In this document: positions 1 to 64,000 of the stretch, in pieces
Position numbering within the stretch: position 1 is the stretch's first letter
Layout of the letters: each line of letters starts with the position of its first letter
NCBI RefSeq assembly: GCF_000355805.1
Contig: NZ_CM001837.1
Span: forward strand, 75,434 to 139,433
Length of the DNA: 64,000 bases
Origin: Dokdonia sp. PRO95
GTDB lineage: Bacteria; Bacteroidota; Bacteroidia; Flavobacteriales; Flavobacteriaceae
Reading direction: 5' to 3'
Notes under the pieces: generated by a model
Seen by the model: the letters and a program-made list of their open reading frames with translations, nothing else
What the model was told of the DNA's origin: nothing
The model's database searches: none
Program-made: the position numbers and the translations under genes

Positions 1-463
1 AGTGCCCTAGATTTTCTTTTAAGGTTACTACCTTATTTCCGTCGGGATGTGTGAAGTTTCTATTGTACTGTTCTTCTGTCATTACCTTAAGTAATTGCAC
101 CAGTTTGTGATGGATCACCTCAAGATGTCGCAGTGACCATTCTATAGGTGATGCTTCTAGATCAGGCAGCATTGTCCATGCCTTCTCGTCATACGCTTTG
201 ATAATAGGATTATCTTCTGTAAGTGCCCATTTAAAACGTATGTAACTATTGTGATGACTATCTGCTAGATGATGCACGACTTGGCGCACTGTCCATCCTT
301 CAGGTCTATATGGGGTATCTAGCTGCTGGTCACTTAAATCCTTTGTAAGTGCTCGTAGTCTAGCAGGCAATTGGTCTAAAGTTTCAATCCACGCTGTGAG
401 ATGTTCTTGATTAATCTGCGCAGGTGCTTGAAATTTTCCTATAGGATATTGTAGTGTTTCCAT
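1..463 (-). CDS. YfiT/DinB-like putative metal-dependent hydrolase (partial, C-terminus off window)
   Basis: Reads from ATG at 463 to the left edge, about 154 codons, without a stop. The N-terminus (METLQYPIGKF) and the segment VVHHLADSHHNSY near residues 62-74 match the YfiT/DinB_2 four-helix family, which includes bacillithiol S-transferases and binds a divalent metal through three histidines. The first histidine cluster is visible; the C-terminal H-x3-H pair expected in this family lies beyond the edge. No signal peptide, so cytoplasmic. The gene follows the terminator of the isomerase gene upstream and has a -7-like TATTTTTG just before its start. The family is clear; the substrate is not. 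Confidence 0.8.
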   Translation of the reverse strand, partial: METLQYPIGKFQAPAQINQEHLTAWIETLDQLPARLRALTKDLSDQQLDTPYRPEGWTVRQVVHHLADSHHNSYIRFKWALTEDNPIIKAYDEKAWTMLPDLEASPIEWSLRHLEVIHHKLVQLLKVMTEEQYNRNFTHPDGNKVVTLKENLGH

Positions 464-513
464 ATCATCAAAAATAGCAAAGCTTTGCGATACAAAACAT
501 AATTGACACAATT

Positions 514-548
514 CCATAAAAAAAGGTCTGACGCAAGTCAGACCTTTT
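514..548 (-). terminator. Rho-independent terminator of the isomerase gene
   Basis: A 12-bp perfect stem (521-532 with 537-548, GCAA loop) is followed on the minus strand by seven T residues. It lies 22 bases past the stop of the two-domain isomerase gene and separates it from the YfiT-like gene. Confidence 0.85.
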
Positions 549-569
549 AATATATATATCAGAAACTAA

Positions 570-1502
570 TTACTTTACAGCAACGAGCTCTACGTCAAAT
601 ACTAATGTTGCATTAGGAGGAATTACTCCACCTGCACCAGCGCTTCCGTATCCTAAATCTGAAGGAATTACTAAACGTGCTTTATCTCCTACGTTTAATA
701 AAGAAATCCCCTCATCCCATCCTGGAATTACTTGTCCTACTCCTAATTGAAAATCAATAGGTTGATTTCTTTTAAATGAGCTATCAAACACAGTTCCATC
801 AGGAAGTGCTCCTTTGTAATGTACAGAAACGGTTTTACCTTTTTCTGCTTTTGCTCCACTACCTTTTTGTATAATCTGGTAGCGCAAACCGCTAGCTGTA
901 GTTTCAAAACCTGTAGCTAGTGCTTCAATCTCTGCAGCCTGAGCTGCTCTTTCTTCTTCAATGCGCTTTGCTCTTGAACCTTCAAAAGTTCTAAAAGCTT
1001 CAACAGCGTTCCATGCTTCTGCCTCTGCTCCTACTCTAATGATTTCGATTTTTGTCATCTCATCACCTTGAGCCACTGCATTTACAACTTCTTGTCCTTC
1101 AACAACGTTACCAAAAACAGTGTGCTTACCGTCTAACCAATCTGTAGGGATGTGTGTAATAAAAAACTGAGTACCGTTTGTTCCTGGACCTGCATTTGCC
1201 ATAGAAAGTTTTCCTGGAGCATCATGCTTCAAGTCTGGGTGAATCTCATCATCAAATTTGTATCCTCCATCACCAGTTCCCGTTCCTAGTGGGCAACCAC
1301 CTTGGATCATAAAATCAGGAATTACACGATGAAATTTTAAACCGTCATAATATGGAGTTCCTTGAGGCTTTTGTGAGTTCTCAAGGTTACCTTCTGCTAG
1401 TGCTACAAAGTTTCCTACCGTTCCTGGCGTCTTCTCGTGCTCTAATTTTAAAGTAATTTCGCCTTTTGGCGTATGTATCTTTGCGTAAATTCCGTCTTGC
1501 AT
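570..1502 (-). CDS. Two-domain peptidyl-prolyl isomerase (cyclophilin + FKBP)
   Basis: A 310-residue fusion of two unrelated prolyl isomerase families. Residues 1-155 are cyclophilin-like (FHRVIPDFMIQGG with the catalytic Arg, TNGTQFFITH, WLDGKHTVFG). A charged helical linker spans about 160-195. Residues 200-310 are FKBP-like (VSVHYKGALPDGTVFDSS, VIPGWDEG, IPPNATLVFDVEL). Both catalytic cores look intact. There is no signal peptide, so it should act on cytosolic protein folding. It is a single-gene unit with its own promoter (1525-1554) and terminator. Dual-family isomerases of the cyclophilin-first order are known from Bacteroidota; assignment is firm. Confidence 0.93.
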   Translation of the reverse strand: MQDGIYAKIHTPKGEITLKLEHEKTPGTVGNFVALAEGNLENSQKPQGTPYYDGLKFHRVIPDFMIQGGCPLGTGTGDGGYKFDDEIHPDLKHDAPGKLSMANAGPGTNGTQFFITHIPTDWLDGKHTVFGNVVEGQEVVNAVAQGDEMTKIEIIRVGAEAEAWNAVEAFRTFEGSRAKRIEEERAAQAAEIEALATGFETTASGLRYQIIQKGSGAKAEKGKTVSVHYKGALPDGTVFDSSFKRNQPIDFQLGVGQVIPGWDEGISLLNVGDKARLVIPSDLGYGSAGAGGVIPPNATLVFDVELVAVK

Positions 1503-1524
1503 TATCCTTATTTTTAATGAGCTG

Positions 1525-1554
1525 CAAAGATACTATTTACTAGTGGGAAGGCAA
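1525..1554 (-). promoter_or_regulatory. Bacteroidota-type promoter of the isomerase gene
   Basis: On the minus strand -33 TTG (1552-1554) is followed after 19 bases by -7 TATCTTTG (1525-1532), matching the Bacteroidota consensus TTG-N19-TAnnTTTG. The predicted start of transcription is about 1520, giving an 18-base leader. Confidence 0.7.
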
Positions 1555-1661
1555 ATATGCTTGCGCGAAAATGTTACAATCCTACACAATGTAAGCTTCA
1601 AGTATTACAATCCTCAATTCAGAAGCCTTCCATATTGAAAATCAACACCTAAGAACCTCAA

Positions 1662-2153
1662 CTATCGCTCCACTTCAATCACCTCAAGATTCTCAATCTT
1701 GCCTGCATGAACTGTAAATCTGAGCATAGTGCGCACTTTGTGAAAGCCATGTTTACCTATCGCTCCTGGATTCATATGTAGTAGTCCTCTTTTTTTATCT
1801 GGCATCACCTTTAAGATGTGGCTATGCCCGCAAATAAAAAGCTTAGGTGGGTTACTATAAATCTCCTCGCGTATGGCTGGAGAGTATCTTCCTGGATAAC
1901 CTCCTATGTGAGTAATCAAAACATCTACCCCTTCACAAACAAACCTGTTATTAAGAGGAAATTCTTGTCGCGCCTCTGTGTCATCTATATTTCCAAAAAC
2001 AGCTCGAAGCGGTTTTCTTTTTGCTATTGCATCTGTCACTTTTAAGTCACCTATGTCGCCAGCATGCCAGACCTCGTCTGCCCAGTCTACGTGACCCAAG
2101 ATATGATCATCTATATAACTATGTGTATCGCTTAGTAGGAGTATCTTTTTCAT
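1662..2153 (-). CDS. YfcE-type metallophosphoesterase
   Basis: A 163-residue calcineurin-like phosphoesterase with the dinuclear-metal motifs in order: SDTH near residue 8, HAGDIGD near 30, FGNID near 50, THIGG near 80 and CGHSH near 105. This matches the small YfcE/MJ0936 family. The frame is open further upstream to about 2201, but that extension runs through a palindromic repeat and the promoter zone. The ATG at 2153 gives the canonical MKKILLLSDTH start, so I chose it. It is divergent from truA. Physiological substrate unknown; YfcE relatives hydrolyse phosphodiesters. Confidence 0.88.
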   Translation of the reverse strand: MKKILLLSDTHSYIDDHILGHVDWADEVWHAGDIGDLKVTDAIAKRKPLRAVFGNIDDTEARQEFPLNNRFVCEGVDVLITHIGGYPGRYSPAIREEIYSNPPKLFICGHSHILKVMPDKKRGLLHMNPGAIGKHGFHKVRTMLRFTVHAGKIENLEVIEVER

Positions 2154-2184
2154 TTGAGTGCGCTTTCGCGAAAGCGTATATTTG
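2154..2184 (+). promoter_or_regulatory. truA promoter with the palindrome as its spacer
   Basis: -33 TTG (2154-2156) and -7 TATATTTG (2177-2184) are 20 bases apart. The 16-bp palindrome at 2161-2176 fills the spacer and directly abuts the -7 element. Transcription would start near 2189, so the GTG at 2203 is the likely truA start. Confidence 0.65.
2161..2176. repeat. 16-bp palindrome CGCTTTCGCGAAAGCG, copy 1 (exact)
   Basis: Exact copy in the divergent intergenic region between the phosphoesterase gene and truA, between the -33 and -7 elements of truA. Confidence 0.98.
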
Positions 2185-2187
2185 CCA

Positions 2188-2195
2188 CAAAAATA
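2188..2195 (-). promoter_or_regulatory. -7 element for the phosphoesterase gene
   Basis: TATTTTTG on the minus strand, fitting TAnnTTTG. It sits 34 bases upstream of the ATG at 2153 and only 3 bases from the -7 element of truA on the other strand. No matching -33 TTG is evident. The transcript leader would contain the palindrome. Confidence 0.5.
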
Positions 2196-2202
2196 CAACA
2201 CA

Positions 2203-2976
2203 GTGCGTTACTTTATCGAGCTTTCTTACTTTGGAAAACACTACCACGGCTGGCAGCGACAACCTGACGCTGTGACGGTACAAGAAACGATAGAAAAATC
2301 ACTCTCTACAATCTTGCGAAAACCCGTCCAAATTATGGGAGCAGGACGCACTGACGCCGGTGTACATGCTACACAAATGTATGCGCACTTTGACTGGAAT
2401 GATGACCAGTTTTCTACTCAGGAAGGCATAGATCATCTTACCCATAAGTTCAACCGATTTTTGCCAAAAGATATCGCATTTAAACGCATTTTTGAAGTGG
2501 CAGATAAAGCACATACTCGCTTTGATGCTACGAGTAGATCTTATGTGTATCGCATAGGGAAACATAAAAACCCTTTTACGTCAGATTATGCACCTACGCT
2601 ACGCTATGACGTAGATCTTGATGCCATGAACAATGCTGCGGCAATACTCCTGGACTATAAGGATTTTGAGTGCTTTTCTAAATCAAATACTGACGTTAAC
2701 ACCTATCTTTGTGATATTACTCGTGCAGAGTGGATAGAGACAGAAGATGAGTACCACTTTCATATCACTGCAAATAGATTTTTACGCAATATGGTACGAG
2801 CCATTGTAGGAACATTATTAGAGATAGGAGAAGGAAAAAGAGACGTTGCATGGATGCACGAGGTAATCACTGGCAAAAGTAGATCACAAGCAGGAAAATC
2901 TGTTCCTGGACGTGGTTTATATTTGACAGAGATTTTATACCCAGAAACAATTTATAAAGATCATGGCAGAGACTAA
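2203..2976 (+). CDS. truA: tRNA pseudouridine(38-40) synthase TruA
   Basis: 257 residues from the GTG at 2203. The motif GAGRTDAGVHA contains the catalytic Asp; FLRNMVRAIVG and the C-terminal GRGLYLTEI are also typical of TruA, which converts U38-U40 of the tRNA anticodon stem to pseudouridine. The frame is open to a GTG at 2158, but those codons come from the palindrome and lie upstream of the likely transcription start. The downstream ABC gene begins 14 bases inside truA, so the two are translationally coupled. Confidence 0.93.
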   Translation: MRYFIELSYFGKHYHGWQRQPDAVTVQETIEKSLSTILRKPVQIMGAGRTDAGVHATQMYAHFDWNDDQFSTQEGIDHLTHKFNRFLPKDIAFKRIFEVADKAHTRFDATSRSYVYRIGKHKNPFTSDYAPTLRYDVDLDAMNNAAAILLDYKDFECFSKSNTDVNTYLCDITRAEWIETEDEYHFHITANRFLRNMVRAIVGTLLEIGEGKRDVAWMHEVITGKSRSQAGKSVPGRGLYLTEILYPETIYKDHGRD

Positions 2977-4729
2977 AGGAAAAGCTTTTGATACGCAATT
3001 ATTTAAACGTTTACTTGCTTTTACAACACCGTATCGCAGTAGATTATATGTAGCTGCCGTAGCCGCCATCGTACTTTCTCTCTGTGCCGCGCTGCGACCT
3101 TATTTTCTTAAAAACGCCATAGACTTAGGGATATCACAACGATCTAGTGATGACTTATTCTTTTATATAAGGCTTATGGCCGCTGTACTTTTTGGCGAAG
3201 TTCTTTTTCAATTGCTATTTATTTATTTTTCTAACTGGATAGGACAACAAGTAATTAAGGATATAAGAGTAAAACTTTTTGATCACATGCTTGCGTTCAA
3301 GATGCAATATTTTGACAAGTCGGCAGTGGGGAGATTAGTAACCAGAGCTGTAGGTGATATCGAGACCATCTCAAGTATCTTCTCTCAAGGTCTGTTTATG
3401 ATTATAGCAGATTTATTAAAGATGAGTGTCGTGCTTGCATTTATGTTTTATGAGAGCTGGAGACTTACACTCATTGTTCTTGCTGTTTTCCCGGTGATTT
3501 TATATGCAACTCGTGTATTTCAAAAAGCGATGAAAGTAGCTTTTGAAGAAGTACGCACGCAAGTAGCAAACCTCAACACCTTTGTACAAGAACGTGTGAC
3601 TGGGATGAAAATCGTCCAGATCTTTAACCGTGAAGCTATCGAGCATAAAAAATTCCAAGCGATTAATAAAAAGCACATGGACGCGTGGAACAAGACCGTG
3701 TGGTACAACTCCATCTTCTTCCCTATCGCAGAGATATGTACTTCTGTTACCATAGGTCTTATCGTGTGGTACGGAGGTCTTAAAGCTGCGCAAAGTGATA
3801 TTATCACCATAGGACTAATCACTGCGTTTATAAGCTACATACAGATGCTCTTTACACCGCTTAGACAGATAGCAGATAAGTTCAACACCTTACAAATGGG
3901 AATGGTTGCTGCAAATCGTGTTTTTGGCATTTTAGACACCCAATCATCTATTAAAGACGTAGGGACTTTAGAACTAGACAACGTACAGGGGAAAATAGAT
4001 TTTGAGGACGTTAGATTTTCTTACATAGAAAATGAGGAGGTGCTCAAGGGAATATCACTTACTGCAACACCTGGACAAACCATTGCCATTGTAGGATCTA
4101 CAGGTGCAGGAAAATCTACTATCATTAACTTGCTTAGTAGGTTTTATGAGATAGATAGCGGTAAGATATTACTAGACGGGACAGACATTAAAGACATAAA
4201 ACTGAACAATCTAAGAAATGAGATTGCTGTTGTGTTACAAGACGTATTCCTTTTTGCCGACACTATTTTAAACAATATCACGCTTAACAATCCGGACATT
4301 TCTGAGGAAACGGTGATAGAAAGCGCAAAGACTATAGGCGTTCATAAATTTATTTCTAGTCTTCCTGATGGATATCACTATAATGTAAAAGAGCGAGGCT
4401 CAATGCTTTCTAGCGGCCAGCGCCAGCTCATAGCATTTTTAAGAGCTTATGTAAGCAATCCATCTATCCTCGTACTAGATGAAGCTACCTCATCTGTAGA
4501 TTCACACAGTGAGCAGTTAATTCAAAAAGCGATTAATAAAATCACTAAGGGAAGAACCTCTATTGTCATTGCTCACCGCCTTGCTACTATTAAAAAAGCA
4601 GATCAAATTATTGTAATGGAAAAAGGTAAAATCATCGAGCAAGGAACCCATAAAGAACTTCTCGCTAAGGAAGATGGACATTACCGTAATCTGTATGAAG
4701 TACAGTTTACACAAGCAGAAGCTAGCTAG
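2963..4729 (+). CDS. ABC exporter half-transporter (MsbA/MdlB-like), permease fused to ATPase
   Basis: 588 residues. About six membrane helices span residues 15-320, followed by an ATPase with Walker A GSTGAGKST (about 376), signature LSSGQRQL (about 482), Walker B ILVLDEATSSVD (about 505) and H-loop IAHRLAT (about 537). This is the homodimer-type lipid or drug exporter fold. The signature begins LSS rather than LSG. The start overlaps the end of truA by 14 bases, implying co-translation, though no functional link is known. Substrate cannot be named. Confidence 0.9.
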   Translation: MAETKGKAFDTQLFKRLLAFTTPYRSRLYVAAVAAIVLSLCAALRPYFLKNAIDLGISQRSSDDLFFYIRLMAAVLFGEVLFQLLFIYFSNWIGQQVIKDIRVKLFDHMLAFKMQYFDKSAVGRLVTRAVGDIETISSIFSQGLFMIIADLLKMSVVLAFMFYESWRLTLIVLAVFPVILYATRVFQKAMKVAFEEVRTQVANLNTFVQERVTGMKIVQIFNREAIEHKKFQAINKKHMDAWNKTVWYNSIFFPIAEICTSVTIGLIVWYGGLKAAQSDIITIGLITAFISYIQMLFTPLRQIADKFNTLQMGMVAANRVFGILDTQSSIKDVGTLELDNVQGKIDFEDVRFSYIENEEVLKGISLTATPGQTIAIVGSTGAGKSTIINLLSRFYEIDSGKILLDGTDIKDIKLNNLRNEIAVVLQDVFLFADTILNNITLNNPDISEETVIESAKTIGVHKFISSLPDGYHYNVKERGSMLSSGQRQLIAFLRAYVSNPSILVLDEATSSVDSHSEQLIQKAINKITKGRTSIVIAHRLATIKKADQIIVMEKGKIIEQGTHKELLAKEDGHYRNLYEVQFTQAEAS

Positions 4730-4753
4730 TTCTCAATGTTATTCTGTTGAGCA

Positions 4754-4769
4754 CATTTTCGCGAAAGCG
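4754..4769. repeat. Decayed palindrome copy (2 mismatches)
   Basis: CATTTTCGCGAAAGCG matches the 16-mer except at positions 2 and 3. It lies in the 56-base gap between the converging ABC exporter and adenylate cyclase genes. Confidence 0.8.
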
Positions 4770-4785
4770 CAATCATGCTTAGATC

Positions 4786-5904
4786 TTAATTCACATTCCC
4801 CTGCTCAAAAGTCACTAGCGACACTTCTTCTTTTTTACCTTTAAGAAGCTCATCTCCTACGGGAACGACTCGTGTAGTGCCTGGTAACTTAGGTAAAATG
4901 TTTGCAAAAGCTTTGGATGCAAGAATATCTACACCCTTCTCATTACACATGCTCTGTATACGAGCCGTTGTATTAAGTACATCTCCAGAAAAGGCAATAT
5001 CTCTCTTTATTTTGCCCAGCTCCCCTACCGTCACTTGGCCATAATGAAAGCCAACTTTAAAATCGGGTAAAGCGTTATAGCGCTTGTAATATTTTATAGA
5101 TTTCTTGTAAATCGTATTTTTCATACGATAATAACAGCGCAAGGCATTTGCATTTTTTACGCCGTTCTTCATCTTCCAAGTGATAACAACCTCGTCACCT
5201 ACGTATTGATATACCTCGCCCTTAGTTTGCATAATAGCTGGAGCGATATCATTAAAAAAATCCTTTAAAAAATTGAAGTATTCTTGTTCGCCCAGTTTTT
5301 CGGCAATTCTGGTGGCGTCTCTAATATCTGCAAACATAAAAATGCGCGTTTCTGTTTTAGGGTGGAAATAACGCCCCATCAAATAATCTGGAAAAACGCC
5401 CGGACCATACTTATCATTAATCATCAAAATGATAAGCGTGAACAGGACTATGAATAGCCAAACAACAAAATTCTTTATAAAAATATGCTCTGTATAAAAT
5501 GAGGAAACACGATTAAAAAGCGCGTCGCTAGTTAATTGCAACCCTAAATAATCTGCATAATAGTAATAAGCTCCTACGGTGCCCACAATAAATGCAATAA
5601 CTATGTAGAGTAATGTGATGTAGATAAGCGCTCTCCAGAATGCATATTTACGTAACCACAGCTCCATAATATTAACGGTAAAAATCCCACCTATCAAGCC
5701 AGCCATAATGGACACTAGCAAGTTTGCCTTAAAAGAAACTTCAAAATCAAAATCTGACGTAAGTGCATCTGCAGATGATAGCGTTGCATAGTCATAAAGA
5801 AAAATAATATTTGCCACCAGCATCCACGCAAAGAGAATCCACAAGGCACGCCTTACGTAGAATAGGATCTCATTATTGGTAAATTCTTTTTTAAATAGTT
5901 TCAT
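4786..5904 (-). CDS. Membrane-anchored class III adenylate/guanylate cyclase
   Basis: 372 residues. Four membrane helices in the first 165 residues, then a class III cyclase domain. FMFADIRDAT carries the first metal Asp and YVGDEVV the second. SGDVLNTTARIQ holds the transition-state Asn and Arg, so the enzyme should be active on a nucleoside triphosphate, making cAMP (or cGMP). The N-terminal helices are not a recognised sensor. A single-gene unit transcribed toward the ABC gene, with a palindrome about 95 bases upstream of its start. Confidence 0.87.
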   Translation of the reverse strand: MKLFKKEFTNNEILFYVRRALWILFAWMLVANIIFLYDYATLSSADALTSDFDFEVSFKANLLVSIMAGLIGGIFTVNIMELWLRKYAFWRALIYITLLYIVIAFIVGTVGAYYYYADYLGLQLTSDALFNRVSSFYTEHIFIKNFVVWLFIVLFTLIILMINDKYGPGVFPDYLMGRYFHPKTETRIFMFADIRDATRIAEKLGEQEYFNFLKDFFNDIAPAIMQTKGEVYQYVGDEVVITWKMKNGVKNANALRCYYRMKNTIYKKSIKYYKRYNALPDFKVGFHYGQVTVGELGKIKRDIAFSGDVLNTTARIQSMCNEKGVDILASKAFANILPKLPGTTRVVPVGDELLKGKKEEVSLVTFEQGNVN

Positions 5905-5997
5905 ATATTACTTTATGCTGGGTCTAGTAAAGTACCAAATAAAGGCTCACAATCACCACTCGTTTAAGAGATTTTTATGAGAACAATATTGTTGTTA

Positions 5998-6013
5998 CGC
6001 TTTCGCGAAAGCG
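5998..6013. repeat. 16-bp palindrome, copy 2 (exact)
   Basis: Exact copy, extended by matching flanks to a 20-bp palindrome (5996-6015). It lies between the adenylate cyclase start and the stop codon of the DUF3667 gene at 6019. Confidence 0.98.
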
Positions 6014-6018
6014 TATAC

Positions 6019-7032
6019 CTACTGAGGTCTATTTTTAATCATATCTGGAGTGATCTCTAGCTCAAACTCTAAACGTTTGAGACTGTCTTTTTTTATGGAG
6101 TCTTTGATTTTCTTTTGGCGTTCTTGTTCTTGGGCCATTTTCATAAATTTCCCTATAAAATTGCTGTCGTCTATTTCTTTTTCACCGTTTTGATTCACCT
6201 CAATTGCAGACATAAAACCCAGGGCAACTATTGGTAAGCTTAACACACAGGAAAAAACGGTAAATATTAAAAAGAAAAAAAGCGTCTTTACAAGCACACT
6301 AGCCATAGTGAGTTTAAACAATCTTTTAAGCACGTAAATAGTATAAATAAGCATTAATAAAAATACTATTACACTTAGAATATTAAGTGCAGTAGGACTC
6401 CATATAAATGCAATTTGCATTACAACACTTATCATAGAAAAGTGACTATAGACATATAAATAGATTACAAAATGCTCTACGAGATTATATTTTTTATAAT
6501 TCCAAAAGATTATTTTGGACATCACCGCAAAAAATGGAATTATCAAAAACATATATAGTGATTGATTTTCCATAAAAAGGGTGGCAATACTTTCTTGAAG
6601 CTCTAGCTGCGCTTGCGGCACAGACTCATCATAAACAAGTTTTTGTGCAGTCATATAATTATCCCAAAACCAGCTTTTAAGTAAATAATAATAAACACTC
6701 GTAAAAGTAATCGCAATCGCAAAGTAGCTAAAGGCAGGAAGGTATTTCTTGCGCATTCCATTTATGTAACCACCTATCACATCTTCTGGCTGGCGAAACA
6801 TTGCAACAAATGTTTTGATAAAGGAATTTTCTAGATTAAAAAATCGATCTACAAAGTCTTCTAGTAGATTACGCCACGTGAGTTTATTGTAAATACGCTT
6901 ACCTCCACAGTGTGAGCAAAACCTTTGATCTAGCGCTATAAATTGCTCGCAGTTTACACAGGTATCCTTTACTTCTAGTTGGTTCTGTTTCTTTTTTAAA
7001 GCTTTTTTCTCAGCGCGAGATAACTTAGACAT
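6019..7032 (-). CDS. DUF3667 zinc-ribbon membrane protein (paralog B)
   Basis: 337 residues. The N-terminus is Lys-rich, then a zinc-ribbon-like CxxC...CxxC (CVNCEQF, FCSHCGGKR) at about 24-45. A conserved block follows (RNLLEDFVDRFFN, QPEDVIGGY, GMRKKYLPAFSYF), then about five membrane helices and a charged C-terminal helix. It matches DUF3667, a Bacteroidota membrane family of unknown function. It is last in the run cdaA-DUF3667-DUF3667 and clearly paralogous to its upstream neighbour, 24 bases away. Confidence 0.85.
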   Translation of the reverse strand: MSKLSRAEKKALKKKQNQLEVKDTCVNCEQFIALDQRFCSHCGGKRIYNKLTWRNLLEDFVDRFFNLENSFIKTFVAMFRQPEDVIGGYINGMRKKYLPAFSYFAIAITFTSVYYYLLKSWFWDNYMTAQKLVYDESVPQAQLELQESIATLFMENQSLYMFLIIPFFAVMSKIIFWNYKKYNLVEHFVIYLYVYSHFSMISVVMQIAFIWSPTALNILSVIVFLLMLIYTIYVLKRLFKLTMASVLVKTLFFFLIFTVFSCVLSLPIVALGFMSAIEVNQNGEKEIDDSNFIGKFMKMAQEQERQKKIKDSIKKDSLKRLEFELEITPDMIKNRPQ

Positions 7033-7056
7033 AGGTTGGTTTTAATATTCAAGAGA

Positions 7057-8052
7057 TTAATTGAGCGTATCTTTTACGATTTGCACAGCTGCTTTGATAC
7101 TATCTACACGTATAGAGTCCTTTGCTTTTACAGCGGCTTCTCGAGCTGCTCTGGTTAACTCTGATTGCTGTTTTACATTTGCTACAAACTCGTCAAGCAT
7201 ACCTGTAGCATACATAATCCCGCCCACAGCACTCATAAAAAAGCATGATAGTGGTAATAGTATGGCTAGAAATAGTATAGTTTTAAGTATAGCCTTTTCT
7301 ATTGTTAAGTCAAATATTCTATAGAGTACATAAATCGTATAAATTACAGGAAATACAGTAGTCACTACTCCTAAAATCACCTGCGCCATATCTGACCAGA
7401 TGAAGAGCATACCAAGCACAGACATTAAAATCTGAACCTGAGAATAGGTGTATAAATAGATGACAATATGCTCTATAAAATTATACTGCTTATAGTTCCA
7501 AAAAACCAGTTTTGAAATCACAGCATACAGCGGAATACATAGAAAACTAAAGAGACTTTGATAATCAAACACAAAGTCCATGTAATCATTCAATATTGTA
7601 GTATCAGAAGATTTGAATCCGCTAGCAAATCCATTTGAAAACTCAGAGAAACTTTCAGAATCAATAAACCAATTTCTAAAGAAAAAAGTATAGACACTCG
7701 TGATGGTAAGTGCTACAGCAAAATACCCAAATGCAGACATGTATCTTTTTCTAAGACCTTCTACATACCCATTAATCACATCTTCTGGTGCGGTAAATAA
7801 TACAATAAAGGTTTTTAAGAATACATTCTCAATATTGAGAAAACGCTCTGTGAAGTCCTCTAGAAGATTACGGGTATTGAGCCTATTATACATGCGCTTT
7901 GCCCCACAATGAGAACAGAATCGCTGGTCTAGTTGTACTGGGGTTCCGCAGTTTTTACAGTGATCAGAAACTACGAGGACATCTCTCCTTTGTTTAGCAG
8001 GCTTACTACTCTTTTTATCTATTTTACTATTATCTGATGGTTTCTTAGACAT
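7057..8052 (-). CDS. DUF3667 zinc-ribbon membrane protein (paralog A)
   Basis: 331 residues with the same layout as the next gene: basic N-terminus, zinc ribbon (CKNCGTP, FCSHCGAKR) at about 32-54, the block RNLLEDFTERFLNIENVF, APEDVINGYVEGLRKRYMSAFGYF, then several membrane helices and a charged tail. Its ATG lies 4 bases after the stop codon of cdaA, so the two are almost certainly co-transcribed and translationally coupled. Function unknown. The pairing suggests a membrane role related to c-di-AMP, but that is inference. Confidence 0.85.
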   Translation of the reverse strand: MSKKPSDNSKIDKKSSKPAKQRRDVLVVSDHCKNCGTPVQLDQRFCSHCGAKRMYNRLNTRNLLEDFTERFLNIENVFLKTFIVLFTAPEDVINGYVEGLRKRYMSAFGYFAVALTITSVYTFFFRNWFIDSESFSEFSNGFASGFKSSDTTILNDYMDFVFDYQSLFSFLCIPLYAVISKLVFWNYKQYNFIEHIVIYLYTYSQVQILMSVLGMLFIWSDMAQVILGVVTTVFPVIYTIYVLYRIFDLTIEKAILKTILFLAILLPLSCFFMSAVGGIMYATGMLDEFVANVKQQSELTRAAREAAVKAKDSIRVDSIKAAVQIVKDTLN

Positions 8053-8056
8053 AGCG

Positions 8057-8830
8057 TTACATCAATTCTTCTTCTAGTAAAATACGCAACTCATCTATGG
8101 TATCAAAGAGTACAAACTCACCATCCTTTATATAGTTAATAGCACCACTCTCTTCACTTACCACTAGGGCAAGTGCGTCTGTCTTTTCTGTAATTCCTAC
8201 TGCAGCACGATGCCTAAGTCCAAAGCGTAAAGGAATATTACGTTCTTGAGTTACGGGTAAAATAACACGTGTTGCTGTTATTTTATTATCCTCAATAATC
8301 ATTGCACCATCGTGTAACGTAGAGTTCTTATAAAAAACACTTTCTATAATAGGTCTGTTTACCTCAATCTCCATACGGTCTCCCGTATCTTTTACAAATT
8401 CTAGACTTGTTGCTCTCCTTATTATGATAAGTGCACCTGTCTTGGTGTTACTCATATTCTCACAAGCTCCTAGAATTGCATGAATATCTAAATTAAGAAC
8501 ACCTTCTTTTTTTGAAAAATTAAAATTCTTAAAGAGTCCGCCCTTGGTGAGGTTTGTGCTTCCTATGAGTAATAAAAACTTTCTGATTTCTTGCTGGAAG
8601 ACTACAATGAGCGCAAACATACCCACACCTATAAACTGCCCTAGTATAGTACTAAGCATTTCCATTTTGAGAAGTACTGTGAGCTGCCAAATAAGGTAAA
8701 TCACCACAATACCTATAAAGATATTTATAGCAACTGTTCCCTTAACGAGCCTGTATAAGTAAAACATCAAAGTAGCAACGAGCAAAATGTCGATACCGTC
8801 TAAGATGCGCAGATTTTCTAAAATTTCCAA
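8057..8830 (-). CDS. cdaA: Membrane diadenylate cyclase CdaA (c-di-AMP synthase)
   Basis: 257 residues. Two to three N-terminal membrane helices (to about residue 80) precede a DAC domain with both catalytic motifs, LHDGAMII (about 173) and RHRAAVG (about 206). This is the CdaA/DacA architecture, which makes cyclic di-AMP from two ATP at the membrane. No CdaR regulator gene is adjacent. Instead two DUF3667 genes follow at 4 and 24 base spacing. Confidence 0.93.
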   Translation of the reverse strand: MEILENLRILDGIDILLVATLMFYLYRLVKGTVAINIFIGIVVIYLIWQLTVLLKMEMLSTILGQFIGVGMFALIVVFQQEIRKFLLLIGSTNLTKGGLFKNFNFSKKEGVLNLDIHAILGACENMSNTKTGALIIIRRATSLEFVKDTGDRMEIEVNRPIIESVFYKNSTLHDGAMIIEDNKITATRVILPVTQERNIPLRFGLRHRAAVGITEKTDALALVVSEESGAINYIKDGEFVLFDTIDELRILLEEELM

Positions 8831-8909
8831 TAGTCTAGGATTTACGTAAAAATAGCAGAAAAAGGGAGAGCAAAAAATCTAGCACCTAAAAACTTAATTT
8901 TAAGTGGCA

Positions 8910-9032
8910 CTACTTTGATTTTGCGGTCTTTACTTTCGGCTTACTTCTAGACTGCGACTCTAACGCTTGCTGATATTTAAGAATTTTAAAAGATAAATTT
9001 ATTGAGTCACGCTTTCGCGAAAGCGTACTCAT
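8910..9032 (-). CDS. Possible 40-residue basic small protein (uncertain)
   Basis: An open frame from ATG at 9032 to TAG at 8910 fills most of the gap between cdaA and the thioredoxin-like gene. It starts MSTLSRKRD, where LSRKR is the palindrome read in its third frame, and ends in a Lys/Ser-rich tail (SRSKPKVKTAKSK). It could be a small basic protein or a chance frame. There is no recognisable homologue or clear ribosome site. The stop codon of the neighbouring thioredoxin-like gene lies close upstream. Low confidence. Confidence 0.25.
   Translation of the reverse strand: MSTLSRKRDSINLSFKILKYQQALESQSRSKPKVKTAKSK
9010..9025. repeat. 16-bp palindrome, copy 3 (exact)
   Basis: Exact copy between the thioredoxin-like gene and cdaA. 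If the small frame at 8910-9032 is real, the copy encodes LSRKR in it. Confidence 0.98.
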
Positions 9033-9045
9033 CCCACTACACTAT

Positions 9046-9603
9046 TTATGATTTCCACTTGATGTTACAACCCATGCTTGGCTTTTGGAGTGTAGACTGT
9101 GGCTTACTATTAAAAATGTTATCTAGCGCCTCTCTAAGGTCACGTCCATTTACAGGAATTCCATTACCCGGACGACTATTATCTAGCTGACCGCGATACA
9201 CCAACTTGTCATTAGGCCCAAAAACAAAGAAATCTGGCGTGCAGGCGGCGTCATAATTTTTTGCCACTTCTTGAGTCTCATCAAGTAGATAAGGAAAAGT
9301 AAAGCTGTTTTTACGAGCATTTTGCCACATCATCTCTGGCCCGTCTTGAGGATATGCAACTATATCATTGCTGCTTATCGCCACAAAACCAAAACCGAGC
9401 ACTCGGTAATCGTTTGCTATACGCACAATCTCATCAATTACGTGCACTACAAAAGGACAGTGATTGCATATGAACATCACCACAGTACCACGTTCTCCTT
9501 TAATATCATGATAACTACACAGCTGATTTGTAACTGTATCTACAAGTTGGAATTCTGGGGCTTTTGTGCCCAGCTCGAGCATATTAGAAGGAGTAAGTGA
9601 CAT
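9046..9603 (-). CDS. Thioredoxin-like/AhpC-TSA family protein with CNHC motif
   Basis: 185 residues. Thioredoxin fold with redox pair C46-N-H-C49 in FICNHCPFV, then VAISSNDIVAYPQDGPE and the cis-Pro segment ACTPDFFVF. The CNHCP variant is typical of a cytosolic AhpC/TSA-like family often annotated as thioredoxin family protein. No signal peptide. Likely a thiol reductase or peroxidase-like protein; substrate not predictable. Single gene, with htpG upstream behind a terminator. Confidence 0.88.
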   Translation of the reverse strand: MSLTPSNMLELGTKAPEFQLVDTVTNQLCSYHDIKGERGTVVMFICNHCPFVVHVIDEIVRIANDYRVLGFGFVAISSNDIVAYPQDGPEMMWQNARKNSFTFPYLLDETQEVAKNYDAACTPDFFVFGPNDKLVYRGQLDNSRPGNGIPVNGRDLREALDNIFNSKPQSTLQKPSMGCNIKWKS

Positions 9604-9713
9604 AATCTTTATTGTTTATTAATTGTAGTTGTTTGCACAGTAGCGAGCGAAGTTATTACCCTACTATCTCATAAGACGGTAAGCTACTTAAAAAGTTACG
9701 CTTTTATAAAATC

Positions 9714-9748
9714 AAAAAGCCACTTTCCATAAATGAAAAGTGGCTTTT
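9714..9748 (-). terminator. htpG terminator
   Basis: A 12-13 bp stem (9714-9726 with 9736-9748) enclosing a short loop, with A/T runs on both sides, placed 44 bases after the htpG stop. It could work in both directions. Confidence 0.8.
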
Positions 9749-9791
9749 ATAAAATTTACTTCTTACTAGATATAAAAAATATCGAGTATAA

Positions 9792-11681
9792 TTATTTAAT
9801 CATCTCGTAAGAACGCTTGATAAAGCTAGTAAGCTCCTCTCCTTTAAGGAGGTTTTGAGAAAGCTTTGCTAGATCAAATGATTGTGTGATTAAACGCTTT
9901 TTAGCCTCATCTGTATCTGCATTGAGTATCTCTGTAACCAGCTCGTGGTTACCATTTACTACTAGGTTGTACATCTCTGGCATATTACCAAACATATTCA
10001 TACCTCCGCCACCACCGGCTTGTTGCATCTCCTTCATACGGCGCATAAACTCTGGCTGTGTGATGATAAATGGTGCAGCATTACTATCCATCGCTTCTAC
10101 TTGCACCGTGTAAGACGTGTTTGCAATAGCATCTGTAATAGCTGTTTTTACAGTCTCCTTCTCGTCGTCAGAGAGTTTTGAGATTTGCTCTTCGTCCTTT
10201 TTAATAAGGTTATCTATATGATCACCATCTACACGTACAAAAGTTACGTTTTCTTTACTAGTCTCTAGCTTCTGGATTAAGTGAGATACAATAGGAGAAT
10301 CTAGTAATAATACTTCATATCCTTTGTCTTTTGCGCTCTGTATGTATGAGTGCTGTGCATCTGTATCACTTGCATAAAGTACAACAGTCTTCCCGTCTTT
10401 ATCTACTTGGTTTTCTTTGATTTTTGCTTCAAGCTCTTCCCAAGTAAAGAATGTATTATCTACGGTAGGGTATAGTGCAAACTTGTCTGCCTTCTCAAAG
10501 AACTTATCTTCAGATAACATCCCGTACTCTATAACGAGTTTGATGTCATTCCATTTCTTTTCAAAATCTTCTCTATCGTTATTAAAGAGTGACTTAAGCT
10601 TATCTGCCACCTTACGAGAGATGTAACCAGAAATTTTCTTTACTGCTCCATCTGCCTGTAAGTAACTACGAGATACGTTAAGTGGGATGTCTGGAGAATC
10701 TATCACACCACGTAGCATCGTTAAGAATTCTGGTACAATACCTTCTACATTATCAGTTACAAAAACTTGGTTTTGATATAACTGTATGCGATCCTTCTGC
10801 ATGTTCATATCCTGTCCTAACTTAGGGAAGTATAAAATTCCTGTTAGGTTAAAAGGATAATCTACATTAAGGTGTATATTAAATAACGGCTCGTCAAAGT
10901 TTGAAGGATACAGCTCTTGATAGAAGTTTTTATAATCTTCCTCTTCAAGATCTGCTGGTTGCTTTGTCCAGGCTGGGTTAGGGTTGTTTATAATATTATC
11001 AACCTCTTGTGTAGGAGCTGGATCTTCTTCCTTTGCATCTTCTGGCTTAGGAAGCGTCTCTGTTTTCATACCAAACTTAATTGGCACTGGCATAAACTTG
11101 TTGTACTTAGAAAGCAGTCCCGCGATGCGTCCTTCTTCAAGAAACTCTGTACTATCTTCTGCGATGTGTAAGATAATCTCTGTACCGCGCTCTGTCTTAT
11201 CTGCCGCTTCTAGTGTAAAGTTAGGACTACCATCACACGTCCAGTGTGCTGCTGGCTCATCTTTATGTGACTTTGTAATAATCTCTACCTTCTCTGCCAC
11301 CATAAATGCCGAGTAAAAACCAAGACCAAAGTGCCCTATGATTCCTGTATCCTTAGCACCATCTTCATACTTGTTTAAAAACTCTTCTGCTCCAGAAAAT
11401 GCAAGTTGGTTAATATACTTCTCAACCTCTTCTTGCGTCATCCCTAGACCTTGATCTATAATATGAAGCTTCTTCCCTTCCTTGTCTATTTTTACTTCTA
11501 TCTGAGGATTTCCATACTCAGCTGTAGACTCACCTATAGAGGTAAGGTGTTTTAACTTAAGGGTTGCATCTGTTGCGTTTGAGATAAGCTCACGTAAGAA
11601 AATCTCGTGATCACTATATAAGAACTTCTTAATAAGCGGAAAGATATTCTCTACCGATACATTAATTTTTCCTGTTGACAT
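9792..11681 (-). CDS. htpG: Molecular chaperone HtpG (Hsp90)
   Basis: 629 residues from ATG at 11681 (MSTGKINVSVENIFPLI). The N-terminal GHKL ATPase shows LRELISNATDA, DQGLGM and GHFGLGFYSAF; middle and C-terminal dimerisation domains follow to the usual Hsp90 length. It is a cytosolic ATP-dependent chaperone. A longer frame to 11771 would add about 30 residues (rich in aromatic and basic residues) not found in the family, so I reject it. The 3' side has a strong terminator. Confidence 0.96.
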   Translation of the reverse strand: MSTGKINVSVENIFPLIKKFLYSDHEIFLRELISNATDATLKLKHLTSIGESTAEYGNPQIEVKIDKEGKKLHIIDQGLGMTQEEVEKYINQLAFSGAEEFLNKYEDGAKDTGIIGHFGLGFYSAFMVAEKVEIITKSHKDEPAAHWTCDGSPNFTLEAADKTERGTEIILHIAEDSTEFLEEGRIAGLLSKYNKFMPVPIKFGMKTETLPKPEDAKEEDPAPTQEVDNIINNPNPAWTKQPADLEEEDYKNFYQELYPSNFDEPLFNIHLNVDYPFNLTGILYFPKLGQDMNMQKDRIQLYQNQVFVTDNVEGIVPEFLTMLRGVIDSPDIPLNVSRSYLQADGAVKKISGYISRKVADKLKSLFNNDREDFEKKWNDIKLVIEYGMLSEDKFFEKADKFALYPTVDNTFFTWEELEAKIKENQVDKDGKTVVLYASDTDAQHSYIQSAKDKGYEVLLLDSPIVSHLIQKLETSKENVTFVRVDGDHIDNLIKKDEEQISKLSDDEKETVKTAITDAIANTSYTVQVEAMDSNAAPFIITQPEFMRRMKEMQQAGGGGGMNMFGNMPEMYNLVVNGNHELVTEILNADTDEAKKRLITQSFDLAKLSQNLLKGEELTSFIKRSYEMIK

Positions 11682-11713
11682 GTTATATGTGTTTTGATTT
11701 GTAATAATTGTTC

Positions 11714-11728
11714 TTCGCTTAAAGCGAA
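11714..11728. repeat. Short inverted motif TTCGCTTAAAGCGAA
   Basis: Seven-base arms around a central A, 33 bases upstream of the htpG start. The core CGCTTAAAGCG also occurs at 35554 and 37396. It equals the 16-mer palindrome with its centre shortened by 5 bases. Confidence 0.6.
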
Positions 11729-11847
11729 AAAAGTACCACAACGACATAAGTGACAAACTGACATTTTGCAATCTTCTAAAGGTAGCAGGATACTTTAAAT
11801 ATCGGCATGCTCATCGAGAGTGACAGACTTACTGGTGTGGGTAATTA

Positions 11848-11863
11848 CGCTTTCGCGAAAGCG
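11848..11863. repeat. 16-bp palindrome, copy 4 (exact)
   Basis: Exact copy, 20 bp with matching flanks. It lies just past the T-run of the terminator at 11866-11901 and upstream of htpG. Confidence 0.98.
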
Positions 11864-11865
11864 TA

Positions 11866-11901
11866 TAAAAAAACATCCAGCATCTATACGATACTGGATG
11901 T
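11866..11901 (-). terminator. Terminator of lysozyme-like gene 1
   Basis: Stem ACATCCAG (11873-11880) with CTGGATGT (11894-11901), followed on the minus strand by about seven T residues. It lies 27 bases after the stop of the gene ending at 11929. Confidence 0.8.
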
Positions 11902-11928
11902 CTTATATTATTATCTAAGCTATACCTT

Positions 11929-12588
11929 TTAAAGACTAGCTGTTGATTTATTAATGGACGGGTATTTTACTGCTTTTACATTAGACACATCATAACCAGA
12001 AAATCGCTTCATATAGCTACGTATGTTAGTACCAAAGGCATCTGCAAAACCAATTTCTCCACCAGATCTTAAAAACTTCTTTACACTACCAGGTCCAGCA
12101 AGGTGAGCTGCGGCAAGTATTCCAGACTCCGTCACTCGTACACCTGCAATCCAGCGTCCTTCAAAACGCTTAATATCACGTCTAAGAACCCATTTATTAC
12201 GGGAAGCATTCAATAAAAAGGCCTGTTCTTGAAGTAGCGGATCTGCTAAAAATTCAGATCCATCTGTAATACCAAGAAGGTCAAGCGTAGATGCACCAAA
12301 CTGGTATTTACCCAAATAACCAAAACGGTTAATTGTTAAGTAATCACCTCTCGATTCTTTAAAAGCAAGTGCTTCTTTAAAACCTGTGTAATTTTTTCTA
12401 GTAAGTGGTGTAGGATTAAAAACAAATGAAACTTCTTCAGTTTCATCAGGAAGGGCAACACTATAATCTAGAGATGCTCCATCTGTAGCGTAGTGAGTAA
12501 AATCATATGTTTCTTCAGATGCTGGGGAAAACATCAGAATACCTAACATAAAAGGTAATACAGTAACTTTAGTCAAGTTTCTTAACAT
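11929..12588 (-). CDS. Exported lysozyme/transglycosylase-like protein (paralog 1)
   Basis: 219 residues from ATG at 12588 (MLRNLTKVTVLPFMLG), with an N-terminal hydrophobic segment suggesting export. The core FKEALAFKESRGDYLTINRFGYLGKYQFG resembles the Glu-Ser-x-Gly start of SLT-type peptidoglycan lyases, with E as the presumed catalytic acid. HLAGPGSVKKFL follows. It is a paralog of the gene at 12988. The frame is open to 12660, but that part precedes the probable -7 element (12658-12665). I infer a peptidoglycan-acting role without a firm family name. Confidence 0.7.
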   Translation of the reverse strand: MLRNLTKVTVLPFMLGILMFSPASEETYDFTHYATDGASLDYSVALPDETEEVSFVFNPTPLTRKNYTGFKEALAFKESRGDYLTINRFGYLGKYQFGASTLDLLGITDGSEFLADPLLQEQAFLLNASRNKWVLRRDIKRFEGRWIAGVRVTESGILAAAHLAGPGSVKKFLRSGGEIGFADAFGTNIRSYMKRFSGYDVSNVKAVKYPSINKSTASL

Positions 12589-12657
12589 AGGGTCGCTTTT
12601 CGATCGCCAAAAGGTTATAATTAAAACCTTTCTTAAAGTGCTCTCTATTTCGGCGCG

Positions 12658-12665
12658 CAAAAATA
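12658..12665 (-). promoter_or_regulatory. -7 element for lysozyme-like gene 1
   Basis: TATTTTTG on the minus strand, predicting transcription from about 12653 and a leader of about 65 bases that holds a small inverted repeat (AAGGTT...AACCTT, about 12611-12631). Confidence 0.5.
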
Positions 12666-12950
12666 CAACTATCTTGAGTAATGGACAAGCCTCAGCGGCA
12701 AACCACCCAAAAGCACTCTTCCGTGCTCATTTACTTGTATTTACGAGATTATTAACACCTCTCACAACACCTAATAGACTTAAAAACGCTCTCCTCTCTA
12801 CAATCAATCCCACTCCAAAACGTCAATTTACACCAATAGACGATACAATAACGGTGCAAAAGTAGACCAGAAAACTTCCTCCATAACAAGACATAACACT
12901 ATTTTAACATAAGGCATTCCACTATAAAGACTCTTAAATAAAGAGCAATA
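12661..12950. other. Intergenic stretch with an extra possible promoter
   Basis: Nearly 300 bases between the two lysozyme-like genes with no convincing protein. On the minus strand TACTTTTG at 12857-12864 fits a -7 element, with a TTG 22 bases further upstream, so a transcript of roughly 200 bases may precede gene 1. A plus-strand frame here lacks any protein-like features. Confidence 0.35.
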
Positions 12951-12982
12951 AAAAACCCAGACCTATTAGTGTCTGGGTTTTT
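12951..12982 (-). terminator. Terminator of lysozyme-like gene 2
   Basis: Perfect 12-bp stem (12951-12962 with 12971-12982), 8-base loop, five T residues at the 3' side of the minus-strand transcript. It lies 6 bases beyond the stop codon. Confidence 0.88.
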
Positions 12983-12987
12983 AGTAA

Positions 12988-13638
12988 TTATAAAGTAGCC
13001 TTTGCCGACGCATTTGCGGGGATAATTGATGTATCAAAGTTGCCAAAACGACTTAGATAAGATGTGAGAGGTACATTATTTGCATCTGCAAATACATCCT
13101 CACCACCAGAGTCAAGAAATTTCTTAACGTTTCCAGCTCCGCATAAATGTGCCGCAGCTATGAGACCGCTTTCGGTAACTTTATGACCTCCTATTGTTTT
13201 ACCATCAAAGGCAGTGATATACTCACGTAAAACATATTTATTCCTTGCAACAAGCGCATCAAATGCACTTTCTTGCATGGCTGGAGAATTCATAAAATCT
13301 CTTGCACTGTCTACACCTACCCACTTAAGAGTAGATTGACCAAACTGGTATCTGCCTTTATAACCAAGTCTGTTTACTGCAAAATAATTACCACTGGACT
13401 CACTAAAAGCTAAAGCTTCTTTAAAGCCTATATACGATGTTCCCAAAACAGGACTATTAAATCCTCCTGGAAAATCGGGTACAAATGATTCAAGCGTAGG
13501 AGTTACAAAAGTATCTGCCTGGTTTTTGAACCACATTGCGGCTATCGCATTGCCATTATCATCTTTTACAATGAAGCCTGTAGATATTATAAATAACACA
13601 GGTAGCAATACTACTAATAGTAAATAACGTCTCTTCAT
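12988..13638 (-). CDS. Exported lysozyme/transglycosylase-like protein (paralog 2)
   Basis: 216 residues. N-terminal signal or anchor (MKRRYLLLVVLLPVLFIIST), then GFKEALAFSESSGNYFAVNRLGYKGRYQFGQSTLKWVG and HLCGAGNVKKFLDSGG, aligned along its whole length with the downstream paralog. The Glu in FSESSGNY would be the catalytic residue if this is an SLT-type enzyme. The two genes have separate terminators, so they are duplicated genes and not one operon unit. Peptidoglycan as substrate is inference. Confidence 0.7.
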   Translation of the reverse strand: MKRRYLLLVVLLPVLFIISTGFIVKDDNGNAIAAMWFKNQADTFVTPTLESFVPDFPGGFNSPVLGTSYIGFKEALAFSESSGNYFAVNRLGYKGRYQFGQSTLKWVGVDSARDFMNSPAMQESAFDALVARNKYVLREYITAFDGKTIGGHKVTESGLIAAAHLCGAGNVKKFLDSGGEDVFADANNVPLTSYLSRFGNFDTSIIPANASAKATL

Positions 13639-13757
13639 ATAATGAATCGAATTAAAGTTTACAATTACCGACCACTTAGTGTGATCTAATCTTTAGTAAT
13701 TCTCATAAGAGCTTGCAAGCACGGCTTGCCATTATTCTATTGTAATTAAAAGAACAT

Positions 13758-13774
13758 ATTCCTGTAACAGGAAT
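13758..13774. promoter_or_regulatory. Inverted repeat, possible operator
   Basis: ATTCCTGT-A-ACAGGAAT, perfect 8-base arms, 120 bases upstream of lysozyme-like gene 2 and downstream of the mltG stop. No T-run follows, so a protein-binding site is more likely than a terminator. Confidence 0.3.
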
Positions 13775-13884
13775 TTTCTGTTAACCGCGCTTCTATGAGA
13801 ATCACGGTAACAACTTCAATATAAGGAGGTTTAGTGTGTTAGAAATATCATTTAATACCCGTTAACATGAAAGTTAACAAGGAC

Positions 13885-14928
13885 TTAACGATTGATGCCT
13901 TTATTGTTGATCCAGCGTCTATATGCAGCGCTATTTGCATTGTGCTGTGATAGCGTCTTAGCAAACTTGTGATATCCAAAGTTCTTTACATCTGCTACAA
14001 AATAGTAGTAGTCATGCTTTTCTGGATTGAGCACAGCTTGAATAGCTGTGACATCTGGCATAAATATAGGTCCTGGAGGAATACCTCTGTTTCTATAAGT
14101 GTTATATGGAGAGTCTACTTCTAGATCTTTATAAAGCACACGCTTTATGACCATATCCCAATCATTCTTTTCCTTTTTTACAGCATAGATAACCGTAGGG
14201 TCTGCATCTAGTTTAATGCCTTTTTTAAGTCTATTAAGGTAAACTCCTGCCACTCTTGGTCTCTCGTCAGTTTTGGCAGTTTCCTTTTGCACAATGGCTG
14301 CTATCGAGTATACTTCTTGAGGTGTAAGGTTAAGCGCTTCGGCTTTGGCCAATCTGGTGGCGTTCCAGAATTTTTTATACTCACTGAGCATTCTTGCTCT
14401 AAAATCCTCTGCACTTGTGTTCCAGAAAAACTCGTAGCTATTAGGGATATACATAGTGAGTGCAGTGTCATTATTAAAGTCATGTTCTCTCAAGAAGTTT
14501 GTATCTAGCATTGCCGTAATAAGCGATGTACTGTCTGCTTCTATTTGGGTTGCTACCCTGCCCGCCATATCTTGTAAACGTTCTTGATTATTAAAAGCGA
14601 CTTTTACAGGTGTATTTTTAATACGGATGGTATTAATAATCTCATTATTACTCATCCCTTTCTTTATAATGTAATGACCAGGTCTCACATTATCATTATA
14701 TCCTTTCTTTTCGGCTACAGTAATAAAGGAATCCTCGTCTTTTAAAAGCGGCGAGAGATCTGCAACCACATCATTAAAAGCAGATCCTGTTGCAATGTAT
14801 AAATGCGCGCGATCATTATTAAACGCAGTGTTGTCAGAAAAAATAGAAGTGTATACTGTGTAAGCAAATACGCCTCCTATAACAATGCCTATGGCAACTA
14901 TAAGTAGTAAAATCTTTTTAATGTACAT
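13885..14928 (-). CDS. mltG: Endolytic murein transglycosylase MltG (YceG-like)
   Basis: 347 residues. One N-terminal membrane anchor (KKILLLIVAIGIVIGGVFAY), a LysM-like region, then the YceG catalytic domain: SIAAIVQKET with the catalytic Glu near 219, RVAGVYLNRL, LDADPTVIYA, and PPGPIFMPDVTAIQAVL. MltG cleaves nascent glycan strands at the inner membrane and sets their length. It directly follows the GNAT gene (start abuts the stop) and is third in dapF-GNAT-mltG. Confidence 0.93.
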   Translation of the reverse strand: MYIKKILLLIVAIGIVIGGVFAYTVYTSIFSDNTAFNNDRAHLYIATGSAFNDVVADLSPLLKDEDSFITVAEKKGYNDNVRPGHYIIKKGMSNNEIINTIRIKNTPVKVAFNNQERLQDMAGRVATQIEADSTSLITAMLDTNFLREHDFNNDTALTMYIPNSYEFFWNTSAEDFRARMLSEYKKFWNATRLAKAEALNLTPQEVYSIAAIVQKETAKTDERPRVAGVYLNRLKKGIKLDADPTVIYAVKKEKNDWDMVIKRVLYKDLEVDSPYNTYRNRGIPPGPIFMPDVTAIQAVLNPEKHDYYYFVADVKNFGYHKFAKTLSQHNANSAAYRRWINNKGINR

Positions 14929-15471
14929 CTAGAATATGTGTTGGTATAGTAATTCGTTTATATATGATTCTTTTCCTGTAGTGAGACTGCGTTTACGTCT
15001 CCACTGTTTTTTAATGCCTATTAACTCAAAACCTGCTTTTTCAAATAGTGAGATACTTGCCTTATTATCCTCTTCTATATTAGCATACAGTTGGTGTAAA
15101 TTAAGATGTGTATTGCAGTAATTTTTGAGAAGACTTATACTCTCTGTGGCATAGCCTTTTCTTTTGTCTTCTTCGCCAGCAATTACAATACCTATACCTG
15201 CTCTTAAATTATGTGGATCAAAATCAAATACATCAATAAGACCTACAAAACTGTGCGAAATACTATCACATATTACTAAACGCAGTTGACGTACGTCAAA
15301 GATATCACGGTGGCTATTTGCTAAGTATTCTTTAAGCACGTATTTAGAAAATGGAACGAGCGTCTCTCCCACACTCCATAAACTTTCATCATTTTCCACA
15401 CGATACACGTGATCAATATCTTCTGGTTCAAGTGCTCTTAAATAGCAATGGGTGCCTTGTAATGTTTTCAT
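14929..15471 (-). CDS. GNAT-family N-acetyltransferase
   Basis: About 181 residues. RimJ/RimL-like GNAT fold: LRALEPEDIDHVYRVEND at the N-terminus, GLIDVFDFDPHNLRAGIGIVI, the acetyl-CoA loop RKGYATESISLL, and ANIEEDNKASISLFEKAGFE. I take ATG at 15471, which overlaps the dapF stop as TAATG; an ATG two codons earlier (15477) is possible. Substrate unknown. Position between dapF and mltG hints at a cell-wall link, but GNAT neighbours are often unrelated. Confidence 0.85.
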   Translation of the reverse strand: MKTLQGTHCYLRALEPEDIDHVYRVENDESLWSVGETLVPFSKYVLKEYLANSHRDIFDVRQLRLVICDSISHSFVGLIDVFDFDPHNLRAGIGIVIAGEEDKRKGYATESISLLKNYCNTHLNLHQLYANIEEDNKASISLFEKAGFELIGIKKQWRRKRSLTTGKESYINELLYQHIF

Positions 15472-16244
15472 TACCATTCCCCTTTAAAGACAAAGGTTGC
15501 AGGACCTATTAAGTAGATATTAGAATACCCATCATTAGTTTTCTCAAACTGTACAGACAGTTTCCCACCTTGTACATCTAGCGCTACTTTATTGCTAGTG
15601 GTTAAGCCATTTGTATGTGCTGCGATTGCAACAGCTGTTACTCCTGTCCCACAGCTCAACGTTTCATCCTCTACTCCACGCTCATAGGTGCGCACTGCAA
15701 AATGAGCATTATCTAATTGCTGTACAAAGTTTATATTACTTCCCGCTTCACCATATAAACTACCGTAACGCAATGCTGCTCCTTCAGCTTTTACGTTTAC
15801 TTTTTCTACATCATCTACCATTGCAATATGATGTGGAGAGCCTGTGTCAAGAAATGTGTAAGCAGCTTCTTTCTTAATTTGAGATACATCCTGCATCTTC
15901 AGCTGCACGATATCACCTTCTATGCTTGCCTCGTGTAAACCATCTATCGCTTCAAAGGTTGCCTTGTTTTCGATGATAGATAACGCTTTCGCGAAAGCTA
16001 CCAAGCAGCGTCCACCATTACCACACATGCTACTTTCATTACCATCTGCATTATAGTACACCATTCTAAAATCTGCCGAAGGATGATTTTCTAACAGCAT
16101 TAATCCATCTGCTCCTATGCCAAACTTTCTGTCACAGAGCTTTGAGATGAGTTTGGTATCATCTTTGGGAAAGTATTGAGTACGGTTATCTATGATTACA
16201 AAATCATTACCAGTACCTTGATATTTTGAAAATGGGATTGTCAT
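15471..16244 (-). CDS. dapF: Diaminopimelate epimerase
   Basis: 257 residues. Interconverts LL- and meso-diaminopimelate, the peptidoglycan cross-linking residue and lysine precursor. Both catalytic cysteines are visible: C74 in SSMCGNGGRC and C198 in LSCGTGVTA. A one-mismatch palindrome copy encodes AFAKA at residues 83-87, just after the first active-site loop, in a helix that tolerates it. First gene of dapF-GNAT-mltG, with a -7 element at 16264-16271. Confidence 0.96.
   Translation of the reverse strand: MTIPFSKYQGTGNDFVIIDNRTQYFPKDDTKLISKLCDRKFGIGADGLMLLENHPSADFRMVYYNADGNESSMCGNGGRCLVAFAKALSIIENKATFEAIDGLHEASIEGDIVQLKMQDVSQIKKEAAYTFLDTGSPHHIAMVDDVEKVNVKAEGAALRYGSLYGEAGSNINFVQQLDNAHFAVRTYERGVEDETLSCGTGVTAVAIAAHTNGLTTSNKVALDVQGGKLSVQFEKTNDGYSNIYLIGPATFVFKGEW
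15984..15999. repeat. Palindrome copy 5 (1 mismatch), inside dapF
   Basis: CGCTTTCGCGAAAGCT; only the last base differs. Read as AFAKA in dapF. Confidence 0.95.
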
Positions 16245-16263
16245 TTTTAATGCTTTATTACGA

Positions 16264-16271
16264 CAAAAATA
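16264..16271 (-). promoter_or_regulatory. -7 element for dapF operon
   Basis: TATTTTTG on the minus strand, 19 bases upstream of the dapF ATG, fitting TAnnTTTG. No clear -33 TTG at the expected distance. Confidence 0.5.
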
Positions 16272-16373
16272 GCAAATCTCGATTTCGTTTCTCGTGTTAA
16301 ATGGCAGTTAAATAGAAACCGTAGAAATACTAAATTTTTAATTTTAACGATTATTGATTAAATGCAACGGACT

Positions 16374-17780
16374 ATGAAAAAAATCGCAGGAACACTTTTA
16401 ATCGCCGTACTAGCAGGCGCAATAACGCTAGGATCATATAAACTTTTTATTGAGGAGCCAGTACAAGTAGCTTCTTACCCTACCCAGATAGATAATACAC
16501 CTACCTATAAACCGGTCAATTATGAAGCACTCACTGCTGCTGCAAGTGGTGTAGACTTTACAGAAGCTGCCGAAAGAACGGTAAACGGAGTTGTACACGT
16601 TAAAAACGTGCAAGAATATAGACAGCCTCGTAATATGATGGAATATCTGAGAGGAGGCGGCCAGGCAAACAAAGGCATTGTAGGTGCAGGTAGTGGAGTT
16701 ATCATCTCTGGCGACGGCTTTATAATCACAAACAACCACGTGATAGATGGCGCTACAGAAGTAGAAGTCACTTTAAACAACAACAAAACCTTCATGGCAG
16801 AAGTGGTAGGTAAAGACGCAAAGGCAGACATCGCAATATTAAAAATAGATGCTGGTGAGGAACTGCCATATATTCCCTTTGGCGATAGTGACGGCACAAA
16901 AGTAGGAGAATGGGTACTTGCCGTAGGTAATCCATTTAATTTAACCTCTACAGTAACCGCAGGGATTGTATCTGCAAAAGCTCGTGATATAGATGAACGC
17001 GATGCAAACTACCAGTCTTTTATACAAACAGATGCAGCTATTAACCCTGGTAATAGCGGTGGAGCTTTGGTGAACATCTTTGGTGAGTTAATTGGTATCA
17101 ACACTGCGATCACCTCACAAACGGGATCTTACGTAGGATACGCATTTGCAGTACCTTCAAACAACGCTCGTAAGATCATGGAAGACATCATGCAGTTTGG
17201 TTCTGTACAAAAAGGAATCTTAGGAGTAAGTGGTGGTACACTCACTGCAGAAATTGCCGAAGCAGAAAACCTAAAAACTGCCGAAGGTTTTTATGTAGCT
17301 GGTGTAGAGTTTGAAAGTGGCGCAGAAAAAGCAGGATTAAAGACTGGAGATATCATTAAGAAATTAGACAATATTAATATTACAAAATTTTCAGATCTTA
17401 CTGGATATATCAATTCAAAGCGACCTGATGATGTTGTACAAGTTGAAATATTAAGAGACGATACTAAAATGACATTACCTGTCAAATTAATAAAGTCAAT
17501 CACTTTTGATATCGAACGACTAGGCATACAAGTTAAAAATGCTTCACCAAAAGATCTTGCAAAGTATAAAGCCAAAAATGGCGTAGTAATAAGCCAGACG
17601 CTCACAGAAGCTATGAAACGTTATAGAATTGAAGGTCTCGTAATCTCAGAGATAGATGACGTGATGGTAAACTCTATTGATGATGTAAAAAACATTTTTA
17701 AGAACAAAAGTGTAAATGAGCCTGTAAGTATCGTTTTTGTAGATCGAAAAGGAGAACGCAACCGTTTTATCTTCGATTAA
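16374..17780 (+). CDS. HtrA/DegP-family periplasmic serine protease
   Basis: 468 residues. Signal anchor MKKIAGTLLIAVLAGAITLG, trypsin-like domain with triad H122 (NNHVIDG), D152 (KADIAIL) and S228 (NPGNSGGAL), then two PDZ domains (about 280-360 and 375-465). This is the Do/DegQ arrangement for envelope protein quality control. An in-frame ATG at 16362 would add MQRT; I prefer the internal ATG because it gives a typical basic signal start. Single-gene unit with its own terminator, divergent from dapF. Confidence 0.92.
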   Translation: MKKIAGTLLIAVLAGAITLGSYKLFIEEPVQVASYPTQIDNTPTYKPVNYEALTAAASGVDFTEAAERTVNGVVHVKNVQEYRQPRNMMEYLRGGGQANKGIVGAGSGVIISGDGFIITNNHVIDGATEVEVTLNNNKTFMAEVVGKDAKADIAILKIDAGEELPYIPFGDSDGTKVGEWVLAVGNPFNLTSTVTAGIVSAKARDIDERDANYQSFIQTDAAINPGNSGGALVNIFGELIGINTAITSQTGSYVGYAFAVPSNNARKIMEDIMQFGSVQKGILGVSGGTLTAEIAEAENLKTAEGFYVAGVEFESGAEKAGLKTGDIIKKLDNINITKFSDLTGYINSKRPDDVVQVEILRDDTKMTLPVKLIKSITFDIERLGIQVKNASPKDLAKYKAKNGVVISQTLTEAMKRYRIEGLVISEIDDVMVNSIDDVKNIFKNKSVNEPVSIVFVDRKGERNRFIFD

Positions 17781-17800
17781 TCAATACTCACATAAAAGCG

Positions 17801-17834
17801 AATAACCCTTCCATACTGGAGGGGTTATTTTTTT
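17801..17834 (+). terminator. Terminator of the HtrA-like gene
   Basis: Stem AATAACCC...CC with GG...GGGTTATT (17801-17812 with 17818-17829), followed by a T-run, 20 bases after the stop codon. Confidence 0.85.
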
Positions 17835-17859
17835 ACATTAAATTCAATCACGAAATCGT

Positions 17860-17889
17860 TTGCGTACCCACTTAAAATATATACTTTTG
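17860..17889 (+). promoter_or_regulatory. Promoter of the long GAPDH gene
   Basis: -33 TTG (17860-17862) and -7 TACTTTTG (17882-17889), spacing 19. Transcription should start near 17894, giving a leader of about 58 bases. Confidence 0.7.
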
Positions 17890-17951
17890 CCGAAAATTTA
17901 AGTGAATTTACATTTTCGTAAAACCAAAACAAACCTTTTAACTACATCGTA

Positions 17952-19394
17952 ATGAGTCAATCAGAAACGTACGAAAAAGAACTATCCTTTCAAGCAGATC
18001 GCCGTAGAGCAACTGTAGAGTTTATTAAAATTGCTAGTGATTTATGGTACGACAACGCCATAGAACTTGTAGTATTTAGAAATCAAGTAATGGATCGCAA
18101 CGTGAGTCAGATTCTAGATTTACATGAGTATGCAGGTGCCTTTGTAGGGAAGCCTATCTCCATTTTTGATAGTGTTGAAATTGCAGAAGCAATCAAGCAA
18201 CTTAACCTTCCTCCATCTAAGTTAGATATAGGTAAACTTACTTATGAGTATCACCTAGAGGATAATGCAAATGCAACTAGTTTTGTAGCGCAGCGCTTAA
18301 AGCCTGCCGAAAATGTAACTCCTATCGAGCCTAAGGATGTTGTTCTTTACGGTTTTGGACGCATAGGTCGTCTTGTTGCAAGAGAGTTAATGACTCGCAC
18401 TGGTAAAGGTAGTCAGCTACGTCTTAGAGCTGTAGTTACCCGTGGTGTTGTAGATCAAACTGTTCTTGAAAAAAGAGCAAGTCTTCTTAAAAGTGACTCT
18501 GTACATGGTGACTTTACTGGAACTGTGTCTATAGATGTAGAAAACAAAGCACTTATTATTAATGGTACTACGGTAAACTTCATTAGTGCAAATGCACCAG
18601 AAGATATCGACTATACTGTCTATGGGATAAACGATGCGCTGGTTATTGATAATACTGGAGCCTTCCGTGATAAAGAACAGTTAAGTAGACATTTAGTAAG
18701 CAAAGGAGCTGCTAAAGTACTTCTTACTGCTCCTGGAAAAGGGATTCCTAACATTGTACACGGTGTAAACCACCTAGAGAATAACCCAGATGAAATCAAT
18801 ATTTTCTCTGCGGCTTCTTGTACTACAAATGCTATCACTCCTATTCTTAAAGCGATTGATGACACATTAGGTGTACAAACTGGACACCTAGAGACAATAC
18901 ACGCATATACTAACGATCAGAATCTAGTTGATAACATGCACAGCAAGTACCGTAGAGGTCGTGCTGCTGCACTTAACATGGTTATTACAGAAACTGGTGC
19001 TGGAGCTGCAGTAAGTAAAGCGCTTCCACATTTTGAAGGGAAACTTACTTCAAATGCGATACGCGTTCCTGTGCCTAACGGTTCGCTTGCGATACTTAAT
19101 CTAGAACTGAATAAGAAAACAAGCATAAAGGGAATCAACACGCTTCTTAAAAAATATGCGCTTGAAGGAGCTCTTGTAGAGCAAATCAAGTATTCTATTG
19201 ATAACGAACTCGTATCTAGCGACATCATAGGATCATCTGCTCCTAGTATTTATGACAGTAATGCTACAATAGTCCGTAAGGACGGTAAAAACGTTGTGCT
19301 TTACGTTTGGTATGATAACGAGTATGGGTATAGCCATCAAGTTATTCGCCTTGCCAAGTACATTGCAAAGGTGCGCAGATTTACATATTACTAG
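17952..19394 (+). CDS. Long-form glyceraldehyde-3-phosphate dehydrogenase
   Basis: 480 residues, about 140 longer than ordinary GAPDH. Residues 1-125 form an N-terminal extension of no family I can name. The Rossmann motif GFGRIGR is at 134-140 and the catalytic Cys is C290 in AASCTTNA, with the His in TIHAYTNDQNL. Bacteroidota often carry such a long GAPDH beside a standard one. It oxidises glyceraldehyde-3-phosphate or runs in reverse in gluconeogenesis. Own promoter and terminator. Confidence 0.9.
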   Translation: MSQSETYEKELSFQADRRRATVEFIKIASDLWYDNAIELVVFRNQVMDRNVSQILDLHEYAGAFVGKPISIFDSVEIAEAIKQLNLPPSKLDIGKLTYEYHLEDNANATSFVAQRLKPAENVTPIEPKDVVLYGFGRIGRLVARELMTRTGKGSQLRLRAVVTRGVVDQTVLEKRASLLKSDSVHGDFTGTVSIDVENKALIINGTTVNFISANAPEDIDYTVYGINDALVIDNTGAFRDKEQLSRHLVSKGAAKVLLTAPGKGIPNIVHGVNHLENNPDEINIFSAASCTTNAITPILKAIDDTLGVQTGHLETIHAYTNDQNLVDNMHSKYRRGRAAALNMVITETGAGAAVSKALPHFEGKLTSNAIRVPVPNGSLAILNLELNKKTSIKGINTLLKKYALEGALVEQIKYSIDNELVSSDIIGSSAPSIYDSNATIVRKDGKNVVLYVWYDNEYGYSHQVIRLAKYIAKVRRFTYY

Positions 19395-19414
19395 GATTAT
19401 ACTTGTAGGTGTTA

Positions 19415-19430
19415 CGCTTTCGCGAAAGCG
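19415..19430. repeat. 16-bp palindrome, copy 6 (exact)
   Basis: Exact copy 21 bases after the GAPDH stop and before its terminator, so it is part of the 3' untranslated mRNA. Confidence 0.98.
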
Positions 19431-19478
19431 TGATGTAAACACAAGATAGTTTACTAGTAAGTAATCTTGAGAATACAC

Positions 19479-19510
19479 ATAAAGCCACCTCCCGAGGTGG
19501 CTTTATCATT
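19479..19510 (+). terminator. GAPDH terminator
   Basis: Perfect 12-bp stem 19479-19490 with 19495-19506 and a 4-base loop; a short T-rich tail follows. Confidence 0.8.
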
Positions 19511-19604
19511 AAAATAACTAACGCCAAAATGCCTTGCAAAAAGTTAAAGTGATTAAGATGATTCTTAATTTCTAATAAAAAAGTCCAAAAGCTATAATTT
19601 GACG

Positions 19605-19612
19605 TATTTTTG
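19605..19612 (+). promoter_or_regulatory. -7 element for the coiled-coil membrane protein
   Basis: TATTTTTG fitting TAnnTTTG, 61 bases upstream of the ATG at 19674. Confidence 0.45.
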
Positions 19613-19673
19613 TAAACCGAGGCAAGCATTAAAGCTATATTTTAGCCGCAATTATATTTAAACAACAACCTAT

Positions 19674-20261
19674 ATGAGATTTTTTACCAAAGCACTTGCT
19701 TTTATATTCCTCCTGTCATTTTCTGTGTCACAGGCTCAAGATGCTACCAAAACAATAGACGAACAATTTACCGAAGTCATTGAAGGTTCAAATAACTACC
19801 AGCAATTTAAAGTTATTGAAAAGGTAAAAATGAATCGCTTGCAACAAAATGCAAAGGCACGTATTGATGTATTACAAACAGAGATAGAAAATCTAAAGTC
19901 TGAAATGAGTAAGCAGCAAACAGCTGCCTCAAAAGTAAGCGCCGACTTAGAAAAAATACAGCTCACGCTTGCAGAGACAGAAGAAGAAAAAGATTCTATA
20001 AACTTCTTTGGGATCCAGATGAGTAAAGGAAGTTACCAGACTATGATGTGGAGCATTATTGGTCTTTTATTACTTGGACTTGTATTTTTTATATACAAGT
20101 TTAGAAGTAGTAACGTTCTTACTAAAGAGGCACAACACAAGCTTGATGAAACAGAAGTTGAGTTTGATGAGTACCGTCGTAAGGCACTTGAAAAAGAACA
20201 AAAATTAGGACGCCAGCTTCAAGACGAGCGCAACAAAGCACTTAAGTCTGCAAAAGGATAG
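19674..20261 (+). CDS. Coiled-coil single-span membrane protein upstream of trmD
   Basis: 195 residues. Cleavable signal peptide (MRFFTKALAFIFLLSFSVSQAQ), a long periplasmic coiled coil (about 45-110), one membrane helix (about 120-142, MMWSIIGLLLLGLVFFIYKF) and a basic cytoplasmic coiled coil to the end. It contains no methyltransferase or other catalytic motif. Relatives next to trmD in flavobacteria are, to my recollection, sometimes named tRNA (guanine-N1)-methyltransferase; that name is not supported by this sequence. A terminator separates it from the next gene. Function unknown. Confidence 0.8.
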   Translation: MRFFTKALAFIFLLSFSVSQAQDATKTIDEQFTEVIEGSNNYQQFKVIEKVKMNRLQQNAKARIDVLQTEIENLKSEMSKQQTAASKVSADLEKIQLTLAETEEEKDSINFFGIQMSKGSYQTMMWSIIGLLLLGLVFFIYKFRSSNVLTKEAQHKLDETEVEFDEYRRKALEKEQKLGRQLQDERNKALKSAKG

Positions 20262-20285
20262 TCTGCTTATTTTTAAGAAAATCAA

Positions 20286-20317
20286 AAAATCTGTACTTTG
20301 TAGTACAGATTTTTTTT
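20286..20317 (+). terminator. Terminator abutting the next start codon
   Basis: Stem AAATCTGTACT with AGTACAGATTT around TTGT, followed by eight T residues that end exactly at the ATG of the GNAT gene (20318). Confidence 0.85.
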
Positions 20318-20761
20318 ATGCATATACGCAAAGCAACTTTACAAGATTTAGATATCATAACGCCACTGTTTGACGGGTATAGACTATTCTATAGGCAAGC
20401 TTCAAACCTGGAAGGAGCAAGCGTATTTTTGAAAGAAAGGCTTACCTATAATGAGAGCACTATTTTCATAGCCTTTTATGACAGAGAAGAAACGGAAGCC
20501 GTAGGATTTACTCAACTTTATCCGCTTTTCTCATCAGTGAGTATGGAGCGAATGATGCTGCTTAATGATTTATATATATCTCCTGCGCACCGTGGAAAAG
20601 GTATAGGTACATTACTCATAAACAGTGCAAAAGAACTATGTATATCATTAAAGCAAAAAGGCATCGTTTTACAAACAGAGACTACAAACCCTGCTCAACA
20701 ACTTTATGAGCGCCTAGGATTTAATAAAGACCCCGATTTACATTACTTTTGGGCTCGCTAG
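20318..20761 (+). CDS. GNAT-family N-acetyltransferase
   Basis: 147 residues. Typical small GNAT: IRKATLQDLDIITPLFDGYR, LLNDLYISPAHRGKGIGTLLI with the acetyl-CoA P-loop (RGKGIGT), and TNPAQQLYERLGF. The ATG follows directly on the T-run of a terminator, so no ribosome site is present; it may be expressed by readthrough or from a leaderless transcript. It lies 40 bases upstream of trmD on the same strand. Substrate unknown. Confidence 0.85.
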   Translation: MHIRKATLQDLDIITPLFDGYRLFYRQASNLEGASVFLKERLTYNESTIFIAFYDREETEAVGFTQLYPLFSSVSMERMMLLNDLYISPAHRGKGIGTLLINSAKELCISLKQKGIVLQTETTNPAQQLYERLGFNKDPDLHYFWAR

Positions 20762-20801
20762 TATAATACCCCAATTACAATAGCTCAACCTTATTAAGAT
20801 T

Positions 20802-21479
20802 ATGAGAATAGATATCATTACCGTTGTACCAGATTTACTTAAAAGCCCTTTTGAAGCTTCTATTATGCAGCGCTCAATTGCAAAAGGATTAGTAGATGTG
20901 CAGTTTCATAATCTACGTGATTACACAGATACAAATTATAAGCAAGTAGACGACTACCAGTTTGGTGGTGGTGCAGGAATGGTGATGCAGATTGAGCCTA
21001 TAGATAAATGTATCTCTAAGCTCAAATCTGAGCGTGATTATGACGAGGTAATCTACATGACTCCAGATGGTGAGACGCTAGACCAAGGTATGGCAAACAC
21101 GCTATCGCTTAAAGGTAATATTATCATACTATGTGGTCATTACAAAGGTGTAGACCAGCGCGTGAGAGATCATTTTATTACTAAAGAAATATCCATAGGA
21201 GATTACGTCTTGAGTGGTGGAGAGCTTGGCGCTCTGATACTTTGCGATGCGGTGATACGTTTAATTCCTGGGGTGCTAGGTAATGAGACTTCGGCGCTTA
21301 CAGATAGTTTTCAAGATGGATTACTCGCTCCACCTATTTACACACGCCCAGCAGATTATAATGGCTGGAAAGTTCCTGAGATTTTAACGAGTGGTAACAC
21401 TCCTAAAATTGAAGAATGGCGAGAAGAACAAGCATATATAAGAACAAAAGAAAGAAGACCAGACTTACTAGATGAGTAA
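20802..21479 (+). CDS. trmD: tRNA (guanosine(37)-N1)-methyltransferase TrmD
   Basis: 225 residues. SPOUT-fold enzyme that methylates G37 next to the anticodon to prevent +1 frameshifting. Motifs: [41 protein letters not shown], and the knot [15 protein letters not shown]. The C-terminal domain is complete. Not next to rpsP-rimM-rplS as in many bacteria, but between a GNAT gene and prfB. Confidence 0.96.
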
Positions 21480-21485
21480 TGAGTA

Positions 21486-21501
21486 CGCTTTCGCGAAAGC
21501 G
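21486..21501. repeat. 16-bp palindrome, copy 7 (exact)
   Basis: Exact copy, 20 bp with flanks (21484-21503), directly after the trmD stop and before prfB. Confidence 0.98.
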
Positions 21502-21570
21502 TAAAAACCCACATTCTCAACACCTAGAAGTTTATAGCATTTTAAATTACATACCCAGCAAGGGAAGCAT

Positions 21571-22678
21571 ATGATTACAACAGACCACATAAAATCACTC
21601 CAAGAGCGCGTAGACGGCTTAAGGAGATATCTTTGACGTAGATCGCAAACGTATCGAGATACAAAACGAAGAAGAAAAAACCTTTGACCCAAATTTCTGG
21701 AACGACCCAAAAGAGGCTGAAGCCTTTATGAAAACCTTACGTTCTAAAAAGAAATGGGTAACAGATTATGAGGAGGCTCAAACCTTTGTAGAAGACCTAG
21801 AGGTCCTCTATGAATTTGCAAAAGAAGGCGAAGCTCCAGAAGAAAATGTACAAGCACGCTATGAGAAAGCGGCTAGTTTTATAGAAGATATCGAGTTTAG
21901 AAATATGCTCTCAGAAGAGGGTGATGAGCTAAGCTGTGTCTTACAGATTACTGCCGGAGCCGGTGGTACAGAGAGTTGCGACTGGGCATCTATGCTTATG
22001 CGTATGTATTTAATGTATGCAGAAAAACAAGGCTGGAAGGTAAAAGAGCTTAACTTTCAAGAAGGTGATGTAGCGGGTATAAAAACGGTATCGCTAGAGA
22101 TAGAAGGTGAGTTTGCCTTTGGCTGGCTTAAAGGTGAAAACGGTGTACACAGACTGGTGCGCATCTCCCCTTTTGACAGTAATGCAAAGCGTCATACCTC
22201 ATTTGCCTCTGTATATGTGTATCCACTTGTAGATGATAGTATTGAGATAGAACTCAATCCAGCAGACTATGATATTGTGACGGCGAGATCTTCTGGTGCT
22301 GGAGGGCAAAATGTAAATAAGGTGGAGACTAAGGTCCAACTTACCCACCACCCTACGGGTATACAAATCTCTTGTTCTGACTCGCGATCACAACACGATA
22401 ACCGAGCAAAAGCATTACAGATGCTCCGTTCTCAATTATACGAGCTAGAACTACGCAAGCAAATGGAAGCCCGTAACGCGATAGAAGCAGATAAGAAAGC
22501 CATTGAGTGGGGATCACAAATACGCAATTACGTATTACATCCTTACAAACTTGTAAAAGACGTGCGCACCGCTGTAGAGACGGGTAATACAGATGCTGTA
22601 CTAGATGGTAATATAGACCTCTTCTTAAAAGGATATCTAATGATGATGGGGCAAGAAGAAGCGAGTGATGAACTATAA
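21571..22678 (+). CDS. prfB: Peptide chain release factor 2, programmed +1 frameshift
   Basis: Translation starts at ATG 21571 and reads 21 codons to CTT (21631), where TGA (21634-21636) stops frame 0. A +1 slip (CUU-U-GAC) resumes at GAC 21635 and gives a 368-residue RF2, the normal length. The site matches the classical autoregulatory one: an internal Shine-Dalgarno-like AAGGAGA just upstream, CTT, then TGA followed by C. Low RF2 slows termination and favours the slip. The body shows the SPF anticodon-like tripeptide (RISPFDS) and [12 protein letters not shown] for peptide release at UGA/UAA. Confidence 0.96.
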
Positions 22679-22695
22679 AGAATCTGAAGTATATT

Positions 22696-22730
22696 TAAAA
22701 AAAGCCAATCTTTCGATTGGCTTTTTTTAA
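22696..22730 (+). terminator. prfB terminator (possibly bidirectional)
   Basis: Stem AAAGCCAATC with GATTGGCTTT (22701-22710 with 22715-22724), TTTC loop, T-run on the plus side and A-run on the left. It serves prfB and perhaps the converging CPBP gene. Confidence 0.88.
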
Positions 22731-22747
22731 TATCTAAGAAGTATTTT

Positions 22748-23389
22748 TTAACACGCTTCCATCCCTGGGAAGGCAAGCATCTGCCCCATCCCTACTGTAA
22801 ATAACCAGTTACCATATAAAGCGTGCTCTATAGATACTAGTGTGGTAGATCTTGTTTTCTTAAAGGTATAAGCAAATAATAATCCTCCTAAAAATGTAAG
22901 CACAATCACTAAGGTGTTGCGCAAAAATAAGTGCGCCATTGCAAATACAATCGCATTTACCACGATAAGCAATCGCTTGTCTTTAAAGAAACCATCATAA
23001 CGGTTAAAGAAAAAAGTTCTATAAATCACCTCTTGCGGCCATACAGATAAGAAGGTGTACACTAGCAATATCATCACCCATAATTTTGGGTTGCTCTGTG
23101 GTACACAAAACAAGCTAGAAGGCTGTAATATATACACGTAAATGGTAGTAACAATAGCTATAACAACAAGCTTCACAGCTGTCTCCTTAAAAAAAGACAG
23201 CCAGTTTATTGACCGCTCAACCTTAAACTTTACTGCCTTACTTCTATAAAGCATCACCAGTAAATATGTAAAACCTATTAAAACCGAAGCTACCTTGACC
23301 TTAAAGTCATAGGGTAATAATAGACTTAATGGTAGTATTATGAATAATATAAAAAACTCTGTGAGTACATAATACTTGCCATTCATCAT
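22748..23389 (-). CDS. CPBP-family intramembrane protease-like protein
   Basis: 213 residues, about six membrane helices. The CPBP (Abi) motifs are QEVIYR near residue 115 (family EExxxR, here with Gln for the first Glu), FAMAH near 150 and HALYGN near 188. CPBP proteins are putative membrane metalloproteases such as CAAX-processing enzymes. The replaced Glu leaves activity uncertain. ATG at 23389 overlaps the lrp stop as ATGA, so the pair is translationally coupled. Confidence 0.8.
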   Translation of the reverse strand: MMNGKYYVLTEFFILFIILPLSLLLPYDFKVKVASVLIGFTYLLVMLYRSKAVKFKVERSINWLSFFKETAVKLVVIAIVTTIYVYILQPSSLFCVPQSNPKLWVMILLVYTFLSVWPQEVIYRTFFFNRYDGFFKDKRLLIVVNAIVFAMAHLFLRNTLVIVLTFLGGLLFAYTFKKTRSTTLVSIEHALYGNWLFTVGMGQMLAFPGMEAC

Positions 23390-23844
23390 ACCGTGATTGT
23401 TGTAGTGTTTTTCACCTCGCTTATAGTAAACGAGCTCTGTGTACTCCCTATATACTTAAGCGTAGTAAGCTTGGTTACCATAAAATTACGAAAATGCTCC
23501 ATATCTCTTACCAGCACTTTGAGTAAATAATCATAGTCACCACTTACGTGAAAACACTCTAGCACCTCATCTAGCGCGGTCACCTCTTTTTCAAAAGAGT
23601 CTATTGCATTTTGAGCGTGCTTCTCTAGCTTTACGTGGCAAAACACCTGAAAACCTAGCCCTACGATATCCTTATTAACAAGTGTAATATACTGTGCAAT
23701 CACTCCAGAGCGCTCCATCTTTTTTACACGCTCATAAATAGCAGTTACAGAGAGATTAAGCTTTGCAGAAAGCTCTTTATTTGTGATTTTGGCGTCCTGT
23801 TGTAGGAAACGCAATATCTTTTTGTCTATCTCGTCTAGTTTCAT
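23386..23844 (-). CDS. Lrp/AsnC-family transcriptional regulator
   Basis: 152 residues. N-terminal winged HTH (LDEIDKKILRFLQQDAKITNKELSAKLNLS) and C-terminal RAM ligand domain (VFCHVKLEKHAQNAIDSFE, VSGDYDYLLKVLVRDMEHF). Divergent from the PLP enzyme at 24104 across a 259-base AT-rich region, the arrangement expected of a local amino-acid-responsive regulator. It shares a transcript with the CPBP gene. Promoter at 23911-23940; a palindrome copy lies in its leader. Confidence 0.92.
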   Translation of the reverse strand: MKLDEIDKKILRFLQQDAKITNKELSAKLNLSVTAIYERVKKMERSGVIAQYITLVNKDIVGLGFQVFCHVKLEKHAQNAIDSFEKEVTALDEVLECFHVSGDYDYLLKVLVRDMEHFRNFMVTKLTTLKYIGSTQSSFTISEVKNTTTITV

Positions 23845-23878
23845 ATTAGAAAAATTATCAGTGAGGGTTATTATTTTA

Positions 23879-23894
23879 CGCTTTCGCGAAAGCT
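23879..23894. repeat. Palindrome copy 8 (1 mismatch)
   Basis: CGCTTTCGCGAAAGCT, last base changed. It lies in the predicted 5' leader of the lrp mRNA. Confidence 0.95.
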
Positions 23895-23910
23895 AAATTC
23901 TAATTTTAAT

Positions 23911-23940
23911 CAAAAATACAGTTTTAAAATCTATAATCAA
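23911..23940 (-). promoter_or_regulatory. Promoter of the lrp-CPBP unit
   Basis: On the minus strand -33 TTG (23938-23940), 19-base spacer, -7 TATTTTTG (23911-23918). Start near 23906, leader of about 60 bases. Confidence 0.65.
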
Positions 23941-24103
23941 CCTCTTCTGTTGACTATAAATCTACAATCACATACATTTACTAAACATAATTACAAGCTC
24001 CCCAGCTTAATAATTAAATGATAATTACATTGATCCTATAATTCTAACAACCAATGTGCTTGAACACCGAAACAGGTTTCAATTACAAAAATCGATATCA
24101 ACC

Positions 24104-25318
24104 ATGAAATTTAAACCCGCAAACGAGATTCAAGATTTACAGTATTTTGGAGAATTTGGAGGAGTAAATCCTTCTATTTCAGATAGCTCAACCTACACTT
24201 TTTTATCGGCAAAAACGATGTTTGACACCTTTGAAGGTAATGCAGATGGTTGTTATTTATACTCAAGACACAGTACACCGTCTAATCTTTATCTAGGTGC
24301 AGCCCTTGCTGCAATGGAAGGAACAGAAACGGCAAACGTTGCTGCCAGTGGGATGGGTGCTATCACTCCTACCCTATTACAACTGTGCCAGGCTGGTGAT
24401 CACGTAGTGTCAAGCCGTACCATTTATGGAGGAACATATGCCTTCTTAAAAAACTTTGCTCCTAGACTAAGCATTACGACGAGCTTTGTAGATATTACAA
24501 ATCTGGAAGCGGTAGAAGCTGCTATTACTAAAGACACAAAGGTGCTCTACTGTGAGTCTGTGAGTAACCCACTACTTGAGATTGCAGATATTGAAGGGCT
24601 CTCTGCCATTGCAAAAAGACATCACCTTAAACTAGTGGTAGATAATACATTCTCACCGCTCTCTATATCTCCTGTAAACCACGGTGCAGATGTGGTGATA
24701 CACAGTCTTACTAAGTTTATAAACGGATCTTCAGACACGGTAGGTGGCGTGGTGTGCGGTACACAAGAATTTATAGATGAGTTACGTAATGTAAATGATG
24801 GAGCAAGTATGCTACTAGGCCCTACTATGGATAGTCTGAGAGCAGCCTCTGTACTCAAGAACTTGCGCACCCTGCATATACGTATGATGCAACATAGTCA
24901 CAATGCTATGTATCTCGCAGAGCGTTTTGAAAACCTAGGACTAAGAACGGTATACCCTGGACTCCCTTCTCACCCTAGTCACGAGGTGTTTAATAGACAT
25001 ATGAATGATAAGTACGGCTACGGCGGTATGCTTACAGTAGATGTAGGATCACTAGATAAGGCAAATGCACTTATGGAGTTAATGCAAGAAAAGAACCTAG
25101 GTTACCTAGCGGTGAGTTTAGGATTTTACAAAACCCTCTTTAGCGCCCCAGGAACCTCTACTTCATCAGAAATTCCAGAAGACGAGCAAGCAGCTATGGG
25201 ACTTACAGATGGTCTCATAAGGTTCTCAATAGGCCTTGATGCAGATATAGAACGTACTTATGAGATGATGAAATCTTGCATGGAAGAGATAGGAGTTTTA
25301 CAATCTGTAGTGGCATAA
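24104..25318 (+). CDS. Cys/Met-metabolism PLP enzyme (methionine gamma-lyase-like)
   Basis: 404 residues from ATG at 24104. Trans-sulfuration fold: YSRHSTPSNLYLG, ASGMGAITPTLL, SRTIYGGTYAFL, DNTFSPLSISPV and the PLP-lysine motif HSLTKFINGSSDTVGG. Closest in style to methionine gamma-lyases or cystathionine gamma-lyases of flavobacteria; substrate choice cannot be read from sequence alone. An upstream in-frame start (24056) adds 16 residues not expected in the family. Likely controlled by the divergent Lrp regulator. Confidence 0.85.
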   Translation: MKFKPANEIQDLQYFGEFGGVNPSISDSSTYTFLSAKTMFDTFEGNADGCYLYSRHSTPSNLYLGAALAAMEGTETANVAASGMGAITPTLLQLCQAGDHVVSSRTIYGGTYAFLKNFAPRLSITTSFVDITNLEAVEAAITKDTKVLYCESVSNPLLEIADIEGLSAIAKRHHLKLVVDNTFSPLSISPVNHGADVVIHSLTKFINGSSDTVGGVVCGTQEFIDELRNVNDGASMLLGPTMDSLRAASVLKNLRTLHIRMMQHSHNAMYLAERFENLGLRTVYPGLPSHPSHEVFNRHMNDKYGYGGMLTVDVGSLDKANALMELMQEKNLGYLAVSLGFYKTLFSAPGTSTSSEIPEDEQAAMGLTDGLIRFSIGLDADIERTYEMMKSCMEEIGVLQSVVA

Positions 25319-25340
25319 CTTTTTTCAATTTTGTTGATAT

Positions 25341-25380
25341 GCGAGGGTAAAGAACTACAGCTTTATCCTCGCTTTTTTTT
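25341..25380 (+). terminator. Terminator of the PLP enzyme gene
   Basis: Stem GCGAGG-GTAAAG with CTTTAT-CCTCGC (25341-25372) followed by eight T residues. Confidence 0.88.
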
Positions 25381-25421
25381 AAGAGACTTATTCTAAACAC
25401 ATTAGAACCAAGTAATTTGTG

Positions 25422-25451
25422 ATAACTCAATAAGATAGCACTTTGAGTTAT
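25422..25451. other. Inverted repeat upstream of the antiporter gene
   Basis: ATAACTCAA (25422-25430) and TTGAGTTAT (25443-25451), perfect 9-base arms, about 107 bases before the antiporter ATG. The AT-rich tail is weak for a terminator; a leader structure or operator is possible. Confidence 0.35.
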
Positions 25452-25557
25452 ATTTATTTTTAAATCATATAAGATCTCACATCGCTGGTTTTTGCGCATA
25501 CACCTTGCAGAATACCACCTATTATTGTAACATTACGGGTAGAAATCGCACACTCTC

Positions 25558-27024
25558 ATGAACAAAGAACTGGAAGACCAAAAAAACCACCATATTGTTA
25601 ACAATCGTGAATTAAATTTATGGGAGTCACTTATTCCAGTGGTAATACTCATGGGGCTTTTGGCTTATAACATTTTCTTTAAAGATGGTGAGTGGCTTGG
25701 TGAGTATTCTAATCAATACATCCTTCTTATGGGTGGAGCTGCTGCTGCAGTGGTAGGCTTTCTTAATAAATCTACCTTAAGAATTATGCTTGCCGAAGTT
25801 TGGGAAAATCTCAAAAGTGTCTTTGTACCCATCATGATCTTGTTTCTTGTAGGAGCTCTAGCTGGTAGTTGGCTTGTGAGTGGTATCATACCAGCAATGG
25901 TATATTATGGCCTTCAGGTGTTAAATCCTACTATCTTTTTACCAGCCTCAGTCATTATTGCTGCTATTATCTCCATTGCAACTGGAAGTTCTTGGACAAC
26001 CTCTGCGACCGTAGGTATCGCATTAATAGGTATAGGTCAAGCTCTGGGTATCGACACGGGAATGATAGCGGGAGCTGTGATTTCTGGCGCATACTTTGGT
26101 GATAAAATGTCACCACTAAGTGATACGACTAACCTAGCCCCAGCAATGGCAGGTACAGACTTATTCACACACATAAAGTACATGACACTTACAACGGTAC
26201 CTACAATTGTAATTACACTTATTGTTTTTATCATCATAAGTTTAAGTATAGACACTACTGGCACTGCAGATATCACTGCGCTCCTAAGTGTTATTGATGA
26301 CACCTTTAATATCACTCCACTCCTATTTATTGTTCCAGGAGTTGTGATTGCACTCATTGTAACAAAGACAAAACCATTAATTGCCTTAGGAGTAGGGGTT
26401 ATTCTTGCAGCAGTGTTTGCTTTTATATTCCAGCCAGATATTTTAAACATACTATCTACTTCAAAAACAGATGCTATACTCACAGCTATCTGGACAGATA
26501 CCGCGATCGAAACACCTAATGAAACACTTAATGAGCTTTTTAGCTCAGGAGGAATACTTGGTATGCTATGGACAATATTACTTATATGTTGCGCTATGGT
26601 TTTTGGAGGAATTATGGATGGTATAGGAGCATTAGCTCGTATTACTAAAGCATTGCTAAGCGTTGCAGACACTGTTTTTGGACTTTTTGCTAGTACAGTG
26701 ATTTCTTGTCTTGGTCTCAATGCTATTGCTTCAGACCAATATCTTGCGCTTGTCATCCCTGGTAAGATGTTTAAGAAAGCCTATGAAGACAAAGGTCTTG
26801 CTCCAGAAAACCTATCTCGTACGCTAGAAGATTCGGGAACTGTTACCTCTGTACTCATCCCTTGGAATACTTGTGGTGCTTATCAAAGTACCGTTTTAGG
26901 TGTAGGCGTAGCAGAGTACATTACATTTGCCATTTTTAATTGGCTCTCACCTTTTATGACACTTCTCTTTGCCGGGTTTAATATTAAAATCAGGCAAATA
27001 AAGAATGCCCGTTCGGCGGCTTAA
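25558..27024 (+). CDS. NhaC-family Na+/H+ antiporter
   Basis: 488 residues, about 11-12 membrane helices. NhaC features: IATGSSWTTSATVGIALIGIG, SGAYFGDKMSPLSDTTNLAP and LEDSGTVTSVLIPWNTCGAY. Expected to exchange external H+ for internal Na+ at the inner membrane, fitting a marine host. The stop overlaps the next ATG (TAATG), so the small downstream protein is co-translated. Confidence 0.93.
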   Translation: MNKELEDQKNHHIVNNRELNLWESLIPVVILMGLLAYNIFFKDGEWLGEYSNQYILLMGGAAAAVVGFLNKSTLRIMLAEVWENLKSVFVPIMILFLVGALAGSWLVSGIIPAMVYYGLQVLNPTIFLPASVIIAAIISIATGSSWTTSATVGIALIGIGQALGIDTGMIAGAVISGAYFGDKMSPLSDTTNLAPAMAGTDLFTHIKYMTLTTVPTIVITLIVFIIISLSIDTTGTADITALLSVIDDTFNITPLLFIVPGVVIALIVTKTKPLIALGVGVILAAVFAFIFQPDILNILSTSKTDAILTAIWTDTAIETPNETLNELFSSGGILGMLWTILLICCAMVFGGIMDGIGALARITKALLSVADTVFGLFASTVISCLGLNAIASDQYLALVIPGKMFKKAYEDKGLAPENLSRTLEDSGTVTSVLIPWNTCGAYQSTVLGVGVAEYITFAIFNWLSPFMTLLFAGFNIKIRQIKNARSAA

Positions 27025-27479
27025 TGTTAGAATTATTTTTAACATTGTTAGTGGATTTTGGGCTTATTTCTGCAGACTATAAGCATAAGAAATCTATAGA
27101 AATTGAAGAGAAAGAAGAAGGTAAACGTAAGCCATTTAAAAAGTTCTTTGGTCAACCTACGTTCATAGTAATCTTTATTTCAATATTTCTTCCCGCAACG
27201 ATTTCCATAATCTACTTTAGTTATAAAGATCGAGTTTTAAATGTTCGGGACACCGAACATGAAATGGCTCAAATCCTCACTCGTATCCATTCATACGAAT
27301 CTAAAAACCTGCAAACCCCATCTATAGACACTTTAATTAATGGTAGACCGCTACTTAAAACTTGGAAGACGGGCTCTTGGGGAACAGCATATCGTTTAGT
27401 AAAAAGCAACGGTTTTTCTGTACATTCGGCAGGTAGAGATAGAAGGTTTGGAACAAGTGATGACCTCGTTTCAAAATAG
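27024..27479 (+). CDS. Small membrane protein with pseudopilin GspG-like C-terminus
   Basis: 151 residues. Charged N-terminus (KSIEIEEKEEGKRKPFKK), one membrane helix (about 49-68), then a periplasmic part that ends FSVHSAGRDRRFGTSDDLVSK, strongly like the Ca-binding C-terminal loop of type II secretion major pseudopilins (SAGpDGkfGTdDDi). It lacks the pseudopilin N-terminal helix and cleavage motif, so it is not a secretion component itself. Translationally coupled to the NhaC gene. Function unknown. Confidence 0.7.
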   Translation: MLELFLTLLVDFGLISADYKHKKSIEIEEKEEGKRKPFKKFFGQPTFIVIFISIFLPATISIIYFSYKDRVLNVRDTEHEMAQILTRIHSYESKNLQTPSIDTLINGRPLLKTWKTGSWGTAYRLVKSNGFSVHSAGRDRRFGTSDDLVSK

Positions 27480-27486
27480 GTTTTTA

Positions 27487-27502
27487 CGCTTTCGCGAAAG
27501 CG
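27487..27502. repeat. 16-bp palindrome, copy 9 (exact)
   Basis: Exact copy that extends to a 22-bp perfect palindrome (27484-27505), TTA...TAA at its ends; between the GspG-like gene and the peroxiredoxin. Confidence 0.98.
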
Positions 27503-27604
27503 TAACCACATCACAATACGCACTTAAAACTTAATCATAAGCAAAACCAATACTACTATAAAATTATCCCATTTTACAGTATAATATGACGTTACTTTTC
27601 TAAG

Positions 27605-27612
27605 TACTTTTG
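27605..27612 (+). promoter_or_regulatory. -7 element for the peroxiredoxin operon
   Basis: TACTTTTG fits TAnnTTTG, 25 bases upstream of the ATG at 27638. No -33 TTG at the right distance. Confidence 0.5.
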
Positions 27613-27637
27613 CACTCGAATAAAAAAACCTAAAACA

Positions 27638-28282
27638 ATGACTTTAGTTGGTAAAAAATTCCCAAACCTTGCGGTAGATGCAATGGATGAAATGGGAGAT
27701 ACTTTTAAGATTAACATCTTAGAAAAAGCAAAAGAAGAAGGAAAGAAAATCATTCTTTTCTGGTACCCAAAAGATTTTACATTTGTTTGTCCTACAGAGC
27801 TTCACGCTTTTGAAGCTGCAAAACAAGCATTTGCAGATCGTAATACGCTAGTAATAGGTGCATCTTGTGATACTCCGGAAGTACACTTTGCATGGTTAAA
27901 CACTGCAAAAGATAATGGAGGTATAGAAGGAGTAACATACCCTATTCTTGCAGATACTAACCGTAACCTTGCTAACCAACTTGGGATTCTTGACGTGACA
28001 AACGAGCGTTTTGATGAAGAGACTGGAACTGTAATGGTAGATGGTGACAATGTAACTTACAGAGCGACTTACCTTATTGATGAAGAGGGAACTGTTTTTC
28101 ACGAAGGTGTAAACCACATGCCTTTAGGTCGTAATGTAGCAGAGTTCTTGAGACTTGTAGATGCTTACACACACGTACAAGAAAAAGGAGAAGTTTGTCC
28201 TGCAAACTGGGAAGATGGTAAAGAAGCGATGAACGCAAACCGTGATGGTGTAGCTAGCTACCTTGCTGCTCACGCAAACTAA
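27638..28282 (+). CDS. Typical 2-Cys peroxiredoxin (AhpC/Prx1 type)
   Basis: 214 residues. Peroxidatic C51 in FTFVCPTELHAF with the conserved Pro-x3-Thr-x2-Cys (PKDFTFVC), resolving C187 in GEVCPANW. Reduces H2O2 and organic peroxides in the cytosol. First of a three-gene unit with a thioredoxin-like protein (14 bases downstream) and DUF6952, which likely supplies electrons or accessory function. Confidence 0.94.
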   Translation: MTLVGKKFPNLAVDAMDEMGDTFKINILEKAKEEGKKIILFWYPKDFTFVCPTELHAFEAAKQAFADRNTLVIGASCDTPEVHFAWLNTAKDNGGIEGVTYPILADTNRNLANQLGILDVTNERFDEETGTVMVDGDNVTYRATYLIDEEGTVFHEGVNHMPLGRNVAEFLRLVDAYTHVQEKGEVCPANWEDGKEAMNANRDGVASYLAAHAN

Positions 28283-28296
28283 AAAAAATAGAAGCT

Positions 28297-28611
28297 ATGA
28301 TTCAAGAATTAGATCAAGACAATCTTAATCAGATTGTTGCCGAAAACGAGACCGTTGTCGTACAATACAGTGCTACATGGTGTGGTAACTGTCGTATTAT
28401 GAAGCCTAAGTTCAAGAAACTAGCTTCAGAAAATGAAAACGTAAAGTTTGTTATTGTAGATGCAGAGAAGAATCCTGAGTCACGTAAAATGGCTACGGTA
28501 GATAACCTTCCTACATTTGCAACATTTACAAAGGGATCATTTACTAATCAAGTACAGACTAATAAATTTGATGTACTTAAAGACCTTGTAAATGAAGTTA
28601 CCAGTAATTAA
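28297..28611 (+). CDS. Thioredoxin-family protein (CGNC)
   Basis: 104 residues, compact thioredoxin fold. Redox pair C29-G-N-C32 in ATWCGNCRIMKPKF and cis-Pro in NLPTFATF. The GN dipeptide replaces the usual GP, so its redox potential probably differs from standard thioredoxin. Likely the reductant of the peroxiredoxin encoded just upstream. Overlaps the next gene by 20 bases. Confidence 0.9.
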   Translation: MIQELDQDNLNQIVAENETVVVQYSATWCGNCRIMKPKFKKLASENENVKFVIVDAEKNPESRKMATVDNLPTFATFTKGSFTNQVQTNKFDVLKDLVNEVTSN

Positions 28612-28849
28612 GTACCTTGTAGGTTTTATAGAAGAAAATGATCAAGATTTTCTTATTGAAACGGTAGAGACACTTGAGCACCTTACAGAGGTTCCTTCTC
28701 TTAAAGATGAAGAGCTAGATGTGATAGGTGAACTTATCTCAAATATGTATGGAGCGCTAGAAGTGCATAAAGATATGCGTAGCGGTACTGCAAAAAAAGA
28801 GGCTCTCAACGGCTTTATGAAACGTGTAATGGGGTCTATAGATAACTAA
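28592..28849 (+). CDS. DUF6952-like small protein
   Basis: 85 residues, predicted mostly helical: MKLPVIKYLVGFIEEND, EVPSLKDEELDVIGELISNMYGALEVH and a basic C-terminus. No cysteines or membrane segments. I recall this as DUF6952, found beside peroxiredoxin and thioredoxin genes in flavobacteria. Its ATG lies 20 bases inside the thioredoxin gene, which indicates tight co-expression and an accessory role in peroxide defence, by inference. Confidence 0.75.
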   Translation: MKLPVIKYLVGFIEENDQDFLIETVETLEHLTEVPSLKDEELDVIGELISNMYGALEVHKDMRSGTAKKEALNGFMKRVMGSIDN

Positions 28850-28874
28850 GACTTCCTACTCACACAACCTTATT

Positions 28875-28912
28875 AAAAGTACAACCGCCACTGGCAGTTG
28901 TACTTTTTTTTA
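28875..28912 (+). terminator. Terminator of the peroxiredoxin operon
   Basis: Stem AAAAGTACAACCGCCA with TGGCAGTTGTACTTTT (28876-28905, one internal mismatch) and a T-run. Confidence 0.85.
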
Positions 28913-29013
28913 TTCTCAATGTAAGTATACCAGAGCAACTTGATAAACAAATGTTAAGCGAGTGGTAAATGATAGTTTTTGTTTTACTTTTACGAGACAA
29001 CAAAAAAATTAAT

Positions 29014-29514
29014 ATGGCAAATATAACTTTAGGCGGAAACGCTGCAACAACAATAGGAGAACTTCCAAAAGTAGGAACAACAGCTCCAGATTTTTCACTT
29101 TCAAAAAATGACATGTCTACTGCAAGTCTTGCAGACTTTAAAGGGAAGCGTGTAGTATTAAATATATTCCCATCAGTAGATACTGGTGTTTGTGCACAAT
29201 CTGTACGCACATTTAATGAGAAAATTTCTGGTGCAGAAAACACAGAGGTACTTTGTATTTCTCGTGATTTACCTTTTGCACAGGCTCGTTTTTGTGCAGC
29301 CGAAGGTTTAGAAAATGTACACACACTTTCTGATTTTAAATCTGGTGATTTCGGAAAAAACTATGGGGTAACTATAGAAGGTGGAGCCTTTGAAGGTCTT
29401 CACTCAAGAGCTGTAGTTGTACTCGATGAAACTGGAAAAGTAATTTATACAGAGCAAGTACCAGAAGTAGGTCAAGAACCTAACTATGAAGGTGCAATGA
29501 GCGCTCTTAAATAA
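29014..29514 (+). CDS. tpx: Thiol peroxidase Tpx (atypical 2-Cys peroxiredoxin)
   Basis: 166 residues from ATG at 29014 (MANITLGGN); the open frame to 28969 covers the promoter zone. Peroxidatic C60 in SVDTGVCAQSVRTFN, resolving C94 in LPFAQARFCAAEG, spacing typical of Tpx. A scavenger of lipid and hydrogen peroxides, second peroxidase of this cluster, but in a separate transcription unit with its own terminator. Confidence 0.95.
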   Translation: MANITLGGNAATTIGELPKVGTTAPDFSLSKNDMSTASLADFKGKRVVLNIFPSVDTGVCAQSVRTFNEKISGAENTEVLCISRDLPFAQARFCAAEGLENVHTLSDFKSGDFGKNYGVTIEGGAFEGLHSRAVVVLDETGKVIYTEQVPEVGQEPNYEGAMSALK

Positions 29515-29527
29515 TATACATACCTTT

Positions 29528-29569
29528 AATGCTGAGTATATGACTAACTGCTATACTCAGCATTTTTTT
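29528..29569 (+). terminator. tpx terminator
   Basis: Perfect 13-bp stem (29528-29540 with 29552-29564), 11-base loop, seven T residues. Confidence 0.9.
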
Positions 29570-29589
29570 AACTATACACCTCCACTCCA

Positions 29590-29952
29590 TTGCCTATTAA
29601 ATTTATTACTGGAAGACTTAAGGGAATGAAATACTCGCTACAAGGAGGTATACAACTTATACGCTCTGAGGCTAGTATTCAAGTACAGTTTGGCGTTGCC
29701 ATACTAATTACTATTGCTGGATTATACTATAACATCTCACGCACAGAGTGGATTGCCCAAATATTATGCATAGGCCTTGTAATGACTGCCGAAGGTCTTA
29801 ATACCGCCATAGAAGGCATTGCAGATTTTATACATCCAGACTTTCATGAGAAGATAGGTCGCATTAAAGATATCGCCGCAGGTGCGGTAGGTATCGCAGC
29901 ACTAGCGTCTGTGATTGTGGCTGGGATTATCTATATACCTCGTATTTTTTAG
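29590..29952 (+). CDS. dgkA: Diacylglycerol/undecaprenol kinase family protein
   Basis: About 120 residues, three membrane helices. The DgkA signature is present: SEASIQVQFGVA, MTAEGLNTAIEGIADFI and KDIAAGAVGIAALASV with the catalytic Glu and metal-binding residues. Members phosphorylate diacylglycerol or undecaprenol. The start is probably TTG at 29590, because the first conserved helix (GRLKGMKYSLQGG) begins before the first ATG (29626) and an in-frame stop lies at 29569. Which lipid it uses is not predictable. Confidence 0.88.
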   Translation: MPIKFITGRLKGMKYSLQGGIQLIRSEASIQVQFGVAILITIAGLYYNISRTEWIAQILCIGLVMTAEGLNTAIEGIADFIHPDFHEKIGRIKDIAAGAVGIAALASVIVAGIIYIPRIF

Positions 29953-30182
29953 ATAGTATAGTAGAGATCATATCATCTTTGGCATATTTAGACTGTATAA
30001 AGTTGACTTTATTGTATAAATCATCTTTTGCACAAAGATTATTCTTGCCCTATTTTCAACACAAAATAACTGTTGAAATTAACCTTCTATAATTATCACT
30101 TCTACAACACACCAAACCACCTATTTTTCCGTTTCAATATTGTACTTTTATCTCCCACCAAAAAACAACCTTGAAAGCTTCT

Positions 30183-32630
30183 ATGGCAAAAAAGAAATCC
30201 ACGGCTAAAAAAACAAATACTAAGACTCCTAGAAAATCTATCTCCTTTAAATTGACGCGCCAGCAGCAAATCATTTTAGGATGCTTTTTATTCTTACTCG
30301 GTCTTGGCTTGCTGTTCTCTTTTATCTCATACTTATTTACCTGGAAGGTAGATCAAAGTCTTATTGCTACAGGAACGAGAGAGGACGAAGCTTCAAACTG
30401 GCTATCACTGGTGGGTGCACGCATAAGCCATTTCTTTATCTATAAAGGTTTTGGTGTTCCTGCGCTCGCACTTTGCATCCTTACTTCGCTCACTGGAGTA
30501 CATTACATTTTTGATTATGCAAAGACTTCATTAAAAAGATTTTGGTTTTGGGGAATACTGCTTATGCTTTGGCTAGCTGTATTTCTTGGATTCTTCCATA
30601 AAAAGAATGATATCCTTGGCGGTACCGTTGGTTACGAAATCAATGACTTCCTACAAGATTATTTAGGTCTAACCGGAGCAATCATTGTGATGGCTTTTCT
30701 AGCTATTGTCTACCTAGTTGTACGTTTAAAACTTACACCAGAGCGCATATCTACGTTTATCAATAAACAACGTAGCGACCTCGCTGGTGAGTTTTCAGAT
30801 GATGAAAAGGATCCTGTTATTGTAGATAACTCCTCTACTTACGAAGCCGAAGAGTTTTTAAAAGGAACTAAGGTTGAGGATGAGACCGCTTTCGCGAAAG
30901 CGGAAACCGCAACACCTCCTAAGCCATCTGCTTTTGAACAAAACGTTCAAGATTTACAACCTACACTCACCAAAAAAGAACCTGAACCTACCAGCACTTT
31001 CCAAGTAACGGAAGCTCCAGAGGAAGAAGTTATTGAAGTAGAAGAAGTAGCTGTAGAGGTTGAAAAACCTATTGAAGAGGAAGAACTTACAGATAACTTA
31101 AGCTCAAAACTAGTTGCAGATTTTGGCGAATTTGACCCTACGCTAGAACTTGGCAAGTTTAAATTCCCTCCTATTGATCTATTAAAAGATTATACAAACG
31201 GACAAGGAATCACGATTAATCAAGAAGAGCTTGAAGAAAATAAAAATCGTATTGTTGAGACGCTTAACAATTATAAAATAGGAATCTCAAACATAAAAGC
31301 TACCGTAGGTCCTACGGTGACATTATACGAGATTGTACCTGAGGCTGGGGTTCGTATTTCAAAAATTAAAAATTTAGAAGACGATATTGCATTATCACTT
31401 AGCGCACTAGGTATACGTATTATTGCTCCTATTCCTGGGCGCGGTACGATAGGTATTGAGGTACCTAATAAGAATCCTCGTATTGTGAGTATGCGTTCTG
31501 CAGTGGCTAGTAAGAAATTCCAAGAAGCAGAGATGGAGCTACCGCTTACACTAGGTAAAACCATATCAAATGAAACATTTGTGGTAGACCTTGCCAAGAT
31601 GCCTCACCTCCTTATGGCAGGTGCTACGGGACAAGGTAAATCTGTTGGTCTTAATGCAATTCTAACTTCGCTACTTTACAAAAAACATCCAGCCGAAGTC
31701 AAGTTTGTATTAGTAGATCCTAAAAAAGTGGAGCTTACTTTATTTAATAAAATAGAGCGTCACTACCTAGCAAAACTACCTGATACAGATGAGGCGATTA
31801 TCACAGATAATTCTAAGGTGATCAATACGCTTAACTCTATGTGTATAGAGATGGATGCTAGATATGACCTTCTTAAAGATGCAATGTGCCGTAATATTAA
31901 AGAGTACAATGCAAAGTTTAAAGCTCGCAAGCTTAATCCAGAAAATGGTCACAAATTCTTACCATACATTGTACTCGTGGTAGACGAGTTTGCAGATCTT
32001 ATCATGACTTCTGGAAAGGAAGTAGAGACTCCTATTGCAAGGCTTGCACAGCTCGCACGTGCGATAGGTATACACTTAATCATTGCAACACAGCGTCCAT
32101 CTGTAAATGTGATTACTGGTATTATTAAAGCTAACTTCCCAGCTCGTATTGCCTTTAGAGTAACTTCAAAAATAGATAGCCGCACCATACTTGACACCTC
32201 TGGAGCAGACCAGCTTATAGGTCGTGGTGACATGTTGTACACACAAGGTAACGACGTGGTACGTATACAGTGTGCCTTTGTTGACACCCCAGAAGTAGAG
32301 CGTATTGTAGAATATATAGGTAATCAAAAAGCATATCCAGACGCTCATTTATTGCCAGAATACGTAGGTGAAGAGAGTGGCACAAGTCTTGATATAGATG
32401 CTTCAGATAGGGATGCTCTCTTTCGCGATGCTGCCGAAGTTTTGGTAATAGCTCAGCAAGGAAGTGCTTCTCTATTACAACGTAAACTTAAACTAGGATA
32501 TAATAGAGCTGGAAGAATCATAGATCAACTAGAAGCTGCAGGTGTGGTAGGTCCTTTTGAAGGAAGTAAAGCACGTCAAGTTCTAGTTCAAGATATGGCT
32601 GGACTAGATCAACTCCTAAATAATGAATAA
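30183..32630 (+). CDS. ftsK: DNA translocase FtsK/SpoIIIE
   Basis: 815 residues from ATG at 30183 (MAKKKSTAKK). Four membrane helices (about 20-180), an acidic flexible linker (about 200-330), then the RecA-like motor: Walker A GATGQGKSV near 478, Walker B YIVLVVDEFADL near 600, and a C-terminal winged-helix gamma domain (SASLLQRKLKLGYNRAGRIIDQLE) that reads KOPS-type polar motifs. It pumps chromosome termini at the division septum. A palindrome copy encodes AFAKA in the linker near 236. Confidence 0.95.
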   Translation: MAKKKSTAKKTNTKTPRKSISFKLTRQQQIILGCFLFLLGLGLLFSFISYLFTWKVDQSLIATGTREDEASNWLSLVGARISHFFIYKGFGVPALALCILTSLTGVHYIFDYAKTSLKRFWFWGILLMLWLAVFLGFFHKKNDILGGTVGYEINDFLQDYLGLTGAIIVMAFLAIVYLVVRLKLTPERISTFINKQRSDLAGEFSDDEKDPVIVDNSSTYEAEEFLKGTKVEDETAFAKAETATPPKPSAFEQNVQDLQPTLTKKEPEPTSTFQVTEAPEEEVIEVEEVAVEVEKPIEEEELTDNLSSKLVADFGEFDPTLELGKFKFPPIDLLKDYTNGQGITINQEELEENKNRIVETLNNYKIGISNIKATVGPTVTLYEIVPEAGVRISKIKNLEDDIALSLSALGIRIIAPIPGRGTIGIEVPNKNPRIVSMRSAVASKKFQEAEMELPLTLGKTISNETFVVDLAKMPHLLMAGATGQGKSVGLNAILTSLLYKKHPAEVKFVLVDPKKVELTLFNKIERHYLAKLPDTDEAIITDNSKVINTLNSMCIEMDARYDLLKDAMCRNIKEYNAKFKARKLNPENGHKFLPYIVLVVDEFADLIMTSGKEVETPIARLAQLARAIGIHLIIATQRPSVNVITGIIKANFPARIAFRVTSKIDSRTILDTSGADQLIGRGDMLYTQGNDVVRIQCAFVDTPEVERIVEYIGNQKAYPDAHLLPEYVGEESGTSLDIDASDRDALFRDAAEVLVIAQQGSASLLQRKLKLGYNRAGRIIDQLEAAGVVGPFEGSKARQVLVQDMAGLDQLLNNE
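30887..30902. repeat. 16-bp palindrome, copy 10 (exact), inside ftsK
   Basis: Exact copy read as TAFAKAE in the unstructured FtsK linker. Confidence 0.98.
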
Positions 32631-32636
32631 ATAAAA

Positions 32637-33356
32637 ATGAAAAAGAAACTTATTTTTTGGCTGGCACCTATCCTTTTTAAAAAAGTATTAGTTCCTGTCG
32701 CAGTAAAAGGTTACCACAAATTTGCAAAACGTGCAATGCCAGTGGTATTGTTGTTATTTATGACCGCTTTCGCGAAAGCGCAAACCGCACAATCACTACT
32801 TAAAGAGGTTGACACTAAGGTAAAGAGCTATGACAACATCGCTATTGATTTTAAATATGCCTTAAGCAATGAAGCCGAAGGTGTAAATCAAGAGACTAAA
32901 GGAAATGTAGTTATGGCTGGCAATAATTACAAGCTGTCTCTTATGGGGACAACGCAATTATTTGATGGAAATAACGTTTATACTATTGTTCCTGAAGATG
33001 AGGAAATCACCATTAGTGCAATGAGTGATCAAGATGAAAATGCAATCACACCTTCAAAAATGTTATCCTTCTTTAATGAAGGTTATACACAGAAGATGGA
33101 CATTGTACAGAAAGTAAATGGCAGACAAATACAGTTTGTAAAACTTACACCTATGGATTCTAATAGTGATGTAAAATATACGTTACTTGGTGTAGACGCT
33201 CAGACTAAGCATATTCACAAGCTGATTATCACACAAAAAAATGGTACTAAAGTGACGATTACTGTAAATTCATTTAAGCCTAATCAGCCGCTTGCCAAAA
33301 ATGTATTTGTATTTGACAAAACAAAATACGCAGATTATTACATCAATAAATTATAA
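32637..33356 (+). CDS. LolA-like outer-membrane lipoprotein carrier
   Basis: 239 residues from 32637, or 206 from ATG 32736. The inner start gives a clean signal peptide, MPVVLLLFMTAFAKA before QTAQSLL. The mature part fits LolA: SLLKEVDTKVKSYDNIAIDF, NYKLSLMGTTQLFDGNNVYTI, NEITISAM-like loop, TPSKMLSFFNEGY. Such proteins ferry lipoproteins across the periplasm. A palindrome copy forms the last residues of the signal peptide (AFAKA, a good AxA cleavage site). Follows ftsK by 6 bases, so the pair is co-transcribed. Confidence 0.88.
   Translation: MKKKLIFWLAPILFKKVLVPVAVKGYHKFAKRAMPVVLLLFMTAFAKAQTAQSLLKEVDTKVKSYDNIAIDFKYALSNEAEGVNQETKGNVVMAGNNYKLSLMGTTQLFDGNNVYTIVPEDEEITISAMSDQDENAITPSKMLSFFNEGYTQKMDIVQKVNGRQIQFVKLTPMDSNSDVKYTLLGVDAQTKHIHKLIITQKNGTKVTITVNSFKPNQPLAKNVFVFDKTKYADYYINKL
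32765..32780. repeat. 16-bp palindrome, copy 11 (exact), in the lolA signal peptide
   Basis: Exact copy encoding AFAKA at the signal-peptidase cleavage site. Confidence 0.98.
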
Positions 33357-33376
33357 TAGTATAATACTAGTAGCAA

Positions 33377-33417
33377 GGGCGCAGACTTCTTATTTTTGTT
33401 TGCGCCCTCAGCTTTTT
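33377..33417 (+). terminator. Weak terminator containing a -7 element in its loop
   Basis: GGGCGCA (33377-33383) pairs with TGCGCCC (33401-33407) and is followed by five T residues. The loop holds TATTTTTG (33391-33398), a perfect -7 match, so the lptF-like gene 22 bases downstream may have its own promoter nested in the terminator. Confidence 0.55.
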
Positions 33418-33419
33418 AC

Positions 33420-35075
33420 ATGAAAATACTAGACCGATATATTCTTTTTACGTTCGTAAGAACCTTTCTGAGCATCTTCACTATTTTGATGTTCATTTTT
33501 GTTTTACAAAGTGTCTGGTTATATATACAAGAACTGGCAGGTAGAGATCTTGACTTTGACGTTATTGTCAAGTTTTTACTTTTTGCGATGCCTAGTCTTG
33601 TGACGCTCGTACTCCCCCTATCTGTACTTCTCACAAGTATCATGACCTTCGGAAACTTTGCCGAAAATTATGAATTTGCAGCGATGAAATCCACGGGTAT
33701 CTCACTACAACGCGCGATGAAGAGCGTCATTTTCTTTGTGATTCTTCTTGCGATAGGTTCTTTCTTATTTGCAAATCATATTATCCCTGCTTCTCAAATT
33801 GAGTTTAGAAATTTACGCAGAAACATAGGTAAACTTAAACCTGCCATGCTCATACGTAGCGGACAGTTTAATGAGATTACTGAAGATTTTAACATGCGTG
33901 TGGCTGAGAAATATGGTGATAGAGATCAATACCTTAAAGACATTGTCATTCATCAAGCCGAAAAAGGAAGACTAGGTAACTATACTGTTATTATCGCTTC
34001 TGAAGGTGAACTCATAAGCTCCATAGACTCCCCTACACTTTCCTTAAAACTTACAGACGGTAATTACTATACCGAAGTTCAAAAAAAGGATTATAATGAG
34101 CGAAAGAGAGAGCCATTTGCAAAGAGCTATTTTGACACCTACACACTTAATATTGACCTGAGTGAACTAGATGCAGTCGATCTTGACGATAAGGATATCA
34201 ATAATAGCTACCAGATGATGAATATTGTCTTACTAGACTCTAGCATCACAGAGTTATCAAAGCGATATGTGGACGATAGAACTACCTTTAGTGATAAGTA
34301 TATACACAAGGCAAACTTGACATCACTAGACTCTCTATACTCTGGAGTTGCTGCCCAAGATAAAGTAGTTAAAGACACGCTTTTAGATAATTATGAAGTA
34401 AAAGATCGTGTACGTATACTAGAAATTGCAAAATCCAATTTGAATAATACCGTCGCAGATCTTGAGAATCGAAAGAATAAACTCAAAGTAGATGTAAAGC
34501 GTCTCAGTAAATTTGAAATATCCCTGCATGAAAAGTACGTGTTAGGGTTCAGCTGTATTTTACTCTTCTTTGTAGGTGCTCCTCTAGGCGCAATCATTCG
34601 TAAAGGTGGATTAGGGCTTCCTATCGTTATAGGGGTTGTACTATTCCTCACCTTTCACTTTATAGGGATTTTTGCAAAAAATAGTGCCGAAGATAATTCT
34701 ATAACTCCATTCGTTGCTAGTTGGCTCAGTACTTTTATCCTTTTACCGCTAGGTATTTATCTAACGTATAGAGCAACTACAGATCAAGGTATTTTTGATG
34801 TAGATATCGTTCCTGCTCCTATTAAGAGATTATTTGCCAAAAAGAAAGAAAAAACCATTATCGCTCCTACGGTTGATAAATCATACGTTCTTACCGAAGA
34901 TGAGAAAGAAATATTAGACTCATTTTCTTCTAATCAACTTAAGGATGTTGTAAAGAATTACAAAAATCTTGGATATGCGAGCAACATGCGTTTAGCCGCT
35001 ATAGACAGACTTGATCAATTAGGCATTACAATAGAACATCTAAGAGTTCAGGGATATTATCAAGACAGCAAATAA
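33420..35075 (+). CDS. LptF/LptG-family permease (YjgP/YjgQ)
   Basis: 551 residues from ATG 33420 (MKILDRYILFTFVRTFLSIF). Three N-terminal membrane helices, a large periplasmic jellyroll region (about 125-360), then three more helices (LGFSCILLFFVGAPLGAIIRKGGLGLPIVIG) and a cytoplasmic tail. It is the LPS-export permease architecture, working with LptB and LptC to extract LPS from the inner membrane. The family is clear; F versus G is not decided. An extended coiled-coil-like insertion (about 320-365) is present. Confidence 0.9.
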   Translation: MKILDRYILFTFVRTFLSIFTILMFIFVLQSVWLYIQELAGRDLDFDVIVKFLLFAMPSLVTLVLPLSVLLTSIMTFGNFAENYEFAAMKSTGISLQRAMKSVIFFVILLAIGSFLFANHIIPASQIEFRNLRRNIGKLKPAMLIRSGQFNEITEDFNMRVAEKYGDRDQYLKDIVIHQAEKGRLGNYTVIIASEGELISSIDSPTLSLKLTDGNYYTEVQKKDYNERKREPFAKSYFDTYTLNIDLSELDAVDLDDKDINNSYQMMNIVLLDSSITELSKRYVDDRTTFSDKYIHKANLTSLDSLYSGVAAQDKVVKDTLLDNYEVKDRVRILEIAKSNLNNTVADLENRKNKLKVDVKRLSKFEISLHEKYVLGFSCILLFFVGAPLGAIIRKGGLGLPIVIGVVLFLTFHFIGIFAKNSAEDNSITPFVASWLSTFILLPLGIYLTYRATTDQGIFDVDIVPAPIKRLFAKKKEKTIIAPTVDKSYVLTEDEKEILDSFSSNQLKDVVKNYKNLGYASNMRLAAIDRLDQLGITIEHLRVQGYYQDSK

Positions 35076-35118
35076 CTTTTTGCGCTTAAAATTTACACAC
35101 AAAACAAAGGTGTTCCCG

Positions 35119-35126
35119 TATCTTTG
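35119..35126 (+). promoter_or_regulatory. -7 element for ribB
   Basis: TATCTTTG fits TAnnTTTG, 15 bases upstream of the ATG at 35142; transcript leader would be only about 11 bases. No -33 TTG seen and no FMN riboswitch-like structure in so short a leader. Confidence 0.5.
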
Positions 35127-35141
35127 TACAAAATATTACCT

Positions 35142-36284
35142 ATGCAAAAGACAGCATCTACAAGCGTCCAGCTACATACTATTGAAGAAGCCATTGAAGA
35201 TATTAAAAATGGTAAAGTAATCATTGTAGTAGATGATGAGGATCGTGAGAATGAAGGAGATTTTCTAGCTGCTGCAGAAGCAGTAACACCAGAAATGATC
35301 AACTTTATGGCCACTCATGGCCGTGGTCTTATATGCACGCCTATTACAGAAGACCGTTGTGAAGAGTTACAACTTAACATGATGGTAACAAGTAATACAG
35401 ATCCTATGGAGACCGCTTTTACTGTTTCTGTAGATCTTAAGGGCAATGGGGTTACAACCGGAATATCTGCCTCAGATAGATCAAAGACAGTACAAGCACT
35501 AATAAACCCAAATACAAAACCTTACGATTTAAGTAGACCTGGGCACATCTTCCCGCTTAAAGCGAAAGAAGGAGGTGTACTACGTCGTACGGGACATACA
35601 GAGGCTGCGATAGATTTTGCAAGGCTCGCTGGTTTCAAACCTGCAGGAGTTATTGTAGAAATCATGAATGCAGACGGGACGATGGCTAGATTGCCACAGC
35701 TTCTAGAGGTGGCAAAAACTTTTGACCTTAAGATAGTTTCTATTGAAGACCTCGTTGCTTATCGTATGAATCACGATAGCCTTATTGACAAAAAAGAAGA
35801 CTTTGAGATCAAGACACGTTTTGGGGATTTTAGACTTCGTGCGTATGAGCAAACTACTAATGACACCGTTCACATAGCACTTACTAAAGGTGGCTGGGAA
35901 GATGATGAGCCGGTACTTGTACGTGTGAACTCTACTCAAATTAATAATGACCTTTTAGGCACACTTACAAACAATCCAGATGCAAAACTAGACGATATGT
36001 TTCGTGCGGTAAATGAAGCTGGAAAAGGTGCAATTGTTTTTATAAATCAAGAGAATGCAAGTGCAAATCTTCTAGGAAGATTAAGCGAACTAAAAACACT
36101 ACAAAAAGAAGGAGAGATGAAAGCTCCTAACGTAGTTATGGATTCAAAAGACTTTGGTATAGGAGCACAAATATTACATGACCTGCGTATATCCAAAGTA
36201 AAACTAATGACTAATAGCGAAGGACTTAAACGTATAGGTATCGTAGGTTACGGTCTTGAGATTGTAGAGCGTGTAGGGTATTAA
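35142..36284 (+). CDS. ribB: 3,4-Dihydroxy-2-butanone-4-phosphate synthase with degenerate GTP cyclohydrolase II domain
   Basis: 380 residues from ATG 35142. Residues 1-205 are RibB (VDDEDRENEGDFLAAAE, GRGLICTPIT, RPGHIFPL, RRTGHTEA), making dihydroxybutanone phosphate for riboflavin from ribulose-5-phosphate. Residues 215-380 resemble RibA (DFGIGAQILHDLRISKVKLMTNS) but contain no cysteine. The Zn-binding Cys cluster of active GTP cyclohydrolase II is replaced by STQINNDLLGTLTNN. I infer a monofunctional enzyme with a structural or regulatory tail. Confidence 0.9.
   Translation: MQKTASTSVQLHTIEEAIEDIKNGKVIIVVDDEDRENEGDFLAAAEAVTPEMINFMATHGRGLICTPITEDRCEELQLNMMVTSNTDPMETAFTVSVDLKGNGVTTGISASDRSKTVQALINPNTKPYDLSRPGHIFPLKAKEGGVLRRTGHTEAAIDFARLAGFKPAGVIVEIMNADGTMARLPQLLEVAKTFDLKIVSIEDLVAYRMNHDSLIDKKEDFEIKTRFGDFRLRAYEQTTNDTVHIALTKGGWEDDEPVLVRVNSTQINNDLLGTLTNNPDAKLDDMFRAVNEAGKGAIVFINQENASANLLGRLSELKTLQKEGEMKAPNVVMDSKDFGIGAQILHDLRISKVKLMTNSEGLKRIGIVGYGLEIVERVGY
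35554..35564. repeat. Short inverted motif CGCTTAAAGCG inside ribB
   Basis: Same 11-mer as at 11716 and 37396, encoding part of FPLKAKEG. Confidence 0.55.
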
Positions 36285-36295
36285 AAAAGTATACC

Positions 36296-36880
36296 ATGAA
36301 AATTTTTAATTTTTTTATATTCACTTTATTTATCTTTTTTACGACTACTTCGACCGGTCAACAAAGGGGACTATTAAACGTTACCTTAAAAGATGGCAGT
36401 GAAAACATAGATTTTTTTATACAGAAAAAGGACATATTCTATGGAAAACAAACCAAGAAAAATATAAAAGCTACAGATATTGATTATTTCACTCTTTTAT
36501 CTGACTCTCTTCAAGAAAAGCATTCGATACTTCGCACTCCTACTGATAAAATTAAAACGACATGGTTTGGAATAAAGTATTATGACAGAGGAGATTTTGA
36601 AATTTACGAAAGCTATAATCCTTTTAAAAAAAACTATTCCGACTCTTTAAGACGGGAAAAGTTCAACAAAGGTATTAGTGTTCGCATAAAAAGAAAAAAC
36701 GAAGAGTATCTTCATGAATTAATTTTCATGCATGGGTTTGGTTATAAAGGCTGGAGAAAAAGGTTTAAAAACTTTTACGAAAATTGCCCAGAGCTTTTAA
36801 AAATAATGAGACAAAATAAAATTTCTAAAATGAATTTATCGGCTATTACAAACTTATATATTGAGCATTGTAACAATTAA
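36296..36880 (+). CDS. Exported hypothetical protein
   Basis: 194 residues. Signal peptide (FIFTLFIFFTTTSTG, cleavage before QQRG), then a Lys/Phe-rich sequence with no family I recognise. Segments such as DIDYFTLLSDSLQEKHSILRTPTDKI and FMHGFGYKGWRKRFKNFYE show no catalytic pattern. Codon use is noticeably more A/T-rich than the neighbours, which may mean recent acquisition or low constraint. Starts 12 bases after ribB, so likely transcribed with it; ends at a terminator. Confidence 0.75.
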   Translation: MKIFNFFIFTLFIFFTTTSTGQQRGLLNVTLKDGSENIDFFIQKKDIFYGKQTKKNIKATDIDYFTLLSDSLQEKHSILRTPTDKIKTTWFGIKYYDRGDFEIYESYNPFKKNYSDSLRREKFNKGISVRIKRKNEEYLHELIFMHGFGYKGWRKRFKNFYENCPELLKIMRQNKISKMNLSAITNLYIEHCNN

Positions 36881-36913
36881 CTCTGAACAATATTCTAATC
36901 ATTATATAAATGA

Positions 36914-36949
36914 AAGCTTTCATATCTCACATTGAGATGGCTTTTTTTT
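36914..36949 (+). terminator. Terminator of the exported hypothetical gene
   Basis: Imperfect stem (AAGC with GCTT, inner ATCTC with GAGAT) followed by eight T residues. Confidence 0.65.
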
Positions 36950-36961
36950 GAGGTACAATTA

Positions 36962-36977
36962 CGCTTTCGCGAAAGCG
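36962..36977. repeat. 16-bp palindrome, copy 12 (exact)
   Basis: Exact copy extending to a 22-bp perfect palindrome (36959-36980). It sits just past the T-run of the SRP RNA terminator and 9 bases after the T-run of the terminator on the other strand. Confidence 0.98.
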
Positions 36978-36980
36978 TAA

Positions 36981-37023
36981 AAAACAAAATCCCAAATTTC
37001 AATACCTTATGAAATTTGGGATT
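36981..37023 (-). terminator. SRP RNA terminator
   Basis: Near-perfect 14-bp stem (36989-37001 with 37010-37022), followed on the minus strand by TTTTGTTTTTT. It lies 45 bases past the presumed 3' end of the SRP RNA, so the primary transcript has a trailer. Confidence 0.8.
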
Positions 37024-37065
37024 CTTTATATATAGTGTCAAATTGCTTGACTTGTGCGCACAAAA

Positions 37066-37163
37066 AATGGCAAGCTACCTACATCACACCGCTACGACCA
37101 TCTACCCTTGCTGCGTTCCCACCCTGGGGGATTCGACAGGAGCTGGTTGTGTAGGACTTGCCG
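37066..37163 (-). ncRNA. ffs: Signal recognition particle RNA (4.5S type)
   Basis: On the minus strand this holds the SRP Alu-less small RNA: the GGAA tetraloop region GGTGGGAACGCAGCAAGG, the asymmetric loop contacted by Ffh, and outer pairing GGCAAG (5') with CTTGCC (3'). The T-rich end at 37062-37067 could mark the mature 3' end. About 98 bases, normal for the small bacterial form. Promoter directly upstream. Required for co-translational targeting of membrane proteins. Confidence 0.93.
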
Positions 37164-37166
37164 CTG

Positions 37167-37196
37167 CAAAGATATAGCTTCTTTGAGAAGTCGCAA
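37167..37196 (-). promoter_or_regulatory. SRP RNA promoter
   Basis: On the minus strand -33 TTG (37194-37196), 19 bases, then -7 TATCTTTG (37167-37174). The RNA 5' end is predicted within 5 bases of the -7 element, which calibrates start-site spacing for other promoters here. Confidence 0.8.
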
Positions 37197-37247
37197 GGTT
37201 TTTTTGCCCGATTTTTTGTTTTAAATTGCCTTAAAATTCAACATCAC

Positions 37248-38308
37248 ATGACTGCATACGCTAAGCACCTCATTCTATTACTTTTACCACTTCTCATCAT
37301 AGGCTGTGGTGATAAAGGATCACTAGATGGAAACTTCACAATCGAGACTAGTGCCATTAAAAATTCTATAAAAAATGGTGGAGAGATTGCTATTTCGCTT
37401 AAAGCGAAAAAAAATATAGCTATAGACTCTGTCGTTTATGATCTAGATGGACAGCGCTTAGGTAGTAATAAAGACACTGGTAAATACACCACTACGCTTA
37501 CTTCGCCAAAATTAGGCGGCAGAACCTTAACTGCAACCATCTCTACTCCAGATGGAACGACAACTGCTACTCAAAAAATAAATATACTGCACACTAAAGC
37601 TCCTAAAGTATATGGTTATAAAATCATAAATAGATACCCACACCAAACAGATGCATACACTCAAGGACTAGAATTTGTAGGAGACACACTTTATGAAAGT
37701 AATGGAAGCTACGGTGAATCTACACTGCGAAAACTAGACTACAAGACTGGCGCAGTTCTCAAAGAAATAAAGCTAGACGACTCTTATTTTGCAGAAGGCA
37801 TGACGATTATTGGAGACAATATCTACCAACTCACATGGCAAAAAAACACAGGTTTCATTTACAATAAAGATACTTTTGAAAAAACGGGAACATTACTTAC
37901 AATAAAAGTAGAGAAGGCTGGGGACTTACTAATGATGGTACCGTAATTTACAAGTCTGACGGAACGAGTAAAATCTGGACACTAGATCCTTCTAACCTTT
38001 CTGAGCAATCATATATAGAACCTACACACAATAATGGTATCATGTCACAATTAAACGAGCTTGAATTTATTGATGGGAAGATATATGCAAACACTTACCA
38101 GCGAGAATCAATAGCCATTATTGATCCAAAAACTGGTGCGTTAGAGGCTCTTATAAATCTGAAAGGACTTAATAAAGAGGTTCAATCCGGACTAGACCCA
38201 GATAATGAAGTACTTAATGGTATCGCTTATAAAGCAAATGAAGGTCGTCTTTTTGTTACTGGAAAGCACTGGAACACCTTATTTGAAATAGAGGTTGTAG
38301 AAAAATAG
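37248..38308 (+). pseudogene. Glutaminyl-peptide cyclotransferase-like lipoprotein, frameshifted
   Basis: Lipoprotein start MTAYAKHLILLLLPLLIIGC (lipobox LIIGC), then a beta-propeller glutamine cyclotransferase (PF05096 type): YPHQTDAYTQGLEFVGDTLYESNGSYGES, LTWQKNTGF. Frame 0 ends in a wrong tail at 37946. Reading one base earlier from about 37893 gives TYNKSREGWGLTNDGTVIYK, and continues to the true end at 38308 (about 353 residues in all). One base is missing near ACATTACTTAC. It is either a real mutation or a sequencing error. An ATG at 38042 cannot restart a full domain. Confidence 0.85.
37393..37409. repeat. Short inverted motif TTTCGCTTAAAGCGAAA
   Basis: Eight-base arms around a central A, in the glutaminyl cyclase gene, third copy of CGCTTAAAGCG in the window (encodes SLKAKK). 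Confidence 0.6.
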
Positions 38309-38364
38309 TCTGTTCCCTCATTCACAAAGGCGGTTCACTCATTATTACTATTGGCAAGATGCTT

Positions 38365-38391
38365 GATTAACTAGATTTACATCAGTTAATC
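38365..38391. promoter_or_regulatory. Inverted repeat next to the start of the CarboxypepD-like gene
   Basis: GATTAACT (38365-38372) and AGTTAATC (38384-38391), perfect 8-base arms, ending 8 bases before the ATG. It could be an operator or an mRNA hairpin covering the ribosome site. Confidence 0.4.
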
Positions 38392-38399
38392 TAATCATT

Positions 38400-39146
38400 A
38401 TGAAAAAGCCTATCGCCATTACAATTCCAAAGCCATGTCATGAAGACTGGACTGCAATGACTCCTACAGAGCAAGGAAAACACTGTGCTGTATGTAGTAA
38501 AGAGGTCGTTGATTTCACATCGCAAACTACAACACAACTACGGGACCGTATAGTAAATGGAGATTCGATTTGTGGTCGTTTTAGAAAAGATCAGCTGGAT
38601 ACTCCCATCTATGCAGCGCGTGATAAAGGCAGGAGCTTTACTCAAGCGGCAGCGGCACTACTAGTCCCTATGGCAATGCTTTCGGTTGCAGAGGCATCTG
38701 GACAGACCACAACTGAGACAATAATTATGGGTGATATTGCACCCGTTGAATTACCTATTAATGCGTATGATAGTTTAGGAATTAGTTCGCTTTCGCGAAA
38801 GCATAAAACTCCGAAAAAATTAATAACAATAACAGGTAAAGTGACCGACATGACTGGCCCATTACCTGGAGTGAACATAACCGTCCATGGAACTTCAAGA
38901 GCTTACCAAACTGATTTTGAAGGAAATTATAGTCTCAAAGTGTTTCCCGGAGAAACGATTAAGTATAGTTTCTTAGGTTACGAACCGCGTACAATACTCA
39001 TAGACTCACAACTTGAAATAAACGTGAATTTTAAAGATGACGATCAAAACATGCTTTTAGGAGAAGTTATCATACTTGATTACAAACAAATTAAGAAAGA
39101 AGAGAGAAGAGAAAAAAGGCGTCTCAAGAAAGAAAAAGGACACTAA
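38400..39146 (+). CDS. Membrane protein with Cys-rich N-terminus and CarboxypepD-regulatory-like domain
   Basis: 248 residues. Cytoplasmic N-terminus with paired cysteines (IPKPCHEDWTAMTPTEQGKHC, AVCSKEVVDF, and SICGRF), one membrane helix (about 82-100), a linker, then a beta-sandwich CarboxypepD_reg-like domain (ITGKVTDMTGPLPGVNITV, TDFEGNYSLKV) and a Lys/Glu-rich tail. The palindrome encodes LSRKH in the linker. The N-terminal family is common in flavobacteria. Likely binds metal at the Cys/His cluster; function unknown. Confidence 0.75.
   Translation: MKKPIAITIPKPCHEDWTAMTPTEQGKHCAVCSKEVVDFTSQTTTQLRDRIVNGDSICGRFRKDQLDTPIYAARDKGRSFTQAAAALLVPMAMLSVAEASGQTTTETIIMGDIAPVELPINAYDSLGISSLSRKHKTPKKLITITGKVTDMTGPLPGVNITVHGTSRAYQTDFEGNYSLKVFPGETIKYSFLGYEPRTILIDSQLEINVNFKDDDQNMLLGEVIILDYKQIKKEERREKRRLKKEKGH
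38788..38803. repeat. Palindrome copy 13 (1 mismatch), in the linker of the gene above
   Basis: CGCTTTCGCGAAAGCA, last base changed. Read as LSRKH, the only core copy in a gene read in that frame. Confidence 0.95.
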
Positions 39147-39166
39147 AAACACTACACTTAATGCGT

Positions 39167-39174
39167 TATATTTG
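39167..39174 (+). promoter_or_regulatory. -7 element for the beta-helix lipoprotein
   Basis: TATATTTG fits TAnnTTTG, 17 bases upstream of the ATG at 39192; leader about 13 bases. Confidence 0.5.
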
Positions 39175-39191
39175 TTACAAACTACAACTAC

Positions 39192-40748
39192 ATGCGCAGT
39201 ATATATCTACTCATCATTCTTGCTGGAATTACAACCTTTAGCTCTTGTCGTAATGATTTTGAAACGACAGCAAGCACGGGGAATCTTGAGTTTTCTAGAG
39301 ATACTATTTTTCTAGATACTGTTTTTACAAACATAGGTTCTGGCACTTATAACCTTAAAGTATATAATCGCAGTGATGAGGATGTTTCAATTCCTAGTGT
39401 GCGATTAGGACGTAGTGAGTCGTCAAATTATAGACTTAATGTAGATGGAGTGCCAGGGAGAACTTTTGAGAACGTAGAGATTCTTGCAAATGATAGCATC
39501 TTTGTTTTTGTAGAAACCACACTTGATATCAATAACATAGGCGATGGCTCTAATGAGTTTTTATATACGGATGTTATAGAGTTTAATAGCACAGGTACAA
39601 CACAACAAGTGGATCTAGTAACCTTGGTTAAAGATGCTATATTTCTTTTTCCAGAGCGTGATGGGGCTACTGGAACCGTAGAAACTCTTACCGTAAATAA
39701 TGTAGAAACTTCACTTGAAGGACGCTATCTCATGGATGATGAGCTTACATTTACAAATGATAAGCCGTATGTGATTTATGGATATATGACTGTAGGAGAT
39801 CCTAATGGAATTGATGCTAAAACGCTCAATATAGAAGCTGGCGCACGCATACACTTTCACGCAGATAGCGGTTTACTCATTGCAGACAACGCGTCGTTAC
39901 AAGTAAATGGATTATTAAGTACAGATACCGAACTTCTTGAAAATGAAGTCATTTTTGAAAGCGATAGACTAGAACCCGTTTTTTCTAATGTACCAGGACA
40001 GTGGGGAACTATCTTACTTACCGACGGAAGTATTAATAATAGTATCAACTACGCCACTATTAAAAATGCCACGGTAGGGATTCTCAATGAGTCTAGCGCA
40101 AACAACTCAGCGACTCCTAGCCTTACTCTTAGCAACACTCAGATTTACAATGCATCTGCCGTGGGGTTACTCAATAGATTTTCGGCTGTGGAGGCTTCTA
40201 ATACTGTGATTAACAATTGTGGTCAGTTTGCGATGCTTATACAACTAGGCGGCAGCTACAACTTCACACATAGCACCTTTGCAAATTACTGGACGCAGAG
40301 TTTCAGAAATACGCCCGCAGTATTTGTAGACAATACGCTTCTCAGTGGTGATACCTTTTTAGTAGGCGAACTTGCTCAAGCAAATTTTACAAATTGCATC
40401 ATATATGGTAATCAGAATGAGGAGTTAGGCTTTAATAAAGATAATAGCGCTCCGTTTAATTTTAAGTTTACCAATACTCAGATTCGTTTTGATGATGATT
40501 TTGGAGATTTTGATGAAAATCCGTTATTTGATTTTTCAAACGTAAGTTTCTATCAAGACATTATAAGAGGTGGAGATCCAGATTTCTATGAGCCTACAGA
40601 AAACATGCTTCAAGTAGGAGAAAACACAGCAAGCAACGGCCTCGGACTTCAAAGTGCTTCAAACCAATTCCCGTTAGATATTATAGGCACGAGCCGCACG
40701 AGTAATTCAGACTTTGGAGCGTATGAAAGTGTTGTGTTTCCTGAGTAA
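39192..40748 (+). CDS. Exported lipoprotein with right-handed beta-helix
   Basis: 518 residues. Lipoprotein signal MRSIYLLIILAGITTFSSC; then a beta-sandwich-like region (residues 30-150) and short repeated strands of about 20-25 residues with Asn/Thr-rich turns (about 200-450, e.g. GQWGTILLTDGSINNS, INNCGQFAMLIQLGG) typical of right-handed parallel beta-helix proteins. No pectate-lyase catalytic set is recognisable. Likely displayed on the outer membrane. Role unknown, perhaps polysaccharide binding. Confidence 0.78.
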   Translation: MRSIYLLIILAGITTFSSCRNDFETTASTGNLEFSRDTIFLDTVFTNIGSGTYNLKVYNRSDEDVSIPSVRLGRSESSNYRLNVDGVPGRTFENVEILANDSIFVFVETTLDINNIGDGSNEFLYTDVIEFNSTGTTQQVDLVTLVKDAIFLFPERDGATGTVETLTVNNVETSLEGRYLMDDELTFTNDKPYVIYGYMTVGDPNGIDAKTLNIEAGARIHFHADSGLLIADNASLQVNGLLSTDTELLENEVIFESDRLEPVFSNVPGQWGTILLTDGSINNSINYATIKNATVGILNESSANNSATPSLTLSNTQIYNASAVGLLNRFSAVEASNTVINNCGQFAMLIQLGGSYNFTHSTFANYWTQSFRNTPAVFVDNTLLSGDTFLVGELAQANFTNCIIYGNQNEELGFNKDNSAPFNFKFTNTQIRFDDDFGDFDENPLFDFSNVSFYQDIIRGGDPDFYEPTENMLQVGENTASNGLGLQSASNQFPLDIIGTSRTSNSDFGAYESVVFPE

Positions 40749-40752
40749 CTTT

Positions 40753-43230
40753 TTACAAACTCAACCCTATCAAAAACGCACCATCATTACCACCTCTTGC
40801 TCCTTGACCATACACGTAGTCAAAACGCAATAACCTATATTTACCCCACCCTACATTACCTATTCCTACGTTGAATTCTCTATAAAACGAGCTTTCGTTA
40901 GTACTTAAAACGTGTGCACCTGCAATAAGATTGAAGTTCAGTTTATTTACGAGCGGAATTTTGCCTAATATCCATCCCTTAAAATTGTGTTCAATGTGCC
41001 CTTCTACATACCCTTGATTTGTACTACGTTCATAGTAAGGTAACACACCAAATCTATTGAGTCTCGATGGTTCTAGAAGTATCGAGCGATTACCATTAAA
41101 ATGCTGTCTATCTATAAAACTAACGTCTTTTGCAGTTCCTAAAAAGGTGCCAGCGCGTAAGTCATAAGACATTCTTCCTTTATTACTTATATTAAATTCC
41201 TGTTCCACAATAAGACGGAATTGATCAAAATTATAATCTGAAACGGAAGCTCCGAAGCCCTTTTCATATACCAACGTAAGTGATGGATACTTTTCTGATG
41301 TTACATTAAATTTTCCGTTAGGATAACTGTAGTACTTCTGACCAAAATTTGCCGTAGCACTTAGGAGTAACTTTCCTAAAGAGTGCGCTTTAAAAACTCC
41401 ATTCTCAGTATCCAATGGATTAAGCGGATTGTTACTTGTATACTCACGATCATCGTTCGGGAAGAATGTTTGATCTGTAGTATTAAAAACAGGATTACGC
41501 TGTTCGTAAGCAATAATTCCGTTGAGCTGTAAGCCATTGACTATCTCTTGTCCATAGTAGAGTTGCGCAAATTCCTTTTCGTAGTACTTGGCAAAATTTT
41601 CTTCCCTAAGGAGTGAGTATGCTGTATTTAAAATGGGAGATATTGGATTTGCATTATTTACTTGTAAAATATCAACTCCCCCCGTGACGCTTAAAGTAGC
41701 TCTATTGCTACGATTGAAACGTCTAGTAAATCCTAATGTATAACGCAAACGATCTTCTGAGAATCCATAGTTCGCTTTCGCGAAAGCGGAAAGAGATTTA
41801 CTATAATCTTCATCACTCCAACTAGAATAAGTCGCTTGCATGGTTCCATTCCAACCTTGAACGGTATTAAATTGAATATTATTAATAGGTGGCGTGATTC
41901 CAAATCGCCATTTATTATAAGTATCTGTATAAGAATATCCAAAAATGGGCGAAGTAATCTTAAATCGATTGCCTCGGTCATCTATAGAATCTAGGTACTT
42001 CTTTGATTTTCTTATAACCTGTATGCTATCTTTCTTGATATAATCATTTATTTCAAGTGACGTTAAAGGCACGGGACGACTGCGCTCCCAGAATACACTA
42101 TCTTTTTTATTTGCCTGGTCTGCAAAGGACAAAATCTCTGCCGAAAAAGAATCCTTCGTAAACTGAGGGGCAAACTCATAATCAGAATAAGCTGCTGTAA
42201 ATCTACCATCACCTTTAAGTCCTAGAAAGCCAAAGCTAAAATCTATGACTTGTGAGATTTTCACCCACTGGCTAAGAGATTCCTCATATTTAAAATTCTG
42301 CTTAAAGTTTAGATTTTCTATAAATGGAAATTGAATCGCATTTCCATCTGTTTGCAAGTCGACTCCATAAAGTTGCCATGAGTCTTCTACAATGTATATG
42401 GTTCCAGAAAAAACTCGGTCATTTTCTCTGCGTGGCGTTACCGTTATTTTATTGATGAGTTGGTTATTTTCATAAAATGTCCCTTCAAGATTATATTTGT
42501 AATAAGAAAATGCATTAGTGGCGATAGGCGAAATTATCTGCGCGTTGAGATCTAAGGTGTTTTCATAAAAAGAAAAATTTGCTTCACTCGCAGTATTAAA
42601 GCTAAAGCCATTATCATCACCACTCACTTTACTTGCTACAATCACCTCGCTAAAATTATCCGGGCGTTGATATTTGATGTTCGATATGGTCTCACTTAAA
42701 TAAAAAACTCCCGTACGAGTAGAATCTAGTCCGCCTCCCAAATCTCCTACCTCTTGCCCTAAAATTTTATCTGGTGCATCTTTTACCTTCCACAATCCTC
42801 TTGAGTAAAAGGAAGCTGTGTACGCGCCTATGTTTTGTAAATTCTTTTCTCTTAAAGATATTGCTCCCTGTATAATCCGGTCTGCGGGATTTACACCAGC
42901 TTGCACGATTACCTCATCAAGGGATGTAGAAGATTCTTCCATTACAACAGAAACTGTCATTTCTGCAGAATTTACTCTTACTTGTTTTACAACAGTAGCG
43001 TACCCAAGAAATTGAAAGGTTACATTTAATGTTTCTCCTTGATCTTCTGCTAGTAATTCCAGAGCGTATTGCCCATCGCCATTAGTCGTGGTACCACGAT
43101 TAGTATCTTCTATAAACACATTTACGAAAGGAAGTGCCTCACTTTCTTTGTTTACTACGGTGCCTGTAATCTGGGCAGTGGTTGCAAAAGAAAAAAGCAG
43201 TATTATAACTAAGGAAAAATATGTGCGCAT
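40753..43230 (-). CDS. DUF5686 outer-membrane protein with CarboxypepD-like N-terminus
   Basis: 825 residues. Signal peptide (MRTYFSLVIILLFSFATTAQ), CarboxypepD_reg-like domain (about 20-105, ITGTVVNKESEALPFVNVFI, NGDGQYALE), then the large DUF5686 region ending in alternating strands and GAFLIGLSL, consistent with an outer-membrane beta-barrel. Found throughout Bacteroidota near envelope genes; function not established. One exact palindrome copy encodes AFAKA at about residue 482. The stop is 4 bases from that of the converging beta-helix gene. Confidence 0.85.
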   Translation of the reverse strand: MRTYFSLVIILLFSFATTAQITGTVVNKESEALPFVNVFIEDTNRGTTTNGDGQYALELLAEDQGETLNVTFQFLGYATVVKQVRVNSAEMTVSVVMEESSTSLDEVIVQAGVNPADRIIQGAISLREKNLQNIGAYTASFYSRGLWKVKDAPDKILGQEVGDLGGGLDSTRTGVFYLSETISNIKYQRPDNFSEVIVASKVSGDDNGFSFNTASEANFSFYENTLDLNAQIISPIATNAFSYYKYNLEGTFYENNQLINKITVTPRRENDRVFSGTIYIVEDSWQLYGVDLQTDGNAIQFPFIENLNFKQNFKYEESLSQWVKISQVIDFSFGFLGLKGDGRFTAAYSDYEFAPQFTKDSFSAEILSFADQANKKDSVFWERSRPVPLTSLEINDYIKKDSIQVIRKSKKYLDSIDDRGNRFKITSPIFGYSYTDTYNKWRFGITPPINNIQFNTVQGWNGTMQATYSSWSDEDYSKSLSAFAKANYGFSEDRLRYTLGFTRRFNRSNRATLSVTGGVDILQVNNANPISPILNTAYSLLREENFAKYYEKEFAQLYYGQEIVNGLQLNGIIAYEQRNPVFNTTDQTFFPNDDREYTSNNPLNPLDTENGVFKAHSLGKLLLSATANFGQKYYSYPNGKFNVTSEKYPSLTLVYEKGFGASVSDYNFDQFRLIVEQEFNISNKGRMSYDLRAGTFLGTAKDVSFIDRQHFNGNRSILLEPSRLNRFGVLPYYERSTNQGYVEGHIEHNFKGWILGKIPLVNKLNFNLIAGAHVLSTNESSFYREFNVGIGNVGWGKYRLLRFDYVYGQGARGGNDGAFLIGLSL
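41773..41788. repeat. 16-bp palindrome, copy 14 (exact), inside the DUF5686 gene
   Basis: Exact copy read as SAFAKAN. Confidence 0.98.
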
Positions 43231-43252
43231 TTGATTGTCTTAGAAAGTATAA

Positions 43253-43987
43253 TTATGAATTACTAAAGATAATATACTGAGCACAAAGCCATATACGAAT
43301 CTGGTCTTCATTATCATTCTTGAGTATTGCTGTTATGTCTGGGTGATCTACTAGCTCGTTAAAAAATCGCTCAACCTCTGTATCATCTATCTCAAAACGA
43401 TTCTTTATAAAATAGGCATGATATTCATATAGACTTTCATACACGGCGATTTGTTTATCTATCTCCACATAACGTTTGAGCCTTTTAGTACGGCCAGTGA
43501 TGGCATTAATTATAGGGTCTACTTGAAGACTCCCGCCTAATAAACTAAGTAGATGAATAGGCTTAAAGTCTCCAGCTGTGTGTAACCTACGTTCATTTGC
43601 AGTTGGAATTTTTTGTTCTCCTTGTACAATACCTACGCTTTGTACTGTAATATCCGGCTGATCTTTTACAACTACCTCATCTAGCTCATTCCTTTTAACT
43701 TCTAGCCTTATAGAAAGCAATGGCTCAAGGGCGAGTTTCTCAGAAATAATAGCATACTTATCTGCTGCAGATATGTGTGATACAAGTAATACGTCACCCA
43801 CATCTACCTGTATCCAGAATATTCCGTTTTTATCTGTAGTGGTACTCCTTTGCGACTTGAGATTAGTCACGTGAGCAGACTCTAGAACATTATCTTCAAG
43901 AGTTACCTGTCCTTGCATAGACATAGGGAACTGTGCAACAACTTGGAAGGTGATAAATAATAAAAGTAGAAGTAATCTTAAACGCAT
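43253..43987 (-). CDS. Exported CarboxypepD-like protein
   Basis: 244 residues. Signal peptide (MRLRLLLLLLFITFQVVAQ), a CarboxypepD_reg-like domain (about 20-100: QVTLEDNVLESAHVTNLKS, TTTDKNGIFWIQVDVGDVLLVSH), then a mostly helical C-terminus (DFKPIHLLSLLGGSLQVDPIINAITGRTKRLKRYVEIDK) shared with other flavobacterial envelope proteins. No enzymatic motif. Located 22 bases upstream of the DUF5686 gene on the same strand, so probably co-transcribed and functionally linked to it. Confidence 0.78.
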   Translation of the reverse strand: MRLRLLLLLLFITFQVVAQFPMSMQGQVTLEDNVLESAHVTNLKSQRSTTTDKNGIFWIQVDVGDVLLVSHISAADKYAIISEKLALEPLLSIRLEVKRNELDEVVVKDQPDITVQSVGIVQGEQKIPTANERRLHTAGDFKPIHLLSLLGGSLQVDPIINAITGRTKRLKRYVEIDKQIAVYESLYEYHAYFIKNRFEIDDTEVERFFNELVDHPDITAILKNDNEDQIRIWLCAQYIIFSNS

Positions 43988-44065
43988 AGAGTGTAGTACT
44001 CTATAAAAGACGTTATAAAATTATAAATAGTTGCCTAACAAAATGTTAAACTGACAAAATGAATT

Positions 44066-44527
44066 TTAATTATTAAAAGACTTCTTGATGCGATCTAGGT
44101 TTTTCTTGTTATCGCGATCTTTTATGGTCTCTCGTTTATCGTATGTTTTCTTTCCTTTTGCAAGTGCAATTTCAAGCTTTGCAAATCCCTTCTCGTTTGT
44201 AAATAAACGTAATGGTACAATAGTAAGACCAGATTTATTAACCTCACGTTCCCATTTTTTGAGTTCGCGTTTATTGAGTAATAATTTACGTTGATTCTTA
44301 GGCTGATGGTTAAAATAAGTAGCATGGGAGTATTCTTGCACTGTCATATTAATCACAAACATTTCTCCGTGATCATTAAACTCACAAAAACTCTCTGCTA
44401 TGGAGGCTTTTCCTTCTCGTATTGCTTTAATCTCTGTACCCGCAAGTACGATTCCAGCAACGAGCTTATCGAGTAATTCATACTCAAAGCGCGCCTTTCT
44501 ATTCTTTATGTTAACCGTATTTGACAT
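44066..44527 (-). CDS. smpB: SsrA-binding protein SmpB
   Basis: 153 residues from ATG 44527 (MSNTVNIKNRKARFEYELLDK). Beta-barrel with GIVLAGTEIKAIREGKASI, HATYFNHQPKNQRKLLLNKREL, and the basic tail YDKRETIKDRDNKK that mimics tRNA in the A site. With tmRNA it rescues stalled ribosomes. The open frame to 44689 is upstream of the -7 element (44533-44540) and is not coding. The -7 is only 5 bases from the ATG, so the mRNA may be leaderless. Confidence 0.95.
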   Translation of the reverse strand: MSNTVNIKNRKARFEYELLDKLVAGIVLAGTEIKAIREGKASIAESFCEFNDHGEMFVINMTVQEYSHATYFNHQPKNQRKLLLNKRELKKWEREVNKSGLTIVPLRLFTNEKGFAKLEIALAKGKKTYDKRETIKDRDNKKNLDRIKKSFNN

Positions 44528-44532
44528 GATAT

Positions 44533-44540
44533 CAAAGGTA
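44533..44540 (-). promoter_or_regulatory. -7 element for smpB, leaderless start predicted
   Basis: TACCTTTG on the minus strand fits TAnnTTTG; transcription should start 0-2 bases from the ATG at 44527. Confidence 0.5.
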
Positions 44541-44633
44541 CAAAGTTGAAAAGAAATCTGAACTGAAAATAATCTTGAAATCAAAAAATTCACCTCTTGA
44601 GTCCTGTTCTTATTTTTAACAACAAAGAGATTG

Positions 44634-44641
44634 TATTTTTG
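44634..44641 (+). promoter_or_regulatory. -7 element for the DUF6503-like gene
   Basis: TATTTTTG fits TAnnTTTG, 68 bases upstream of the ATG at 44710. Confidence 0.45.
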
Positions 44642-44709
44642 CAGCCGTAATGCAAGATGTTGTAAGAAGTAATTATTTATAACGACCATACCATTCTATA
44701 AAAACCTAT

Positions 44710-45462
44710 ATGTTTCGATCGCTTTCGGCTATTATCATAGTACTATTTATTACGAGCTGTTCTCAAAAAACACCTACTGCACAAGAGATTGTAGATAAGG
44801 CCATAGCAGCTTCTGGAGGTGCTCAAATTGAACATGCTAGTATTCATTTCAAATTTAGAGATTTCTACTACAGAGCCACTCGCAATAAAGGTTTACGCAC
44901 CTTAGAGCGTTGTACGGATGCCGAATGCCAAGTACAACAAGACGTTATAAAAGATGATGGTGAATTTGTACGCTTTCGCGAAAGCGCACCTATCCCAGTA
45001 GCAGATAGCATGAAAAATCGTTATGCAAATAGTGTAAACTCTGTTCATTACTTTTCTGTGCTTCCATACGGATTAAATGATCCAGCTGTAAGAAAAAAAC
45101 TAGTGGATGAAGTCACTGTGAAAGGGGAATCTTACTACCGCATTATGGTCACATTTGCACAAGAAGGTGGTGGTGATGATTTTCAAGATGAATACATGTA
45201 CTGGATTAACAAAGAAAATTACCATGTAAATTACCTCGCTTATAATTATCAAACTTCTGAAGGTGGTACGCGTTTTAGAGAAGCTTACAATGAGCGCATC
45301 ATAGAAGGAATACGCTTTGTAGATTATCGCAATTACAAGCCAGAAGAGCAATTTCCCGCACTCACAACCCTGGATAATATGTTTGAAAATAAAAAGCTCA
45401 ATCTCTTAAGTAAGATTGAGCTCGAAAATATCACTGTAACTATCTGTCCTGATAATTGCTAG
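44710..45462 (+). CDS. DUF6503-family lipoprotein
   Basis: 250 residues. Lipoprotein signal MFRSLSAIIIVLFITSC, then TAQEIVDKAIAASGG typical of DUF6503, a LolA/LolB-like beta-rich family of Bacteroidota; VTVKGESYYRIMVTFAQEGGG and DEYMYWINKENYHVNYLAYNYQTSEGG are also conserved-looking. Predicted to bind a lipid-like ligand at the envelope, by analogy only. An exact palindrome copy encodes VRFRES near residue 88, the only core copy in this third frame. Tail-to-tail overlap of 4 bases with the next gene. Confidence 0.82.
   Translation: MFRSLSAIIIVLFITSCSQKTPTAQEIVDKAIAASGGAQIEHASIHFKFRDFYYRATRNKGLRTLERCTDAECQVQQDVIKDDGEFVRFRESAPIPVADSMKNRYANSVNSVHYFSVLPYGLNDPAVRKKLVDEVTVKGESYYRIMVTFAQEGGGDDFQDEYMYWINKENYHVNYLAYNYQTSEGGTRFREAYNERIIEGIRFVDYRNYKPEEQFPALTTLDNMFENKKLNLLSKIELENITVTICPDNC
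44971..44986. repeat. 16-bp palindrome, copy 15 (exact), inside the DUF6503-like gene
   Basis: Exact copy read as RFRES. Confidence 0.98.
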
Positions 45463-46004
45463 TCTACTACCGTTGAAATATTTTTTCTATCGATTATCTC
45501 TCCCGTTTCATCATTTACAACAAGTTGTACGTGGTAAAGATGGAAATACTCAGACTCATCAATATCTTTAAAAGAGTTCTCACCTAATGCAGCATTTGCA
45601 AAATTAGGAGTGGTATTGCTATGACCTACCACTACGATATTTTTACCTGCAGTATCCATTTTAAAATCTTCTGAATATAAATCTGCTGGGTTATAGGATT
45701 GTATCTCAACATTATTTGCCACAGCAGTAGGTGCTGCAGTGCGCATTGTACGTATATAGTCTGTTGAGTACACAGCATCAATATCCTTATCTGAAAAATA
45801 AGCCTTCCATCGCTCTGCTCTTTCTTCTCCTTGAGTTGTTAAGTCTGGATTACGATCACTAGCATCTGTCAAAACTTTTTCTGCATGACGTATAAAGTAA
45901 TAATTAGTGGTAATCGTGTTAGCAGGAGATTCCTTCTTTTTCTGACCATCACAGCTTATGGTTGTTGCAGTAACAACAAAGAGAAATAATAGAATGCGCA
46001 TCAT
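45459..46004 (-). CDS. Histidine-phosphatase (phosphoglycerate-mutase-like) lipoprotein
   Basis: 181 residues. Signal and lipobox (ILLFLFVVTATTISC), then NYYFIRHAEKV with the catalytic RHxE, AVYSTDYIRTMRTAAP and VVVGHSNTTPN, the second catalytic His. This is the SixA/PhoE-like branch of the histidine phosphatase superfamily, exported. Substrate unknown. The gene overlaps the converging DUF6503 gene by four bases (CTAG shared by both stop codons). Confidence 0.88.
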   Translation of the reverse strand: MMRILLFLFVVTATTISCDGQKKKESPANTITTNYYFIRHAEKVLTDASDRNPDLTTQGEERAERWKAYFSDKDIDAVYSTDYIRTMRTAAPTAVANNVEIQSYNPADLYSEDFKMDTAGKNIVVVGHSNTTPNFANAALGENSFKDIDESEYFHLYHVQLVVNDETGEIIDRKNISTVVD

Positions 46005-46022
46005 AATAATTTATTTTAAACT

Positions 46023-46030
46023 CAAAGATA
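46023..46030 (-). promoter_or_regulatory. -7 element for the histidine phosphatase gene
   Basis: TATCTTTG on the minus strand, 18 bases upstream of the ATG at 46004, fits TAnnTTTG; no TTG at the optimal spacing. Confidence 0.5.
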
Positions 46031-46120
46031 CATTTTTGTAAGGTCTCTTATAACCAACCGACATATATAGTGTCTTTCTACTTAGTTTAAGTAGCATAGA
46101 TAAAATCTGCTATGAAAAAG

Positions 46121-46154
46121 CAAAATCCGCTTCCATAATTGGGAGCGGATTTTG
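46121..46154. terminator. Second hairpin behind the 43-residue gene
   Basis: CAAAATCCGCTTCC (46121-46134) pairs with GGGAGCGGATTTTG (46141-46154), one mismatch, flanked by short A/T runs. A tandem terminator or structure between the two transcription units. Confidence 0.6.
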
Positions 46155-46191
46155 TGGTTTATAGGTATTGCAAGACGTTGAGTTATGCGCA

Positions 46192-46222
46192 AAAAAAAAC
46201 ACAACCTAAGTTGTGTTTTTTT
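46192..46222 (-). terminator. Terminator of the 43-residue protein gene
   Basis: Stem AAAAAACACAAC with GTTGTGTTTTTT (46194-46205 with 46210-46221), CTAA loop, nine-base A/T run. Confidence 0.85.
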
Positions 46223-46229
46223 ATTATTT

Positions 46230-46361
46230 CTACATAGAGAAATATTGTACTAGCGTGTAGGAAGCAATTAAAAATGAGGAGAATATTACATATACTCCTA
46301 AAATTAAGTTTCTTCCTTGTCTCGGATTTTGTGACGATGTTCTTTGTACTTGAGTTTTCAT
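46230..46361 (-). CDS. 43-residue single-span membrane protein
   Basis: ATG 46361 to TAG 46230. Polar N-terminus (MKTQVQRTSSQNPRQGRN), one membrane helix (about 19-38, LILGVYVIFSSFLIASYTLV), short tail QYFSM. It sits between the DUF349 gene and a good terminator on the same strand, 65 bases after that gene's stop. The layout of Gln/Arg-rich start then a clean hydrophobic helix is protein-like and not random. Function unknown; could be a membrane regulator. Confidence 0.65.
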   Translation of the reverse strand: MKTQVQRTSSQNPRQGRNLILGVYVIFSSFLIASYTLVQYFSM

Positions 46362-46426
46362 AATGTCGATTTTAATGATTGATTGATTGATACTATAAAG
46401 ACGACACTATACTCAAAATGTTACAG

Positions 46427-48451
46427 TTATGAATCTGATGTATCTTCAGTTTCTTCTGTATCGGTCGTTTCTTCCTCCTCTACTTTCTGACTTTCTGTGA
46501 TTGCTTCTCTCAGTTTACGCAACTTAGATTTCCATAGGTTTAAATCTTCCTTATGACGTGCAATGTTTTTATGAACTTCTGCTACCATAGGGTTATCATC
46601 TGCTACATGCTGGAAGAAGCCTAGATTATTTTCTAGTTGGTTAATCTCTGCTTTTACCTCATCTATCTTCTTACGAATAAAGAAACGTTCTCTTTCAATA
46701 GCTCTTTCATCATCACTATCAACCATAATACTCATACGGTTCTCGTACTTGATAAGCTCTGCTTCTTTTTTATCTATATCAAGTTGCTTGAAAAGACCAT
46801 CAAGTACTTTATTAAAGTCCTGATCGATATTTTTCTTAGCATAAGGAACACGGCCTATAGCTTTCCAGTCTTCTATAAAAGCCTTGATTGCTGTGAGATC
46901 TGCATCGCGCTCACCAGTCATCTTAGCTTCTTTTACAGTTTTCATTAAAGCTTGCTTCTTCTCTAGATTTTCTTGCTCCCCTGCATTTGCTTGCTTTTTA
47001 GAATCTTTCATGCGATCAAAGAAGTGATTACACGCATCTTTAAACTCCTTCCAGATTTTATCGCTATCCTTACGAGGTACGTGACCTACTTTTTTCCAGT
47101 CTGCTTGTATGCGTTTCATCACATCTAGCGTTCCTGGAATATCATCACTGTCCTTATGCTCTTGTGCTATTTTTACAAGGGCCTGCTTTTTTGCAAGATT
47201 ATCGTATTGTTCTTTCTTTTGAGATTTATAAAAATCATTCTTCTTGTGGTTGAATAATTTTGTAGCCTCTTTAAAAGAAGCCCATGTCTCTTCGTTATTT
47301 TCTTTAGGTACTTTACCAGCCTTAAAGAATTCATCACGTAAAGCTTCTACTTTCTTGATTTTTGCTTGTACTGTTTTATGAGCCTTAATATCGTCTTGAG
47401 CTACTTCTTTTATCTGGGCAATAATCTCATTTTTCTGTTCAAGATTTTTCACCCACAAAGCTTCTACTTCCTTCTGCTTCTCATCGCGTGCATCATGTAT
47501 TTTCTTTGTAGCTGCACTAAACTTGTCCCAGATTTCATCACTATATTCACGTGCTACAGGACCTATTTCCTCTTTCCACATGCGGTGAAGTAATTGTAAT
47601 TCCTTAAAAGCTTTATTAATATTAGGCTCTGCTCCTAGCTCCTCTGCTCTTTCTATAAGAAGTAACTTCTTATCAAGATTTTCTTTGAAGTGCTTATCGC
47701 GAAAATCACGATTTAAGTGCAGTAACTCATAAAATGCATCAATATGGAAGTAATAATCATTCCACACCAGATTGTAACGATCTCTTGGAATGTTACCTGC
47801 ATTGTTCCAGCGTTCTTGAATATCCTTAAATTTATTGAAGGTAGTATTTACACTTTCTGCTCCTCCAAGTTCATCTCTTAACGCTTTTACTTCTTCTATT
47901 AAAGCTTGACGCTCTCTAAGGTTTGCGTTTTGATCCTTGCGCTTACGCTCATAAAATTCTTGACGTTTATTACGGTATTCGTAATACACTTCATTGAACG
48001 CTTTTTTAAGCGGAGAGAAGAATCTAAAATCAATAATATTTCCACCCTCGGCAAGAAATGCTTGTTTAGCCTCCTCTTGCTCTGCGTCAAACTGAGCATT
48101 GATTAAGGTGTTAATTTCTTCTACATGATCTTTTATATCTGTAACTCTTTCATTTTTAATAAGCAATTGCAACTCTGCAATTAACTCCTCTTTTGAAAGA
48201 ACGGTATAATCTTTTTTTGGCACTTCCTTTTTTTCGACAGGAGCTTCTTTAGTACCCTCTGTTGTTTCTGTAGGCGTGGCATCTGTTGTGGTAGCAGCGG
48301 CTTCACTTACTTCCTCTTTAGATAATTCAGTATCATTTGCCTCGGCAGCGAGCGCTTCTATTTCTGCATTCATCGTGCGATCTGCGGCAGGAGCTGTTTC
48401 TTCTAGATGCTCTTCAATACTTGGATCTTGGGGTTTCTTCTCTTCAGACAT
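46427..48451 (-). CDS. DUF349-repeat protein
   Basis: 674 residues from ATG 48451 (MSEEKKPQDP). Acidic low-complexity N-terminus (about 1-85), then five to six helical DUF349 repeats with the W-K/R signature (RWNNAGNIPRDRYNLVWNDY, MWKEEIGPVAREYSDEIW, DWKKVGHVPRKDSDKIWKEF). All-helical, Lys/Glu-rich, cytosolic. DUF349 proteins are found in several phyla; their function is not settled. A TTG at 48460 would add MKE; not preferred. Confidence 0.88.
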   Translation of the reverse strand: MSEEKKPQDPSIEEHLEETAPAADRTMNAEIEALAAEANDTELSKEEVSEAAATTTDATPTETTEGTKEAPVEKKEVPKKDYTVLSKEELIAELQLLIKNERVTDIKDHVEEINTLINAQFDAEQEEAKQAFLAEGGNIIDFRFFSPLKKAFNEVYYEYRNKRQEFYERKRKDQNANLRERQALIEEVKALRDELGGAESVNTTFNKFKDIQERWNNAGNIPRDRYNLVWNDYYFHIDAFYELLHLNRDFRDKHFKENLDKKLLLIERAEELGAEPNINKAFKELQLLHRMWKEEIGPVAREYSDEIWDKFSAATKKIHDARDEKQKEVEALWVKNLEQKNEIIAQIKEVAQDDIKAHKTVQAKIKKVEALRDEFFKAGKVPKENNEETWASFKEATKLFNHKKNDFYKSQKKEQYDNLAKKQALVKIAQEHKDSDDIPGTLDVMKRIQADWKKVGHVPRKDSDKIWKEFKDACNHFFDRMKDSKKQANAGEQENLEKKQALMKTVKEAKMTGERDADLTAIKAFIEDWKAIGRVPYAKKNIDQDFNKVLDGLFKQLDIDKKEAELIKYENRMSIMVDSDDERAIERERFFIRKKIDEVKAEINQLENNLGFFQHVADDNPMVAEVHKNIARHKEDLNLWKSKLRKLREAITESQKVEEEETTDTEETEDTSDS

Positions 48452-48529
48452 TTCTTTCAATGTTAGGGTTCTATTTGAATATAGGTAAATATACTATTTA
48501 GTGCGCACATATGGGCAATATGCAGCTTT

Positions 48530-49318
48530 CTAGCTGTTCCATATTGACCATGAGGCTTCTGCTTGCAATTCTAGCATGCGCAAACCATTAATTATTGTTG
48601 CTCCTTGCTCTCTTGCATATCTTAAAAAAGCAGACTCTGCTGGGTTATAAATCAAGTCAAAAGCCACGTGCGTTTCATTTAAATACAGATATGGAATATC
48701 TGGAGCCTCTTCTACATCTGGATACGTCCCTAGCGGAGTGGTATTCACTATAAATGTCTGACTCTCGATAAGTTCCCTATCTAAATCTTCGTACGTTATT
48801 GTTGATTCTTTACGCTTTCGCGAAACAAAAACACATTGCACACCAAGCTGTTTCATTGCATAGTGTACCGCTTTTGATGCACCACCAGTTCCTAAAATAA
48901 GGCATTTTAAGTCTCTACTTACATAATCTGCAGTGCCAAATCCTACAAAAAGAGAATCTACGAAATGTTCTAATAATGTATCTCTAAAACCGATAAAGTC
49001 AGTATTGTATCCCGTTAAGCTTCCATCGCTTTCAACTTTTATGGTATTTACAGCGCCAATGGCTTCGGCATCTGTATTTAGATTATCTACTAGTGGTATT
49101 ACATCTTGTTTGTATGGGATGGTTACGTTATATCCTTTCGCGTAAGCGGGAGAAAAAAGATCTTTTAAGGCCTCTTTTTCTGGGACATCAAAATTCACAT
49201 ATGTTGCAGCTATCTCGAGCTTCTCAAATTTGTTTTTAAAATACCCTCTAGAAAATGAGTATCCTATATCTTTTCCTATGAGTCCGTATTTATCCACGAG
49301 CTTTTGTTCTTGTTCCAT
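48530..49318 (-). CDS. aroE: Shikimate 5-dehydrogenase
   Basis: 262 residues. NADP-dependent reduction of 3-dehydroshikimate. Substrate part: YGLIGKDIGYSFSRGYFKNKF, NVTIPYKQDVIPLVD with the catalytic Lys, GAVNTI, YNTDFIG. Cofactor part: LGTGGASKAVHYAM; then NTTPLGTYP. The start lies 29 bases inside the upstream DUF368 gene, so the three genes form a coupled run. Two decayed palindrome copies lie in it (48813, 49133). aroE here links to carrier-lipid genes only by position. Confidence 0.94.
   Translation of the reverse strand: MEQEQKLVDKYGLIGKDIGYSFSRGYFKNKFEKLEIAATYVNFDVPEKEALKDLFSPAYAKGYNVTIPYKQDVIPLVDNLNTDAEAIGAVNTIKVESDGSLTGYNTDFIGFRDTLLEHFVDSLFVGFGTADYVSRDLKCLILGTGGASKAVHYAMKQLGVQCVFVSRKRKESTITYEDLDRELIESQTFIVNTTPLGTYPDVEEAPDIPYLYLNETHVAFDLIYNPAESAFLRYAREQGATIINGLRMLELQAEASWSIWNS
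48813..48828. repeat. Decayed palindrome copy in aroE (3 mismatches)
   Basis: CGCTTTCGCGAAACAA keeps the first 13 bases; read SRKR-K. Confidence 0.7.
49133..49148. repeat. Decayed palindrome copy in aroE (3 mismatches)
   Basis: TCCTTTCGCGTAAGCG, read AYAKG, close to the AFAKA coding pattern. Confidence 0.55.
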
Positions 49319-50312
49319 ATTTACCTAATGCCACGACCATAAAAATACCCGTAAGGATAAAAAATACCGCGAGCACATTTTCCATATTAATTTCTGTAGG
49401 CAAGTAACGATCATAGTTATCTAGTATGGGACTGCCATTTCTATCTATCGCTATCTCCCCTAAAGAATCCCTTTTAAAAACTTCTAGTTTCCAGGGCCAC
49501 ACAACGCCAAGCGAGCCTATAATAAAGCCTAAAATAGCAGCATTAGTCGCCCATCTAAACTTTTTGAGTAAATAACTTAAAAAATGAGATAATGTCACAA
49601 GACCTGTAAGTGAACCAAGCGAAAAAACGATAAGTACGGTAAGTAAGCGCATATGCTCAGGATCATCTACAAAGCCAAAATCACCTCCAAAAACACTCGT
49701 CATTGTGACAAACAGTGCATTTACAGCATCTACAAGAAGAAGTACATAATTACCTAGAAGTATAAGAATAAATGAACCTGAAAGTCCCGGCAAGGTCATC
49801 CCAGAAACACCTATAATACCACATAGGAATACAAAAATGAGGTTGTCATTTTCTTGAGCTGGTTCCATAAGACTTATAGCCACACCAAATATAATCCCAG
49901 ATATGAGCATCACAATATTGCGCCTCGTCCACTCTTCAAAATCCTTTGCTATATAATAAATAGAACCTATAATCATCCCAAAAAAAGCACTCCAAACGAG
50001 TAAAGGATAATTGCGAATAGCGATATCTAGCAGTAGTGAAACGCTGAAATAACTAATAAGCATACCTAGAATAAGTAGCCCTAGAAATTTGCCATTTATA
50101 TATCTCCAGAAACTTTTGAGACGACCTCCAAAAAGCAACTTTAAAGCTTTACCGTTAACTTTTTGAAGTGAATAAATAAACTCTTCATAAAAACCTGCTA
50201 CATATGCGACTACTCCTCCAGAAACTCCAGGTACCTTATTTGCAGCACCCATTGCTAGCCCTTTGAGTACTAGCCAGACTTTATCAGAAAGTGATCTAGT
50301 CTCAGTCTGCAT
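49290..50312 (-). CDS. DUF368 (PopT-like) polyprenyl-phosphate transporter, paralog 2
   Basis: 340 residues, about eight or nine membrane helices. DUF368 marks: GLAMGAANKVPGVSGGVVAYVAGFYEEF near residue 14 and GIIGVSGMTLPGLSGSFILILLGNY near 165, an internal duplication. DUF368 proteins have been shown to recycle undecaprenyl phosphate across the membrane. Overlaps the upstream paralog by 11 bases and aroE by 29. Signature repeat PGxSG is kept in both halves, so likely functional. Confidence 0.88.
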   Translation of the reverse strand: MQTETRSLSDKVWLVLKGLAMGAANKVPGVSGGVVAYVAGFYEEFIYSLQKVNGKALKLLFGGRLKSFWRYINGKFLGLLILGMLISYFSVSLLLDIAIRNYPLLVWSAFFGMIIGSIYYIAKDFEEWTRRNIVMLISGIIFGVAISLMEPAQENDNLIFVFLCGIIGVSGMTLPGLSGSFILILLGNYVLLLVDAVNALFVTMTSVFGGDFGFVDDPEHMRLLTVLIVFSLGSLTGLVTLSHFLSYLLKKFRWATNAAILGFIIGSLGVVWPWKLEVFKRDSLGEIAIDRNGSPILDNYDRYLPTEINMENVLAVFFILTGIFMVVALGKYGTRTKARG

Positions 50313-51276
50313 AAACTGTTTTTTTAACCGCAGCTCTTTCTAATAGTAAAATAAGTGCAAATCCAATTACGGCAAATACCACCGCATACAACACCTGAGG
50401 ATCACCATCAAAAGAAGATGGTAAAATACTCTCAGCCTCTACAGAAACTTCCTCTCCGTGTCTATCTATTCTAGTCGATAACACTTCTTTCCATGGCCAA
50501 ATTTTATTGAGCGAACCAATCATAAAACCAGTAAGCACGGCTAATGTGATTTGCTTTTTATGTTCAAACATCCATTTAAGAACTTTTGAAAACAATTTGA
50601 GTCCAACAACACATCCTGTTCCAAAAAGTATAATCTTGAATATCGCAGTTCGGAGTAGTGCCCAATCTCTAGCTAGCAAAGCATCTTGAGCATCTGTAAT
50701 TGTACCTAGTACCATACCGTATGACCCTAAGAGTACTAGAATAAATGAACCAGAAACACCGGGAAGTATCATTGCTATAATAGCTATACAGCCAGAAAGA
50801 AAATAAAACCACCACACATTAGGTGCCTCTGAAGGTGCTGCAATGGTTATAAAATAGGCTACGGCTACGCCAAGTAACATGGCTATAATTACTGTAGGAT
50901 TCCACTTAGTGATTTGTTTTCCTATGTATAAAATACTCGCAAGTACTAAGCCAAAGAAGAAGGACCACACCATTATAGGGTACACTTCTAGCAAATATTT
51001 AAAAACGCGTGCAAGAGATAATATACTTATGGCAACTCCAAGAAAAAGACTTCCTAAGAATTTGAGGTTGTATTGTCCTATAGCTGCTTTTACACCCTCT
51101 TTTTTCCACACTTTAAGCACACCAAAATCTAACTTATCAATTGTTTCAATAAGTTCTTGATAGATTCCAGATATAAATGCGATAGTTCCTCCAGATACTC
51201 CCGGAACAACATCTGCTGCTCCCATGGCCATACCTTTTAAAATGACAAGTAGATAGGAAGCTGATGGTTTAGGCAT
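50302..51276 (-). CDS. DUF368 (PopT-like) polyprenyl-phosphate transporter, paralog 1
   Basis: 324 residues, about eight membrane helices, with GMAMGAADVVPGVSGGTIAFISGIYQEL near 14 and AIIAMILPGVSGSFILVLLGSY near 160, the duplicated DUF368 motif. Predicted to flip undecaprenyl phosphate carriers back for wall and O-antigen synthesis. A paralog overlaps it by 11 bases downstream. Two different copies in one operon hint at carrier specialisation, pH-dependence or a heteromer, by inference. Confidence 0.88.
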   Translation of the reverse strand: MPKPSASYLLVILKGMAMGAADVVPGVSGGTIAFISGIYQELIETIDKLDFGVLKVWKKEGVKAAIGQYNLKFLGSLFLGVAISILSLARVFKYLLEVYPIMVWSFFFGLVLASILYIGKQITKWNPTVIIAMLLGVAVAYFITIAAPSEAPNVWWFYFLSGCIAIIAMILPGVSGSFILVLLGSYGMVLGTITDAQDALLARDWALLRTAIFKIILFGTGCVVGLKLFSKVLKWMFEHKKQITLAVLTGFMIGSLNKIWPWKEVLSTRIDRHGEEVSVEAESILPSSFDGDPQVLYAVVFAVIGFALILLLERAAVKKTVYAD

Positions 51277-51357
51277 AGGTATTTATTTTTTCGCGTCAAG
51301 CTAAAATACTAGCTTTCATAATAAGCACCTACATTTATACAAGATTTTAGAATAGTA

Positions 51358-52755
51358 TTAACCTAAGTATTGCTTTACTAGTTCGAGTACTTCCTTTTTA
51401 CTCGCCGCATATGGGAATAATTCTCCTAGAATAATAGAGAATTCTGGCTCGATTTTCAATCCATTTATGAGGAAATAACGTCCCTGGACATCATTACCGT
51501 TACTATAGTTAAGACCAGCAAGTCTAAAGGCAATTTCTGCGCTTTCTGGATAAAACTCCATTGCTTGAGTAAGGTTTGTAATAGACGCATTAGGCTCACC
51601 TAGCTGCACGAGAATGTCACTTCTATATAACCAGGTTTCAAGCTCATAGTTTCCTAATTCTAGGGTACGACGGTAACCCTCCTCTGCCGCTTCAAGAAAT
51701 TTAAGTTTATGATTGATAGTAGCATATCGTTTCCAATAGAGGACATTATCACTATCAATATTTATTGCTTTATTTATATAAAACAGGGCTTTTTGATAAT
51801 CTAACCTTTGCTGATAAAAATCTGTGATTGCCATCCAGCCATTATCTAACAATGGATCTTCATGCACACAACGCTCAAAATGCTTGATAGCAAGCTCATC
51901 ACTTCCTAGCTTATCATAGCATTTACCCATACGCAATAATGCAAATGATGTAGGATCTTCCAGCTCCAAAGTAATTTGATAATTTTCAAGCGCTTCATTG
52001 TATCTCCCTAGCTTTTCTAGCACTTTTGCCTTTTCAAGATAAGCCCCTACAAACCTATCATCACTTATAATTGCAAACTCATAAGATGATAATGCCTTCT
52101 CATAGTTTTTAAGTCCAAAGTATTGTTTCCCTATTTGATGCCAAGCAACTTCACAATACGGATTATTATCTAAAAACATATTTAGATAGTCTATTGCTCC
52201 GTCGTGCTCTTCTAAGAAATCAAAACAGTAAATTACATTGTACAGCGCGCTATAATCTTGATCATCTACCTCTAGGCACTTCATGAAGTTAAGCTTTGCA
52301 TTTTGAAAATCTTCTAGAAATAGGTACTCCATTCCTATGAGAGAATACACATCTGCCGGGTCATCAGTTAGGTCTACAGCTTGCTCAAGCAAATGGATTG
52401 CCTTCTCGTGATCATCCTGCTTACTATATATATTTGCTTTTTGAATATAAACTTCTTCGTTATGAGGATCTAACGAGTGTAGCTCCGTGAGAATAGCATC
52501 TGCTTTGTCAAATTTATTTTCAAAAATAAATAGTTCGGCTTTAAAGAGTCTTAAATTTGAAGACGTGGGATGCTGGTCTAGACCTAGCTTTACAGCTTTT
52601 CGCGCAAGCGCAATCTTACCACTTTCAATGTAATGATTTGCAATATTCTCAAATTCCTCAGCATCAAAGAAAACTACATCATTAGTCTTAAGCATAGACT
52701 CAAAGCGCGTAAGCGATATACTATTTCCTTCTTGTCCAAAATCCATAAACGACAT
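51358..52755 (-). CDS. Tetratricopeptide-repeat protein
   Basis: 465 residues of consecutive TPR helices (for example NEEVYIQKANIYSKQDDHEKAIHLLEQ, AWHQIGKQYFGLKNYEKALSSYE, NALENYQITLELED region), about 11-12 repeats, no signal peptide or enzyme domain. A cytosolic scaffold for protein interaction; partners unknown. It starts 80 bases before the DUF368 genes on the same strand. A much-decayed palindrome copy (52594) is inside it. Confidence 0.9.
   Translation of the reverse strand: MSFMDFGQEGNSISLTRFESMLKTNDVVFFDAEEFENIANHYIESGKIALARKAVKLGLDQHPTSSNLRLFKAELFIFENKFDKADAILTELHSLDPHNEEVYIQKANIYSKQDDHEKAIHLLEQAVDLTDDPADVYSLIGMEYLFLEDFQNAKLNFMKCLEVDDQDYSALYNVIYCFDFLEEHDGAIDYLNMFLDNNPYCEVAWHQIGKQYFGLKNYEKALSSYEFAIISDDRFVGAYLEKAKVLEKLGRYNEALENYQITLELEDPTSFALLRMGKCYDKLGSDELAIKHFERCVHEDPLLDNGWMAITDFYQQRLDYQKALFYINKAINIDSDNVLYWKRYATINHKLKFLEAAEEGYRRTLELGNYELETWLYRSDILVQLGEPNASITNLTQAMEFYPESAEIAFRLAGLNYSNGNDVQGRYFLINGLKIEPEFSIILGELFPYAASKKEVLELVKQYLG
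52594..52609. repeat. Decayed palindrome-like site in the TPR gene (4 mismatches)
   Basis: GCTTTTCGCGCAAGCG; shared core is short, so this one may be chance. Confidence 0.35.
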
Positions 52756-52997
52756 TTTTGAATTACCATTTAGATAAATGTAATAATACTTATGAGTACT
52801 GTTATAAAACTAAAACTTAGTTGTCAACATATTAATGAACAGCCAAAAATCGAGCCAAGTTGAATCAATAACAAAATATTGTCACCATGCTTAAAATCAA
52901 GTAATAACACCAGATACAAGAATTATAAAATTATAACTACAATCTATAATTTAAAAGCCGTAATTTCCATTAACACAAATAACGAGCATAATCAATT

Positions 52998-53471
52998 ATG
53001 AGTAAAACACATTATAAAGAGACGCAGCCTTTTTATTTGATTGGGATAATATGCGTAATCTCAATTGCTTTTATGACCTATTTCATTATCAAGCAGTGGA
53101 TTGATAATGATACCGCTCCCTATACGCTAATTGCTTGCTGCCTTCTTTTTGTTATAATTCTCATACTATTTTACAAGCTAGATATTATCATCACTAGTCA
53201 GTATGCTATTGCTAGTTTTGGGATAGGGCTACTTTATAAAAAGATCGCTATAAATGACCTAGATATAACCACAGCGCGAGGTGTAAAGATACCTTGGTAC
53301 TGGGGCATAGGTATAAGATTTACTCCTCAGGGAACTTTATATAACACTCATACTGGAGGAAATCTCCACATAAAAACTAAAAATAAAATGAATGAGTTTT
53401 TTATAAGCACTAGCAATGCCCCATCTATAATTGCCTCAATAAAAGAAGTTCAAGTCCCTAGTAATACTTAG
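52998..53471 (+). CDS. Membrane protein, PH-like domain suspected
   Basis: 157 residues. Two membrane helices (about 12-32 and 42-60), then a beta-rich C-terminus (DIIITSQYAIASFGIGLLYKKIAINDLDIT) that resembles small bacterial PH-domain (YdbS-like) proteins; I cannot confirm this. Its stop codon overlaps the 3' end of the next gene by 14 bases, tail to tail. Preceded by a 242-base AT-rich region with no clear promoter. Function unknown. Confidence 0.65.
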   Translation: MSKTHYKETQPFYLIGIICVISIAFMTYFIIKQWIDNDTAPYTLIACCLLFVIILILFYKLDIIITSQYAIASFGIGLLYKKIAINDLDITTARGVKIPWYWGIGIRFTPQGTLYNTHTGGNLHIKTKNKMNEFFISTSNAPSIIASIKEVQVPSNT

Positions 53472-54825
53472 ACTTTCCTAGGTAGGCTTTTATAATGTCA
53501 TTCCACTCTTTGCTTATGCGCGCTGCGGTGGTGTATGGAATATTGTATAATGCTTCGTAGTTTGTGTATCCCGTTTTAAGAAGCTCTTCTAGATAAAACA
53601 GTGTAGCATTTACATCCCCTTCCCTTGCACTCAATGATATGGATTGAATAAATGCATCCTGATTATTAGGGTTTACTAGTGACCTCAATACGTTTGCAAA
53701 TAGCAATTGCTCAATCTTAGTATCCTTACGCTTTAATATTTTATACTGTAATTCAACCTCAGATTGTACAAATCTCTTTAAACGCATAGCCGACTTGCGT
53801 TTTATCATAGCATTATCTGTGCTGTCTATTTGCATATCAAGTTCGTCCATCTGGTAACTCCACCACCCTAAGTTATTAAAGTAACTATTACTCATATCCT
53901 CTCGGATATTATATTGAAACTCCTCTGCCATGAGATCTTCACCGTAGCTGAACATAGCGTATATATCACGATCTGATCTATAATTCTTAAGTCGCTTGAT
54001 GTTATCTAAAAGCTCTTTCTGCTCGTCGATGTCAAGGCGCTTTTTATATTTGTCTTTAAGTGTTGATACAAAATCAAAAGCATTAAGACCATCTTGCTTT
54101 CGGTACATTGTTTTCCCAAAGGCTACATCACTATTATAATAAGATTGGAGCTTCTGGTCACTCGTAGTTTCATCTATCAAAATAGCCGTAAGAGCCTCTG
54201 CTATATATCCTGCGCTAGGCCAGTCTACACCATCATAGGTGTGATAACTCACCAGATTTTTTCTCAGACCATAATTACGACTGTAAGATCTTAACTTGTA
54301 ATACTGACTGCCCTCATCTGGAGAAAGCAAGGCTATTTTAAGATTCTCATTACTACGAAGACTTTTTTTATCTAAAAATGCATTTCCTATTGCTATGACT
54401 CCATAAATAGATGTATCTGCCTGTGCTTGTGATGTTACAATGACACCATCTTTTCCATATCCAGAGAGGATAATTTTATCCTTATCAATTGCGTATGCTT
54501 GAGATAGCTTTTCTATAAATTCTTTACTCTGGTTTATAGCTATCGAGAGGGTATCACTTAGTCTGTAATTTGGGCTAGCTATTATACTCTCTGTTAATCC
54601 TGCACCTATAGAAAACTGCTGTACCGCACTTGACCCGCGACCTAGCTCATCATAAATTACCACAACCGGATAGTTGACGGCTTCCTTATAATCTGCTGGT
54701 AGATATAAAGAATAGTTATCTGTCGAATTATCAAAGGTTACTTGTGGAATAACTACCCCTTTTACAGGTGTTGATTGTGCAACTGCAAGTGATGAAATAA
54801 ACAAGAAAATGTAAAAGTACCGCAT
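53458..54825 (-). CDS. Exported alpha/beta-hydrolase-fold protein lacking the catalytic Ser
   Basis: 455 residues. Signal peptide (MRYFYIFLFISSLAVAQ). Esterase-D-like N-terminus (YSLYLPADYKEAVNYPVVVIYDELGRG), then IILSGYGKDG where the nucleophile elbow GxSxG should be; the Ser is replaced by Gly/Lys. The C-terminal 200 residues are helical and rich in charged residues. I infer a pseudo-hydrolase or binding protein. It overlaps the 3' end of the preceding gene on the other strand. Confidence 0.7.
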   Translation of the reverse strand: MRYFYIFLFISSLAVAQSTPVKGVVIPQVTFDNSTDNYSLYLPADYKEAVNYPVVVIYDELGRGSSAVQQFSIGAGLTESIIASPNYRLSDTLSIAINQSKEFIEKLSQAYAIDKDKIILSGYGKDGVIVTSQAQADTSIYGVIAIGNAFLDKKSLRSNENLKIALLSPDEGSQYYKLRSYSRNYGLRKNLVSYHTYDGVDWPSAGYIAEALTAILIDETTSDQKLQSYYNSDVAFGKTMYRKQDGLNAFDFVSTLKDKYKKRLDIDEQKELLDNIKRLKNYRSDRDIYAMFSYGEDLMAEEFQYNIREDMSNSYFNNLGWWSYQMDELDMQIDSTDNAMIKRKSAMRLKRFVQSEVELQYKILKRKDTKIEQLLFANVLRSLVNPNNQDAFIQSISLSAREGDVNATLFYLEELLKTGYTNYEALYNIPYTTAARISKEWNDIIKAYLGKSKYY

Positions 54826-54956
54826 AGCGTTTTTTTGATGAATCTAGCAGGTATCAAAAACCGTGCACAAATAAAGGTAGTACAAAAAACAATATTTTTC
54901 AGGCACTGATTGTGCAAAATTTATTTCTGTATTTTTAAAGAACAAAACCAATCCAA

Positions 54957-57494
54957 ATGAAATATAGAATTCTAGTTGTAAGTTTTTTAGTACTCGCTTT
55001 CGCGAAAGCGTTATCACCTCAACTACACGCACAAGAGTACTTTACAGGAAAGTACGCACCTTTTGACGTTGCAATCCCTTCTCCAGCACAATTTCTAGGT
55101 TATGAGATTGGTGAACAACATACACGTCACGATCAAATAGTATCCTATTTTCAAAAACTAGCCGAATTATCACCGAGAGCAACCTTAAGTGAATACGGAA
55201 GAACTCACGAAAACCGCAAACTTGTGATGCTTACCGTATCGAGCATTAACAATCAAGAGATATTACCTACGCTTAAAAACCAACACCTCGCCTTTGTAGA
55301 CACCAAGCAACGCGCGACCAATTATGATGATATTCCTGTTTTTATACAACTTGGCTATAATGTACATGGCAATGAGCCATCCAGCTCTGAGGCGGCATTG
55401 CTCACGGCATACACGCTCGTGGCATCACAACATCCAGAAATAGAAAAATATAGAGAAAACAGTATCATATTTATAGACCCTACCATAAATCCAGATGGCC
55501 GTGATCGTCACACGCAGTGGGCAAATAGTTATAAAGGCTCACCACTAGTTTCTGATAATATAGATGCAGAGCATACAGAAATGTGGCCACGCGGACGTAC
55601 TAACCACTACTGGTTTGACTTAAACCGTGATTGGCTACTTGCCGTAAATCCAGAAAGCCGCGGAAAATTAGATTGGTATCACGAGTGGTATCCTAATGTA
55701 GTTACAGATTTTCACGAGATGGGTACAAACAGTAGTCACTTTTTCGAGCCTATGCTCCCCATTGGCAGTATGGATCCTATTATGCCTAAAGAAAACTACG
55801 AAGACCTCAACAATCTTTTTGCTCCTTACTTTTCAAGTGCGCTGGATGAGATAGGTAGTTTTTATTTTACAAAGGAATCTTTTGACGGCACCTACCCCGG
55901 TTATGGATCGTCATATCCGGATCTTCAGGGAGCACTAGCACTTCTTTTTGAACAAGCAAGTAGTCGCGGGCATCTTCAGGACACAGATTTCGGAACTATA
56001 AGTTTTCCTTTTACCATTAGAAATCAGTACACCTCCGGGATGGCTACTGTAAAGGCTGCTGTGGAGAATAAAGGTACTTTACGTAAGTACCAGCAAGATT
56101 TTTTTAAGTCCGCTTTCGCGAAAGCAAAAACAGATCAAGCAGCCGCTTATGAATTTGGAGATCCTTATGACGCAAACAGAACAAAAGCTTTTATAGACAA
56201 ACTTCTCAAACATCGCATCAAGTTATATGACAAAGGAGATGGTCGCTATGTAGTCCCTACGCAACAAGCGCAAAAAAGAATGGTGCAGTCCTTCTTTGAA
56301 ACCTATAAGAAATACAGAGACAGTGTTTACTATGATGCAAGCGCTTGGTCTGTGGGTAATTTTTACAATATGCGTTACAAAGGATTGTCTAGCACACCGA
56401 ACTTGGGTAACGAAGTTACGTCTACAGATGAGCTCACTAAGGTTCAAATGGTAATAAAAACAGATTATGCATACCTCATCGATTATGATGATTATAATGC
56501 GCCTGCTTTGCTTGCTTATTTACAGCGTGAAGGTCTGACGATGGCGACGGCGTTCAAACCTTTTACTGCAAAAACAACGAGCGGTAATCATGATTTCAAC
56601 TACGGAACACTAATGCTGCCTGTAAGTCGTCAAGAAAAAACTCCAGAAGAAGTGTATCGTATTATTACATCTGGACAACAGAAATTCCAAGTGCCAATCT
56701 ATGCGGCAAATACCGGTTTTAGCATCAAAGGAATTGACTTAGGAAGTCAGAATTTCCGAAAAGTGGATACTCCAAAAGCGCTTATGATTATAGGAGATGG
56801 GACAAGCTCGTACGAAGCTGGCGAAATATGGCATTTACTTGATACGCGTGTACATATGCCTATTACAAAAGTGATGAGCAACAACCTTAACAGAGTAGAT
56901 TTGAGCAAATACAACACTGTAGTAATGGTTTCTGGAAGCTATGGAAATTTATCTAAGCGATTTCAAGAAAATCTCACTTCATGGGTTTCACAAGGAAACA
57001 CCTTAATTACTTCTGGAACTGCAAGTAGCTGGGCTATCAAATCAAAAATAGCCTCTGGAACGCTCACAAAAGAAAACAAGAAAGACTCTACAAAAACTAT
57101 GGAGCGCGAGCCTTATGTGAATCAAAGACCTAATCGAGGAAAAGAGCGCCTAGGTGGAGCTATTTTTGAGGTAGACTTAGATCTTACCCACCCACTAGCT
57201 TTTGGATACAGGTATGACAAGCTGCCTGTATATAAAAATAATAATGTCTGGTTGCAGCCTAGTAAAAATGAGTATAACACTGTTGCTCAATATTCGGCGG
57301 CGCCACATATAGATGGTTATATTTCTGAGAAGAATCTCAACACCTTTATGAAAAAGAGTGCATCTCTTGTGGTCTCTCGTAAAGGACGAGGACGCGTCGT
57401 GATGTTTGCAGATAACCCTAACTTTAGAGGAAGTTGGTATGGAACTAACAAACTATTTTTAAACGCAATCTTTTTCGGAAGTTTGATTAATTAA
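54957..57494 (+). CDS. M14 family zinc carboxypeptidase, exported
   Basis: 845 residues. Signal peptide MKYRILVVSFLVLAFAKA with the palindrome forming AFAKA, then M14 domain (about 40-370): H137-x2-E140 in NVHGNEPSSSEA binds zinc, TDFHEMGTNSSHF holds the third His, and LLFEQASSRG the catalytic Glu. A long C-terminal part (about 380-845) is of the type seen in secreted flavobacterial M14 enzymes. A second palindrome copy encodes AFAKA near 387. Expected to trim peptides outside the cell. Confidence 0.9.
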   Translation: MKYRILVVSFLVLAFAKALSPQLHAQEYFTGKYAPFDVAIPSPAQFLGYEIGEQHTRHDQIVSYFQKLAELSPRATLSEYGRTHENRKLVMLTVSSINNQEILPTLKNQHLAFVDTKQRATNYDDIPVFIQLGYNVHGNEPSSSEAALLTAYTLVASQHPEIEKYRENSIIFIDPTINPDGRDRHTQWANSYKGSPLVSDNIDAEHTEMWPRGRTNHYWFDLNRDWLLAVNPESRGKLDWYHEWYPNVVTDFHEMGTNSSHFFEPMLPIGSMDPIMPKENYEDLNNLFAPYFSSALDEIGSFYFTKESFDGTYPGYGSSYPDLQGALALLFEQASSRGHLQDTDFGTISFPFTIRNQYTSGMATVKAAVENKGTLRKYQQDFFKSAFAKAKTDQAAAYEFGDPYDANRTKAFIDKLLKHRIKLYDKGDGRYVVPTQQAQKRMVQSFFETYKKYRDSVYYDASAWSVGNFYNMRYKGLSSTPNLGNEVTSTDELTKVQMVIKTDYAYLIDYDDYNAPALLAYLQREGLTMATAFKPFTAKTTSGNHDFNYGTLMLPVSRQEKTPEEVYRIITSGQQKFQVPIYAANTGFSIKGIDLGSQNFRKVDTPKALMIIGDGTSSYEAGEIWHLLDTRVHMPITKVMSNNLNRVDLSKYNTVVMVSGSYGNLSKRFQENLTSWVSQGNTLITSGTASSWAIKSKIASGTLTKENKKDSTKTMEREPYVNQRPNRGKERLGGAIFEVDLDLTHPLAFGYRYDKLPVYKNNNVWLQPSKNEYNTVAQYSAAPHIDGYISEKNLNTFMKKSASLVVSRKGRGRVVMFADNPNFRGSWYGTNKLFLNAIFFGSLIN
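54995..55010. repeat. 16-bp palindrome, copy 16 (exact), in the M14 signal peptide
   Basis: Exact copy encoding AFAKA inside the signal peptide. Confidence 0.98.
56111..56126. repeat. Palindrome copy 17 (1 mismatch), inside the M14 gene
   Basis: CGCTTTCGCGAAAGCA; read SAFAKAK. Second copy in the same gene, 1.1 kb from the first. Confidence 0.95.
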
Positions 57495-57531
57495 AAGCTA
57501 GCGCATCTCTTATTATGAAATGGGTTTGTTG

Positions 57532-57547
57532 TGCTTTCGCGCAAGCG
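57532..57547. repeat. Decayed palindrome (2 mismatches)
   Basis: TGCTTTCGCGCAAGCG, 37 bases after the M14 stop. Confidence 0.75.
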
Positions 57548-57639
57548 GAATGTTAAAAATCACAATATGTTGCTGTAAGAAACGTTAAGTTAAGATAACT
57601 CTTACAAAAAATTAATATTCTCACACGCAACCTTTTACA

Positions 57640-57647
57640 TAAATTTG
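57640..57647 (+). promoter_or_regulatory. -7 element of the 28-residue protein gene
   Basis: TAAATTTG fits TAnnTTTG; the start is predicted near 57652 with a leader of about 28 bases. Confidence 0.5.
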
Positions 57648-57679
57648 CATCTATAGATTATAACTAACATTATCCCAAG

Positions 57680-57766
57680 ATGCAAGTAGAAATAAAAAAC
57701 AAACCTATTCTCATTGTTTCAATAATCGTTCTCTCATTATGTGCGTTGTTTTTCTTCTTTCTTTAA
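57680..57766 (+). CDS. 28-residue single-span membrane micro-protein
   Basis: ATG 57680 to TAA 57764. The peptide has a polar start (MQVEIKNKP) and a single hydrophobic helix (ILIVSIIVLSLCALFFFFL). It forms a complete mini-unit: a -7 element upstream and a strong terminator 29 bases downstream. It is below common gene-calling limits, so it would be missed. Function unknown; such proteins often modulate a membrane complex. It could also be a chance frame in a short RNA gene. Confidence 0.55.
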   Translation: MQVEIKNKPILIVSIIVLSLCALFFFFL

Positions 57767-57794
57767 GAACTTAAAATAACTACCTAATTAAAAT

Positions 57795-57832
57795 AAAAAA
57801 GCCCAATACTCTTTCGAGTATTGGGCTTTTTT
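57795..57832. terminator. Strong bidirectional terminator
   Basis: Stem AAAAAAGCCCAATACT with AGTATTGGGCTTTTTT (57795-57810 with 57817-57832), CTTTCG loop. Serves the 28-residue gene and, on the minus strand, ettA. Confidence 0.9.
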
Positions 57833-57850
57833 GTTGCTAGCTGTGAGTAC

Positions 57851-59545
57851 TTATGATCTCACTAGTTTTTTATACTTAATACGCTTAGGCATTAGATCTC
57901 CACCTAACCTCTTCTTCTTATTCTCTTCATATTCAGAGAATCCTCCCTCAAAGAAATATACCTGGCTATCTCCCTCAAACGCAAGAATGTGTGTACAGAT
58001 ACGATCTAAGAACCAACGGTCGTGACTAATTACTACGGCACATCCTGCAAAGTTCTCTAGTCCTTCTTCTAGCGCTCTTAATGTGTTTACATCAAGGTCG
58101 TTTGTAGGCTCATCCAGTAACAGTACATTTCCTTCTTCTCTTAGTGTCATAGCAAGGTGCAAACGGTTGCGCTCACCACCAGATAGTGTTGCCACTTTCT
58201 TATTTTGCTCACTTCCTGAGAAGTTAAATCTACTTAAATATGCTCTAGAATTTACTTCCTTCCCTCCCATCATGACAAGCTCTTGCTCGTCTGAGAAGTT
58301 CTGCCAGATGGTTTTATCTGGATCTATATTACTGTGACTCTGATCTACATATGCGATTTGAGCAGTATCTCCTACGGTAAAGTTTCCTTTATCTGGAGCT
58401 TCCTCACCCATAATCATCTTAAAGATAGTAGTCTTACCAGCTCCGTTAGGTCCTATCACTCCTACAATACCTGCTTGTGGTAAGTTAAAGTTTAAATCTT
58501 CATACAGTAATTTATCACCAAAAGCCTTACTTACTCCTGATGCCTCAATAACGTTAGTACCAAGACGTGGCCCGTTAGGTATATAGATTTCTACCTTTTC
58601 ATCTACTTGCTTCTGGTCTTGACTCATCATCTTGTCATAGTTCTGTAGACGAGCTTTTTGTTTAGTCTGGCGACCTTTTGCTCCTTGACGTACCCACTCC
58701 AGCTCGCGCTCTAATGTTTTTTGACGTTTTGAAGCTGTTTTATGCTCTTGCGCCATGCGCTTAGATTTTTGATCTAACCAAGAAGAGTAGTTTCCTTTCC
58801 AAGGAATTCCCTCACCTCTATCTAGCTCAAGAATCCATCCTGCTACATTATCAAGGAAGTAACGGTCGTGCGTTACGGCAATCACCGTTCCTTTGTATTG
58901 CGCTAGGTGGTGCTCTAACCAGTGCACAGATTCTGCATCAAGGTGGTTAGTAGGTTCATCTAGTAATAACACGTCTGGCTCTTGTAATAACAATCTACAT
59001 AATGCCACACGACGCTTTTCTCCACCAGAGAGCACACCTACTTTTTGATCTGCCGGAGGTGTACGTAGCGCATCCATCGCGATCTCTAGTTTTGTATCTA
59101 GCTCCCATGCTCCACGTGCATCTATCTCATCTTGTAAGACAGCCTGGCGAGCCATAAGCTTATCCATCTTATCTGCATCTGAGTATACCTCTTCTAGACC
59201 AAATGAATCATTAATCTTATTGTATTCATCAAGAATAGCAACCGTTTCGGCAGCTCCTTCTTTTACAATCTCAATTACGGTTTTTTCTGGATCTAGCTTA
59301 GGCTCTTGCTCAAGATACCCTACAGAAAATTCTTTATCTGAAGTTACATCACCTTGAAAGTTTGTATCTAATCCTGCGATGATTTTCATCAAGGTAGATT
59401 TACCAGAACCGTTAAGACCTAAGATTCCTATTTTTGCTCCGTAAAAGAAGCTTAGGTATATCTTTTTAAGTACAGGTGTCTGTGCTCCAGGAAACGTCTT
59501 TGAAACGCCCTGCATTGAAAAAATGATCTTTTTATCGTCGCTCAT
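57851..59545 (-). CDS. ettA: Energy-dependent translational throttle protein EttA (ABC-F ATPase)
   Basis: 564 residues. Two ABC domains without membrane segments: Walker A GLNGSGKST (about 41) and GPNGAGKTT (about 344), signatures LSGGEKRRV and LSGGERNRL, Walker B VLLLDEPTNHLD and VLLLDEPTNDLD. The linker and arm features of EttA (AQEHKTASKRQKTLERELEW) are present. It binds the ribosomal E site and gates the first peptide bond when ATP is low. Leader contains a palindrome copy (59602). Confidence 0.95.
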   Translation of the reverse strand: MSDDKKIIFSMQGVSKTFPGAQTPVLKKIYLSFFYGAKIGILGLNGSGKSTLMKIIAGLDTNFQGDVTSDKEFSVGYLEQEPKLDPEKTVIEIVKEGAAETVAILDEYNKINDSFGLEEVYSDADKMDKLMARQAVLQDEIDARGAWELDTKLEIAMDALRTPPADQKVGVLSGGEKRRVALCRLLLQEPDVLLLDEPTNHLDAESVHWLEHHLAQYKGTVIAVTHDRYFLDNVAGWILELDRGEGIPWKGNYSSWLDQKSKRMAQEHKTASKRQKTLERELEWVRQGAKGRQTKQKARLQNYDKMMSQDQKQVDEKVEIYIPNGPRLGTNVIEASGVSKAFGDKLLYEDLNFNLPQAGIVGVIGPNGAGKTTIFKMIMGEEAPDKGNFTVGDTAQIAYVDQSHSNIDPDKTIWQNFSDEQELVMMGGKEVNSRAYLSRFNFSGSEQNKKVATLSGGERNRLHLAMTLREEGNVLLLDEPTNDLDVNTLRALEEGLENFAGCAVVISHDRWFLDRICTHILAFEGDSQVYFFEGGFSEYEENKKKRLGGDLMPKRIKYKKLVRS

Positions 59546-59601
59546 AATTTGGCTTTTGGCTCTAAGCTGTATGCTTTAAGCTAGTTGTTTTATTGTTAGT
59601 A

Positions 59602-59617
59602 CGCTTTCGCGAAAGCG
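59602..59617. repeat. 16-bp palindrome, copy 18 (exact)
   Basis: Exact copy in the predicted ettA leader, 56 bases before the start. Confidence 0.98.
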
Positions 59618-59661
59618 CACTAGGTATCATATCCTTTGTTGTAAAATAGGATTTTACGATG

Positions 59662-59669
59662 CAAAGGTA
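59662..59669 (-). promoter_or_regulatory. -7 element for ettA
   Basis: TACCTTTG on the minus strand fits TAnnTTTG; leader of about 110 bases. No well-spaced -33 TTG. Confidence 0.45.
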
Positions 59670-59682
59670 ATTAGTTACTCAA

Positions 59683-60099
59683 TCATCCCTTAGTATTAAT
59701 TGGAATATTATGCTGTGTTAATTGTGTGAGCATTTCTGGGATATCTGCAGGCTCTAAGAATAAGTTCTTTATTTTCTTATTCTTCAACCTTAAAATCAGA
59801 GATCTATGTCCTGTAAAGGCTGTTTTATCTTGAACGTAAGCAATTTCTGAAAGGCTAATCTCTTTCTGCCATGAAACGCGAAAAATACTTGAAACACTCA
59901 ATATTAAAAGTACGCCACCTAAAGACCCTGTTATAATAGTAAGTATATCAACATCAGTATTATTGAAACGTTTGTAAGCATATATTAAAAGAAATAACGA
60001 AGTAGATAAAGTACTAAAGAGCAATAATTCATCCATGCGCTTATCATTAATTGATATGCTTTCCTCTGTGAGCTTTATATTTTCTAATGTATTTGCCAT
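59683..60099 (-). CDS. Small two-helix membrane protein of unknown function
   Basis: 138 residues. Two membrane helices (about 25-45 and 52-72) and a beta-rich cytosolic end (VSWQKEISLSEIAYVQDKTAFTGHRSLILRLKNKK) that looks like a small bacterial PH-type domain, similar in style to the gene at 52998. Located between ettA and pabB on the same strand, 20 bases after the pabB stop, so co-transcribed with pabB. No catalytic residues seen. Confidence 0.65.
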   Translation of the reverse strand: MANTLENIKLTEESISINDKRMDELLLFSTLSTSLFLLIYAYKRFNNTDVDILTIITGSLGGVLLILSVSSIFRVSWQKEISLSEIAYVQDKTAFTGHRSLILRLKNKKIKNLFLEPADIPEMLTQLTQHNIPINTKG

Positions 60100-60119
60100 A
60101 AGTAGTTTAAAGCACTAAT

Positions 60120-61424
60120 TTACAAATCTCCTTCTAAAACTGCACGCATCGCTTTTGCTTTAAGCAAGCATTCTTCATACTCACTATCTGGGTCTGAGCC
60201 AGCAGTGATGGCTCCACCTACGGAGTATGAGATATATTCATTTTCTGCATTGTATAAAATACTACGTATTACGACATTAAAATCAAAATCGCCATCTGGC
60301 GTAAAGTAACCTACAGCGCCGCTATACAAGCCACGTTTTGACTCCTCTAGTGACTCAATAATTTGCATTGCTCGTAACTTTGGAGCTCCGGTCATGCTTC
60401 CCATTGGGAAGGTACTACGTATCACGTCTACCGGTGAGATCCCTAATCCTAGTTCTGAAGTTACGGTAGAGATCATTTGGTGCACCTGCTTAAATGGGTA
60501 TACCTCACACAACTCCTCTACTACAACAGATCCTCTGCGGGCTGTGCGAGACAAGTCATTGCGCACCAGGTCTACAATCATTATGTTTTCTGAGCGTTCC
60601 TTTGAGTTTTGTTGTAACGCTTTCGCGAAAGCGGTATCCTCCTTTTCATCTACCCCACGTTTTGCTGTTCCTTTTATGGGCTGCGTGACAATCTTACTCC
60701 CTATTTTCTTAATATATCGCTCCGGAGATGCCGAAAGTAAGAACTGATCCTCAAGCTTGAGATAGGTGCCAAAAGGTGGCGAACTAATAGCATTAAGGCG
60801 TTTATAGATTTCTAATGGGTTTATAGTTCCCAGCGCATAAAACTCTTGGCACAGATTTGCTTCATAAATATCTCCCCGATAAATATGTTCTAACATGCTG
60901 CGCACTTTTTCCTTGTACGCTTCTTTATGGATCTTAAGTTTTATGGATAATGGCTGTGCTTTAAATTCGATTTCAGAAGACTGAGTTGCCAGTATCTCCT
61001 CGTAATCATCCTCCATCTCATCATCTACCATCCCTAGATATAACATCTCCAGTGTGTCTCCTTTGAGTAAGAACAATTTTTTAGGTTGGAAAAAATGTAG
61101 GTCGGCAAAGTCTAGCTTGTCGCTATTTTTTGAAGTAAGACGCTCTGTATCATTCTTAAGATCATAGCTTAAATAACCAAAAATCCAATCCTTAATTGTA
61201 CTTTGATATTCCTCCAACTGGTCAAAAGCACCTTGATAATCTGTCTTTAAACTAGTAAAAGCGTCTACTGCTAAGATGGCTTCATACTCAGGATAATTCT
61301 GACGTTCATAGCTATTACTATCAAGCCAGATAACCTCTTCATATTGTTGAGACCACGATAATAACTGCTCTTTGAGCGTTGTTATATCACTAATAGAAAT
61401 AATTTTTGAAGTACGATTCATCAC
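60120..61424 (-). CDS. pabB: Aminodeoxychorismate/anthranilate synthase component I
   Basis: 434 residues, chorismate-binding enzyme. Conserved: QPIKGTAKRGVDEKED, ENIMIVDLVRNDLSR, TFPMGSMTGAPKLRAMQIIE, YSGAVGYF and GGAITAGSDPDSEYEECLLKAKAM. In the folate pathway PabB makes 4-amino-4-deoxychorismate with a PabA partner that is not in this window. An exact palindrome copy encodes AFAKA just before the ENIMIVDL block. I prefer pabB over trpE because no trp gene is nearby; the two families are hard to separate. Confidence 0.88.
   Translation of the reverse strand: MMNRTSKIISISDITTLKEQLLSWSQQYEEVIWLDSNSYERQNYPEYEAILAVDAFTSLKTDYQGAFDQLEEYQSTIKDWIFGYLSYDLKNDTERLTSKNSDKLDFADLHFFQPKKLFLLKGDTLEMLYLGMVDDEMEDDYEEILATQSSEIEFKAQPLSIKLKIHKEAYKEKVRSMLEHIYRGDIYEANLCQEFYALGTINPLEIYKRLNAISSPPFGTYLKLEDQFLLSASPERYIKKIGSKIVTQPIKGTAKRGVDEKEDTAFAKALQQNSKERSENIMIVDLVRNDLSRTARRGSVVVEELCEVYPFKQVHQMISTVTSELGLGISPVDVIRSTFPMGSMTGAPKLRAMQIIESLEESKRGLYSGAVGYFTPDGDFDFNVVIRSILYNAENEYISYSVGGAITAGSDPDSEYEECLLKAKAMRAVLEGDL
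60618..60633. repeat. 16-bp palindrome, copy 19 (exact), inside pabB
   Basis: Exact copy read as TAFAKAL. Confidence 0.98.
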
Positions 61425-61548
61425 TGTAAAAATACATAAGAATCTGTCGCAATTAAATTGATGTTAAAAAACAATTATTAAGTAATTTGCGCATAATCCT
61501 ACCGACCAAGTAGACTTATAAAAATCTAACCACTAACACACTGATATT

Positions 61549-63159
61549 ATGGTGTCAAAAACATTACAGACCACTTATAGAGAACGCCTTTTTAGACATC
61601 TGGATGGTATAGTAACAGCGCCATCTGCGTTTACACTCTATAAAAATGGAGTAACCGACTTTATTTTGCAAGAAAAGGAAGTGAGTCTAACTACTTTAAG
61701 CAACACTTTTACTGTAAACGAGGGCTACTTGAACGTAGCATTGCGTGTACTAGCATCACAGGGATGGATTGAGCAAGCTGTGAATAATGAGGATAATGAA
61801 GTGGTTTATAAGGTAAACGAATTATCGCCTATTGCATTTGCACTGTTTCCTCTATATGAAGATGTGACTGCACTGCAAAAGCTTTCTGAGAATTATCATT
61901 TTAGAAAATTTGAGGCAGCTCCATTTAAGAAACTCCAAAATATTTTTGAGAAATATAAAGAAGCCTATGGTCTCACCTTATCTTCAACTACCAAGGAGCG
62001 CGAAGTGCAAGAGCAAATACTTGCACATATAGAAGGAACTATCTTAGGCCCAACGCTTGTGCACTTATCAATGAATGGTGCCTTTCATAAATATTTTATG
62101 CAAGCCAGCTTTAAGCCTGAGGAGTTTCATGCAGATGGACAAAACTTTAAAAAGCTGCTAGATATGCTCTCCTATTTTGAACTTTTTAATAAAAAAGGAC
62201 AGACCTACCAGTTTACAGACAAAGGACTATTTTTTGCAAAAAGAGCAAGCTCTTACGGAGTAACCGTATCTTACATACCTACCCTACGTAAACTTGATGA
62301 TCTTATTTTTGGCGATGCATTGAGTGCAAAACACCATGGCGATGGAAACCAAGAAGGCCATGTAGATAGAGCTATGAATGTCTGGGGAAGTGGTGGTGCA
62401 CATGCCACTTATTTTAAAGTGGTAGATACTATTATACTTGATATTTTCAATAAACCTCTAGACGAGCAACCTAAAGGGATATTAGATATGGGCTGTGGTA
62501 ATGGTGCATTTTTAATTCACCTTTATAACCTCATCGAGCGTCACACTTTACGTGGTAAGCATCTAGATGAATACCCACTCATCCTTGTAGGAGCAGATTA
62601 CAACCAAGCCGCCATAGACATTACTAAGCAAAACGTAATACAATCTGAAATCTGGGCAAAAGTAATGTGGGGAGATATAGGTGATCCAGAAAGACTAGCG
62701 ACAGATTTAAAAGAAGAGTACGATATAACACTAGGAGATCTTCTCAATGTACGTTCTTTCTTAGATCACAATCGTGTTTGGAAAGCACCAGAGAAAAAGC
62801 TTGAGCATGCAAGTAGATCAACAGGCGCATTTTCATATGAAGGAAAACGACTATCTAACAATGATGTGGAGGCGTCTCTTGCGGATCACTTTAGTAAGTG
62901 GTCACCTTATGTAGGAAAACATGGATTACTGCTTATAGAATTACACAGTATCCCACCAGCGGTTGCTGCTCGTAATATAGGGCGTACTGCAGTTACAGCT
63001 TATGACGCTACACATGGATATTCTGATCAATATATTGTAGAAGTGCCAGTCTTTCATGATACACTTGCCGCTATTGGAATGAAAAGAGATGAAACCTTGA
63101 GTGCTAAGTTTCCAAATACAGAAGCAGCTACGGTAACGGTAAATCTTTTTAGACAATAG
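61549..63159 (+). CDS. Class I SAM methyltransferase, AprA-like
   Basis: 536 residues. A winged-helix-like N-terminus (about 40-85, LSNTFTVNEGYLNVALRVLASQGWIEQ), a helical middle, then a SAM-binding Rossmann domain with motif I ILDMGCGNGAF near 305 and ADYNQAAIDITKQN near 345. The layout resembles AprA-type methyltransferases of polyketide loading modules, but no polyketide genes are here. Substrate unknown. A single gene, with the VF530 gene 22 bases downstream. Confidence 0.75.
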   Translation: MVSKTLQTTYRERLFRHLDGIVTAPSAFTLYKNGVTDFILQEKEVSLTTLSNTFTVNEGYLNVALRVLASQGWIEQAVNNEDNEVVYKVNELSPIAFALFPLYEDVTALQKLSENYHFRKFEAAPFKKLQNIFEKYKEAYGLTLSSTTKEREVQEQILAHIEGTILGPTLVHLSMNGAFHKYFMQASFKPEEFHADGQNFKKLLDMLSYFELFNKKGQTYQFTDKGLFFAKRASSYGVTVSYIPTLRKLDDLIFGDALSAKHHGDGNQEGHVDRAMNVWGSGGAHATYFKVVDTIILDIFNKPLDEQPKGILDMGCGNGAFLIHLYNLIERHTLRGKHLDEYPLILVGADYNQAAIDITKQNVIQSEIWAKVMWGDIGDPERLATDLKEEYDITLGDLLNVRSFLDHNRVWKAPEKKLEHASRSTGAFSYEGKRLSNNDVEASLADHFSKWSPYVGKHGLLLIELHSIPPAVAARNIGRTAVTAYDATHGYSDQYIVEVPVFHDTLAAIGMKRDETLSAKFPNTEAATVTVNLFRQ

Positions 63160-63166
63160 TTTCTTT

Positions 63167-63174
63167 TATCTTTG
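63167..63174 (+). promoter_or_regulatory. -7 element for the VF530-like gene, leaderless start predicted
   Basis: TATCTTTG, 6 bases from the ATG at 63181. It would start transcription at or near the first codon, as at smpB. Confidence 0.5.
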
Positions 63175-63180
63175 CAGCCT

Positions 63181-63402
63181 ATGGAAGAGAAAAAAGCACA
63201 ACCTAACAATCCGCTGCACGGTGTGAAGCTTGCAGATATACTTGAATTTCTAGTTGAAAAATATGGCTGGAAGGAAATGAGCTTACAGGTAGATATCAAT
63301 TGCTTTAAAAAAGATCCTTCCATAAAATCTAGCTTAAAGTTTTTAAGAAGAACTCCATGGGCAAGGGAGAAAGTGGAGTATTTATACCTACAGTCTATAT
63401 AA
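63181..63402 (+). CDS. VF530-family (DUF2132) small DNA-binding protein
   Basis: 73 residues from ATG 63181. [59 protein letters not shown] is the DUF2132/VF530 family, a small four-helix protein proposed to bind DNA. The C-terminal RRTPWARxKVExLY motif is complete. An earlier TTG (63172) would lie inside the -7 element and is rejected. Own promoter overlapping the 3' end of the methyltransferase gene. Confidence 0.9.
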
Positions 63403-63405
63403 AGA

Positions 63406-63436
63406 AATAGCGCACTACTTTATATAGTGCGCTATT
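63406..63436. terminator. Hairpin after the VF530 gene
   Basis: Perfect 12-bp stem AATAGCGCACTA with TAGTGCGCTATT (63406-63417 with 63425-63436). Weak T-tail on either side. Confidence 0.6.
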
Positions 63437-63445
63437 AATCATCCA

Positions 63446-63475
63446 CAAAAAAAAACACTACTCTTAAACAGTAGT
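63446..63475 (-). terminator. VWA gene terminator overlapping its stop codon
   Basis: ACTACT (63457-63462) with AGTAGT (63470-63475), then nine T residues on the minus strand. The stop codon of the VWA gene lies in the loop. Confidence 0.65.
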
Positions 63476-64000
63476 TTGCACACCTGCATACTGCTCTATT
63501 AATCGTACCATTAAATCATTAAGTTTTTCTACTTTAAAACTTTCTGTAGTGGCTTCTATGTGATCATTTCCTATACCACTATCATCAGTTAAGAACACAT
63601 ATGTTCCATTAGTTGACACACTAAAAGACCTCATTAAAAACTCTACTTCTTTATTTGCTCCACTGGCAACTACTGGAATAATTTTTATACCCTGCTCTTT
63701 TGCTTTTGCAATTTGACTTTTAATCATGGCAACGTTTTCTTGATTAAAATGAGGCGGAGCATCTAGCATCAAAAAGAGTATCCTAGCCTTTGCTTTCTCG
63801 TTCCATGACTGTGACAATGATACCTTAAGCGCCTCCTCTACTGCTTCTTCATAATCTCCACCTCCAGCTGCATGCTGCGACGAAAGGAAGTCTTTTACTT
63901 CATTTACATCGCTGCTAAAATCTATTGTACGAGTTACATAATCATCACCATGGTCTCTGTACACCGTAAGCGCTACTCTCTTTTGTTCAACACTCGTATC
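63464..64000 (-). CDS. VWA-domain protein (partial, N-terminus off window)
   Basis: The frame is open to the right edge (about 178 residues), so the N-terminus is missing. It reads DYVTRTIDFSSDVNEVKDFLSSQHAAGGGDYEEAVEEAL, then RILFLMLDAPPHF and KIIPVVASGANKEVEFLMRSFS. This is the C-terminal half of a von Willebrand A domain; GGGDYEEA and LMLDAPPH (metal-site-like) are usual for a Bacteroidota VWA group. A GTG at 63964 is unlikely to be the true start. Function unknown; an extracellular or periplasmic binding role is likely. Confidence 0.8.
   Translation of the reverse strand, partial: DTSVEQKRVALTVYRDHGDDYVTRTIDFSSDVNEVKDFLSSQHAAGGGDYEEAVEEALKVSLSQSWNEKAKARILFLMLDAPPHFNQENVAMIKSQIAKAKEQGIKIIPVVASGANKEVEFLMRSFSVSTNGTYVFLTDDSGIGNDHIEATTESFKVEKLNDLMVRLIEQYAGVQTTV

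Follow-up and report, generated by a model that had tools for sequence, protein, structure and literature searches.

The chromosome of Dokdonia sp. PRO95 carries several hundred dispersed copies of a 16-bp palindrome that lies at the centre of a symmetric site of about 50 bp, and we think it rather probable that these sites form an undescribed addressing system of Bacteroidota, found in two genera, self-avoiding at about 3 kb and read by a dimeric protein that flags the cell's own DNA, whether for uptake, for protection or for organising the chromosome. The palindrome is apparently a recognition tag for a protein of the host itself, perhaps one that discriminates kin from foreign DNA. No description of the array was found in the literature searched.

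Results

Copies in the window and in the genome

The window is the whole stretch of 64,000 nucleotides of the PRO95 chromosome that was analysed. A previous reading of its letters (the sequence-only reading) had listed 15 exact copies of the 16-mer and four with one mismatch, and all of them were found at their coordinates; this list of 19 had missed two copies that keep the core but have one degenerate arm (CATTTTCGCGAAAGCG and CGCTTTCGCGAAACAA). The window thus holds 21 copies with an intact 10-bp core and one broken-core relic (TGCTTTCGCGCAAGCG), as presented in Table 1, and the proposed extension of two copies to 22-bp palindromes (TTA...TAA) is present in the sequence. Shuffled sequences gave 0 copies; as had been stated, a given 16-mer is not expected once in the window. 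In the full genome of 3.3 Mb the exact 16-mer is far above background, with 577 copies against 0 for a reversed control, and there are 794 copies of the 14-mer form and 816 of the 12-mer CTTTCGCGAAAG.

The excess of copies between genes was also borne out, but with 9 rather than 10 of the 19 listed copies, as the one at 2161 overlaps a predicted gene start; when ORFs of at least 90 codons are taken as genes, 10 of the 21 core-keeping copies are intergenic. A 464-kb sample of the genome contained 139 core sites, 136 of which were classified, and 69 of these 136 fell in intergenic sequence, which is 12% of the DNA (p = 5e-28). The density between genes is about 8-fold that within genes, and the palindrome is highly iterated in both coding and non-coding DNA, with about half of the sites inside genes.

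Table 1. Copies of the palindrome in the window (positions of the window).
Feature	Position	Context
Exact 16-bp palindrome	2161..2176	Start of predicted 272-aa gene
Core copy, one degenerate arm	4754..4769	Convergent intergenic
Exact palindrome	5998..6013	Intergenic
Exact palindrome	9010..9025	Intergenic
Exact palindrome	11848..11863	Intergenic
Palindrome, last base changed	15984..15999	Within 257-aa gene
Exact palindrome	19415..19430	Directly downstream of GAPDH gene; intergenic ignoring ORFs <90 codons
Exact palindrome	21486..21501	In 80-aa ORF; intergenic ignoring ORFs <90 codons
Palindrome, last base changed	23879..23894	Divergent intergenic; one substitution breaks core in relative G154
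Exact palindrome	27487..27502	Intergenic; flanks extend to 22-bp palindrome 27484-27505
Exact palindrome	30887..30902	Within ftsK-like gene (819 aa)
Exact palindrome	32765..32780	Within 239-aa gene
Exact palindrome	36962..36977	Intergenic; flanks extend to 22-bp palindrome 36959-36980
Palindrome, last base changed	38788..38803	Within 248-aa gene
Exact palindrome	41773..41788	Within 825-aa gene (weak N-terminal SusC/RagA outer-membrane match, under curated cut-off)
Exact palindrome	44971..44986	Within 250-aa gene
Core copy, one degenerate arm	48813..48828	Within 262-aa gene
Exact palindrome	54995..55010	Near start of 845-aa gene
Palindrome, last base changed	56111..56126	Same 845-aa gene as 54995 copy
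Broken-core relic	57532..57547	Core intact in relatives G152, G154
Exact palindrome	59602..59617	Intergenic
Exact palindrome	60618..60633	Within 434-aa gene

Structure, spacing and conservation

The element extends over about 50 bp. Its TTTCGCGAAA core is near-invariant and is bordered by GC/C arms and then by 15-nt flanks; on the strand that enters the core these flanks are poor in C but contain much G and T, a bias that reaches 20 nt beyond the core and is alike in coding and intergenic copies. No covariation between left and right flanks was found, one-mismatch forms of the core are almost absent, and no half-sites were seen (206 copies of CGCTTTCGCG against 206 of CGCTTTCGCGAA). There is about one site per 3-4 kb; none of 118 gaps was shorter than 500 bp, for 17.2 expected, and the coefficient of variation of the gaps was 0.48 against 0.90. 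Over 20 stretches spread round the chromosome the density was even (variance/mean 0.36, p = 0.004), with neither clustering at the origin nor depletion at the terminus.

The core is under strong purifying selection: 64 of 66 sites are intact in comparison with a relative of 90.7% identity, against 42.5-47.5% of control 10-mers (p = 2.6e-21). In the flanks, substitutions involving C were fewer near the core (51 of 206, against 99 of 306), but not significantly so (p = 0.07). Copies that differ between relatives do so by point substitutions, and no insertional gain or loss was seen in relatives at 90-91% identity or in the few genes compared with more distant species. At orthologous positions sites have nevertheless been gained or lost, although close relatives share most copies; inheritance by common descent with no gain or loss, which would have refuted the sequence-only reading, therefore does not hold. 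The site at 57532 was probably lost in the PRO95 lineage, since its core is intact in G152 and G154. Because of the array itself, its spacing, the flanks, the conservation of the core and the substitution-only change, the copies are, judging from these sequence comparisons, selected recognition sites. Less firmly supported is that upkeep of the sites would depend on the host, since copies in other genera hold more broken cores: 12 of 69 cores in those loci have one mismatch, against 4 of 117 in PRO95 and 3 of 85 in G152 (p = 3.5e-4). The array genome G010 has one-mismatch cores in 3 of 36, plus three with two mismatches, and the islands, whose copies are not independent, do not differ significantly from G010 alone (p = 0.25) but do so from all three array genomes pooled (p = 0.0007). 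Given this comparison with G010, the contrast in decay is weaker than it first appears.

Distribution across genomes, islands and phages

The motif is abundant in 18 of 18 Dokdonia genomes and in all 23 searched genomes of a second genus, probably Nonlabens; the other Bacteroidota sampled have few copies or none, and several of these few lie on shared islands. A weakly supported single-gene tree did not place the two array genera as sisters. Twelve genomes of the Dokdonia genus (at least 99% completeness, 2.9-5.5 Mb) hold 584-937 copies of the 12-mer each, with no significant correlation between count and genome size (r = 0.25, p = 0.43). In 10 kb of recently acquired DNA there was one site for 3.2 expected, no clear deficit. 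Sites also occur in the structural genes of some phages, and one such contig has an integrase gene; a drive confined to the chromosome does not obviously predict this, which counts against the uptake tag proposed below. When a 36-nt composite was searched against collections of phages and plasmids, a method for which a bare 16-bp match is near or under the detection limit, the hits were two mycobacterial prophages matching over 17 bp (E = 5), and no plasmid. In other flavobacterial genera no dispersed motif of this kind was apparent in single loci of about 20 kb, in which sparse motifs could escape (one of the scans omitted loci under 12 kb); an uptake tag would therefore stand alone among Flavobacteriaceae.

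Discussion

The sequence-only reading had offered a bound site and a DNA-uptake-like signal as explanations, and each fits the data, but neither is singled out by them. As the likeliest role we tentatively propose, by analogy, that the sites tag self DNA, much as do the uptake sequences USS of Pasteurellaceae and DUS of Neisseriaceae. Each copy would be one double-stranded site, about 50 bp long, recognised by a protein that Dokdonia and the second genus encode, presumably a symmetric (dimeric) one, because both half-sites are always needed. Tagged fragments would be favoured by the transformation machinery of Flavobacteriaceae or by a comparable system of DNA exchange, and a tag would be useful only on a fragment without another tag. 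Such a benefit of lone tags may lead to sites spaced evenly at a few kb wherever genes tolerate them, in excess between genes, without orientation bias and in a number independent of genome size. Passages of an earlier account describe uptake sequences as evenly spaced, inside and between genes, with a non-coding excess and no orientation bias, and the known ones as non-palindromic, with one-mismatch forms that can outnumber the exact form (PMC1939737). Two other sources report that Flavobacteriaceae possess their own natural transformation machinery (PMC8459023) and that Riemerella columbina prefers its own DNA (PMC7965970). The palindromic shape and the near absence of core mismatches in Dokdonia speak against an uptake tag. 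By homology to Riemerella, a DUF5689 protein was the best candidate for a surface receptor. This one candidate competence receptor showed no co-variation with the motif: 53 of 55 genomes encode it, whether or not they have the array, and the two array genera do not group together in its tree. None of the candidates tried (ParB, the DUF5689 protein and two methylase families) could be identified as the recognising protein.

The main rival, somewhat unlikely in our judgement, is that the sites anchor a sequence-specific protein of chromosome organisation or segregation, comparable in role to MatP, Noc or SlmA, which would partition the chromosome into units of roughly 3 kb. The palindromic core and the symmetric footprint suggest a cytoplasmic dimer, the very regular spacing and the uniform density round the chromosome agree with such an anchor, as does the presence of sites in phages, including the contig with an integrase gene, and the near absence of core mismatches fits all-or-none binding. 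However, the number of sites does not clearly rise with genome size, known chromosome organisers have far fewer sites, and site-poor stretches exist: in G149 a gap between 16-mers spans 282420-320876, with one core site in the 20 kb of it examined, and one of ten 20-kb stretches of G150 has 0 sites. Nor is ParB a likely binder, because canonical parS is kept (63 of 63 genomes) and no genus-specific column was found in the DNA-binding region of 24 aligned ParB proteins, 13 of them from array genomes. On these two results we also rejected a retuned chromosomal ParB, which had been suggested by the best ParB_N scores (108.4-113.7 bits in the array genera, 113.7-120.5 in 32 other genomes). Some genomes encode a second ParB_N protein; the ParB result covers the chromosomal one.

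The even spacing, at about one site per 3-4 kb, and the G+T-rich flanks on the strand entering the core would also suit a symmetric analogue of Chi that shields the cell's own DNA from a host nuclease, untagged foreign DNA being degraded. Two related Nonlabens phages without annotated integrase have 0 TCGCGA in 71 kb while other phages carry sites, but these are only two phages, with about 3.7 TCGCGA expected in each; moreover, Chi sites are short, non-palindromic and strand-biased, and half-sites are absent here, so that we regard protection from a nuclease as improbable. Likewise palindromic and highly iterated in and between genes is HIP1, for which a methylase-dependent origin was proposed in a passage by Elhai (PMC4390886). 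That a solitary DNA methyltransferase makes and keeps the Dokdonia sites, perhaps through methylation-biased mismatch repair, is very unlikely: N6_N4_Mtase (PF01555) exceeded the cut-off in none of 12 genomes of the Dokdonia genus and the C5 methylase (PF00145) in 5 of 12, neither family doing so in 7 of 12. A universal methylase of the C5 or N6/N4 type is thus disfavoured, the profiles having been these two. In addition, TCGCGA, with 184 occurrences for 56 expected, has 139 of them in the motif core and is near the base-composition expectation outside the motif, and a methylase alone leaves the 50-bp footprint unexplained. The intergenic excess could also come from transcription terminators, from regulatory sites or from a mini-palindromic mobile element, the last put forward in the sequence-only reading, and an 8-bp hairpin forms when RNA of the palindrome is folded together with the TA flanks; we nevertheless give these readings hardly any credence. 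Site density ignores gene orientation, with similar values of 1.25 sites/kb in co-directional, 1.06 in convergent and 1.52 in divergent gaps; about half of the sites are genic, and T-runs follow the site on its 3' side less often than in the control (19 of 278 against 1538 of 12600). Intrinsic terminators were rejected on this orientation-independence and T-run deficit, and a mobile element on the substitution-only differences, with no insertion seen among relatives and no flank covariation.

Few lineages are known whose genomes are filled with a selected sequence tag, and the reason for the even spacing of such tags has long been argued. The Dokdonia array is a very clean case, in marine bacteria with cultured members, where the tag can be read, counted and approached by experiment, and the tag is also present on islands in other genera and in some phages. 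If the proposed system is real, it would be, to our knowledge, either the first uptake-type sequence that is palindromic and the first from flavobacteria, or the densest array of sequence-specific sites for organising a chromosome.

Comparison with known systems

REP/RAYT elements and MITEs are also short dispersed palindromes, many of them intergenic, but about half of the Dokdonia copies are genic and no insertional gain or loss was seen. HIP1 (GCGATCGC) of cyanobacteria is likewise a highly iterated palindrome of coding and non-coding DNA; the Dokdonia site is longer and sparser, has an extended footprint and a strong repulsion between copies, and its Dokdonia hosts do not all share a methylase of the C5 or N6/N4 type. 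With the parS (ParB) and Noc consensus sequences the site shares a 16-bp palindrome with TTTC/GAAA half-sites; it differs in a central spacer 2 bp shorter, in its coexistence with canonical parS and in its several hundred dispersed copies, against few to tens (Noc-binding sites number up to tens). From the USS of Haemophilus influenzae and the DUS of Neisseria the Dokdonia site, whose uptake role is putative, is set apart by its perfect palindrome, its symmetric flanks over about 50 bp, its almost complete lack of one-mismatch cores and its occurrence in Bacteroidota, whereas it has in common with them at least hundreds of copies, a lineage-restricted over-representation, even spacing, genic and intergenic positions with an intergenic excess, and no orientation bias.

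Distribution of the palindrome

The 15 exact and four one-mismatch copies of the 16-mer that a sequence-only reading had claimed for the window were all recovered at their positions, and none occurred in shuffled sequence. The abundance extends to the full genome, a single contig of 3,305,093 bases with the window at 75434-139433, which holds 577 exact 16-mers, none of the same pattern read backwards, and 794 copies of the 14-mer. By GAPDH protein the closest named loci belong to Dokdonia (93% identity), and the window clusters with two Dokdonia loci in the GAPDH tree. Among 80 named loci from the GAPDH search, only these two and Nonlabens antarcticus carried the 16-mer; since the latter does so, we infer that the second genus rich in copies is Nonlabens.

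With one genome per genus, that of PRO95 included, the exact 16-mer was present in 19 of 149 Flavobacteriaceae genomes, reaching hundreds only in PRO95 and the second-genus genome (495), and 1-12 in each of the other 17. Within Dokdonia all 18 genomes carry it (138-711 copies), as do all 23 searched in the second genus (180-737). The 12-mer occurs 584-937 times in 12 Dokdonia genomes of at least 99% completeness and 2.9 to 5.5 Mb, its number showing no significant correlation with genome size (r = 0.25, p = 0.43), and 297-879 times in 23 second-genus genomes of varying completeness. Across the phylum, 22 of 395 genomes from 171 genera had any 14-mer, with a maximum of 6 apart from PRO95; the second genus was absent from this sample, which may therefore have missed a further genus of this kind.

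Stretches were read from 13 of the 17 low-copy family genomes, and in at least 8 of them the copies sit in the same genes, as judged by ORF lengths and positions. Pfam searches on nine of these ORFs returned an AcrB-type pump, an outer-membrane efflux protein and a heavy-metal P-type ATPase. Because the palindrome lies within these recurrent genes, it may trace transfer from the two copy-rich genera into such islands. Some single copies were located elsewhere, one within a DUF3570 gene.

The 16-mer was also found in 41 viral-contig stretches. On several contigs in the host G+C range the sites fall within genes for portal, terminase or head proteins, spaced a few kb apart, and one contig has a site adjoining an integrase gene; some of the matches in high-G+C viral contigs are probably due to chance. 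TCGCGA does not occur at all in the 71 kb of two Nonlabens phages that lack an annotated integrase, although about 3.7 would be expected in each, and avoidance of CGCG and TCGCGA in them is possible.

Features and repeats noted beside the palindrome
Feature	Locus	Remark
parS pair, about 2 kb apart	G000:C1:1228753-1230675	Homologous places in 62 other genomes; conserved as a pair in the genomes listed
Second ParB_N protein, open frame of about 616 aa	G012:C18:76088	Gene with palindrome copies on either side of it in this contig
Second ParB_N protein	G101:C1:2364602	
Second ParB_N protein	G150, G161, G179, G183, G184	
Islands recurring in several flavobacterial genera	L001, L003-L005, L007, L011, L012, L014, L015, L019	AcrB-type pump and outer-membrane efflux protein, heavy-metal P-type ATPase too where checked; palindrome inside efflux/ATPase genes
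Palindrome TTCTGCAGAA	L096 (Aequorivita)	4 copies in 21 kb, perhaps by chance, perhaps as a further iterated palindrome
CCTTTTCTCGAC-type non-palindromic 12-mers	L084 (Nonlabens antarcticus)	13 copies
GAGTGCGGC-type non-palindromic repeat	L021 (Dokdonia)	5 copies
CGCG in two Nonlabens phages	L212, L213	9-10 each, about 36 expected from base composition

Anatomy, placement and upkeep

In 464 kb of the genome (the window and 20 spread stretches), TTCGCGAA occurred 141 times, TTTCGCGAAA 139, the 14-mer 111 and the 16-mer 72; nearly every TTCGCGAA is therefore part of the element, which has a 10-bp core and a looser outermost C/G. Thirty-four of 43 counted one-mismatch forms of the 16-mer vary at an outer base, and the ten core positions together account for 2. 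From -6 to -20 before the core, C falls to 1-14% per strand, compared with 11-22% at -21 to -60, and T and G are raised there. This bias is found in coding and intergenic copies and on both sides of the core; the flanks show no left-right covariation, which rules out an extended hairpin. Position -4 is mostly A in Dokdonia and mostly C or T in the second genus (33 sites), where T is also strong at -12 and -15.

When every ORF of at least 90 codons is taken as a gene by simple prediction, intergenic DNA makes up 12% of the sequence yet contains 69 of the 136 classified sites (p = 5e-28). Density per kb is 1.25 in co-directional, 1.06 in convergent and 1.52 in divergent gaps, compared with 0.16 in genes, where one frame is preferred (40 of 67), mostly reading A-F-A-K-A. 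Spacing is self-avoiding: none of 118 gaps is below 500 bp (17.2 expected) and two are below 1000 bp (32.4 expected), with a gap CV of 0.48 against 0.90. Density is even around the chromosome (variance/mean 0.36, p = 0.004). A second-genus genome has no gap below 1000 bp in 180 kb (5.4 expected), and the close relatives G152 and G154 agree, apart from a single 201-bp gap in G152.

Over 207,683 bases aligned with G152 at 90.7% identity, 64 of 66 sites are intact, compared with 42.5% (coding) and 47.5% (intergenic) of control 10-mers of the same G+C (p = 2.6e-21); an earlier comparison gave 25 of 26 with G152 and 20 of 21 with G154. Four additional sites occur only in G152, and all six differences are single core substitutions, so the suggestion of a mini-palindromic mobile element is not borne out. 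Orthologous loci in more distant species did reveal gain or loss, with 15 sites shared, 11 only in the relative and 3 only in PRO95, non-independent rows being counted. Beyond about 6 nt the flanks diverge from G152 at the normal rate; composition, not sequence, is thus held there. One core mismatch was found in 12 of 69 near-complete copies in other genera, in stretches picked for exact copies and hence underestimating decay, compared with 4 of 117 in PRO95 and 3 of 85 in G152 (p = 3.5e-4); one further copy in other genera has two. In G010, another copy-rich genome, 3 of 36 have one core mismatch and 3 have two. The island copies differ from three pooled copy-rich genomes (p = 0.0007) but not significantly from G010 alone (p = 0.25), so host-dependent upkeep of the sites is supported, not proved.

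Discussion

Together these results add up to a family of recognition sites under selection that are read symmetrically and whose benefit drops when another site is near. No description of the element was found in the accessible text of the open PubMed Central literature on Dokdonia/Nonlabens palindromes, iterated palindromes and uptake sequences; the 16-mer itself had no match in that literature, and the 10-mer none on the subject by title. Terminators are ruled out, as there is no orientation preference and T-runs after the site are rarer than in the control. So is parS, the canonical form being kept in all 63 Flavobacteriaceae genomes tested, with only two, in some three, sites each; among 24 aligned ParB proteins no column separated the two copy-rich genera. 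The second ParB_N gene recurs in several genomes in an open frame of about 616 aa; lying among palindrome copies in G012, it perhaps belongs to the same mobile element.

Sites bound by a chromosome-organising protein would fit the symmetry and regularity better than uptake-type tagging does, and the lack of correlation between copy number and genome size less well; we consider this rather unlikely. That the sites protect against a nuclease seems improbable, and a link to a methylase very improbable: a C5 or N6/N4 methylase common to all hosts does not explain them, neither family being universal (PF01555 over the cut-off in 0 of 12 Dokdonia and 11 of 19 second-genus genomes, PF00145 in 5 of 12 and 11 of 19).

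We tentatively propose that the element might serve uptake-type self tagging, because uptake sequences are the known sequences with the same profile. The sole receptor candidate tested, DUF5689, does not follow the motif, which counts against this proposal. Flavobacteriaceae would be credible hosts for such a system, since Riemerella is described as having transformation machinery of its own (PMC8459023), and R. columbina as preferring its own DNA (PMC7965970). Uptake sequences are reported to be evenly spaced and to lie in and between genes with a non-coding excess and without orientation bias (PMC1939737). Compared with them, the palindromic form and the scarce core variants of the element count against the likeness, and its even spacing, its presence in and between genes, its intergenic excess and its lack of orientation bias speak for it.
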